Shown here one piece after another: positions 1 through 64,000 of a stretch of DNA of 64,000 nucleotides. The stretch covers positions 3,519,001 to 3,583,000 of the forward strand of contig NC_089736.1 of the NCBI RefSeq assembly GCF_035083965.1. The letters run 5' to 3'. The DNA comes from Branchiostoma lanceolatum (Eukaryota; Chordata; Leptocardii; Amphioxiformes; Branchiostomatidae). A model generated the notes under the pieces. That model made no database searches and was not told where the DNA came from. It saw only the letters and a list, made by a program, of their open reading frames with translations. Numbering within the stretch: position 1 is the stretch's first letter; every line of letters begins with the position of its first letter. The translations under genes and the position numbers were made by a program.

Positions 1-116
1 CTAATAGTACGTCTGCTTTATCACCATGAACTGTACTTAGCTTGTAAGAGGACACAAGTACAACAAAGGTCTTTCATCAGTTCAGTCAGCTTGATTACAA
101 TACCATTCATCCACAG

Positions 117-265
117 AAAGGGTAGTGTCGTGGCCGAGTTTGTGATCATCATGACGGACGACGCAGATAAAAAGACGCAGAAAGATGTGACGAAGGTCAT
201 CAAGCAGGTCGCTAAAAACCCAGTCGCGGGAAGGACTATCCAAGCGGACTCGGTGGACATTGAAG
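117..265 (+). CDS. Exon encoding a SEA-domain-like C-terminal half
   Basis: The exon starts after ATCCACAG and stops before GTAGAT. It begins with [11 protein letters not shown], which resembles the G-S-V-V-V autoproteolysis strand of SEA domains. A helical stretch and a closing strand (QADSVDIE) follow, as in the second half of a SEA fold. The first half of the domain would lie upstream of the window. SEA domains are normally extracellular, close to the membrane and cleaved at G/S. Domain recognition is by eye only. Confidence 0.5.
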
Positions 266-3200
266 GTAGATTGTTACCTATTCTTTCTGCGCAATGATCG
301 GCTCATCCACATGAAGCTATGGGGAAGTGCCTGAAGTCGCGTGGCGATCCACCAATCTTATTGGTTTTGCAATCAGTATAGACGAGTGGGCGGGGGTGAG
401 CGGGTGTTCTCTGGCTTCTCCCCCTTCACCTGTCCACCCTAAATCCTCAATCCTACAATGGATCCTACCGCTTGACCAGGCTACAAGTCCGTTCTCTGCA
501 CTGTCCTGTAATCAGGCTGCCCTTTCCTTGAGCCAATCATCGCGAAGGAAAGTTACTGTCGTCACTCTACGTCTTGTTGTTTCTTTTTATGAAGAAAGGA
601 CATCTTATTTTGAGAGCAAACTTTACTGTGAGATTGTCTGAATCTTTTCACAACTGCCTGATCCGCGACTTTCTGTTGAAGGCAATAAAACGAAATATAG
701 TATCACAAGTTCTATTGTTTGTAGTCCGTAGCAGTTTTATAGAATGATAATCATACCATACTAACAAGAAATCAAAATAGACACCTATGATACAATTTAG
801 TTCTACAGACATACGTCTAATTCAATAAAATGTTAAAATTGCTATTTGTCTCCCTTTAGCACCCAGATCACTCAGTCGTCGACAGTCGGTAGCCCCCGGG
901 ACCGAGGAAGGTATGATTTATACAGAAGTTAATAATCAGTATTCTTTTTAGGAATTTGTGTGCGACAGACATCATGATAGATAGGGTATTTACAGAACCT
1001 TTCACCAGAGAATAAAAATCAAAACTGAAAAGCAAAGTAATCAATGTCACCAAGCGTTACTGACAATCTGCGAAGCAATGATAAACTGCATGACGTGCAG
1101 CGTCCACTTATTACCTTTGCCGATAAGGTTATGTTTTGCACAGCGTATATGTGTATGTCTGTCTGCCTGTGAATACGATAACTCGAGAATGCCTGAATGG
1201 ATTGTCTTCATATTTGGTAGGTGGGTAGGTCTTTGTGAGACCTCGAAATGATTAGATCTAATTTCGCTTGTTGTCACAATGATGGACTGACAATATTCAC
1301 TCCTGACCTGACCCGACCTTTATCATTAATACTCTATTCCTTTTTACCTCCAGACGAAGGCAAGAAGAAGAGCAAATGGTCCGCCAAACTGAGCAAGAGT
1401 GAGTTACAAAGATTTATGTTTTTTTGGTGTCGTTGGTGTCATGAACTTTAATATTGCGTGATGTTGTCTATGACACTGTATACAGAAATCGTAGCAATGT
1501 TTTAAAAATCCGATGGTCAATGTTGCCTATCATGTCATAAAATGCGAGTTTGATTACTAGCGAAAATCATCGGAAATAGCAGAATTAGAAATCTGCCGCG
1601 TGCTGAAATATGTGACCTGTTACTTCTATGTGTTAAGCTGTAAGCTTAGCTGCCTTTAATATCATCCGTAAAAGGCATTGTCAATTGAATGCAATATGTA
1701 TAACAATTATGCTTCTTTACACAAACCATGAAAAAAGTGCAAAAAAAGCCCATTAAGATCAAAGCAGTTCCAGCGGAGGAGGTTGAAAGCCCACCACAGC
1801 CACAGGAAGATGTAGCTCCAATTGTAGAACAAGAACCTCAAGAACCCAAGCGAAATCTAACGCTATGGAGGTCTCTTCGTATGAGGCCGAAACCGCAGCA
1901 ACAAGCAGAACCTGACTCAGGCGAGTCCACGGATGACTCCTTGTCGGAAACTGAGTTTCCTGACCAGGAAAGCGTGGTGAGAGAAGAGTTTCCTGACGCA
2001 AAGGAAGTGGATCTCTCAATGCCCATACTACTGAACATGCCAGAAGACAAGAGGTCTAGATCTCCTCTTGGAGGCACACCGAAGCATTCTCCCATTCCTG
2101 TGAAAAGAGTGACGTCAATAGCTAGCGATCTGCCCCTACCGGAGGCAGTACACTTGAAGCGTTACGACTCCAGTTCCGTCATGAACGCCCTACAGTACGG
2201 AGAAGAGCATGTAGAACCGATCAGGCTGAACGCTAAGAAACAGAAACCACCCAAAATCAAACTTATTGAAAAGAGAAAGTCACCCGACGTTTCCTCAAAA
2301 AAGAGCAAGGAGAGCAAAAAGAAACCCAAATCAGAAGCTAAGGTCAAATCCACCGAACCTACCCCCATACCCCCCGCGGAACAGATGAAAGGCGACTACA
2401 TTGAATTCAGAAGGAAAGACCCTGTGACCAAGCAAGCACAGGCTGATGATGTCCAGAAGCCAACCCTACAGGAGTGTAGGGATGATCCAACTGTCTTCAA
2501 CATGCCTATAGTTCCTGCAGATCGACCTAGAAGCAGAATCAGCATGGTGGAACTAGCGAATGTTCTGGCAAAGAAACAGCAACTGAAAAAGGAAGAGGAT
2601 AAAGAACCTGAGGAGCAGATCACAGAAGAGGCTACTTCCTTCAACCTGCCGATAGTTCCTGCAGCTCATCCCACAGAAGAAGAAGATGACGTCGTAACGA
2701 CAGAAATAATGAAACAACAACAAGAAGAGGACAGAAGCAAGCCGTGGAGGAAACCTTTGGCATTGAAACCCAACTTCGGAGACGTGGCTCACAACGCCAT
2801 GATCGGTGTGTTCATTAGAATGAGACAGGAACATGGTGAAAAGGGGCGGACAGAAATAGAAGCTGCAGCTTTCCTGACTGTACCGCGACAGCATGGTTGC
2901 TTTCTGCTTAAGCTAAGCTGGTCAAACGTCAGCCCTTTGTGGATGCTGTCTCCTTACTTTAGCATGCCAATGCATAAAATGCTTTGATTTTTGACACCAG
3001 CATATGTTATTTGTGCTTAGCCTATTTTCTACGAATGCGCTTTGCCTGTGCAAAAGGGGACAGTAGCATACAGCACTATGGCATGTGCCAATCATGGTAC
3101 AGAGACTCCTATACGTATCTAAGGACATGTTTTATTGAAATGGGTCCTGCAACGCAACGTTTTGAATGACCTATTGGTTATAGCGTAGACAACAATCATA

Positions 3201-3938
3201 GATTTAGGAGTCTGCGTGACAAACCCCGTCCAATACAATAAGAAAACGCAAGCTGTTGCAATCACCATGAAATGGAACAGTTGATTTGGGATAGCTCTAG
3301 GTCTAATGACTGCTACGTTTATTGCAAGCACTTCCGGTCGCCAGGGGCCGTTTGGTACCCGCGGAAAATGCACAACTCGCATGGCGGAGAAGTGACACAC
3401 GCATATTTCTTCGAATATAGGTTGTTTCTTAAATCTTATATATCTATAAGTAATGTACAACAAGCATGGCATAGTGAGTTGCATATGCAATTGTCCCTCT
3501 ATATATTGGTGCAGGATTAACCCAAATCAAAATCTTGTTCTAAACCAGAATTGTTTGCTCTACAGAGTTTGGTGGCAGTAAGAAGAAGAAGGATTCAGCT
3601 AAGAAATCAGCGATGGAAGAGACAGAGAGAAAACCGTCGATGAAGTCGTCAATGAAAAGATCGTCGTTGAAGAAAAAATGTAAGCATCGCACTGGCCTAT
3701 ATATAAATGGGCTAGTGAGTAAAAGCGTTAACGCCTACATTGACCGAGTGCCTCCCAATGTTAATATGGATAATTAAATGAAGACTTACATACATAACTT
3801 AGTATGTCGAGATATCCATTTAATGAAAGATGTTGCGCACTGATTTACATACTCATTGTACTTGTCTCAGAGCCTGGTCTGAACCAAAAAGCCCCCCCCC
3901 CCACACACGCACGCACACACACAAACACACACACACAC

Positions 3939-3980
<42 letters not shown>

Positions 3981-6488
3981 ACACACATGTGGATATATCT
4001 AAATATGAATGTGAGATAGCCTGGTGTATTTGGTTTTCACTAGCACACGGACAGGCACAAGTATTGCGACTTTGATGCTAGTATTCAAGCTCTTGTGTTT
4101 ATTTTTGTTTCATTGTTTTTCAGCTCTAGCTCAAGACGAACAGTCAGACGGTAAACTACAATAACCCTTATAATGTCTGAATATCCGGGGACTTAAGGTT
4201 TTATTCCGGGGAAAACAATTGTTATAACTATCATAATTTGTCAAATCTTTTACACAGAATGTTCCGCAAGACAAGCTCTCTCAATCAAACATTATTCCAT
4301 TTCGCCACTCATTATATAGTATATAAAAAGTTTACTCTAAATATGATGAAAAGAAAAGCACATAATTGGAACATTATTAAGGTACATATTTTATATATCA
4401 GATCACAGGCTGTATATTGGAAATCTGTTGAATCTGTAATGTTTTCGTATCCTTATTGACTCATGTTTTCTTAAGAAGCTCAGTATGTGTAATATATTAC
4501 CAATGGGCCATCTGAATATCAATTGTTACTGTTTTGATATAATTTTTACCCAAGCTGTAAATCATTCCCACGCCGTTCAGGAATTGGCTGCACAGAATTT
4601 TAGAGCTAAACACACCATTATTGATATTATTCAATATATCTTTCTTGCCAGCTCAAAGTGTAGCCCTGGACCTTGGCGATTCTGCGTCTGTGCAACGGTA
4701 CGAGTTAGCTCCGTACGACTCCGCCATGGACACCATGCAGCACGACCGGGACCAGGGCCTGTTCCCAGTCAGGGGGAACTTCGACTCCCGTCCGCACGAC
4801 GGGCTAGCCGAAGTCTACGTGGACGGAGACTGGGAGGACCACACCCAGCCGCCCATGGAAGCGGCTCCACCTGCCGACATGCAGAAGAGCAGCATGCCGC
4901 GCAGAGTGTACGCAGCTTCGGACGTGTCCAGTATGATAGCCACCTGGTCTTTCGATCCTGAATGGGGCAGCATAGGTGAGTTTTGTAAATAACTAAATTT
5001 CGGGAAACTCGTTAAAGCGCGTATCAACAAGCTTTTAATCAGTCCCCTGATCTCTCTCAAGCTGAAAGCCCAGAGCCGATTCACTTTATTTGATATGGCC
5101 ACCAGATAACTCTATCGCTTGCTTTACAGATCTTCCCCCGTCAGAGATTGGCGAAGAAATCACGCCCACTAGACCTACGGAGATAGAAAGCTCTATGGTC
5201 GTTACACGAGGTGAGTAGATACATTTCATTACCACTCTTACTGCTCTTGATCCTCTCAATATAATTACTTTATTGTAACCTGGTAAAAGATGTATTTGGG
5301 GCAAAATATACTGCTGCAATAGTTCTTTAGCAAACAGCTAGTTGAAAAAGATTGAATCATTACAATCTGTCAATGACTTTAACACTTTTTGAAGTACATT
5401 TTCCCCTCTAGATGTGGGAAAAACTAGGGGTACATGAGTTTCAGTACAATTGGTCAAATGATACGCATCTTATGAGTTATAAAAAAAAGTATGAACAGTG
5501 GAAACTTTGATTAAAATCATTATTAACGAATGATTCATTTGCTCCTTCCAGAGGTAACCCCTGACAATGAAAATGAGATTTTACAGAAATGTTTCCCCCC
5601 TAGACATCGGAAAAACTTAGAGGCACGTGAGCTACAGTAGGATTGGTCAAATGATTTTATGAGTTAGACAAGAAGAGCATAGACAGTTAAAATTTCGCCT
5701 AAAATCCCTCTAACCAATGATTTATAAATGCTCTTTTCCAGCGGTAACTCCTGACGATGAAGATGAGATAAGTGACAGAGACAGCGTCAGCTCAGATAAC
5801 ACAGAAGATTCCCGCTTCACTGTGGTGCCATTGGAGCTGGAGCCGGAGGACAAGGAGAGGATGAGAGGTAAAAAACATCAAAGAAAAGAAACAAGAAAAA
5901 CAACGAATGTTTGATACTAAAAATATCGACCGAGAGGCGTTTATTCACACAGCTGGACTATTTTATTCCCCAAGTTATGAGTGATCTGTTTAATAGATAA
6001 CTTACTTTGTTGTGTATTCAAATGTTCACCGTAACTTGACAAAGAAAGAGAAAAACCGAGAAAGGTACTTAACATTTGCATATGTCATATGTATTAGGTA
6101 TGTAAGTTTGCACTTGTAGTACCTTGTATGTAATCATTTTGTGAATAACGCATATGTTTTAATCGCATCACCGATTGTCTCCTATAGTGAAACTACCAGG
6201 GGAGATTATAGCTCCTGTGATGGCGAAATCGAAGAAAAAGGGCGGAGACCCAGCTGCAAATGGTGACGACAAAGGTATGACTGTAACACAAAACTATATC
6301 ATGTTGTAGCTAATTTGCATGCAGTCAGACCTCAACATATCTCATGTGTTTTGTTTTATCCGTTTTATACGTTATAACATGTTTTGATGTTGTTTCCAAT
6401 GATTTTCATTTATCATTTCATTAACTGATCATTATTGATTGTACACCTAGTTAATTCCTTGTATTTTACAGGTTGTGTGGTCATGTGA
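117..6488 (+). CDS. SEA-like / low-complexity protein with C-terminal CaaX box; 5' end outside the window
   Basis: Eleven exons join in one open frame: 117-265, 860-910, 1354-1398, 1738-2835, 3566-3679, 4124-4150, 4652-4975, 5130-5210, 5742-5867, 6188-6274 and 6472-6488 (TGA at 6486). They encode about 705 residues. Every junction is phase 1, each intron has GT/AG ends, and every internal exon is a multiple of three. The product begins with a SEA-type half domain and then becomes a disordered, Lys/Glu/Pro/Ser-rich chain with an RRQS (PKA-type) site, many S/T-P sites and KKK clusters. It ends in GCVVM, which fits a CaaX prenylation box. No transmembrane helix is visible in the joined exons. 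The end of the 1738 exon could instead be 2805, also phase 1. I do not recognise the family. The coding model is firm; the function is unknown. Confidence 0.75.
860..910 (+). CDS. Short symmetric exon (17 codons) with PKA-type site
   Basis: The acceptor is CTCCCTTTAG and the donor is GTATGA. The exon keeps phase 1 to 1 and reads [17 protein letters not shown], with an RRQS motif. It is supported only by its splice sites and by joining in frame to both neighbours. It could be a cassette exon. Confidence 0.55.
1108..1245 (+). repeat. Dispersed repeat family starting TTACC...TATGTTTT / ATAACTC
   Basis: The order is TTACCTTTGCC, AAGGTTATGTTTT, GTCTGTCTGCCTGT, ATAACTCGAGAA, GGATTG. The same order recurs at 26430-27170 (tandem), at 35545-35700, and inverted at 49440-49545 and 51540-51690. 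This defines an interspersed family. The class is unknown and there is no coding potential. Confidence 0.6.
1738..2835 (+). CDS. Large 366-codon exon encoding a disordered Lys/Glu/Pro-rich region with internal repeats
   Basis: An in-frame AG at 1736-1737 gives a phase-1 entry, and the donor GTGAAA at 2836 matches the phase of the next exon. The protein is highly charged, with runs such as [11 protein letters not shown] and proline-directed S/T sites ([14 protein letters not shown]). The motif [11 protein letters not shown] recurs as [11 protein letters not shown] about 55 residues later, and a looser copy (MPILLNMP) lies near the N-terminal side. There is no membrane segment or known fold. 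The ATG at 1728 precedes the acceptor and is not needed as a start. Confidence 0.7.
3890..3990 (+). repeat. (CA)n microsatellite
   Basis: A C run is followed by an almost pure CA tract in an intron of the CaaX-box gene. The His/Thr repeats it would encode are not coding. Confidence 0.95.
4652..4975 (+). CDS. 108-codon exon, acidic Asp/Met/Pro-rich
   Basis: The acceptor is TTTCTTGCCAG and the donor is GTGAGT, phase 1 to 1. The encoded stretch is acidic, is richer in GC than the flanking introns, and holds aromatic motifs ([17 protein letters not shown]). These look like short linear binding motifs, but no family was recognised. The base composition and clean splice sites make this one of the best-supported exons of the gene. 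Confidence 0.8.
5399..5775 (+). repeat. Tandem duplication (~190 bp) carrying a decayed copy of an exon start
   Basis: Copy 1 (about 5399-5586) and copy 2 (about 5591-5775) both run from T-rich sequence through GGTCAAATGAT to a pyrimidine tract, an AG and GGTAAC.CCTGAC.ATGAA.ATGAGAT. Copy 2 holds the real exon at 5742. Copy 1 has an intact acceptor at 5550-5551 but no good donor; its frame runs into copy 2 and stops at 5638. It is best read as a dying exon duplicate. Confidence 0.75.
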
Positions 6489-6513
6489 CCCAGAAGGAAT
6501 CCAGAAGAATAAA
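6472..6513 (+). CDS. Terminal exon ending in Cys-Val-Val-Met, followed by a polyadenylation hexamer
   Basis: The acceptor is GTATTTTACAG. The exon adds G-C-V-V-M and then TGA at 6486-6488. A cysteine, two valines and a final methionine fit the CaaX consensus, and Met favours farnesyltransferase. The preceding exon supplies a basic KSKKK stretch, as in other lipid-anchored tails. AATAAA at 6508-6513 is very close to the stop; a second AATAAA at 7006-7011 is a more usual 3' end. Confidence 0.6.
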
Positions 6514-8380
6514 GACTGCAGAAAGAACATCGTGTTATCACGTTGATAAGTTTGAGACGATGATAAATGTCTTATCACCAGCTTTTATACCGAACCTTTG
6601 ATTGTAAGTCATCTGACAAATTTTGGATATCATTTCAGTGATGCTAACTAGCTTTTATGTTGAGTTCAATCTTAGCAAAGTTGATGAGACGAAGTATCTG
6701 AAACATAGTACCGACCAAACTATGACTAATATTTCATCCACATATAGTGTTTGACTACTGCTAGCATAGAAGAATCTCATGTTCAAAGAGCTATCTCCCT
6801 CCAACTAACTTATTTCCTACAGATATCATTACTAATCCCATCCCAATATACCATGTATGTCTGTTATAAGTGTTTAGGGTATCGGTGATTGTATGTTTAT
6901 TTGGTAATAGATTATACTATTCTAGATGCAAGCAATACGTCACTAGTATATAACCTGTAGGCAATGTTTCTTAACTATCATGCTATGTAGACGTTTTCGA
7001 AGTACAATAAATAAGTCACCTGGTTCTGTAGTTTTTGTGTCTTTTGCACATGTGTTGAATACTATCCAAAGCCTCCTTCACAGGCGTCTGGTGTTTCACA
7101 GGTGTTTGGACGTGGGGCGCGGATTCGCCATCCTCAACTCTCCAGGCACTAGAGAACCTTATTCCATGTTGAAAATCGCGAATCAGCGCTCCCGTAGAAG
7201 ATGTAGTAGTCTGCGACGAAAGCTATTGAATACAGTCGATAGAATAGAATCGTAAAGAAGGCTAAAAAAGGAAGGAGGACACAGTTACGATCACAATGCC
7301 AAAACAATACCACTCTAAAAGGCTACATAACTACACGAGAGACCATTAAACGTATACGTAGATTGAAAGGCATAGCGTGGTGTTGGATTGTCCAGCGTAT
7401 TATATATAGACAGTAACGGTATGTCGGTGACGTAGTCTTTAGCTCGCATGTCTGGTAAAACGGCCACATATAGCACACATTTCCGTTCATTCTAGCACAC
7501 CGTCTGCTTGTAAAAGCCAAGATGGCCTTTTCAGACCAGAACATAACAACACGGAGATTGCAATGACGTTTGTGCCTCTACGTCAGTAACTGAAATGACA
7601 TTATGACTTAAAATTTCTGACATTTGGCTACGACCTTCACTTTGTGGCCTGCCGAGTTTGGAATGCATGACCCCTCTCTCCTGAACGGCAGAAAGTCTAG
7701 TAAAATTGCGCTGAATAAGTACTAAGATCAGCCTACATTTCATCCTCATCAGACATGTGTCATCGGACATGTTTTTTGCAGACCTAGAGAGAGAGATAGC
7801 CGTATACATTCGGCTTCTTGGCGAAGGCAATTAGTGGGGTGAAATCCCCTGACATTTTGTTTCCATCATTCATGTCTAGCTAACTGCATGCACCTATGGT
7901 AAATCAATCGATCTAGTTCCTAGAATAACATAGACTTGCGATGTGTGATATAACGTTTGGCTTTGACCCCCGTTCTCTCGTTAAACTTGGCTTCCCAGGC
8001 CCTGTTATCCGATTTCAAACTCAAATCCATGAATTGACGCCAGTTCTTTAAAACCGTGCTTCCAGGCTTGTCTCACTGGATGGAGATAACGGATCAGCGT
8101 CCTAGACCTTTACTGCAGTTTCAACTGGTGGTACCTTGTACAAAGGAGGAGGAAACCTACATGTACCCAAATGGTCTCTACCTGAATATATCAATGGGTC
8201 AGCCACAACATATCAATCAATCGATCAATCAATGAATAGATATATTAGTAATCTGATTTAGGCATTGATAGTTTCTTAGCTGAGGATAAATTGTGAACAA
8301 TTTGTCACAACTACAAGTCAGACATGCATGCTGCATAAAACAAAGTTTACAAAAGCATAGTTAGTAAAAAAACTTTAGCC
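6514..8380. other. 3' flank of the CaaX-box gene; no supported gene
   Basis: AT-rich sequence with a possible polyadenylation signal at 7006-7011 and short ATCAATCA runs near 8210-8235. Reading frames here are short on both strands, with no splice context or recognisable motif. Confidence 0.5.
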
Positions 8381-8384
8381 TGTA

Positions 8385-8870
8385 GAGATTCTTTATTCTT
8401 TATTAAAAATTGCAACAAGACAATACAAAGTGGAGTGCCAGGCAGACAAGCTGATGTTGCGGACCACTCAACATTACAATTACATTGAATACAACAATAA
8501 AACACTAGAGGCAAGTCATCCAAATATACAATCTAAAACATGTAGTACATGTTAAATGCGCAGTTAAGAGATGTCTCAGCTGGAAGCTAGGGGGTATTAG
8601 ATCTATTTGTTGTTGTAATGCCTGTAGAGATGCTAGTTTCTGTATGGAGGCCCCTCCTGTCGGAAAGCTGGCAGAAGTCGATCTGATTTAGTCAGACTAA
8701 CAGAGGCATTAATCACCTTTGACACATTACCAGACGATAACAGATATATTCCAACTCCGAAAATGGGAAGGCCAGCCCTGAGAAAAACAACAGCTACCGT
8801 GTCAGTCCTCTGATACCCAAAAGCCTTGCTTGGTGACACCATACAATGAAAGTGGAAGAACAAAATATTT
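8385..8870 (-). mobile_element. Possible 3' end of a minus-strand non-LTR retroposon
   Basis: Read on the minus strand, the block ends in repeated AATAAAG-like units (TTCTTTATTCTTTATT on +), as many CR1-type LINE tails do. A 76-codon minus-strand frame (8633-8863) precedes it, but I cannot match it to reverse transcriptase. A host 3' UTR is the alternative. Confidence 0.3.
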
Positions 8871-10235
8871 TCATGTCAGTTCATAATAGTGGATGTTTTT
8901 GTTCCAGAGCAGTTACTCCAGAAGTTATATTGTTCTTTTAGCAGTGGTGGTGTGTGGAAACTTTGGCAAACTCCTGCTCAGCTGACACTAGCTATAGCGT
9001 CATGGAGTCTTTTGCAGAAGTGGGGCATAGGGCATAAGTAGGCCAGATTACGTATATATGCGATGACGCATTATAGAATTCCAATATGACCTTTTCAGGC
9101 ACAATAGAACAACATTACTTTGTCTTTGAAGAGCACAGTGTGTATCCCTAATTGCAGATAAGTATTGTAAATCAATCTACCGAGAGCCGGAAAACATTTT
9201 GAAATACAATGGTAAGCGGCATGAAGATGGCACTTCAATCAAGCCTTTTTGTACACAATTGCTTGAATTGAAACTTCAAACAATGACGCCAGAGCAGACG
9301 TCAGAGAGCCCCCGAATTCCAAGAACTGGAGGCAATGGTTGTTTTTCAAAGCCATTTGTTCTGTTTAAGAGCCTCCGTCAAAGTATTGTCCTTTTTAATC
9401 AGAGGGTTCGGTAGCACACGTAGTTTCTATGTATGATTTTAGTTTTAGTTTCAGATGCCAGTTTTCTTACTGTTCAGATAAAGGAGTGACTCGGTTCATG
9501 TAACGTTATCCGTTGAACAGATGTAACCGTTTTGTGTCCAAACCGGTCCCTTGAACCAGTTTCCCTAAGCAGTTAGTGACTGATAGATGGTTGTAGGAAC
9601 GTAAAAATGGTGCAATACAGCTAACATTTCAGATAAACACTACAATACCTCGGATATGTTTCAATGCATTCTATGTTCCTTGCAAATCACACACTAGCCT
9701 CCATAGCAGGCTCTCTTGGCCTTTTTGTGGCTTGTAATACTCTTTTTGCCGATGACTTCTTTTTGTACTGGGTCGTTTGTGCAGTCAGCCCATAACCATT
9801 AGCCTGGGATAATCACACACATCATATACCTTCTTTGTGCTCGAAAAGGGAACAATGGTGGGTGTAACGTCAGAATTCAATTTCCATGCATTGTTACCTC
9901 TTTCGACGAACGACCACACTACGTCGGTAGAGGCAGATGTTTAACAGCCAAATTCTGACAGAAAACAAGCTCCAATTCCCAACACTAAGTGCCCCAATGC
10001 ACAGATACACAACCAGGCGCGATTCTGACAAACACGTTCAATATGCATGCGTAAGTAAAAAGGAGCAGGTGGTACAAAAGCATTGTAAAGTTCAAGCGGA
10101 GAATGTCAAGATTCATGCAAGCTGAGTAACGTGTTTAGCGTAAATCAACAGCTGATCCCTAAAGTGTTTTAAGACTGCTGCCTTTGTCACAATTGCAAAG
10201 CGATTGAGATATCACGAACCGTTGAGCGAACTGTC
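8871..10235. other. Intergenic; no gene seen
   Basis: Only short open frames without motifs, apart from the MITE half copy at 9698-9800. Confidence 0.5.
9698..9800 (+). mobile_element. Half copy of the palindromic MITE found at 33587-33769
   Basis: TAGCCTCCATAGCAGGCTCT, a CTTTTTG block, TAATAC and GATGACT follow in the same order as the left arm at 33587. The right arm is missing. Confidence 0.6.
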
Positions 10236-10239
10236 ACGG

Positions 10240-10510
10240 GGTCGTGTGGCGTAACGGCAGGGCGTTCGGCCCAGAACCCAGCGGTCCCGGGTTCGAATCC
10301 AATGACGCCACCGATGATGTGCCCTTGGGAAAGGCACTTTACACGACTTTCCTCAGTCAACCCAGGTGTAAAAATGGGTATATTGTTCTCTGTACGTGGC
10401 ACTGTTGAAATAAGTTATGAAAAACTTGAGTGCAGTGCCACGTCGTCTTGTCTGTCCAATAGCGACGTAAAACAACCGTTGAGCGTGTTGACAATAAATC
10501 CAACCTAACC
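10240..10510 (+). mobile_element. tRNA-derived SINE, near full length
   Basis: The tRNA-like head has an A-box-like TGGCGTAACGG and a B box GGGTTCGAATCC (10289-10300). A family body follows (TGATGTGCCCTTGGGAAAGGCACTTTACACGACTTTCCTCA as consecutive blocks) and an AATAAATCCAACCTAACC tail. The same body recurs at 40880, 43600, 43855, 55560 and 55700. The acceptor stem does not close, so it is not a functional tRNA. Confidence 0.8.
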
Positions 10511-13450
10511 TGTTAATGACAGACACTAAACGAGCAATAAAATCGGATATAGATTGCTAAGTGTCTCTCAGTATATTTCCACAAATATCTGCTTTTAAGT
10601 AATACATACTGAGTTTGCTACTCCTAGAAATTATGGTTATTTTCAGCTTATTGTATTTGCATTACCGCAATTAGATACAGGAGGGGCACAGGCAGCGATT
10701 ACCGAAGTCGTGCACTACGCATCAAACAGCACCACGCATTGCACATTAAAAAACATATACTGTACAATATTTGGGACAACAAATAATGCATCAAGTACAA
10801 TATAAATATAATCTATTTTTACAATTTTTCCCCACTACATAATAAAATAGCTCACTTAACCTCAGTTTGGTTTTGTACAAACTGCTTGAAGGTCAATTCT
10901 TTGGGCAAGACACATTTTTGTGTTGGAAATTCCAGTTCAACTCTAAACCATAGTAAATTCTTTAAGGCTACATAAAGACAACGTTTAGAGCTAAACTGTA
11001 ATTCATAACAGTTCAACTCCAAACCATAGTAGATTCTTTTTAACTACACAAAGATACCGTTGGATCCACGACTTCAAAAGTTTCACGCAGTAGCTTTCTG
11101 GTACTAAATGGTTAGTGCGAGCTTGCCTACGTGTCATTTGCCATGTCCTCTCACTCTCCCGCTGCTTGTTATTCCGTCCACTGTTTTTATCGCCATTACG
11201 GGATGACCAGGTGCTTTGGGAAGTCAACGATGGCGTTCCGAAGGCCACGACAAAGTCATCGTTCACTTGACTCTGACCCTAAGAGGTGATGAAGGAATGC
11301 TTTTATCTGCAAAATTCTGCAAGCGACGGCTGTAGTCTTGGAGAGAATTTTGGAAGTTTGGTACAAATGTTGAGTGGCTTTGTTGAAGTCTGTAATCATC
11401 AGACAACGTATGCTCTTCATGTAGTTTCTGTAAGACTGAACTGAACTCATGGGAGAAATGCCCGCCTGATAACAACTACTGAGTATAAAATTAACAAGCC
11501 AGGATATGAAATGATAGATAATTCCAGCAAACGAAGACCGATTTAGATTTTCGTTTTCTTCCAGGTACAATTAGATGGTGGAACCAGGCCTTCGCGTAGG
11601 CAGCCGCCCTGTCTAAATCCCCGCGACCGCCCCAATGTAACCCCACCACAGGTTGTATCAGAAATAATGAGAAGAAAATACTTGCTACGTATACGTAGTT
11701 TGAATATGAATCTCATAGTTATCAAATGGCCCTTAAATGATATTTGTTTTCTGCACAACTGATACTCAAATATGTAATAGACAGTCCTGTTGTGCTTATA
11801 TAGTACAACAATGCTTGATATGCATTGATACAATGGCCAATATTTTACTTACGACAAAGGAACGCCTTTTTGCCACCTCCATGGAATGACAAACACACAG
11901 GTATTTCACAACAGGTCAACTGCCGCAATGCTAACGACCTAGCCGACTTCGCCATCGGTAATGCTGGACCATTCCCAATACATATCAAACGTTTTGGCGA
12001 GGTCAAACTATTTGGCACCCAGTCCGGGAGACTAGTGTGTTTGCCAGTCTGGTAGTGTCCAATAGTTGTGCGAGGTTGGAGTCAGGATTTAAAAGTTGCT
12101 GTGGATCGAAGCAAAATTAGTTATCGTCTACATTCTACCATAGGGCGTTTGTCAAAGACAGAGTAATTTTGCAGCATTTCATCAAAAGACACCTGACCTA
12201 TTGGTCCTTTTTCTCTGGAATGATACAGTTCAAATGTAGCTGCTGGGCCATTGTGGAACCACGTGAACTAATTTGACAGTTTTACTCATGTTGCTTTCAT
12301 CAGTTCTGTTAGAATGTAATATCTTGCCAGGATAATTTCACAACATTCAAAAGATCAATACAAAAGGAAAGCGTATGATAGTCTGATTGATGTCAATGAT
12401 TTACACCGTGAAAGACTTATGCTCAAAGTTACCCGTTGCTACTCTTTTCCCAATGGTCATTGCGTCTGAGGAGCTCTTGATAGTCCGCATTCTGCTAGGC
12501 TTTAACATACTTAATCTTTGATATAAGGACCTGATTAAGATGCAAACACATGCCTGGTTACCAATCAGTGACAGGCTCATGGCCATGCATACACTTCTAA
12601 CCTCTATCTGTTACTTACAGCACAGGATGTAATCAATACACGGTACCCTTAGGAATAGGAACTTTTTGAAAAGTTGTATAGACCTTTATTCATAGCGAAC
12701 AATCCTGTAACAGATGAAGCCTAAAATGAAGACGACGTTAATCGACTTAATCCTCTTAATATCGACTACACCAGCAATGCGTGGTGGGGGAAAGACGTAG
12801 TCGATAACATCAGAATGAAAGATTATTTTTCGTATCATAGAGGAAAAACAGAGCCTTTGTCACTTAGCAAGAGGTAATGTTTCGTATAATATTATTGAAA
12901 AAAGACGGTATCCATTATGGCTTTTTTATATTCAGACATTGTAATTTTTTTGGGTGACCCTGATTCGCATTTCAATGGACCATGGCGCAAGCTTACACTG
13001 TGTTTTAAACTCCATCGGCAAGTTTTCATATATTCTTTCGTATTCTTGTATTCTGTGAGGTAAACACAAGCCTATTTGAGAGGGTCAGAAGATCTGTAGA
13101 TGTCTGAAACGCTTGAGCTACGACTATGTTTCGAAATGTTGCGATGGAGTTTCACTGACGATAAGAGTGTTTGGGTGCTGGATTACTGTGCTTAACCTTT
13201 GCCTTACATTCAGCCAGCATAGCTTGAACTAATGTGACTGTGGTGCGGAAAACTTGATGTCGGTAGTTTAAGGTAGTCAAAACCACATTCCGTCTACGTC
13301 AGCAAGCCTCGTGCAATTTTCCCCGTCCAGTTTCCTGTTCCTACTGTATTGCGCACCGTTTCTGTTATCGCATTATCCATGGTGTAATGTAATGGTGTAT
13401 ACTTAGTTCCATCATTCGCTTAAATCGTTTTCTTGTACAGTATAGTAGTA
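10511..13450. other. Intergenic; no gene seen
   Basis: AT-rich. A block around GTGTTGGAAATTCCAGTTCAACT near 10920 recurs as GTGTTGGAAATTACAGTTCAACT near 42340, suggesting another old interspersed repeat. No frame has coding character. Confidence 0.4.
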
Positions 13451-13454
13451 TATC

Positions 13455-13560
13455 AGATTCAGATTCAGCTTTATGACTCTTTTCAATGACCTTTGTAAAA
13501 TAGATATACACATGAAGTGCGCCTTCAGTTACATTGCATAAAAACTACTAATTCCTAAAC
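13455..13560 (-). mobile_element. Possible minus-strand retroposon 3' end
   Basis: CAGATTCAGATTCAGCTTTATGACTC on the plus strand (split here: CAGATTCAGATTCAG, CTTTATGACTC) reads on the minus strand as a body followed by tandem CTGAAT units. This is typical of CR1-like LINE tails. No coding part is seen. Confidence 0.35.
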
Positions 13561-13754
13561 ATCGATTACACTAAACTATAAAAAAAACACATGATGACAT
13601 TTGGTTTTAAAAGCTCTACACTGATTAGCTTAATCATAGCCATGGTAGAGAGACGTTGATGCCTAAAATATAACTTTTGATGTAATATTTCTGCAATCAA
13701 AGTTTGTATATTTCATTTTGCATCTTTATCTTTGTCTCAATTAAGTAAAATATG

Positions 13755-14155
13755 TCCACATCATTGCTTGCTTGCTTAGCAGCCAGTCGACTGCTAAGCA
13801 AGCAAGCAATCTAATATCGCATCTTCAAATTTGTCTCAACTAAAAACAATACATCCACAACATTGCTTGCTTGCTTGCCTGCTTGATTGATTGATTGCTT
13901 AGCAGCCAGTTTACTGCTAAGCAAGCAAGCAATCAACCAAGCAGTCCCGCTTTTCATCTTTAACTTTGTCTCAACTAGACTAAATAAAATGTATCCACAT
14001 AATTTCTTGCTTGCTTAGCAGCCAGTCGACTGCTAAGTAAGCAAGCAATACAATTTCGCATCCTTAACTTTGTCTCTGAATAAACTGCAGCTATAGGATT
14101 GCTGGCTTGCTTGCTTAGCAGCCAGGTCGATTATTAAGCGAGCAAGCATTCCTAT
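13755..14155. repeat. Tandem array of four palindrome-bearing units
   Basis: Each ~100-130 bp unit carries GCTTGCTTGCTTAGCAGCC, a short centre (AGTCGACT in two units) and the inverse GGCTGCTAAGCAAGC-type arm, then a spacer with TTTGTCTC.A and a WATCCACA block. The arms can form perfect or near-perfect cruciforms or hairpins. The second unit has extra GATT repeats. The fourth has a degraded right arm (GATTATTAAGCGAGCAAGC). Confidence 0.85.
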
Positions 14156-14159
14156 GTGC

Positions 14160-15380
14160 GCAACTGCTAGTAATCCCTGCAACAGGGGCTCTGAAAAGCC
14201 ACATTTCTGCTTTTCCCCAAAAGTATGACTACCGCCATTGGTAGTCTGTTTCAGAGATAATGCCTGTACTTGGTATTCACCATGACGAACACCTCTTCTA
14301 TGTGTACCACGTACCAATCATAACCATAATGACCCTCTTTTGTTGACCTTGGTTCAGTCTAAGCCTATCTTGATTAAATCTGACAGAAAAACAAGATACG
14401 TTTTGGTTTCGCTTTTACAGTTGATAAGGAACAAATGGGCGGGCTTAATCGGATTGTGGGTTGCCTCGAGTTGAATCTAAAGAACGACAGTAAATTGGAA
14501 AAAAACATGCATGCAGTGTCAAAGTTTGAGCGGCCATTTAACCTCCAACATGATGTGAAATACATACACACCTTGGCCATAATCCTCCGAATGTTAAATT
14601 TAGGATCACGAAATTATCTTATGTCAATAACATGATATCATCATTCTGGTTTGTTTGGAAAGGCAGCTGGAATCACATAGTGGGCGGCAATTCTACTACG
14701 CGTCCAAATTTGGTAAGAAGATAATCACCAGAACAAAGTAAGATAATCACCAGAACAAATTATGATCTGAAAGATCTTATGACCTGAAACCACGTAATAA
14801 AGTGGAACTGTCAATGCAGAACGGTACCAGAAGTTCCATGGCCGTAAAAAGGGGAACACAGAAAATGACACAGAAAACCACACAATACTCGTTATCAACG
14901 CATGAACATGAAGTCATACATACATGTATAGTTTAAGCAGAATGTCGTCTGTTCAATCACTTTTGCCCCATTTCTCAAATACCCAGTTTGTACTTGTTGT
15001 AAAGTACGCACATCAACTGAACCCCTCCCCGAGGCGGTGCATTAAAGAAGCGTTCGCAAATTGGTCTAACATTCTGCCCAGTGCTTCTATCAACTTACAA
15101 ACACCTGCCTCCCCCAACAGCGACTGAGCATGACATTTTCAAAGAAAAAAGTTCAGCGCATCTGGTATTTACAAAGGCGTACTCCGTTACATCACGTGGC
15201 ACGAAATGCAAATAATTTATGCGCTTGCTCAAGTAAACGACGCCTACTCGTGACCAGAGGGCTACATATACATCAAAGGGTACACGACACCTTCCTACAA
15301 CATAATCGCACCTTCAATCGTGCACGTAGTTCGACGAGAACACGACGAGCCTATCCATCACCTCGCAGTTACTTTCACAG
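14160..15380. other. Upstream region of peptide gene A
   Basis: No independent gene is supported. An acceptor-like TTACTTTCACAG ends at 15380, just before the peptide gene A start codon. An upstream non-coding first exon is therefore possible. No clear TATA box was found. Confidence 0.35.
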
Positions 15381-15400
15381 TTCTCCGGCCACAAACAACC

Positions 15401-15487
15401 ATGGTAGCAACGCGGGTGGTTCTGATGATGGGGCTGATGGCAGCCGTTCTGATGTCTGTTGCCTTAGCCTTCACCCCAGCGAGACTG
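15401..15487 (+). CDS. Signal-peptide exon of peptide gene A
   Basis: The ATG sits in a strong context (ACCATGG) and is followed by 29 codons with a long hydrophobic core and a small-residue end (SVALA). The donor is GTAAGA in phase 0. A longer open frame over the same bases (15130-15636) is in another frame and has no secretory character. Confidence 0.75.
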
Positions 15488-18400
15488 GTAAGATAGTATC
15501 CTCTCTTCCTATTGTAGTCATAACAACCTCATTTGAAATTGATTTTTTGTATGATGAAACGCTCATTTGGGCAAATGCACGCTGTTTTGTAACCGTACTT
15601 TCTTTTCAACAATTTGTTGCAAATAATTTCCAATGATATTGAATGTGTACACTTTTAACGTCATCTCTGTCTCTCATACTAATGATCTCTAAAATGAGTT
15701 TTCCAGATTTTCATGCGAAACAGTTTCTGGATATTCCATTTGACATATGAAAGAAAAAGCACGATTACATGTTCGTTTTTCATGTCCGTTTAACACTGGC
15801 CTAAATGTTATCCGTGCATGCCTGTCCATGTCCTCGGCTAGTTTAACGTAGCAAGGGCATATGACGAAAAATCACCGGTCTGGGTGACATTTACATATTT
15901 GCCTCATCAAATATCCCAAGCGATTTATTGAATAAGGATGTCTCTGTGGGTCAGGTAGTTAGGATAACGACATAAGCCCTGTTTGTTAGAAGCCTTATAT
16001 AGAGGGCCTTAGTCTTGTCTGGAGGCCTAAACTCAAAAGTCCCAGGGATTGCCTGGTTTAGTCGTCTCAATGCTTCTCACTGCAGAATGAAAAGTTAAAC
16101 CGCACAAGTGGGGAATGAAATATTTCCTAAAGACGACCACTTACCGAAAAGCTCATAATTTCCCTCAATTCTACAAGTTCGTGTTTTCCATGTTTTCTGG
16201 TAGTTGAATACAGCAAGAACACAAGGCGACCCATAAAAAGAATAGAAAAATTAACGGACTGGAATGACTTATTCATTTGAAGATTTAAGAAAAGGGTTTT
16301 GAATGTGCAATCCTTTGCCTTATCAAACAGTCCCAGAGTCTTATTGAACAAGGGTATCTTTTCGGGTCAGGTAGGTAGTTAGAGAAACGGCCCAAGCCCT
16401 GTTTGTTAGAAGCCCTGTCTGCAGGTCTAAGTTCAAATGTCTCTGGGTATCACCTGATTTAGTCGTCTCAATGCCTTTCACTGCAGGATCGAAAGTTAAA
16501 CCGCACAAGTGGGGAATAAAATATTTCCTAAAGACGGCCACTCACCGAAAAGCTCAAAATCACCCTTAATGCTACCCGTGTGTGCCTTCCCATGTCCTCT
16601 GCTAGTAAAATACAGCAAGGACACATGCCAAAACAAAATATAAAAATCAACGATCTGGAACAACATTTTTTGTCTAAAGATTTAAAAAAAGGTTTTGAAT
16701 GTGCAATCCTTTGCCTCATCAAATAGCCCTAGAGATTTATTGAACAAGGGTCTGGTAGTTAGAGCGACGACATAAGCCCTGTTTGTTAGAAGCCTTGTAT
16801 AAAGGGCCTAAGTCTTGTCTGGAGGCCTAATTCAAATGTCCCGGGGAATTGTCTGGTTTGGACGTCTCAATGCTTCCCACTGTTCACTGTATAATCACAA
16901 GTTAAACAATTGTGATAGAAATACTTTCTAAACATGGAAATAACCAAAAAGCTCAAAATTAACCTAAATGTACATGTCTTTCCATGTCATCGGCTAGTTA
17001 TATGGATCAAGGGCATTTGTATAACCCTTTGGCGTCAAAAAAGAAAACTTAAAGGTCTATGACGAATGTCCCAGGGGTTACTTAGTTTTGCCGTCTTAAT
17101 GCTTCTCACTGCAGAATCAAAAGTTAAGCCTAAAAAAATCCTGGGTAAAATCTTTTTCTACAGACAGGCACTCGCCAAAATCTCAAAAGCGCGTCTTTTT
17201 CTGATAGATAAAACATAGGACATCTGTAGAAGGATGAAAAGGTACAGTGACATTTGATCATCAATCAATGAGACAAAAAACCTTGGTATACCATACGTCA
17301 CCAAAGCAGATAGCTATATCAAAATTTTCAGCCTTATCGAAATATGTACATAGAGCCCTTGTTACTCTTCAAGCAAGGAGAAAAATTTTGACCATGTTAT
17401 ATCATGCCATGTAGCAAAATGCGCAATGGGTTAGAATATTCTATGTTATTTTTCAAGCGAGTAGAAGAGGTTCAAGGGTTATTATTGGCACACAAATTAC
17501 ATAATTTGGAGCTAGCCCTAATTCCGTGTCGTGTAAAACAAGACTTTCTAATAGAATAAAAGCAATATAATGGAAGACTTTGTTATTGTACTCTGACCAA
17601 GTTATCTTGATATATAAGATTATCCACAAATTGTGATGCGTCTTTAACCAAATTACTGATTATTAGAGAGCGTCTGGAGAACACTGATTTAATCATTGTC
17701 ATTATTTTGCAACAAAGGAAATTTTACTGGTGAGATTTCAAAGCTGCAACATTTTCTTGGCTTCTTGCCAGTACAACATTAGGTTGAAAGTTAAAATCCC
17801 CCCTATTTCTCTCTGTACTTAACGTAACTTAAATAACCAGGATGATATTTCTGAGAAGAGGCTCCACCCAGTGTAAACAGGATATACTCAGCGGATATTG
17901 GTTTTCTATGTTTTGACCATGTAAATATCAGGATGTGTTAAGCAAAGACACTGGAGGGAAAGAACACGCTCAGCACAAATACAGGAAAACGACGGTGCTA
18001 CCGTAAAAGACTGAAGAAGTAAAAGCAGCTAGAGTTCGGAGAACCTATGCCTTTATTAACTTGAAAAGTTCTTATTATCTGTGACAGTTTCAAACCAATG
18101 TTTTCATGTTGTCTCTGTCGAATTTCGACCTGCTCTACGTGTAAGTAGCCGATTTTGCTTTCTCGCACTCCATTGCAGATCAGAATATGGTCAAATGCAG
18201 ATTCATTCCTAGCAACATGGTAATTTCATTTCATTCGCCCTCAATCGTAAATTCTAATAAAGTAGATTGCGTACGATTTGTAATTTCAGTGTCTTTGGGT
18301 CATATTCAGTTAAGTAGCATACGCGGTCAAAAGGTTTATAGCTTACATATCTCATTATCATCAAATGCCGGATACTATTCTTATCTTTCAATCCCTCCCA

Positions 18401-21400
18401 ATTAACCCATTGATAAAGATCAAATCGAATGTTGCCGTCTAATGATAGCAGAGGGGTTATAACGGTAAAACGTAGGCGGAACTTTGCGTCAACTAATATA
18501 AGACGCACGTACGTCAACTAATGTAGAGTTTATGTTAACTAATGTATAATGAAGGGTCAACCAAATGAAAAATGCACGTCAACATGTAATATGCACGTTA
18601 ACTAATGTAAAATTCAGGGTCTTCCAAGAGTCCAACTAATTGGTTTAAAGGCCTTGGCCTCAAGCATGTAGCCGACCATAAAATCTCCATACCGCGGTTG
18701 GGAGTGTGCGGAAGGTCACCTGTGGATGAGAGTTTGGTGGGAAAGGTTGGCTCCTAGTTTAAAAAGGCTCCATCGCCAGCCGAATTTTGAAAAATCAAAG
18801 TAAAATAAATCATATTCTGATGATTGGATGCGAGTAGAGGAGCGAACTGGAGCTAGAATGGAATGGATTCCAGGCTACTCCCAACCCAGTGTCAACCTAA
18901 AGATCCTAAATGTGTGACATGGGACCATTTTCGTTGAACAAACGCAGTACCATCAATGGCGTCGGCACATTTAACACAATGCCGTCAGTATCAACTTACT
19001 GTCAAGTATACCAGTTCAAAGAATATCGTGTTCTATGACATATCACGACATCTAACCATTCAGCTAAGGAATGAATAACAGCTTGACTAATACAGCTTCA
19101 ATATCAAATCAAGTTTGAGTGGGTGCAAAAGTACCATGTGGTGAAATAATATCAACGTACTTAAAGAGTAACATTTGACACCTCCTGTGTATGCATTGGT
19201 ATCATCTATAAAGTACCGACAGGGCTAAACTTTGCACAGAGGAGAGTCGTGAAAGGGTTTGCGTTGGCGAGACATTTGGGAACGCATCGGGATATTTGTG
19301 CTTTTGCATTCGCACAGCCGATTATGCTTAGACCCAAATCCTTTCAACCTTTTCTGCTGGAGGACAGCTATTACAGTCTGAGAGTTCCTATGCCTCCCCC
19401 ACTATTCGCTTGCTTCTGTCAACTCATTCGTATATACGAGGGTGGTACAATAAGAAACGCCTTTTTTATCATAGATGGTTCATGTTTGTTTCCTACAATA
19501 ATTGTAAGTGGGCCAACTGATAATTAACTTCCCTTTTAATACCGTTTGCCTCCGACAAGCTTCCAAGGGTGTGGGAAACTTGAAGTCAACTTTTAATCGC
19601 TGGTAAAAATATAAAAAACACATTGAAATACTTCAGTCTGTAGAAGAGATGTTCTTTTACATTTGTGCCATATTTCAACTCATTTCATACAAAAATGAGC
19701 CTGATATTATAAAAAAGACGCTTTTTATTGTATCACCCTCGTATACGCCATCACGACACTCTTGCCAAGATAAACAAGACAAACGTTGTTTTTTCTACAT
19801 TCAAACTCTGCCCTATGCCAACTGTGACGTTTCTCCAATTGGGTTAGCTTTGCTGGGTCTTCCCTGCTGAGCTTTTACATTACAGACGTATCCACACATA
19901 TATCAAAGTGAGCCACCGTATTCACAGGCCATGAATGATGGCCGAGCAAGGCACGCAGAAAGAGATAGAAAGTTGCAGGTTTGAAACATAACCGACCAAT
20001 CAACCCTCCGACCACATGCTAGCCTGTTACCCCTGGCCTTTCAGTGTCTCTTTGTATGCACCAATTTGACGGCTCCAGGTCCCAGCGGATGGCAAGGGCA
20101 TGAGGAAAAGGTGCAGAGCGTCCTCGTTACCGGTGTAATTGCGCATGTGCCATATGGTACCGGAACTACAACGTTGACCTGCCTCACATTTCTTAAAACT
20201 CACTAACAGTGGGTCGTGCGAAAGTGACATCAACGGCAAGATGAACATCTTTCAGTTCCTTGTCATATCATCTGTGAGCGTATTTGACAGGCAAAACTGC
20301 TTTATTACACAGAGACCAAACGGCGTCGGTTACAGTATATCCTTTCTTGCAGATGTGTTGGAATCAACGGAGAGAGAAGGAAATATGCGTATAGCTAGCT
20401 ATCCGTTAGTCTCCAGAAGGAATGCACGAGCCCCGAAGCTGGGTTACTCGGAAGATAATATGTGGACCAATCAGAATGCGGCACCTTTTGACCACGCGAG
20501 TAACATATGGTCTTGATTAGCCCGAGATTCCCGGCTCCGCTGGAAATTATATCTCGCTTTTTCTAGAAGTCAAAGAGCGTTATGCAACAACGTAAAAGAT
20601 GACAATATAGTGTTGCCCAATAGCTATCATGATCCATGTCATAAAGTTCTACTTACATAACCGTTTGAGTGATATAGGGATATGCATGCAAAGTTATCTC
20701 AGCCGCCGTGTTTGAATGTGCAATCCTTTGCCTCATCAAACGGACCAAGAGGTTTGTTGAACAAGGCTGTCTTTGTGAGTCAGGTAGTTAGAGCGACGAT
20801 ATATATAGAAGCCCTGGTTGTTACAAGCCTTGTCTAGAGGCCTGGGTTCAAATAGCGCAGGGATTTCTTCGTGCGAATACATTACGATACTTAACCAAAA
20901 TAACAGAAGAAGAAGAAGACCATTATTGCGCGACAATTGCAGCAGGTACAATGTATGGCAGCATGATAATTGAACTTTTTCTAATAGCTAACAATTCTGA
21001 AGAACTTATCTAATACATGTATATGAATAACAAGAGACGATCTATCTAATAGTGCACATGCTAATGCCCTAGAACAGTATGTAAGTAACGTAAACAGTAT
21101 GCTGCATCAGGAATGTATAACGTCTCGTTTTTCATCGTGTTGTATATAAATTGGCCTCCATAAGTAGATATATGAACGGGGCATGATAATATTATGTTGA
21201 ATATCTTTGTCTTGGTATGACTTACGGTTATAGTTATATTTCTATAAGTTTTCTGCAGATAATCAACAGAACAGGATTCGCTCACCATGCCAAACACCTT
21301 TTGTTTTTCTTTTACGTATGATAATCAATTTGAACCCAAGTTTTGGAATTATCAATGATTTAATATGTAGCTTATTCTCGAACAATTTGTTTTTATATAG

Positions 21401-24400
21401 GTGCTTTAGTTTTTGCTACTTTTGTAAAAAAAAGTTTTTCTTAATTTCAGTCTTGTGTCTTTTGTACATCTTTATGTATATTTTAGTCGGAAACGTCTCA
21501 ATGTGCTTTGTGAAAGTTTTTATTGAATTTTGTATGTTGTCCAGTTTCCAGGGCTAACCCTTTGTGATAGCCTTCGGCTAGTTGGGTAGCCCTGGCTGTA
21601 CTTTTTCCACAGCCAAATAGAATACTTCCCGGTTAGATTGAGCCTGCACAATGTTATATTTGGTGTCCTAGGAAAATGCCCACCTATTCTAAATACACTT
21701 ATACTACTTGCAAAGATGTATATATTTCGAAGTAGAGACTCCAAAGTAGTTTCTTTAAAAGGATTTGTTTACTTTGTTAGAACCTGTTGTAAGTTGGAAT
21801 GCATTAAGGCACAGAAATGTCAAAAGGACAAAAAACATTTTGGGAAATTACACAATTATCTTGTTAATTAGGAAACACGTTTTGCAAACTGTTTTGGAAT
21901 ATTATTTAGGTTTTTGTCTTTACACCGTCTACATTTTATGTATACCTTTGTTTTCCTACTACATGTACTGTATTAGACTTGAAATGCAAAAAAAAAAAAA
22001 TAAATCAAATCAAATCATATCATTCGCTTTATATCAATGTATAGGAGCAGGTTGATGAGTCGAACACTGATGATGACTCATTGGAAGAGAGCATGCAGAA
22101 ACTGGAGGCTAACTTGGCTCTACGGAAAAGGTAGGGGAACCAGCTACGGTCATCTTATTGTTAGAGGAGTATATCACTTTGATGTGAAATAAACGTTGTG
22201 CAAAACTAATCTTGTAATGACGACAACTACAGTTTTATTCTGCTAAATGACACTCAAAACCCTTTTCCAAAACGAAATCGTATACACAAAAGCATCCTCA
22301 CCTCCTTTCACCTGCTTTTTCTTAATCTCGTTAACACATTTCCTAAGTATCTTTTCTTCACTTCCTTTTTCTTAAATACTATTAACGTCTTACGTCACTG
22401 CTAATGATAAGTTTTATCAAGGCCGAAATGCTCAGCATGCGCTACGCAACAGTTGATATAATCACGAAGTACGAATACTGAGACTGCATGGAGTCGGCAA
22501 TGTTTGACTGCACTTTGGAACCACCGTCTGAGAAGGAAAAGAAACAACACCGTTAGCGTCCATCTAGAAGATGAAAGAGCAGATACGTGCTGTTACGAAA
22601 GTGATAATGGGGGGCATGACTCTTTTGTACTGCAGGTAGTCATCTGTTGCCCGTGCCAAATGGAACCTGCTGAAAGTGTTGGACATGTTGATATTGCGGT
22701 TTGCGTACGAAATGTGCCCATGCTATTCAAGGGCTAATTCCGTCATGTATGGCGCACGATTTGCTTTTTAAGACGTCAATAAAGCGTATCTGTTTATGTA
22801 AGAGGATGGTGGCCAATGCTTTTTGTAAAAATGTCAACATGATCGTTAGTACAGAAAATTGCTCTTAAAACGTTATGCAGCAAAGTACTACTTCTTCAAG
22901 CAATCAGGTAGCTTTAGGACAATGCTGTGCACGTTTGAATGAGGAGTCATTTCTATGTGTATCTTTTACTGCAGTCTGGTGGAAGTTTTGCGAGAGTTTC
23001 TCGGAGAAGGACATGACACCAATAGCGTTGATAGCAAACGCTACGAACGCGTCAAGGTTTGTTGACCATGACTTTTTATCTGATTGTAGATATCCTTAGG
23101 AAACGTTACTATGTTTCCGATAGAAAGAATCAACTTATTTTTGACCAGATCTCTGGTCAGGGCTGGTTAACCCGATTGGTTAGAACAAAAAAATTGCAGC
23201 TTTTTTCTTGAGTTTTCCTTCATTCCATGCACATTCCCGAAAATTATAGGGCATATAGTCTAGACATACTTATAACTTTCTTTAACGATGGCTACAACAG
23301 TTTATTGAGCTTGCAAACACTGTAGTATTTTCCACTCCAAGGCGTGATACGGTTCTAAGGAACCATGAAAAATAACCTTTTGCACAATTCTCGGGTGTCG
23401 GTTGCCGTAAAAATGCCAAATAAGTTGACTCAATCACTGTCAAACTATACGACGCTTGACCCGAAGAGACCCACAGTTTGCAAAGAACACTCCGGGAAAA
23501 CTGCCAACACGGCTTGACAAACAGCGCTGAGTACCACGCCATGAATACTCAAGTAGAACTGAAATCTATAGTGCAACGCGCTGGCCCGAGCTTGGCCAGG
23601 AACCCAAATGTATACTTCATAATCTCTTCAAATGAGGTGGTAATCGATAACGTTTTCACCAGGAGGCAGTTGTCCTATATCATATAGTCTATGACTAAAA
23701 TAGCCAGAATCAACTAGTAGATGGAGTGCGTGTCTGTGATGATGTTTAACTAGAGACTCAATGAACACCACCCAATGATTGCAATCAGGTTTAGCAAACT
23801 AATACCCATGTCCAATTATCACTATCCCCGAAAATGACACCCACTTTGTGAATTCAATCCTGCCAAAATGTCTTTGATATCTCAGTTCTGGCATGCTTTC
23901 AGGAAAATCAATTTACTTTGGTGAAGCATCTTAGCAGCAGCCCAAAATATTATCATTAACTTGAGTGCATTTAGCTTTTGCGTCAGAATGGCAATTCTAA
24001 CATATACAATCTATAAGATCGTATGTTCTCGAGGCTACGGGGACTGGGGTATTGAGCTTCACAGCATACATAATCACATTGTTTCTCCTGGCTCTCAAGA
24101 ACCTGAAGACTACTTTATTGTATGTATCAAGCCCTAGGGTGATTGGGAAAGGATTTGATATCTGGTTAGATTTGACTAATTGAATCAGCTTACAACTGAT
24201 TGCATTGCAACTAAGAATTTTCCCAACCTAGTGGCAAATAATCTATGGTGCCCTTTCTTTTCGAAAAATCGTTTCGAGGATGGGGAAGACGAAATTTGTT
24301 TTTGCCAAGGGTATTGATTTTTGTAAATAAGAATGTATAGATTTAAGATTAAGATCAAGAATTAGATCTAACAATGCATAGTTTTTAAAAATCTAGATCA

Positions 24401-24856
24401 AGCAGCATTATAAAGAGTAGGAACTATCCTGGAGGTTGTTGCCCTATGTAGCACATGTATTAGAATATCTAAGGATTTTTGCGGGGGTGAATTATGAAAG
24501 ATGTGGATCTGCGTCCCGTGGCTAAGTCACATCTGTGCCCCCCCCCCCCATTTCAATAATGCTGTTCGACCGATCTTGACATGACGAAAAGTAGTGGATG
24601 CTACTTGAAACGTCTGACCGTTTCCAAAGGCATATCCAACTGCTTGAGTGAGTAACTGCTATTTGGCGTAGTTATTACCTGGATGTCTAACCTGCATCGA
24701 CGCATGTTGTTTTATGCTCATTTGTACTGATCCGTGGCCCGGGGCTAAGTCACATCTGTGCCCCCCTTAAATCATGTTGTTTTCTGCTCATTTGTGCAGT
24801 ACGCTGGCTGGAGGCCAACAGAGATGCTGTACACTAAGGGGAAGTGGGCGGCTTAG
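15401..24856 (+). CDS. Secreted neuropeptide precursor A (spexin/galanin-like)
   Basis: Four exons: 15401-15487, 22045-22130, 22975-23056 and 24800-24856 (TAG), in phases 0, 2 and 0. The 103-residue precursor starts with a signal peptide (MVATRVVLMMG, hydrophobic to ALA at about residue 23; ACAACCATGG start context). An acidic spacer follows (DESNTDDDSLEES), then a helical part with RK and KR sites, and the last exon YAGWRPTEMLYTKGKWAA. Cleavage at SKR would free a 23-residue peptide starting YERVK. The core W-R-P-T-E-M-L-Y-T-K-G matches spexin (W-T-P-Q-A-M-L-Y-L-K-G) at 7 of 11 positions and galanin's G-W......Y..G spacing. No cysteine pairs are present, and the C-terminus lacks an amidation signal. 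Linking the first exon across 6.5 kb is inferred. Confidence 0.7.
15898..17190. repeat. Degenerate ~400-bp tandem repeat (about 3.3 units) in intron 1 of gene A
   Basis: Units begin near 15898, 16312 and 16705, with a decayed fourth from about 17070. The order in each is TTTGCCTCATCAAA, TTATTGAACAAGG, GTCAGGTAGTTAG, AAGCCCTGTTTGTTAGAAGCC, GTCGTCTCAATGC, AGTTAAACCGCACAAGTGGGG and AAGCTCAAAAT. A single dispersed piece lies at 20712-20860. Confidence 0.8.
18480..18620. repeat. Short imperfect tandem repeat (GTCAACTAATGTA)n
   Basis: CGTCAACTAATATAA, CGTCAACTAATGTAG, GTTAACTAATGTATAA and GTTAACTAATGTAAAA recur at irregular spacing with GGGTC spacers, in intron 1 of peptide gene A. Confidence 0.5.
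18805..18880 (-). mobile_element. MITE fragment related to 30540-30660
   Basis: On the minus strand it reads TCCATTCTAGCTCCAGTTCG then CTCCTCTACTC. This matches ATCCTATTCTGGCTCCGGTT CGCTCTTCTAGTC at 30563-30597. Confidence 0.45.
20712..20860. repeat. Solitary fragment of the 15898-17190 repeat unit
   Basis: TTTGAATGTGCAATCCTTTG, CCTCATCAAACGG, TTGAACAAGG, GTCAGGTAGTTAGAGCGACG, AAGCCCTGG.TGTTA and GGCCTGGGTTCAAAT follow in the array's order. The unit is therefore an interspersed element that later became tandem. Confidence 0.7.
21300..22020 (+). mobile_element. Possible LINE-like 3' end with poly(A) and (AAATC)n tail
   Basis: T-rich sequence with GGGCTAACCCTTTGTGATAG and CCTTCGGCTAG blocks ends in a 13-A run and then AAATCAAATCAAATCA at 21978-22018. 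That is a retroposon-style tail, in sense orientation, about 25 bases before the acceptor of gene A exon 2. No reverse transcriptase frame remains. Confidence 0.4.
22045..22130 (+). CDS. Acidic spacer exon of peptide gene A
   Basis: The acceptor AATGTATAG is followed by EQVDESNTDDDSLEES and a helical KLEANLALRK stretch. The donor GTAGGG leaves phase 2. Acceptors 3 or 6 bases further on are possible alternatives. Confidence 0.65.
22975..23056 (+). CDS. Spacer exon of peptide gene A with KR cleavage site
   Basis: The acceptor CTTTTACTGCAG joins in phase 2 and gives S-LVEVLREFLGEG, then a short polar stretch, SKR and YERVK. The donor is GTTTGT in phase 0. SKR is the best prohormone convertase site upstream of the conserved core. 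Confidence 0.65.
24506..24799 (+). repeat. Local duplications ahead of the peptide exon of gene A
   Basis: GGCTAAGTCACATCTGTGCC occurs at about 24520 and 24742. CATGTTGTTTTNTGCTCATTTGT occurs at 24704 and 24772 (N is A or C). The second copy of the latter ends in the true acceptor GTGCAG; the first reads GTACTG and is dead. Confidence 0.7.
24800..24856 (+). CDS. Peptide-encoding last exon of gene A
   Basis: The acceptor is CATTTGTGCAG. The exon encodes YAGWRPTEMLYTKGKWAA and a stop. It aligns with the last exon of gene B (45477-45548) over W-R-x-T-E-M-x-Y-T-x-G-K, with the intron at the same phase-0 position just after a lysine. Confidence 0.8.
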   Translation, partial: YAGWRPTEMLYTKGKWAA

Positions 24857-25537
24857 TGTCACTCCGTCAGATGGGACCTCCTGCTGATGAAGATAGCTTT
24901 CTGACCAGGCAGAGACGACTATTCTCGTGTACTTTGTTTATTGGTAGTCTGTAACAGTTATAGTTTGTAGTAGAGTTTATTGCAGTTCGCTCAAACAGCT
25001 GCTTGATAAATAGAAACTTCGCCTTAGGATTCTTTATTCATTATAATGACAACATACTCCATATAATGTTGATGAACGTTTGTCAAAGGATAAGAAGTAT
25101 CTTTTCGTAGTGATTAAAAGAAGTATCGTATTCTAGAATGGCATAGAGGTAATCTTGATATCTGCAAGACGCCAGGGTTCATGCTTATGCTACAATGCAT
25201 ATTGTCTATATATACTGCTATCATATATCTACAAATCATCTTAGCATCTTGACACATTCACAATGGCGCTCGAAACGATTGGCTTGTCTATTCAGCATAG
25301 AAGCATAGAAGACTTCCAGATTTACCTACTTGGAAATATTGTAAGATTCTGGTGATATTGTGTCTTTTCCTTTATTTCCAGTTTTATCAATATTGCCTCT
25401 CAAAATGACAGAAGAATCAAATATGTAATGTAATGCCACATTTGGATTCAACAAACAATACGTGTTCTGCTATCTCACATTACTTTTACCTCAACAAAGT
25501 GAGTTGTACGTAGTGACGTTGTATGTAGCAAAATTAG

Positions 25538-25543
25538 AATAAA
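25538..25543 (+). terminator. Candidate polyadenylation signal of peptide gene A
   Basis: AATAAA in TTAGAATAAAGCGC, about 680 bases after the stop codon. Confidence 0.4.
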
Positions 25544-28500
25544 GCGCAACTGAAAATGTAACGACTTTGATTACAACTTGCGTGTTTGATTCATTTGGGG
25601 TTTACTTGTGAAGTGCTAGTGAATTGGTAACGTGCCTTAAGCTGTATCAAGTGTCATTACATCTGTTAGATCTTAGCCTCACAGCCCTATATGGCTTATG
25701 ATTAGACACAAAGGAAGTTGTGAATCAAAGAGACCGCCGCTATAGACCTGTTTCAAACAGTTATTCCATCCTTTCCATTCAAATGGTTTGATAAAACACT
25801 CAGGAAGTAGACCGCAGCAATCTGTAAAAAAGGCAGTTGTGAATCAAATAGGCCGCTATAGAGCTCATTTAAACCACCCTTCCCATTCGAATGATTTGAT
25901 AAAACACCCAGGAAGTAGACCGCAGCAATCTACTGTACATAACTGGTGGTGAGGGCGTCTAATCAGTTTGCCACGAGTCGCTGCCGGAGCCTTGGAACCA
26001 TGTCAATCAAAACATGCATATGAAATGAAGCCTACGGAGTCGTGTTCGAGCATGTGCAATGGACGATACGTCTTGAAAGTAAGTGACATATTTGAATACG
26101 TTTTGTATTAAGTCGAGACGTAGACGAGGAAAAGGCAGCCCTGTTAAAACCAACGCTACTACACATTTTTATCAAAAAAAGTAGGACTTCCATTCTACTC
26201 AAACGACTTTAACAGGATTTCAATGCCTGCTGACTTGACAAAAGAAACTTGTCAAAATGCCTTTAAAATGGAGTAATCTTTTTGCAACACCAGTGTCTTC
26301 TGTCGTCAAGTTAGATGTGATCGGTACGCGAAGTGTTACGTTGTAATTACTACCACCAACGCATGGCAAGGAAACTGTAGATAGGGAATATCCTGTAATG
26401 TTGTCTTTTAGCCTTTGTGGTTTTCTTCTTATTACCTCCGTGAAGGAGGTCAATGACCCCCAACGGGGATATTGTTACTCCGTAAAGGAGGCCAATGACC
26501 TCCGATAGGAGTACTGGTCTTGTCTGGTTTTGTGAGTTCGCAGCTATAACTCAAGATCCTTTTCATGGATTTGCTTGAATTTTAGCACGTTAGGAGTCAT
26601 TGATGCCTGGCAATTTTGGGCACCGTAGCATGCAGAATATTTTCTGTCTGTGTTTGTGTGTTGGCACCTATAACTCAAGAGCTTTTGGATGGATTTGTTT
26701 GAATTTCAGCATGTCAGTAATCAAGTCCAAATGATGCCCGGTGATTAGCGGCACCGCAGCAGTTTATTTTCTGTCAGTGTTTGTGTGTACGCTTCTATAA
26801 CTCAAGAGCCTTCTCGAGGATTGTTTGAATTCTAGCATGTCAGTAGTTATTTTGTCCCAATGATGCCTGGCGATTGGGGGCACCTTAGCTGTATATTTTC
26901 TATCTGTGTTTGCGTGTTCGCACCTATAACTCATTATCCCTTTGATTGATGTTTTTTTCTTCAAAACTATGGCTTGTCAGTAGTTATTTTGTCCCAATGA
27001 TGCCTGGCGATTTGCGGCACCTTAGCTGTATATTTTCTGTCTGTGTTTGTGTGTTCGCAGCTATAACTCAAGGGCCCTTTGATGGATTTGTTTGGATGCT
27101 GGAATGTTGATCAATCTGTATCATTGAGGTCCGATAATGCATGGCGATATTTAGCATCGTAGCAGTATCTTCATAATTGTACCAAGCAGAACAATTACCA
27201 TTACCCACATAATTTGTCCGCCCCCATTCCCTCCCCCGGGACGTGAGATTATTGCTTTTGGGATCTCAGGAGATTCTGGTCAACTGCTTCTTTTAATAGT
27301 TGCCCACGTAAGACCATAGCTGCTTACATGATGGGGAAGAATCAACTTTCTACTCATATTAAACCTCCAAATTCTATTTTGCTCACCGATACTCGGCTAG
27401 TAAATGCGTATTGTTCTGCTTGTTCAGAAGTAATCAGCCTTTTATTTGGGATGGGGAGGTTGCCTCGTTGACAAATGGTTCGACAAATTAGCTAGTGGTC
27501 CTCTTGATAATGTTAGATGATTACCACATCAACCTCAATCATTACTTAGGGATCTAAATGCGATCTTCGGCTAGCATAGATAGTAATTTAGATTGTGAAT
27601 GAGCATGCGATTTAACTCTTGTTTAAATCTGGACTTTGATTCATCTTGCCAATGTGAATAATGTCGACGACAGAACTGCAACGTCAGTACTGCAACTTCA
27701 AACAGAGTCATGACAATAACGAAGATGATGTTTAAGAATCTCACGTGCTACTTACGTCACACGCGAAACATTAATCATAGTCAGATGACACAACGCTGCT
27801 TTATATTGAACATCAATCAATTAATTTGATAGAAAAGAAGGCTCCGGAAATTAACCTGCATCATCTTCGCAGCTGAGGCCACGCTTATACTAATGGATGA
27901 TTAATAGTCATATGTGATATCTGTGGTCATTTTGCTAATGTTTCAATACGCCCTACTTTCCACAAACTTCTCGGCTGGAATTGCGAAACAGTAAACGGAT
28001 GATCTTTCACGTAGGTTTCTCCGGGAGAAGACACAGTCACGACTTTGGTCCGCTGTTTAAAGAATCGTTACAGAAGGAAATTAAATCGTCTGGATAGGAG
28101 GGCGCCAGCTAGCCCACCGAGGCGTAGAAAACACTTTAACATCGTTATGATGTCTCCTAACATGAGATTTCTGTCGCTACCTCTCGTTTCAATGATACGA
28201 TTATGTATACTGTACACTTAGAAATGATTCATTGCATTTCCCATGGCTTTTAAATACATGGTTCACGGAAGGTAACGGCAAAACTACAATATGGAAGAGC
28301 TAGCAGTTTGCAACAAATTTGACAAAACATCGGCGACAACTTATTCTATGGGATCATTACATATTATCAACTCCATCAAGCAATCAAAGTCATTTGTCAT
28401 TATTACACTGTCTAGTACCTCTAAATACAGAAATCGATGAACATAATGATGTTCTTCGAAGTTGTTAATCATCTAGATTATATATATCAGTGATGAAAGC

Positions 28501-28900
28501 AATGAAATATATTATGTCAGTGATCAAATAAATAAAATAGTCTTCATGATATAAGTGCGGCAAGTGTATGCATTGCTTGCAAACAAGTGAAAGGATAGTG
28601 TAAACTACCTTGAATCCAGGCTTTCTTTTGGTCCCAAAGCCATACGAATGACCATTATCGATACAAGGACTGCCGATACTTGCTAGGGTCGAGGTTAATG
28701 GTGCGAATCGGCATGATGCAATCGTTTCAGGAAATCGATTCGCACGACAAGTATTCTTGGGGCCGTCAGTAGATCCACGATGCACTTAATATAGAGAAAG
28801 GATTCGTTCATCAGCAAACCAATTTTTTTTTACACCACAACCATTTCTTAAATCACAACCATCTTTCCGGGAGGGAACTGGAGACGCGTGGTTCTAGTTA
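25544..28900. other. Intergenic between genes A and B, left half; repeats only
   Basis: Contains a local duplication at 25720-25940 (AGGAAGTAGACCGCAGCAATC twice, with AGGCAGTTGTGAATCAAA-type flanks) and the array at 26430-27170. A 106-codon minus-strand frame (28465-28785) has no signal peptide, splice support or motif. Confidence 0.45.
26430..27170. repeat. Tandem ~120-bp repeat array of a dispersed family
   Basis: The array opens with TTACCTCCGTGAAGGAGGTC. About five units follow, each with CTGTCTGTGTTTGTGTG, TATAACTCAAGAGC, GGATTTGTTTGAATT, AGCATGTCAGTAGT, AATGATGCCTGGCGAT and GGCACC. It is the same family as 1108-1245. Confidence 0.85.
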
Positions 28901-28912
28901 CGAACTTTTATT

Positions 28913-29132
28913 CAGCCTCCTTTGCCTGCCTTCTGGGCTGCGCCGGCGTTTTTTTGGGGGGGGGGGGGCTGATTCGCGATTTTTAGCTAATGCCAGGGTC
29001 TTTAGCTGGAAAATTCGTATTCCCAGCAGTGGACCACGGGCCCTGATAAGTTCAAATTCGCGAAAAAGTACTCTCCCTCAAAAAAAAAAAAAAAACACCG
29101 GCGCCGCCCAGAATGCCTACAAAGAAGGCTAC
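28913..29132. mobile_element. Palindromic MITE with ~45-bp terminal inverted repeats
   Basis: The left end CAGCCTCCTTTGCCTGCC then TTCTGGGCTGCGCCGGCG plus a T run is inverted at the right end as (A)n CACCGGCGCCGCCCAGAA then TGCCTACAAAGAAGGCT. Both arms continue with a homopolymer and ATTCGCGA. There is no coding capacity. Confidence 0.75.
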
Positions 29133-29139
29133 TGTCGCC

Positions 29140-31590
29140 CAGATCGGTAGGTTTCGCCAATTTGGCTTCTTCAGTGGCTAAATGATCAATGACACGTGCG
29201 ATACGATCAGCCTTCATTACCTTAAAAATCTCATCTGAATCTCTACAAGAAGAGGTAATCCTTATCGTACTCTTAGTGAAAGTTAACTGGTGACCTATTT
29301 CCACCACCCACGTAAGTGGCTACGTTTGCAATGCATAAGAAGATACCAATCAAGGGATGGATGCTAACCTTTCCACGAAATACCTTGCGATCATCATATG
29401 TGCATGTGACAATGAGGCGTATCTATTGTACGTTATAATCTATGCTATGATAATCGAAGTGATTATGATACATCAACTAGGAAGGCGTTATGTTGTGCAT
29501 TATCTTAATTTCGTTTATGATAAACCATATTTGGTTACCTGTACCAATCTTTTAAAGACTTTCGACGTCTCGCTATGCTATATACGATATTCCAAAACAA
29601 ATTTCCTGCCAACGTATCAATATCAGCTGCAGAAAGATTTAAATAAACAACATTTTAATCATATCACTGTTAGACCTTAGGTGATATATTCAATTTCCTA
29701 TGTAACGTGCTATTTGTCTTTAAAGTAAAATATATTTGATTGAAGTTTGCCTACAGGAAATAAGTACCTGTACCAGTTGTTTTTTAAAATCTAAAATCTG
29801 ACAATTCAATATCTAAAAATTTCATATCTAAAATCTGAAGTTTGTAGAAAATTATTCGCACCTCACAATTATTCAAGTCTCTTTTGAATTTGTTGCCTCT
29901 TCAATGAAATGTGAATGAAATGTAGTGCGGTGAAATTTGGACAATTTCAAAATTCATTTGTGGTTTGATAACAATAGCAAAACTATGACAGTGAGCAGTA
30001 ATCAGAAAGCAAATAGTTAAATTATACAGTAGTTGAAAGAAGAACAATGCCACTTTTCACATAACAAAATCAATGAAAAGTTATGAAGGGTTTCAATAAT
30101 TTTGTTGCTAACTGTGCCAATTAAGTGCAGACTCCCAGGCATCTTTGCCCCCCCCCAGTCAAGTTGAAGACACGCCCATACGTTTTGTAAGAACAACCTG
30201 CTTTTCCTACATGTACTTGCATATAGGTAGTTAAAATAATTGTAGTGTCTCACTAACGGAGGCTTCAACATATCTATTGGCACAGGCAACATCCGTCCAG
30301 CCGTGATATTCAGACCGTAACTGTATCTGTATGTATATATCCGGTATAACCGGCCTTCGGCGTAACACACCAGCTTCGCAGGCACACGGCACATGGTTAT
30401 GTTACACTCCACAACCTGTCACACCTAGCCTGTGTACATCTATCTGTAAGCGCTGTTTAAAGCTGTCTGATGAGAATGCACCTACAGTACTTGGTGGCGA
30501 CGAGTTCTGGTCTACGATGGTTTAACGCTATTGTTACCGAGACTGTCTATCCTGGTTTACATCCTATTCTGGCTCCGGTTCGCTCTTCTAGTCGTTTCCA
30601 TGCCGAATATTCGGTAGGAAAAAATTAGACGAGCGGACTGAAGATAGAACGGGATGAGTGCGAGGCTAGGGAATGTCACCGAGGGACCACCATGTCTAAC
30701 TAGGCATAGCATCGAAATGATTACACGAAAGAGGGAAACAAAAAATCCCGCCAGATGGTAGGATTTATGAGATCGAAGATGAACAAATCCATGCTTCTGA
30801 AATGCATTTCACGCCAGCTAATCTTTTCTCTTGACATTAAAGTCAACTTTGGATAATCTGTCGTCATCAGAGAGCCGTTATTTCCACATGTTGACAGTAA
30901 ATATGTGATTCTGTAAAGTGCCATGTTACTGAAGAGACCAAATACGCTGTCATATTGATTTATAACGTGAACGGTGACGATTTTATAGCTATTCAAAAGG
31001 ATCGTATGTTTAAAAAGAAACATAAAGTGGTCGGATGCAATTTGCTCGTATTGAGTACGGGAAGTGATGACATTCCAGAGCTCACACACCACAACATAAG
31101 ACATTTTTCCATGCGACTAAAGATCCTCTCTGGGCCTTCTTTTATTGATATATACCAAAAGAAGTCAAGATTTACACAGAATGGTTGATCGCTTTACAGG
31201 ATAATGGCAGTACGAAAATGTCTGTAACGTGCCGAGGCCCACAGTTGTCATTGAACATGTGCGTTACACTCGCTTTCCACTAGATGCTGCAACCGTGCTG
31301 TGACCGCTGAACGTCCAAAGATTTGACAGATCGCTAAACGAATTTCATGGTTAAAGAACGATTTTCAAAACGTTTCGTGTTGTTTTGTTGTCTTTTAAAT
31401 CATACTTTTACATCTTGCATCATATTCCAAGGGTCACACAGATCCAATTTTGGTTGCTGCACGATCTCTAAGTGATCGCCGTCTAGTTCTCAATGACGAT
31501 GCCAAATACGTTTAACCTACGCAGCTTAACTGTAATGGAGCATTTGTGTCCGGGAGCATTATTTCATTTTAAGTCTTAAGCGGCAATTCC
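29140..31590. other. Intergenic; no gene supported
   Basis: Several frames of 100-130 codons exist on both strands (for example 29357-29680 + and 30017-30412 -). They are AT-driven, lack splice context or known motifs, and are taken as chance. Confidence 0.4.
30540..30660. mobile_element. Small palindromic MITE-like element
   Basis: CATCCTATTCTGGCTCCGGT TCGCTCTTCTAG is partly inverted at AGACGAGCGGACTGAAGATAG AACGGGATG about 50 bases on. A related arm lies at 18805-18880. Confidence 0.45.
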
Positions 31591-31599
31591 TGGAAGTTG

Positions 31600-31850
31600 G
31601 AGACGAGAGTCTTTAACACGCGTACCTTGCGTCCTGACGTGAATGTGACGCGACAGGAATACCACGTCAATGCCATCATTCCACTAGGCGGCAAACGCGC
31701 TGCCACCTCATCTGCATGTCATCTTCATCAGGGCAATACTGAAGATGTGACAAACAGTCATCTAAACGTCGGCTCTTGTAAATACTTGGTTGTGAATAAA
31801 AGACCTTTGTTATTCAGTCATTCACCAACCTGATGAAGTTATTCACCGAT
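31600..31850 (+). mobile_element. Retroelement end fragment (Penelope-like candidate)
   Basis: TGAAGATGTGACAAACAGTC, ATCTAAACGTCGG, TTGGTTGTGAATAAAAGAC, ATTCAGTCATTCACC and CAACCTGATGAAGTTATTC match, in the same order, the reverse complement of 59540-59650. GAAGA.GGTGACA...AAACGTCGG blocks are, from memory, typical of Penelope-like element ends. The class is tentative. Confidence 0.4.
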
Positions 31851-32220
31851 GTAGAAAGATTCGTTTATATCTATGAGATCCGTCAAATTGTAGGTCGCAG
31901 CGCTGTCGTCGTCCTAGTACAATAGGCGTGTAAATAATGTTTTTCTTTCGCACAGTAGCCTCATGAGTCAGCTGCTTATCCCAACTGTTCGTCCAACTAG
32001 AAGTCACGTGGTTGCTTTCAACCAATGTGAAGCTTTTATTTGAACTCGATGACTAATAAGGCTTTTCAGCACCTACGTGCGCCTGTCATGTGAATAGAGG
32101 GTGGATCTGAAAAGACGATTAAATTGGAGGTTTGTTCCCTCCCGCGGTTCTGACGTACACACACCGGAAGAGGTGCCACGTACATGTATATGAGTCGTTG
32201 CCCCCGCTCCTCCGCACGCC

Positions 32221-32286
32221 TATATCAGAGTCGCCAACTGGATACCGCATAGTCCGGACCTGCTACTACCTGCAGTCAAGGTAAGT
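32221..32286 (+). promoter_or_regulatory. Candidate TATA promoter and non-coding first exon
   Basis: CCTATATCAGAG at about 32219-32230 is followed some 55 bases later by CTGCAGTCAAG|GTAAGTGG. The donor at 32281 matches the consensus at every position. No ATG lies between, so this would be a 5' UTR exon. It could splice to acceptor-like sites at 35122 (CATCACCACCAG) or 35144, just before the gene B start codon. Confidence 0.4.
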
Positions 32287-32884
32287 GGAGCCTCAACTTT
32301 TGATGAGGTACACTTTTGCGGACATTGGATTCATATCTGTGCACAAAGATGCTTAGGGTGAACTCTATATGGTTTAATGCGTGTGTGCAAAGATTCTGAA
32401 GGTTTTCTTTAAAAAGTACGAGAATTGTTCTGCGTGCCGCGACGGGGCGATTTTACTGGGTTTTTTTTATATCAGGGAGATTGAAACACCAGCATTCTTA
32501 TGTTTTCATGAAAGTAGGCGAAATATGATGATATAAGTAAATATTGCTTTTAGAATTTGGATTGGGAAGAAAGAAAACACTAAAGCAGTCACAGAACAGT
32601 TGGGATAAATTTGATAAGAAGGCAGACTAGGCCAAATGCAATATCATATACTGTCAGCAAATGCGGTCGTTGACAGTTCATGTAAGTGGAAATATCATCG
32701 GGCGTCAAAAGCGCCAGGCTATGTCGTTAAAAGTAAATGTTATCTTTTTCTTCTGGTCGATGTTTTTATCTTTACTTTTACGAGGCATTGCATCATAAAT
32801 CAGATTGTTGAGTAAGAGATCCAGAATCTTTTCGTTTCATATATTCGCGCATTCATTTATTCTGATAGTCATCACCGATTTCTA

Positions 32885-33025
32885 TCATTCATTCACTTAT
32901 TCATTAACTGACTCACCCAACAAACCCACTCACCCACCTAACCACCCTTCACTCACTCACTCACTCACTCACTCATTCACTCACTTATTCACTCACTCAC
33001 TCACTCACTCACTCACTCAATAAAT
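32885..33025 (+). repeat. (CACT)n microsatellite
   Basis: Runs of ACTC and TCAC units with occasional TTCA interruptions. Apparent Ser-Leu-Thr-His repeats here are not coding. Confidence 0.9.
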
Positions 33026-33586
33026 CATAACAATTTCAGCAAGGCATTTAGCCCATCTTCAACCTTAATCTTGTCAACTGTAGCCCACTGTTTTTGCCTT
33101 AGGACGAGTTTGTCTTCCTATTTTTCAATCTAAACATGATTGAATCCATGCAGCGGAAATTACTGCATGGATTTGACAGCTTGTGAATGTCATTAGGGAA
33201 AGTGATTTCATCTCCTGTGGAGATATTTGATTAGCTTTCCGCTGGGCACACAGGGCTTTTTTCATGGTGATTTACTTTGAAATGAAGTTAACGTCAATGT
33301 TATACAAACAAGTAGCATTCTAACAATTTTGCCCATGCAGTCCGCGATATTACCACAGGTGAAAATAATGTAAGTTATACAGAGCCAAAGACTGGGTGGG
33401 CGTCATATGTTGGTGCTGGCGTCATTAAACATTGTCTAAATTCCTTAAAAAAACCCACTATGGTTAATCTGCAGCATACTCATGAGCAAGGATAAGAGTT
33501 CTATATGAGGTAGCACAACACAGCACTAGACATGGACTTTTATCAATCTTGCTGGCCGTTCATAGTGCCACATCATGGCGATTGTT

Positions 33587-33769
33587 TAGCCGCCATAGCA
33601 GGCTCTCTGGGTCTTTTTGGGGTTTATAATACACTTTCGCTGATGACTCATTTTTTCCCGGGCCATACGGTTACGGGCTGGCTGCACAAACGAGCAAAAA
33701 ATAATAATTAATCAGCAAAGGTGTATTATAAGCGCCCCAAAAGGTCCAGAGAGCCTGCGACGGAGGCTA
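33587..33769. mobile_element. Palindromic MITE, hAT-like, with target-site duplication
   Basis: The left arm TAGCCGCCATAGCAGGCTCT then CTGGGTCTTTTTGGGG is inverted on the right (CCCCAAAAGGTCCAGAGAG then CCTGCGACGGAGGCTA). The element is flanked by GCGATTGT on the left and GCGATTGC on the right, a 7-8 bp direct repeat as hAT transposases leave. A half copy sits at 9698. Confidence 0.75.
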
Positions 33770-34307
33770 GCGATTGCACCACACCCAAAATACTCTAATT
33801 AGATTACACCATTAGTCTTCGTCATTTTCTGGATCCGCTCAAAGTCTGTTTCCTCTGACGCATGACCGATGGTCGATAGGTAATTAGGCATGTGATATGC
33901 ATCTGCTTCCAGTAGAATTTCTAGGTTCATAAATGACAATAAAAGAGTATACTAATTATAATGGAAGCAGGGGCTAGAATCCACAAGAAGGAAGTGGAAA
34001 GAAGACCCTGGACTAAAGAGTCAGCTTCGTTCCTCTTACATTTTCTTTTGCTAGAATAGACAAAAGTATAGTAAAAAGATGATAAAAGACTTCATAAGCA
34101 AAGAAGGGAACAGGCGGTAAAGAAAGTCACGTCTACAAGATGAAAGCGGAAAGACTATTTGGGACTAATTAATGAGCTAGTTTCGTCCGTCTTCTTTTGT
34201 TAACATAGACGAGAAACATGGTAAAAAGAGAAGAAAATACTTCACAAGGAAGAAAGGAACAGACGCACATTGGGACAAGAAACGCACATCCTTTTTCTGA
34301 ATCCCAT

Positions 34308-34523
34308 TGTGCGTATATTCATGTGCGCATGATCATGAGTTGCGTTATAATATTTTTTTTTGTAGCTTTGGTAAAGTTTGCGGGGAAGAAGTTGTTTTCT
34401 ACTTCAACACACCGCCGCGCAGCCTGGTTATCGAACCAAAGAAATTACTTTTTCAGCCGCAAACTTTACATAAACCAATGTAAATATGCAACTCATGCGG
34501 ACTTGCATATACGCACGTGTGAG
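34308..34523. mobile_element. Palindromic MITE-like element upstream of gene B
   Basis: Left GTGCGTATATTCATGTGCGC ATGATCATGAGTTGC...GTAAAGTTTGCGG is inverted on the right as CCGCAAACTTTAC...GCAACTCATGCGGAC TTGCATATACGCAC. Identity of the ~80-bp arms is moderate, so this is an old copy. Confidence 0.6.
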
Positions 34524-35048
34524 GGGGCTTTAAGACGTAGGTAATTAATGACTGTGATCTGTCGATACGGATTCAGATCAGCCGGAACGGACCCAGGCCT
34601 CACACAGAAAACCAATATAAAACCAAAATATCAATGGTCTACAGCAACAATAAGTCTCGTTTTTGATATCATCATCTTAACCGAAATTAGGTTTATGGCT
34701 AGAACAATTAGGCCACCAATTCTACCCATGGGTTCAATGGTCTAGACAATACTGTTGATGAGAAAATCCAGACCAAAAGTAAACTTTAAGAAATGTTTGC
34801 TGAGGAGTAACATAAGCGCCTCTAACCCCCATGACGAGTTATACATTCAGATTCAACGACAAATTTGTTCATAGATTAGTCCTTATTGTCTAGCAGATTG
34901 TCTCACGAAGCTACGGTGGTTTCTCTCGAGCCCCTGATCTTATGAACCTGCGGATCATCCACCAGATTGGCTAAAAGCTTATCCCTCCCTCTCTTAACAA
35001 ACAATAAAAGACCGCGCATACAGTATTTCCCTATTGGTCCATTAGGCT

Positions 35049-35151
35049 TATAAAGGGGACTCACGGGTCGTTTGCGCTTGCAGTAGCCCATATAACCGTT
35101 CTCTCTTCATCATCACCACCAGAACAAACCCGCGGAACCCACAGCAGAGCG
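35049..35151 (+). promoter_or_regulatory. TATA-box promoter of peptide gene B
   Basis: GGCTTATAAAGGGG carries TATAAA at 35049-35054. A start about 30 bases downstream (near 35080) gives a ~70-base leader before the ATG at 35152. The leader also contains acceptor-like AGs at 35122 and 35144, compatible with an alternative upstream first exon. Confidence 0.55.
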
Positions 35152-35241
35152 ATGGAGCTTAAGATGGCCTCACCGGTGGCTATACTCATCATGTTCCTGG
35201 TTTTCTTCTCAGCGACGAGGTGTCGAAGTTTGGCCAAGCCG
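35152..35241 (+). CDS. Signal-peptide exon of peptide gene B
   Basis: The exon encodes MELKMASPVAILIMFLVFFS then ATRCRSLAKP. Signal cleavage is expected near ATRC/RS. The donor is GTAAGA in phase 0, like the first exon of gene A. Confidence 0.8.
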
Positions 35242-38200
35242 GTAAGAGAAACTTTACATATATGTTAATATTTTAATCCATAATATGATCAAATGAACGA
35301 AAGGAGATCGTACGAACCCTCCCATAATGCAAGCAAATACATCACAGTGTATCAGGCAAGAATTACGTAAAATGTAAAAATTGTATCTGCTATAAACGTC
35401 TGTGCTAGATCTTGCCAAAGGGTTTATAAAAATGCCGTGCTTTAGAAACAATGAAGCCTCTTTGACTTTGGTTAGGAACTATTGTGTAAAGCTGGGATCG
35501 TTATGCTTATGAGGTGTCGAAGAGGAATTCCAAGTATTTTTTTTTACCTTTGCCAAGATGGTTATGTTTTAGTGGGGTTGATATGTATGTATGTATGTGT
35601 GTATGTTAGTGGGTGACACAAGTAGCTATGGCTGGATTGTCATAGATTGTAATATGTGGCTAGGTTCTGGACCTATGTTTTGGAACAGGTAAGGAATAAT
35701 TGTTTAAATCTCGATGCTTAACATACTTTTCATGTTATTTGTGAGAACATTATTCTTAATTGTTAAGAGGACAGTCAATTTTTGCCACATTTAAAAAAGG
35801 GCATACTTGTAGACATAACAGAAGAACTTCTAACTTGTAGAATAATGCTCAGATATCACAGAGACGCATTTTGATGACGGACGCATGTACATCATATGCT
35901 CATGCAGAACGACGGAACCAAAAACGCTACCATTAGCTTTCAACCCCTTCCGAAAATCCCCGCAGTTTTCCGCGCAATTTGTCCTTCTCAAATAGCAGGC
36001 GTTTTCCAAGTGCTTCGGTCTCAAACTGTGCGAATCGTTCCTGTGCAAGCATGCCTATTTTTCTTGCGGTGAACTCCACGAGCTGATTCGTGCGGAACCG
36101 CCACAGCGCTAACATGAGACCTTTTGTTAGAACGAGATGACACGCCGGCGGTAATGGGAAGGTGACTCGCCCTTTGGCAGAGATGTATGCAGGGAAATTT
36201 CAGGTTTCGTAGAAAAGTGTCCTGTTTCCATTTTGTCGCAACATGAACAGAACGCACAGCTGGGATAATGGGAAGAAAGCATATTGGACATTTATCTTTT
36301 TTCTGAGCTAGAAAGTCGAAGAATGTTGATTTCTTACAAAGGATTTCAAGACATTCTTCTTCGAATTCTTTTCCCATGTCGAAGAATTCTGGTCTCTGGA
36401 AAACATCCAAGTCAATCATTAACGTATAACAGCTCTCACTTGCACTGTGCATTCTTTGTCATTTTTCTTGGTACGGTGTCTGAATACCAAATTAATCCAC
36501 GTCTAGCACCTAAACAAATCATGACAACTTTAACGTCCAAAAACAATTTGAGTATTCATGATCACAAGTTCTGACGCACATAAGATTGGTAACTCTGAAA
36601 GATACTATTTAATGTTTCAATGTTTTAACTGATGGAGTGACAGTTACTCTCATTTCGTAATGACACTGTTATTTATGTGGCGCCAGTCTAATGATGCCCA
36701 TGATCACTTGATTGCCATCTTTATTACCTGGTCCATACGGCTGTATTCAATCAACAACATTATTGGACCATAACTTCACCACAGGTCATTAAGCGCCAAC
36801 CAACCCAATAAAATGATGCACACGATCTAGGCGTCACTTTAAGTATCTTAGCTTTGGTAAGTTGAAGGTTTTTTGTCAGTCTGTGCGGAATTGCTATATT
36901 AGAGGTAAAGAAAACGAACGTTAGGAAAGGTGAATACAACGGAATGTGTATCATGCTAAACTAATTACTGCGCAAACATATGATGCAGTGGAAACTGTCT
37001 AGAGGAAACAGTTCGAGCTGATTATAACACAAAAATTCAGCCTTCAAAGAAAGAGTCAGCTTGGCAATATCTTACCCCGATATATAGGGTCGCTAGGGCT
37101 TACAAAGACCAGGAGATTCTCTCAGGCAGATTCAGGAAATATGCTGAACTCTTCTTATATGCAGTAAATTCAGGGACTGCTGCCGGCTGAAAGTATCGTT
37201 CTGCACGTCGTATCAAAGTTAGCCCAAACGTTTGGGGACTCGAATTACATTACCAAAACCGAGGCTTTTAGTCCATAGATATGCTCCTTTCAACAGAAAG
37301 ATAGCGGAACAATTATGAAAAAGATTGTTTAACACCGTTTTCTGGTTTTCATAAGCCGCACTAGGGAGGCCTAAAAGCCCTCTGTGATCCGGCTGGGAAT
37401 ATCAGTCCTTTGAAGTGACCCACTGAGTAATCTGTCTAAGTAGAGCCCACCCGCTGATCAGGGTAGAAGGGAATATCTGTAATCTTTGCCACCGAGGCGT
37501 TAGGAATAGTCTGCTTTGTGAAGGACTTCTTGATCTCCTTCAAATAACCAGCTACATGTACGTGCGCTATCAATTCATTTCAAGCCATCCAGTGACCGTA
37601 TCACTGCGTAGATTAGCCATGAATGATGAAGTACATGGAACCTAGCGAGTCGGCATAACGTATGTTCTGAGAAGGTATCAATTTTTAGACAGTAAAGTGT
37701 ACTAGCAAAAATAAGATTGCTGTACTCGATGTTATATGAAAATTTGAAATTTACTTCCGCTATTGTTTAAGGCAAGTTGATTTCGTCATGGCACAAGAGA
37801 AGGTAGACGAAAACAACTAATCGTTAACTAAAACACTACAATTTTTTTTTCAGTTCAGCTCTATCATTTCAACCTCTCAACATATAAATCATCTATATAT
37901 TCTACAATTTTGTTAAACTACGTTTTTGGCGAGCCTTTCATGCTGCACTCTTCAGTTTAGGCTAAGGGAAAGAGCATAAATTTAATCTTACGCTGTCCTA
38001 TATTCGGCTGAAAAAGAGCATTAATTGGATACCTATGTAGAAACCAACCGTGATTCCCAAATTACCGGACTTGAAAGCAAATCTTCACTGCCTCTTGGAT
38101 TCTAAGAATTCCTCTCGGATTTTTTGAAAATGCGTCATCGGATTTTTTCATACCTCCTGACAAACATCTGCCCCCGCACCGGAAGTCCGATGACGTCAAT

Positions 38201-41200
38201 CAAGCGATGGACAAATAAAACTGGACAAACATCACATGACCCTGCGGTGGGAATGAGCAAGTCTCTTTCAGACTTGCTTATCTGGTTATAGGCAGAAAGT
38301 TTGCCAGTGGAGTTTGGCTATCATAGAGTCTCATTTGCCCAAGCAGGGGAAATGCTAACCTTCCGGCGGACTGACTGTCCTGGCCAATTATTTACCCTTT
38401 TTGGGCCGGATCCTACGGTCAATGTTTACGTAGGAAGGTTTGACGGAGGAAAAAAGAAATGTTCAAAATTCCAACCCTGTCTGTAGTGATGTGACCACTC
38501 AAATAAAATTGTCAAAATTGACATGTGGTCACTGTATATGGAATTCTTAACAATGCTTGGGTAAATGGGAAAGATAATATAAGGGATCTCCAAAAAGTGG
38601 CAACAATGACCAGGTGGTCCTTATGCATAAGAGGAGACTATCAAAGGTTTTATTGTATGTTACACATTTTGACAACATAATCCTCCAGCGTCTCACGTGT
38701 TGGAAAACGTGTACTATATATGGTCTCCGTTGGTCAATATTGACCATTGTAAAATCCTAATTCACATCAGTACTACAGCATCGGCTATGACTAAGCAACC
38801 CTATTGGAAAGATGTTACAATCGACATTATAGGCTCAATTGAAACAAAACAATGTAACTTTAACAGCGTCTTTGTAACAATGGCACCCAAGATACACCCA
38901 AGTAACGACGTTAGTATACACAGGAAAAATGTCAAAACTCATAAGTACCTTATTAACTAAGATTAAACTTTTCATCCAACACTGTAAAGAAATTGGAACT
39001 TACCCAAATTTTCGGTTGAGAAATTTGGGTAAGTCCCAATTTCTTTACAGTGTTGGATGAAAAGTTTAATCTTAGTTGATAATGAATTCTGCCAACACAG
39101 ATGAACTTTCATCATAAGTACATGCTAACCTTGAGGAAGTATTTGCAGATATAGTAAATCATTGTTCAATCTTATCTGCCAACTAGCTTCATTCAGCTAA
39201 TACGATTGAGTACATGTAGCCTTTGTTTAACCTTTTCAATTGACAATTGGAAGAAACAAGTAACATCATTCTTGTAATCTCGCCGTATGACGCACATCAC
39301 CATTGAAATGATATGAGTCTAATTTTTTTATTTAATTGTATTTTTACAATGAAAAGACTTCCATAAGCGCCCAAAGTCACAACAAAAGAAGAAAAAGCGC
39401 CTGACATGTCATGTAATTTTGTAATGAGTCTTGGAAATGTCTTAAGGGTTTTAATGACGCATTTGTTTAAGAAAGTGGTGACGTAGGTAGGATTTTGAAT
39501 GCCGTGCACGCCGCTGATGTCAAGACTATTTCTGACAAATTTGACGAATCATGATGCCCCTAAGCTGTCTTTATAAGCTGTTCAAGTTCTTAGGATATGA
39601 TACACACATGTAGTTGAGACCTGATGATCTTAATGTCTAGATTTACACTTTAACAAAATTTCTTGCAGTAGAATAAGAGATGTAGATACTGGAACCTTTC
39701 TAGAGACATATATTTTGTATTCAACCCTTCCAAGATAAACTTTTCACCCTTACTCCGTCCACATTGATAAAAGTGACAACTAGCAGAGAACCGTCAATGG
39801 TAACCTGATCAAGCATGGTGAACCTTCGCATATGATTGGGCTGATTACGGTAACGTTTTTATTTCTAGTAAAATAGACAGCAATCTGCTAAACAGGTTAT
39901 AAATCCGTTTCAAAAACAGGCCAAGGAAACTTAATGTATTTAGTAGATGCGCCTCTAAAATCAGTATAATTATGTTCAGAACCAGGTCCAGGTAAATGTG
40001 TGTTTGTCTGCGTGTGGATGGTGTTCAGCACCAGGGATAGGAATATATGTGTGTATGTGTGGTAGCACCAAGGACAGGTATGTATGCCTGTGTGTGTGTG
40101 GGGGGGGGGGGGGGGTCAGCACCAAGGACAGGTATATTTGTGTGTATGTGTGGTAGCACCAAGGACAGGTATGTATGCTTGTGGGGGGTGTTCAGCACCG
40201 AGGACAGGTATGTTTTCAGTGTGTGGTTGCTATTCAGCACCAGAGACAGGTATATTTGCCTGTGTGTGGATGGTGTTCAGCACCAAGGACAGTGGGATAC
40301 TGTCAGAGAAGCCTAGGGACATGTGTATTTGCTTATGTGTGAAGTGTTCAGCACCAAAGACTAATTGTCAACTGTTTTGCCTGTGTTTAGATGTTGTAGT
40401 GAAATCAACAAGAATCTATTTTTTATCTTCTTGTCGTTGTCAAACACACCTGTTCACATGTGTTAATGTGGTGTAATAAGCATATTCATTTGATCAGTGT
40501 GTTCAACCCCTCATACTTCTCATAAGTGCTAAGATAGACAAATGGTCATTAAAATACGCGACAATATTGCTTACTCACACGTTTTCTTTCCTTCAACTTC
40601 AGCAAGAGCTTCTGGACAGACAGATTCAAGAGTTGGTTGAGGCCCTGAGCGACCAGCCCTCCCTCTGGTACAACTATGACACTGAGGACTACGAGCCCAG
40701 GATACCTGCGGGCCACTTCTCCAGGAACTCGAGAGCGCAGGAGCGCAAGCAGAGAAGATTTGTGTTTCCGGGGCTTCAGGACTTGTTTCAGAGAGCCAAG
40801 GTAAATTTTCATTCTTTTCGTTACCATTTAGGGCTACTTTTAATGTCATCTCGGTTTACAAAGTATAGCATCATGTTGGGGTAGCGATTAGGGTGTTTGG
40901 CCCAGAACTAAGAGGTTCTGGCTTCGAATACCCTGACAATGGCCACCAATAATGTGCCATTGGGAAAGGCAATTTAAAAGACTTTTCTCACTCCACCCAG
41001 GTGACAAAAATGAGTACCTGTTTTCGGTTTGGGAGGTAAAAGGTGGTGGAAGGAAAGTGTTGGGCCCGCCTCCCAATACCATGCATTGGACACTGTCAAT
41101 AACGGCCAACTGCTCCCAACGACCTCAAAAAGGCTTTGGGACAACCTGTACATCAACTTTTTTCAAGGCATACAATCAGCCAAAGACTATGTTCTCTATA

Positions 41201-44200
41201 CCATTGTGAAGCGTTTCTGTGGGGTTTGTTGTGACATGTGCACCATGACGGCAGCTAGGACAATCACGGAGCTACGCATAATCGGCTTGTTCTTATCAGA
41301 AGACATACACGGCCCATGTAGCTCCTTAGGACACTAATGACTAGATATGTCTTAAACGGAGACAAAGACTTCTGTGAAGTCAATATTGAAAGAAGTCCGA
41401 GGATGAAACGAGCCCTTCTCCCCGGAGCAAAAGAAGTACTTTGAAGCTGCCAAGTCCTATTTGCAGAAGTATCTATTCGTAAAGATCGCTAAGGGCACAG
41501 AGGAAACCCGGAGCGTTTAAAGATGCAGACACCCAATAACGATAAAGGTCCCTGAGCTGGACAATCCCCTTTCGTACGTTTACTTTTCTTTTCCCCATTT
41601 GTCGTCTTAAATATCGCAAACCTTTCCTTAAGTTACATAACGTTCAAAGAGGAATGACTCTCATCATTCACAAAAATGTGAAAAGGCTACATTACTAACA
41701 GGTACCACTTTATTTAACAATGTTTCAGATCATGCAGGCAGGTTAACTACATACAATCACAGATAACCTAAGAAAATCAAAGACATATATATTGATTTCT
41801 CAATGTAATCCTCCTTCCCATCTACAGCATTTTCGAATACCACAGAGAATATCCTCCTTTATTACACGCATCGTGGGTGTTTGGTCTTTCAAAGGAGACC
41901 ACCTGAGGCTCATACATTATGATTGTGACAAATTACGCCGAGTATCCTCTAGAAATGAAATATAGTGATGATTTGAGCATAAAAAATACACTATATCCAA
42001 CAGCTGTTGACATATACAATATCTGAACGTATTCTCTGTTAAAATGTGGTTTAGCTTTGCATTCGCTTGAAAGATCATTTTTGTTGGTAGAATGCATTAT
42101 GGAAAAAAGGTCATTAAACTGCAATTTTCAACAGAAAAATGGATCCGACTGTTTTGAAGTTTCGTATTTGGCTACCTATATCTAACATCTCTTTCAAACC
42201 CATAGAAATCTCTACAATATTTTAAAGCAAAGTAAATCTAAACTGTAATTTTATAACATATGATAAAATGTATGCATAAGATGACTCCATTGACAAAGAC
42301 TAAATTTGTACAGTAGAAAATTGTGGCACGTCCATTTTTTGTGTTGGAAATTACAGTTCAACTTAATTTCAGAATGTTTTCCACTAACCCAAAGGACGTT
42401 ACAAGCTAAGAGAAAAAAAAGTCTTATTTTCGCTGACGAAGGGAAAGATGAACTTACAAGCTAAGATTTTTTTTAACGTTGGCATCAAGAGTAAGACACT
42501 CCTTGGTTTAACCATCACTATTACACAGTGGCACTCCTTTCAATCAGAAATGCAAGAGGTGTGGGTGGTAGAGAGAAAATGCCCTGTGGTGCAAGTGTTT
42601 CCCTATTGGAGAATCCTTTGTCAGGCAGCCCACACTAAGTGCACGGGAAGTGCAGTCTAATGAAGCAGATAAGTATGATAAACGACTGCTACATGCCCCT
42701 CTCTTTGATGTACCCAGCTCAGCATTAATAGCCCATTTGAAGGCAATAGTTGCCCCGGAGCATGACTGAAGTATGAAATCATCCAGCTTTGCCAAAGGGC
42801 TGGGCGTTGACAGCACAGAGCGGTCTACAGTTCTATGTCAGGGATAGAAATCATTTTTGTATACCCTTGAACTGTTGTATGTAACATCTAGCCTCTACAT
42901 GGCTCCACAGGCCGCTGCAAAATAAAAATAGTAGAAATTGGCCAAATAGAAAGATTCCTAGGTCTAAAACTACCTGGCTGTTAATTACAAAGGCATGTTA
43001 TCAATTTGTCCAATTTCTGCTATTTTTTCAGCGACCTCTGGAGCCTGGTAGAGGCTATGAAATAAACAAAATCATTAGCAACAGACAAGGGCGTTGACAG
43101 CAGAAAGCAGTTAACAATCTTCCATCAGGGTTTGAAATAATTTCTCTGCATACATACACTGCTGCATGTTAGAGCCAAAATTACCTTCAAATTATTTATT
43201 TTCACAGGTATAGTTACAACCAGTACAATAGAAAACCCACACTTAGAATTTATATACATGGACTGATGCAGGTTTGTTGCAGGTTACTAAGACATGCACA
43301 ACTCCAATTTTACGTGGAACTAAGCCTCAGCTACCTACAACTGGAACTGTATTTGTAGGTGGTATTTTGAGCCCTGTCTATGATTAAGTCAGTAGCTAGA
43401 TAGCTGAACTGAAATGGAGTTAACTGACATGATCTTATACATACTAAAAGTTTTCCTTATCGCTATCTAAACCAAGAAAATGATCATGATCTAACAGTTG
43501 CAAAGTGCTAAAATACAGATAACATCATAATGATGATCTTAGCGAGTATTGTCAATATGATAAAATAAATCATGGTTCTTGGTGGCAAATGTGTAAATCT
43601 TTGTGCATCAAATCCCTGTGTTTTGGGCACCCTTGAGACAGATTAGCCAAGAGGCTCTGTGGGTGTCACTCCACTGTCATGACTCATGGTAGGAATATCG
43701 TGTTAAGTGCCTTTTCCAAGGGCACAACACTGGGGCATGGCAAGGGTCGAACCCGGGACCTATTGGTTCTGAGCCCAACGCCCTAATCATTACGCCATAG
43801 CTATACCATTATGGTAGTTCTGTATGGTATTCCGTTATTCATATTCATAAACCCCAGAGGTGCTGGGTTTAAATCCTCTGCCCTAGAAAAAGGAAGGGCA
43901 CTTTACACAACATTTCTCACTCCCGCTGGGTAAAGATGGGTTCCTGACTTCAGCTGGCGGGGGGGGGGGGGTGTTGATTGGTAAAAGGTGGGTAGTAGAA
44001 GAGGGATGGGCACCGCCTTCTAATACCGTGCCTTGGACAACATGGATAACAACCTAGTGCCCATGTGGCCTCACACTATGAACACTGTACTACCTTTATT
44101 GCATCTTATTCATAGTGCATGCCATGAGCTCCATGCCAAGCATGCGTCAATGCTTGCTATAGACAGCCCTTCTAGGAAAAGACTTAAGTGGTCAATATAA

Positions 44201-45548
44201 ACGCCATTTATGTCCATATGGAGACAGCATGCGGTGAAATTGGGAAGTTGCTGGCTGTTTCAACCTCAAAGTAAACCATTCGTCAACTGTTAAAAGGGAT
44301 TGCATGGGTGCTGCATTGCTGATATTCCCCTTTCTCATCCCATACTATACACTCTTGTATTAGGTAGATTAGCCTAATATAACTGAAGTTATGTACCAGT
44401 ATATGCCATACTTTGTACCTTGTAAAGTTGTTGTGCAATAAAGTTATACATTCTGCAACTAGTGCTGTATATAGGGGAAGCGTGTGTTTTTCATAGGTCA
44501 TATTCCACATCCGTTTGCGTGCTGGGGAAAATGGAGACCTCTGTTTGCGGTAAACCAAATACAAGGTGTAACAACCAGACAAAACATGCACATGTTGCAA
44601 ACAAGATGTCGTGGTAATCATTCAGTTGAACTGTTACCCATAATTCTGATATTTAGAATATTACAAACAAGACCACACAAACTAGTGTTACCTATTTATA
44701 CATGACCATGAAATAACACTATAATATCAAGCAGACAATGTATATTTCATACAAAAGTTGCAGAACATATGACAAATTAGTTTTGTCAGTTCTAATTCTT
44801 TTAACCTCACTAGGAACAATATGAAAAGTAATCAATATTTATTGCCGAACAACCTTGAGATCAATTCAAAATGGCTTAGAGTGAAGCTGATCTGTGTGCC
44901 TAGAGGACTTCAGCACTCAACCCAAACCATCACATTAAGCATTTATGTTAGCTATTTATAAACCTGTGGCACTTTTCCTCTGGAAGACAGTTTATTATGG
45001 ATTAAGTTTCAGGAAATGGATTACATTAAATCCCAACAGTCAGGGGAAACTCTTAATGCTTGATTCCTTTTAGAGCACACAGTGTAAGGATGATGATATT
45101 CATACAAAGAATTAGGATGTACAGTGCATGTGCACTTCTGCCATTCTATCCAAAGTTTGCATGAGTGGGAATGGGTCTAAAACATCACACAAGCTTGTTT
45201 TGCTCTCTGGAAAGACAATGCATTTTACACTGTGGCAGAGCTAAAATGTGCAGCAGTTGGCAGGACACTTTCACAGAAATTTAACTACACTTCGAAACAA
45301 AAAATGCAATTTGACAAACTTTCACCTCTTTCCACAACATTCATTTGGATGGAATGACCCTTGACATTTGACCCTTAACCCTGTTGACTTACCTGACATT
45401 ACCTATACAGCTGTACAAGGTACACAGTATAAGGACGTCATTTGCTGAGAAAAATATGTATTCTTTTATGTTTCAGTTGGCTTCTGGCGGGAACCCGTGG
45501 CGAGTGACTGAAATGATGTACACCAACGGGAAAACAGGGCGAAAGTGA
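35152..45548 (+). CDS. Secreted neuropeptide precursor B (spexin/galanin-like, with orexin-like features)
   Basis: Three exons, all phase 0: 35152-35241, 40603-40800 and 45477-45548 (TGA). The 119-residue precursor starts with a signal peptide (hydrophobic VAILIMFLVFFSA, residues 9-21). A helical acidic spacer follows (QELLDRQIQELVEAL), then an aromatic-acidic stretch (WYNYDTEDYEP), a strong RKQRR convertase site, and a 34-residue mature peptide starting FVFPGLQ. The peptide ends NPWRVTEMMYTNGKT followed by GRK, an amidation plus cleavage signal. PWRVTEMMYTNGKT-GRK aligns gap-free with spexin NWTPQAMLYLKGAQ-GRR, and the precursor is close in size to vertebrate spexin (116). The upstream part resembles orexin-B. 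No cysteine pairs are present. The family is uncertain; secreted amidated peptide status is strong. Confidence 0.8.
35545..35700 (+). repeat. Copy of the TTACC/TATGTTTT dispersed repeat
   Basis: TTACCTTTGCCAAGATGG, TTATGTTTTAG, a TATG microsatellite, and GCTATGGCTGGATTGTCATAG. Same order as at 1108-1245. Lies in intron 1 of peptide gene B. Confidence 0.6.
36021..36452 (-). other. Unassigned minus-strand open frame (143 codons)
   Basis: The frame is the longest unexplained one on this strand inside the gene B intron. It holds an acidic helix-like start and KKDKCPICFLPIIPAV. A second frame (35933-36115) overlaps it and looks helical (ARKIGMLAQERFAQFETEA). Together they could be a frameshifted, decayed transposon or pseudogene, or simply chance. 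No promoter or splice support was found. Confidence 0.2.
38191..38198. promoter_or_regulatory. Perfect CRE-like palindrome TGACGTCA in intron 1 of gene B
   Basis: The context is CCGATGACGTCAATC. CREs commonly drive neuropeptide genes, but this one lies 3 kb downstream of the start and a single 8-mer can occur by chance. Confidence 0.25.
38950..39082. repeat. Near-perfect long inverted repeat (62-bp arms, 9-base loop)
   Basis: The left arm 38950-39011 and right arm 39021-39082 pair at 60 of 62 positions, with loop TCGGTTGAG. The arm core is AAGATTAAACTTTTCATCC then AACACTGTAAAGAAATTGG. The two exceptions are 38954/39078 (U.G in plus-strand RNA) and one A.C in plus-strand RNA, which is G.U on the minus strand. 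This could be a very young palindromic MITE or a hairpin-RNA locus. Confidence 0.9.
39985..40345 (+). repeat. Minisatellite (CAGCACCAAGGACAGGTATGT)-type units, with a poly-G run
   Basis: About seven units of 40-65 bp carry CAGCACCANGGACAGGTAT then TTG(C/T) and TGTGTG stretches. A 14-G run interrupts the array near 40101-40114. Open frames here are repeat artefacts. Confidence 0.9.
40603..40800 (+). CDS. Spacer and peptide N-terminal exon of gene B
   Basis: The acceptor is TTCAACTTCAG and the donor GTAAAT. The 66 codons include the RKQRR cleavage site and then FVFPGLQDLFQRAK. PGLQ....QR...ASG, continuing into the next exon, equals orexin-B PGLQGRLQRLLQASG at 9 of 15 positions. Composition is GC-rich against AT-rich introns. 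Confidence 0.85.
40880..41107 (+). mobile_element. tRNA-derived SINE, diverged, just after gene B exon 2
   Basis: A head GTAGCGATTAGGGTGTTTGG then CCCAGAACTA with B-box-like GGCTTCGAATACC precedes the body AATGTGCCATTGGGAAAGGC, CTCACTCCACCCAGGTGAC and GGGCCCGCCTCCCAATACC. It starts about 80 bases into intron 2 of gene B. Confidence 0.7.
43600..43802 (-). mobile_element. tRNA-derived SINE, inverted
   Basis: On the minus strand it reads ATGGCGTAATGATTAGGGCG TTGGGCTCAGAACC...GGTCCCGGGTTCGACCC, with clear A and B boxes. The body GTTGTGCCCTTGGAAAAGGC ACTTAACACG follows. Confidence 0.8.
43855..44085 (+). mobile_element. SINE, 5'-truncated
   Basis: It starts within the tRNA part (GGTGCTGGGTTTAAATCC). 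The body GGAAGGGCACTTTACACAAC, CTCACTCCCGCTGGGTAAAG and GGGCACCGCCTTCTAATACC follows. It faces the inverted copy at 43600-43802. Confidence 0.7.
45477..45548 (+). CDS. Peptide-encoding last exon of gene B
   Basis: The acceptor TTTATGTTTCAG is followed by LASGGNPWRVTEMMYTNGKT, then G-R-K and TGA. The glycine donates the amide and Arg-Lys is the cleavage site. The intron lies right after AK, as in gene A after VK. Confidence 0.85.
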   Translation: MASGGNPWRVTEMMYTNGKTGRK

Positions 45549-48500
45549 AGAGAGGAAGGCACGCCATGCAACAACCTACGGGATTATAGTAGCTCGGAGC
45601 CCATGTAACTCGTGCTTAACTACACAAGTCACCATATAGAGTATTTTATCATTGATGTAACATATTATTCATGCTGTGAGATATGTACTAAAGCGGAAAG
45701 AACATTATAACAATATTTACCTCGTGCTAGAGGCTGTTGATACGTGAAACTTAGTATGAATAGCTGGCTTTATCTTTAACAGTTAGTTTATCTGTAATAC
45801 AATTATCAGAATGGTTATTCCGCTTCATCGGACAGTTGATATCACGCATAGATACAAAAAGAGATGCTACAGCTTAAAAACGGAAGGTTGTTGAAGACTT
45901 TGACTGCATCAAATAGAATGGAACTACAGGCATACGGTGTTGTTGGATATGCAATATTTGTTGTCCTCATACTTTATCAGGTTTGATACCAAGTCTTTCT
46001 TTCGCTGGAATGGAGCTGCAAAAATATATATTACAACGGTTATACTCTATCATGCACCCACTCTTTTTTCATTGGACCAAATTCTAGATATGAATATACT
46101 AGATACATTTACAATCCTTTCGCCATTCATTCGTACCTCTATTCATACAATATACAAGCTATAACAATTATGTCACGATGACGCAGTGGTGGCAAAAAGC
46201 AGGTAAAAGGTAGAAGGTAAAAGGTAGAAGGTAAAAGATTAATCTACATCACGGTTTATCAGCAAAGCTGTGCTGATTTAAATATCAATTTGTTATCTAA
46301 TCTGCTAACGTCCTACCAGTTGCTGAATACCTTGGATGCAAACAAAACATAGCGATCATTCATATAATATACTCAGTACAGTACACAACTAAGGGAAGTT
46401 GTAACGCACTGAAACATGAACACAATGTCAGTTTTTCGAAAGAAAGCGAAACAAACGACAGTTAATCGAGTCACTAATTATAAAACTCCATACTTTAATT
46501 CGACATAATTTTTGATGTAATTTTCCAAGTGAAGGTAAGATCTATAAGTTCTCTTCACAGCAGTTCGTTGACTGAACTAGTTGACCGTGAATGAAGACAT
46601 GAATAAGGATACCTACACCAAGTGTCGTTCGTGATTTCTGTTGTTGAGCAGATCTAGGGGGAGGGGGCGTTGACTCCAGAACGTACCGTTCAACACCGTA
46701 ACACATTCACCCCGTTGCTTTCGGAGTCTCAGCCATCGTTCACCATGTCCTGCTGACAGGCATCCATTCGTTGTCAGGGTCACTTATCTGAACTAGTCCA
46801 CAGAGCAATGAGAAAAGTTGATGGGACCCAATGTTTAAAAATGTGCAAGTAAACATTATGGTGGGAGGGGGGTGCGCACCATTGAAGATGTTTGGTCAGA
46901 AAATCTATCTAACAAAATGAAATCCAAACAGGAACGCAACAGAACTTTAATCCCTACCTGCTGCATGTAATGACCTTAAAAGTAGGCCTCTAAGGGCCAT
47001 CAACACAGAAGATTGACACTGTTGCTCATCCCTATGTGCTTGACAATTCGGTGGCACCGCCATCTTGGATCCTTCGATATCCAAGCAGATGTAGGGTAGA
47101 AGGAGGAGGGTTTAAAAGGTGCTCTACTTGAAAGATGCACTAGATGTTGCAAAAACACACGTAAATCACTGCGATCAAGACGGATCCTTATATCTACTTG
47201 GAGATTAGGCATATACACAATGTTCGTCTGCGGGTATTCGTCGGAAGACTTTGCTGTAGGTGGAGTGCGTCCGCTTGGAGGGGGGTGTAGTTCTATCAAC
47301 TCAGTAGCATACAACTTTATGTGATAAAACTCGAAAAAGTTTGGAAATACTCTTTGTCAGATCTGGTTAAATCAAAACTTAGACTAAAAACATTTTGCAA
47401 AAAGCCCCTTTTTGCGGATTAAGCGGCAAGTGGAATCTGGCCTTAAAGACATTGTCACATTCAATGTACCTTATCGTGCTGTGCTTGGTCATTGCGAAAG
47501 AAAATTTTTCTCCGCTTGGAACTCAGCACTGATGAGAAAGAGTATGGAAGCGGACTACCAGTGGACTAGCCCCTGCTGTAGCGGCCTGTGTGGCCCAAGG
47601 GCTATAGAAACGGAGATGGGCGCCGCCCCTATACACCAAAAGTTGTGAAAGGAGTTTGATTGAACTATTTCAACATCAGACTGTTTACTGTCTACAATGA
47701 AATAATGTGAATGGGATAGATTGGTACATGAATTTATGAAAGAGAAAGGAAATCACTTGAGGTTTTTCAGCTATACGTCGGTTTCTGTGAAAGATCAAGT
47801 CAAGGTAGATTGAAACCGATAAGAAAACGCTTTACAGAGAAAGAAAAAAATTAAAATGTTTCGCCCACACTCGCAATGTTTCAACTACGAAAAACAGCAA
47901 CAGTTTAGAGTTTACTGCCTGTGACATGTCAGATGAAGCTTTTGTTGCTGACGTGAAAACGTACGTAATGTATTTTGGGACGTTCCCATGACATGAGTGA
48001 AATTCTCCATGGGAAAAACGTAGGTTCTCTAACGCCACATTTGGCGCTCCTCAATGTAGTTGAACTCTTATAATCTAAAGTGACTACACAAGCCTGCGTC
48101 TACAGCCATGTGTTATTTTCGATTATTTTATTACAGGCCACTTAGCAACCCTCGGAAGAAATGGTTATTGAGTTAACTAGGGCGCTTACGGACGCCGTGC
48201 ATCTCTCTCCTACCCCAGGGACTAGCGAATCTGCCCACTCAATCCAATTACATCTCTAACGACGGAGCCACAAAGACAACATCCATTCAATTCTACGTTA
48301 CGATTCCCCTACGGTAACATGTGGGCTGTATAATTGACATTTCTGCGTCGACACACGGGGTTGCTGGCGTCAATGGTGAAGACAACATGTTCATACCTAA
48401 AAAGTACACGCATATAATTCAGTATCTATTCATTGTAATCACATAATAGGTACAGTGTTCAACCCCCGTCACGCGTACATAACACATGCTTACTTTAGTA

Positions 48501-48701
48501 ATGAACTCTGGCTAATAGGGACACGACTGTTTGACTCCGCACAACGAGGATAGGAATGGGAGGTAAAAACAACATCAATGTGCATTTTCGACTGATCTTC
48601 ACAAAATCCTCACCTACTAGTTTTAACACTCATACGCATACTCGGTTAAAACATACGGATATATGATGTTTGTTTTTGTGTGCTACAAACTACCCCTTTC
48701 C
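45549..48701. other. Between peptide gene B and the CRMP gene; no gene supported
   Basis: The genes are convergent. A block CTGCTGTAGCGGCCTGTGTG then GCCCAAGGGCTATAGAAACGG near 47571-47615 looks repeat-derived. A 104-codon minus-strand frame at 47000-47314 has no motif. No clear AATAAA was found for gene B. Confidence 0.4.
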
Positions 48702-48801
48702 TTTAATCACGCGTTTTAGGGACGTTCATAAAGGACAGCAAGGTACTGCTATTCAGTCAAAGTCGCTTAGTTGTGCTAGCTAGCTATGGGTGCCAGAGGG
48801 T

Positions 48802-60456
<11,655 letters not shown>

Positions 60457-60465
60457 CTGCGGAAA

Positions 60466-60566
60466 ATATATCATACCTTATCACAATCACGCTGTATTTA
60501 TATCATACCTTATCACAATCACGCTGTATTTATACCATACCTTATCACAATCACGCTGTATTTATC
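60466..60566. repeat. 32-bp repeat, three copies, next to a CRMP acceptor
   Basis: TATCATACCTTATCACAATC then ACGCTGTATTTA is repeated three times with one mismatch, starting about 6 bases beyond the acceptor of exon 60388-60456. Any branch point for that exon must lie inside it. Confidence 0.9.
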
Positions 60567-63500
60567 CATAATGGTTGTAATAGATATACTATGTGAGTAA
60601 CTTATTGCAAAAAAATAAGGCAATACAATCATACAACAGCAGCCCGTATGGGCTGAAATAGAGTATGATTAATAATACGACAAGAATTGACGAAGGCCTT
60701 GATGAAAGTAGATATAATGCATAAGAAGTTTGTAAATGATAACATCTATTCAAAACCGATACTATGTTTATACTGATTATAAGCCGTTTAACATTCTAAA
60801 CTTTGCAAATAGTAAATATTTCAGATCGGTAACACTAAGGATATTTTTGACATATAAGTGGCATATTTCAAACATACCAACTGGACTGTTTTAATAGAAA
60901 TTGATTTTAAGTGTCCCTTTCTTAGTATCTGTTTTAATATTTTTGAGTTTCATTGTGTTCTTGTAGTTTTTATAGAAGCGTACATGAAACAAAAAACAGG
61001 TCACTAGACCTGAGATGTATTCATCTGTCTAAAAAAACTGAAACTGTTTTGTACCTTATATGTGAACTTATACAACTGTTTAGAGAGAAGTAGCTGAAGT
61101 TGTAGCTATCTGAGTGGGAAACTGTAAATGCAGAAATGTTAGCGGGCATCTTATGTAGTGAGGAGAAAACGGAATGTTTGCAGTAGTTTTGAGTTCGAGT
61201 TTGAAACAACTAGTGGTCCTACAGTCACAAAATTGAACGGCTTTTCGCAGTGGCTTGAAGTTTGCGGTAAAGTCAAGTTCACCGCGAAAACCGCGAACAT
61301 CAAACCACCACGAACATTTCTGAATTTACATTTACTAGTCTCTCAGTAGGGACGATAATCATAATCATCACTGCTCCTCCGCAGGAACCCCTCCTTTGAC
61401 CAAGGACTTTGACTGATCCCAGTTTTTTTTTTCTCTTGCCAAACGCTAGGGAAGAAGACTGTGTAGTTTCCCGCAGGGGATACACTTGTCTATAATCTAT
61501 ATTGTTCTCACGTCTACTCTGTGCTCTGTAGCCGTGTCGTCTCCAAAGTGGAATACTTCTGTACGACACCCAGGGGGACGCTTGAAAGCCAGTCGACATT
61601 TCCTGAACCTTCTGGACCATGAATTCTTGACATCCCTTCCACGGCACTGCTCAAAACAACGCTAATGGCTCGGATGCATCATGTATTTCTGGATTCGAGA
61701 AGACCTCCTAGTACGATACGCACTCGCTTCACTTTCTTTAATGGTTCTACCCGCTGAGTTCAACTGTTTTATGGCCATTAGAATAACAACTAGTAAATTC
61801 AAAAGATTGATTTAGATATGGTTCATGTCAAGATATATCAACGTTTTTATGTTTCACATTACAACTTTTGTTTCTACTTCGGTTTTTGACAGACACTGAC
61901 GACGTGGCACTGCACTCAATTTTTTATAACTTATATTAACAGCGTCACGTACAGATGCCAACTTTGAGATGAAACTTCAGAGTCAGCATGTTTTATGGCC
62001 AATAAACTAACACAACCCTTAGATTACAAAAGATTGATGTAGATATGTCAAGATATGTCAATGTTTCAATGTTTTATTTTATAAAACGGTTTTATATTGA
62101 GTTTTGCAAAAGGTTTCAATTACTAGTATACATGTAAGTACTGTAGTGTCTACATATACTATATCATTGTATATATCAATGTTTCCATGCTTACCTTTAC
62201 TTTTTAATACGGTTTTATCCTTTTAAAAGATGTCTCAAACTTTCAACTATCATACGTACTACGTACGTTTTGTAACTTGAATTATCACGGAGAGCTGACT
62301 ACTAGTTATTTTTAAGTCTCTAACTTAAGACTCTCTGCAAGAAACCTTTTCTTACTACGCCTTATTCTGAACTTCGTAAATTCCCAGTTTGATCAATGTT
62401 AACGAAGGGAAATGATATACTGAGGAAAACATACAAGTTTGTGATAAAACTCCGCTCCTCAGTAAGATTCCTCTTTGCGCATCATGACCGACCATGGGGT
62501 TCAGTGAAAAGGTGTTGTTCTAGCGACCTCATCAGTGTCTACATACATCATAGGAGCAGTGAGAAATCATAATGCAAACAATTATGATGATGTTAGTACA
62601 TTGTATTATCATCGTTAGCATTATCATCGTTAGCATTATCATCGTTATCATTATCATCGTTATCATTATCATCGTTATCGTTATCATTATCATCGTTATC
62701 ATTATCATCGTTATCATTATCATCGTGCTTTTGCTTCCCGTAGCCAGGGTGTCCCGCAAAGTGTTTAGTCACTGCTGAAGTGAAGCCTTGGAAAGACACT
62801 ACTGCAAACTTTCAACAAATGAACTGGTCCATGTATTAATTGATGTATCTATTCAAGGAAAAATAGTTGTCTTCATAAGACATTGGATGAATTTCGTACA
62901 ATATTGTTTGATGTCATGAAAAAAGCAACAAATAGATGAAATGTGACGGGCGTTCATTCCGTATGTGATATTGTGATGTCTTTACCTTAATCTGACTACT
63001 AGTACTATGGAAGTGATTGAAATTGGACCATTTTCAAGTTTCAACACGACTTCATTGGCTTGTCGTAGTTAAAAGCTAAATTGAATAGCGGTTTCTTATG
63101 ACTTATTTCTATTTGTGCTTGCACAAAAGGGTACATATCATACTTGGTACGTTTGCAAGTACTTCTTATCCAAGGATATCTGTAAACATAGGAGAAAGTT
63201 TTGTATCTGCGTGGGTGAAAACTGGGAGCAATGTCCTTGAATGACTACATTGCCCTGACGTGGCTGCCTTTTATAGCATGCCTGTAGGTGTTTACGTGGG
63301 TGAACAACAAGGCCATCTATTGGTAAGCCATTACCAAGGTTAACAACCCCATTGAGTGTCTAGAAATAAAGCTTGAAGGACAAAATAACCACGAGAGAGG
63401 CTAAGTGTAGCGAAGGGGATAAAGAAATAGATTAGCCCATGTCCATTTGCAGGTCTCAGTGAGCCTCTTATGTGTCGTCGTGTGTCACAGAAAGTAGATG

Positions 63501-63740
63501 CACACATCAGTCCATATTCAAGTCAACGATTAAAGAATTGTAATCATGATGGTACCCCCCCCCCCATTGCTGCAGCGCCTGTGCAGATCCTTGCCTATAC
63601 CTTATTTGTGTCACATAAACTTGTCATGAATTTTCAAATTGATAAAAACAACTCTTATGACAAATAATAGCACAAGGGCATGCAGTCAACACCGTCATTA
63701 CTCCGAACCATTGAAAAAATAAGATCTCTTGAATCCTGTC
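60567..63740. other. CRMP upstream intron or flank; no exon found
   Basis: No CRMP segment upstream of GPEGHE was seen on the minus strand. A 115-codon minus-strand frame (61300-61647) shows no family motif. A direct repeat of ATGTCAAGATATNTCAA, NGTTTNNATGTTT and TTTTATAN blocks recurs near 61828, 62045 and 62170. Confidence 0.4.
62580..62730. repeat. (TTATCATCG)n-type microsatellite
   Basis: ATTATCATCGTTAGC and ATTATCATCGTT units repeat about 12 times. The Asp/Asn or Ile/Val repeats in open frames are artefacts. Confidence 0.95.
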
Positions 63741-63748
63741 TTATGTTG

Positions 63749-63812
63749 TATAAAAGCGCCACCTTCCGAACGAAACAGTACTACAGACTGTAACCTGCAG
63801 AGAGCAGACATG
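63749..63812 (+). promoter_or_regulatory. Possible TATA promoter near the right edge
   Basis: TGTATAAAAGCGCC carries TATAAAAG at 63749-63756, with GC-richer sequence and a possible start near 63780. The first ATG (63810) gives only two codons, so any gene would have to begin in a later exon outside the window. Confidence 0.25.
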
Positions 63813-64000
63813 AGATAACGTTGACAGTTTTAATCCTTGAAACAATTTTGTTTCTTGGCAGTCACAAAAATAGTTGAAAATCTAGGAGGAGGGGTCAATC
63901 CTAGTGTATTTGTCCATTAGAATATACTTACAAGTAAGCTTTGTTTAAACACGGCACCTTAATGCACCAGGGCAACAGCGTACTATGCTTTTGCAAGAAG

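Follow-up and report, generated by a model that had tools for sequence, protein, structure and literature searches.

Two neighboring genes in the DNA analyzed here (a stretch of 64 kb, called the window), which we refer to as genes A and B, are almost certainly real tandem genes for neuropeptide-type precursors, and the core of the peptide encoded at the end of each resembles vertebrate spexin. Judged from their sequences, the two peptides may well be spexin-like ligands of lancelet galanin-type receptors; homology with spexin is suggested but unproven, and we have not filed the genes as spexins. Gene models rebuilt from splice signals, ahead of any database comparison, give gene A four exons (103 aa) and gene B three exons (119 aa), both on the + strand, with GT-AG boundaries at every intron and an open frame throughout (Table 1). 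The product of gene B is identical to Hypp8656 of Branchiostoma lanceolatum (P0001; 119/119 residues, 100%), and that of gene A differs from Hypp8657 of the same species (P0003) at 2 of 103 residues (98% identity). This protein identity to B. lanceolatum marks the window as lancelet DNA. The rebuilt models also reproduce the last-exon coordinates, translations, and core alignment given in a preliminary description of the region.

Table 1. Exons of genes A and B, with the precursor parts that each exon encodes (positions are those of the window)
Feature	Position	Strand	Content
Gene A exon 1	15401..15487	+	Signal peptide MVATRVVLMMGLMAAVLMSVALA (judged by eye), then FTPARL; donor gtaaga; protein match
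Gene A exon 2	22045..22130	+	Acidic pro-region EQVDESNTDDDSLEESMQKLEANLALRK, helix-prone by eye; 2 bases of the following codon; aligned in P0003-P0005
Gene A exon 3	22975..23056	+	Pro-region; dibasic KR 23036-23041; then YERVK 23042-23056, predicted mature-peptide start
Gene A last exon	24800..24856	+	YAGWRPTEMLYTKGKWAA-stop; core WRPTEMLYTKGK at 24809-24844; without C-terminal amidation site
Gene B exon 1	35152..35241	+	Signal peptide MELKMASPVAILIMFLVFFSATRC (judged by eye), then RSLAKP
Gene B exon 2	40603..40800	+	Pro-region; multibasic KQRR 40747-40758; then FVFPGLQDLFQRAK 40759-40800, predicted mature-peptide start
Gene B last exon	45477..45548	+	LASGGNPWRVTEMMYTNGKT-GRK-stop; core WRVTEMMYTNGK at 45498-45533; amidation/cleavage signal GRK 45537-45545

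Gene B shows all of the general features of a peptide precursor, namely, a signal peptide (by eye), basic sites, a conserved mature segment, and a C-terminal Gly-basic end; gene A has the first three and is missing the Gly-basic end. The amidated-peptide type assigned to both genes in the preliminary description thus applies to B, which closes with GKT-GRK-stop, and not to A, which closes with TKGKWAA-stop in the window and with T[KQ]GKWAA in all three database relatives and so carries no amidation signal. The same description was accurate in finding no cysteine pairs: the product of gene B carries one cysteine, within or adjoining the signal peptide, and that of gene A carries none. After KQRR, the coding sequence of gene B runs through FVFPGLQDLFQRAK, a phase-0 intron, and LASGGNPWRVTEMMYTNGKTGRK-stop, and its pro-region is longer than that of gene A. 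A TATA-like site (TATAAAG) lies at 35049, ahead of gene B exon 1, and no such site is present in the 250 nt preceding the gene A ATG. A PDB search with the gene A peptide returned 0 matches.

Genes A and B are separated by 10.3 kb, and in both a phase-0 intron follows a Lys before the last exon. Across six frames of the 64 kb, the pattern W..xxM.Y..G has exactly two sites, which are the two last exons. When the window is scanned with core A, the second-best position is core B (score of 54, versus 25 for the next), and when it is scanned with core B, the second best is core A (54, versus 28 for the next). The unique pattern and these reciprocal scans rule out chance resemblance between the two last exons, and a tandem, same-strand pair of related secreted-peptide precursors, as originally proposed, is borne out. 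The 36-nt cores are identical at 25 of 36 bases, with matches at 9/12 first, 11/12 second, and 5/12 third codon positions; since the differences fall mainly at third positions, they indicate selection on the protein after duplication. The duplication looks old. None of 13 direct-repeat families joins the two genes, and there is no direct repeat of at least 40 nt between them.

Relatives of A and B occur in B. lanceolatum, B. floridae, B. belcheri, and a hybrid assembly, with intact reading frames across the lancelet sequences, and the consecutive serial names Hypp8656 and Hypp8657 fit adjoining genes. Only 1 of 23 columns of the predicted gene A peptide varies among three sequences (window, B. 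floridae, and hybrid assembly), compared with 24 of 80 upstream columns (Fisher P = 0.012). The last 37 residues of gene B show no differences between B. lanceolatum and B. belcheri, compared with 14 of 83 upstream columns, gaps counted (P = 0.005). Both counts come from small samples, and both point one way. Lack of core conservation between lancelet species had been named beforehand as one observation that would refute the proposal; at the protein level the core is conserved and the proposal is not refuted, with the mature segment conserved between species and between the A and B paralogs while the rest varies. Pseudogenes are ruled out by the database protein matches together with the conserved mature regions. 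The matches are named only as Hypp, uncharacterized, or hypothetical proteins, and the full-text literature searched makes no mention of the core strings, LOC118405786, or Hypp8656, in keeping with the earlier view that the genes are undescribed. Within the portion of the literature searched, no spexin outside vertebrates was found; a sea urchin genome paper that names spexin once (PMC10855541) and an allatostatin-A review that names it five times (PMC9263205) may bear on novelty.

The case for spexin begins with the peptides themselves: SPX1 is NWTPQAMLYLKGAQ followed by GRR, and SPX2 is NWGPQSMLYLKGRY followed by GR (sections of PMC6593056 and PMC12560929). We scanned all six frames of the window (127,900 positions) with SPX1 and SPX2 queries of 17 residues, GRR included. 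With SPX2, exon A ranked first and exon B second (scores of 40 and 36, versus 24 for the next position); with SPX1, exon B ranked first and exon A second (34 and 33, versus 24). Scores against a comparison panel of 96 neuropeptides were evaluated with 10,000 shuffles. The 23-residue gene A peptide scored 45 with SPX2, 41 with SPX1, 29 with tilapia Spx1b, and at most 26 with the remainder (family-wise P = 0.0003). SPX2 was likewise the best of the 96 for the 16-residue gene A core (family-wise P = 0.0002) and for the gene B core (score of 31, family-wise P = 0.045), and a joint A+B profile gave P = 0.0002 against the panel.

Residue by residue, the core of A shares W-x-P-x-x-M-L-Y-x-K-G with spexin (B. 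floridae A has Q at K11), and B shares W-x-x-x-x-M-x-Y-x-x-G, with GRK where spexin has GRR; W2, M7, Y9, and G12 of spexin are present in both. Vertebrate spexins for alignment were fetched with a blended profile (A3) containing one SPX2 row and two blended rows; this search is circular and served solely that purpose. Of its 25 candidates, 5 were lancelet proteins, and each of the other 20 either bears the name spexin or spexin-like or has a PF15171 match. An alignment of 12 vertebrate spexins (11 of the 20 fetched plus the human sequence) has 11 invariant columns, made up of the core plus G15 and R16. Gene A matches 7 of these, gene B matches 6, both match 4, and one or the other matches 9, a total reached by 0 of 400,000 column shuffles in a test uncorrected for the choice of spexin. 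Tilapia Spx1b, which is outside this alignment, deviates at positions 4 and 7. P4, L8, and K11 are retained in A only, and G15 and R16 are retained in B only, as if the two genes were keeping different parts of one ancestral peptide. Lancelet cores aligned against vertebrate spexins with hhalign fall in register (P = 0.00025, probability of 43%). The lancelet precursors are also predicted to be secreted and, at ∼100 residues, are of spexin-like length. Their last intron, phase 0 in both genes, lies 8 residues before the Trp in B and 4 in A. SPX2 proteins are available from two Podarcis lizard species (P0010 and P0011), and a signal-peptide block of 26 residues is missing from P0011; apart from this block, the two differ at one substitution and in their C-terminal ends. 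The block difference suggests that lizard SPX2 has an exon junction 8 residues upstream of the Trp, the same spacing as in B, in a comparison drawn from proteins of two species.

Positions 2, 9, 10, and 12 are common to SPX1, SPX2, and galanin (PMC6593056, in part), and of these A and B retain 2, 9, and 12. Trp2, Asn5, Gly8, and Tyr9 of galanin are described as crucial for GALR2, with Trp2 and Tyr9 conserved between galanin and spexin (passages of PMC7108740); A and B retain Trp2 and Tyr9, and Asn5 and Gly8 are missing from both, as they are from spexin. A shares G1-W2 with galanin and GALP, and both A and B share W2, Y9, and G12, but neither has the LNSAGYLLGP stretch, and the galanin start GWTLNSAGYLLGP does not occur in either. 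Galanin proper is ruled out by a 12-mer galanin scan of the window, which fails to pick the two exons (ranks of 26 and 74). A and B would share receptor kin (the kisspeptin/galanin group) with the kisspeptin-type peptides of lancelets but differ from them in having no RF-amide C terminus and in the context of the tryptophan. Four kisspeptin-type precursors have been reported from B. floridae (PMC9400282, in part).

The main rival reading is a neuropeptide family restricted to lancelets or cephalochordates, with its own receptor, in which the likeness to spexin would be convergence in a short tryptophan-tyrosine-glycine peptide. We regard it as a substantial possibility, short of probable, and several results favor it. 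Searches with the A or B precursor, which require shared exact words, returned no relatives outside lancelets: 2 of 3 candidates were reported for the B query and 3 of 7 for the A query, all of them lancelet. The Pfam spexin model PF15171 matched none of the five lancelet proteins, neither of the two window gene models, and neither of the two peptides, with a human spexin control at an E value of 3.8e-52. A vertebrate-only HMM run against the 5 lancelet precursors and 10,093 decoys yielded nothing significant; the best lancelet E value was 8.8, below 19 decoys, the five precursors ranked 20, 22, 269, 1089, and 1162 of 10,098, and shuffled lancelet sequences scored higher. In the reverse HMM search, bare SPX2 ranked first and SPX1 fourth, and 21 full spexins fell at ranks 11 to 174 among decoys. 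Further results count against spexin itself. Over full precursors, hhalign returned a probability of 10%. Scanning with a 12-residue SPX1+SPX2 core without GRR placed exon A first and exon B third; in local scans with bare peptides, 5 (SPX2) and 8 (SPX1) positions stood above exon B, and 6 positions outscored exon A in a local scan with tilapia Spx1b. Nine contact residues were named in a docking study of mouse spexin (PMC8285161, in part), of which A retains four (Trp2, Leu8, Lys11, and Gly12) and B retains two (Trp2 and Gly12).

The layout of the precursors is also unlike that of vertebrate spexin. In the spexin layout the peptide comes soon after the signal peptide and has a tail behind it. 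The lancelet peptide sits at the precursor C terminus with nothing after it, whereas a C-terminal tail follows the peptide in all 20 fetched vertebrate spexins (including P0011, which is without the signal-peptide block), and the lancelet genes have one or more extra pro-region exons. Within the spexin motif NW[TG]PQ[AS]MLYLKG, Q5 and L10 are both replaced by T in A and B. The GRR-type site after residue 14 is missing in A (WAA-stop), with GRK in register in B, and the lancelet peptides would be N-terminally extended if cleaved at dibasic sites only. Genes neighboring KISS, GAL, and SPX in their paralogon are GOLT1, LDH, KCNJ, and GYS. A Pfam search run for synteny on 10 of the 121 window open reading frames (at least 75 aa) found none at the family cutoff and weak subthreshold matches only.

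Against a lancelet-only family stand the ranks of the two exons, first and second in the 17-residue scans with both SPX1 and SPX2; the 9 of 11 invariant columns, which are in register and retained in complementary fashion by A and B; and the family-wise P value of 0.0002 for both the A core and the joint profile. The preliminary description named no relative of the pair; given the resemblance of the core to vertebrate spexin, we do not favor a new family, which is nonetheless the chief rival.

An orexin/allatotropin-type precursor, suggested by the resemblance of the N-terminal half of the gene B peptide (PGLQDLFQRAKLASGGN) to orexin-B and of the EMM in the core to insect allatotropin, is improbable. 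The best panel match of the gene B N-half FVFPGLQDLFQRAKLASGGN (40759-40800 plus 45477-45494) is indeed human orexin-B, through PGLQ...QR...ASG (score of 39, family-wise P = 0.0015), and the whole predicted gene B peptide scores higher with orexin-B (39) than with SPX2 (31; P = 0.011). For the gene A 23-mer, the best nonspexin panel match is orexin-A (26), and insect allatotropin scores 25 with gene A. However, orexins end in GNHAAGILT[LM]-amide, with cysteines in the A type, and this C-terminal motif is absent from the A and B products. Annelid and molluscan allatotropins, moreover, are not known to retain the EMM of the insect form. Two orexin precursors with four cysteines are known from B. 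floridae (PMC4772807, in part), and the lack of a cysteine pair in A and B rules out a known lancelet orexin; an internal gene duplication is the presumed source of the separate A and B orexins of vertebrates, with a single orexin peptide in invertebrates (PMC10987541, in part). That the genes are nonfunctional, whether as gene-prediction artifacts or as decayed copies, could draw on the uninformative database names but is very improbable given the intact frames across lancelets, the conservation of the mature segments (Fisher P = 0.012 for A and 0.005 for B), and the divergence of A and B at third codon positions.

We propose A and B as spexin/galanin-type ligands from the spexin geometry of their C-terminal core (W2, M7, Y9, and G12). 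The signal peptide would route each precursor into the secretory pathway, and a prohormone convertase would cleave after KR in A or KQRR in B, perhaps with an optional further cut following the single Lys that both have just ahead of the last exon. In gene B, the terminal GRK would be trimmed and its Gly converted to a C-terminal amide. The likely products would be YERVKYAGWRPTEMLYTKGKWAA, with a free-acid end, and FVFPGLQDLFQRAKLASGGNPWRVTEMMYTNGKT-amide, or else shorter peptides beginning YAGW.. and LASGGNPW... Calculated monoisotopic [M+H]+ values are 2804.434 for YERVKYAGWRPTEMLYTKGKWAA, 2129.064 for YAGWRPTEMLYTKGKWAA, 3858.957 for FVFPGLQDLFQRAKLASGGNPWRVTEMMYTNGKT-NH2, and 2212.064 for LASGGNPWRVTEMMYTNGKT-NH2. 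The peptides would bind galanin-type GPCRs of the lancelet, making their main contacts through W2 and Y9. More tentatively, A and B could be the cephalochordate spexin/galanin ligands, a tandem pair that predates genome duplication and supplies candidates for the missing ligands of non-vertebrate galanin-type receptors, with A (GW...P..MLY.KG) as a living galanin-spexin intermediate. Kim et al. in 2014 are said, in papers citing them, to have inferred just such a tandem pair as the ancestor of KISS, GAL, and SPX, before genome duplication. The lancelet pair fits this ancestral KISS/GAL/SPX picture (PMC7044129, in part). If the spexin link is true, a lancelet pair with a spexin pharmacophore would place the root of the spexin/galanin system earlier than the vertebrates, offer concrete peptides for deorphanizing receptors in lancelets, and reveal how the precursor became rearranged; if it does not hold, there would still be two peptide genes in lancelets that are conserved and unnamed.

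Elsewhere in the window, a tRNA scan found 0 genes. A K/E/P-rich open frame of 427 aa at 1704-2984 (+), with possible exons at 1-294, 3544-3774, and 4561-4989, is probably another gene; it matches no Pfam family at the cutoff and has 0 PDB relatives at E values up to 1. Around gene A, intron 1 contains several repeat copies at 15882-17130 (∼400-nt spacing, 65 to 85% identity), the last-exon acceptor falls within a 46-nt direct repeat (70-nt spacing, 76% identity; window positions 24703-24818), and a second short repeat pair lies near the last exon (24506-24543 and 24729-24766). Intron 1 of gene B has an Rfam match to the microRNA precursor mir-2060 at 40219-40290 (+), at 64.3 bits against a gathering threshold of 54.5. 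This match sits in a tandem repeat with a 76-nt unit (40107-40292) and may be either one of the repeat units or a microRNA that arose from the repeat and has the peptide gene as its host. The same intron holds a near-perfect 62-nt inverted repeat at 38950-39082, whose arms are 9 nt apart and 97% complementary; the long hairpin that it forms is perhaps a small mobile element.
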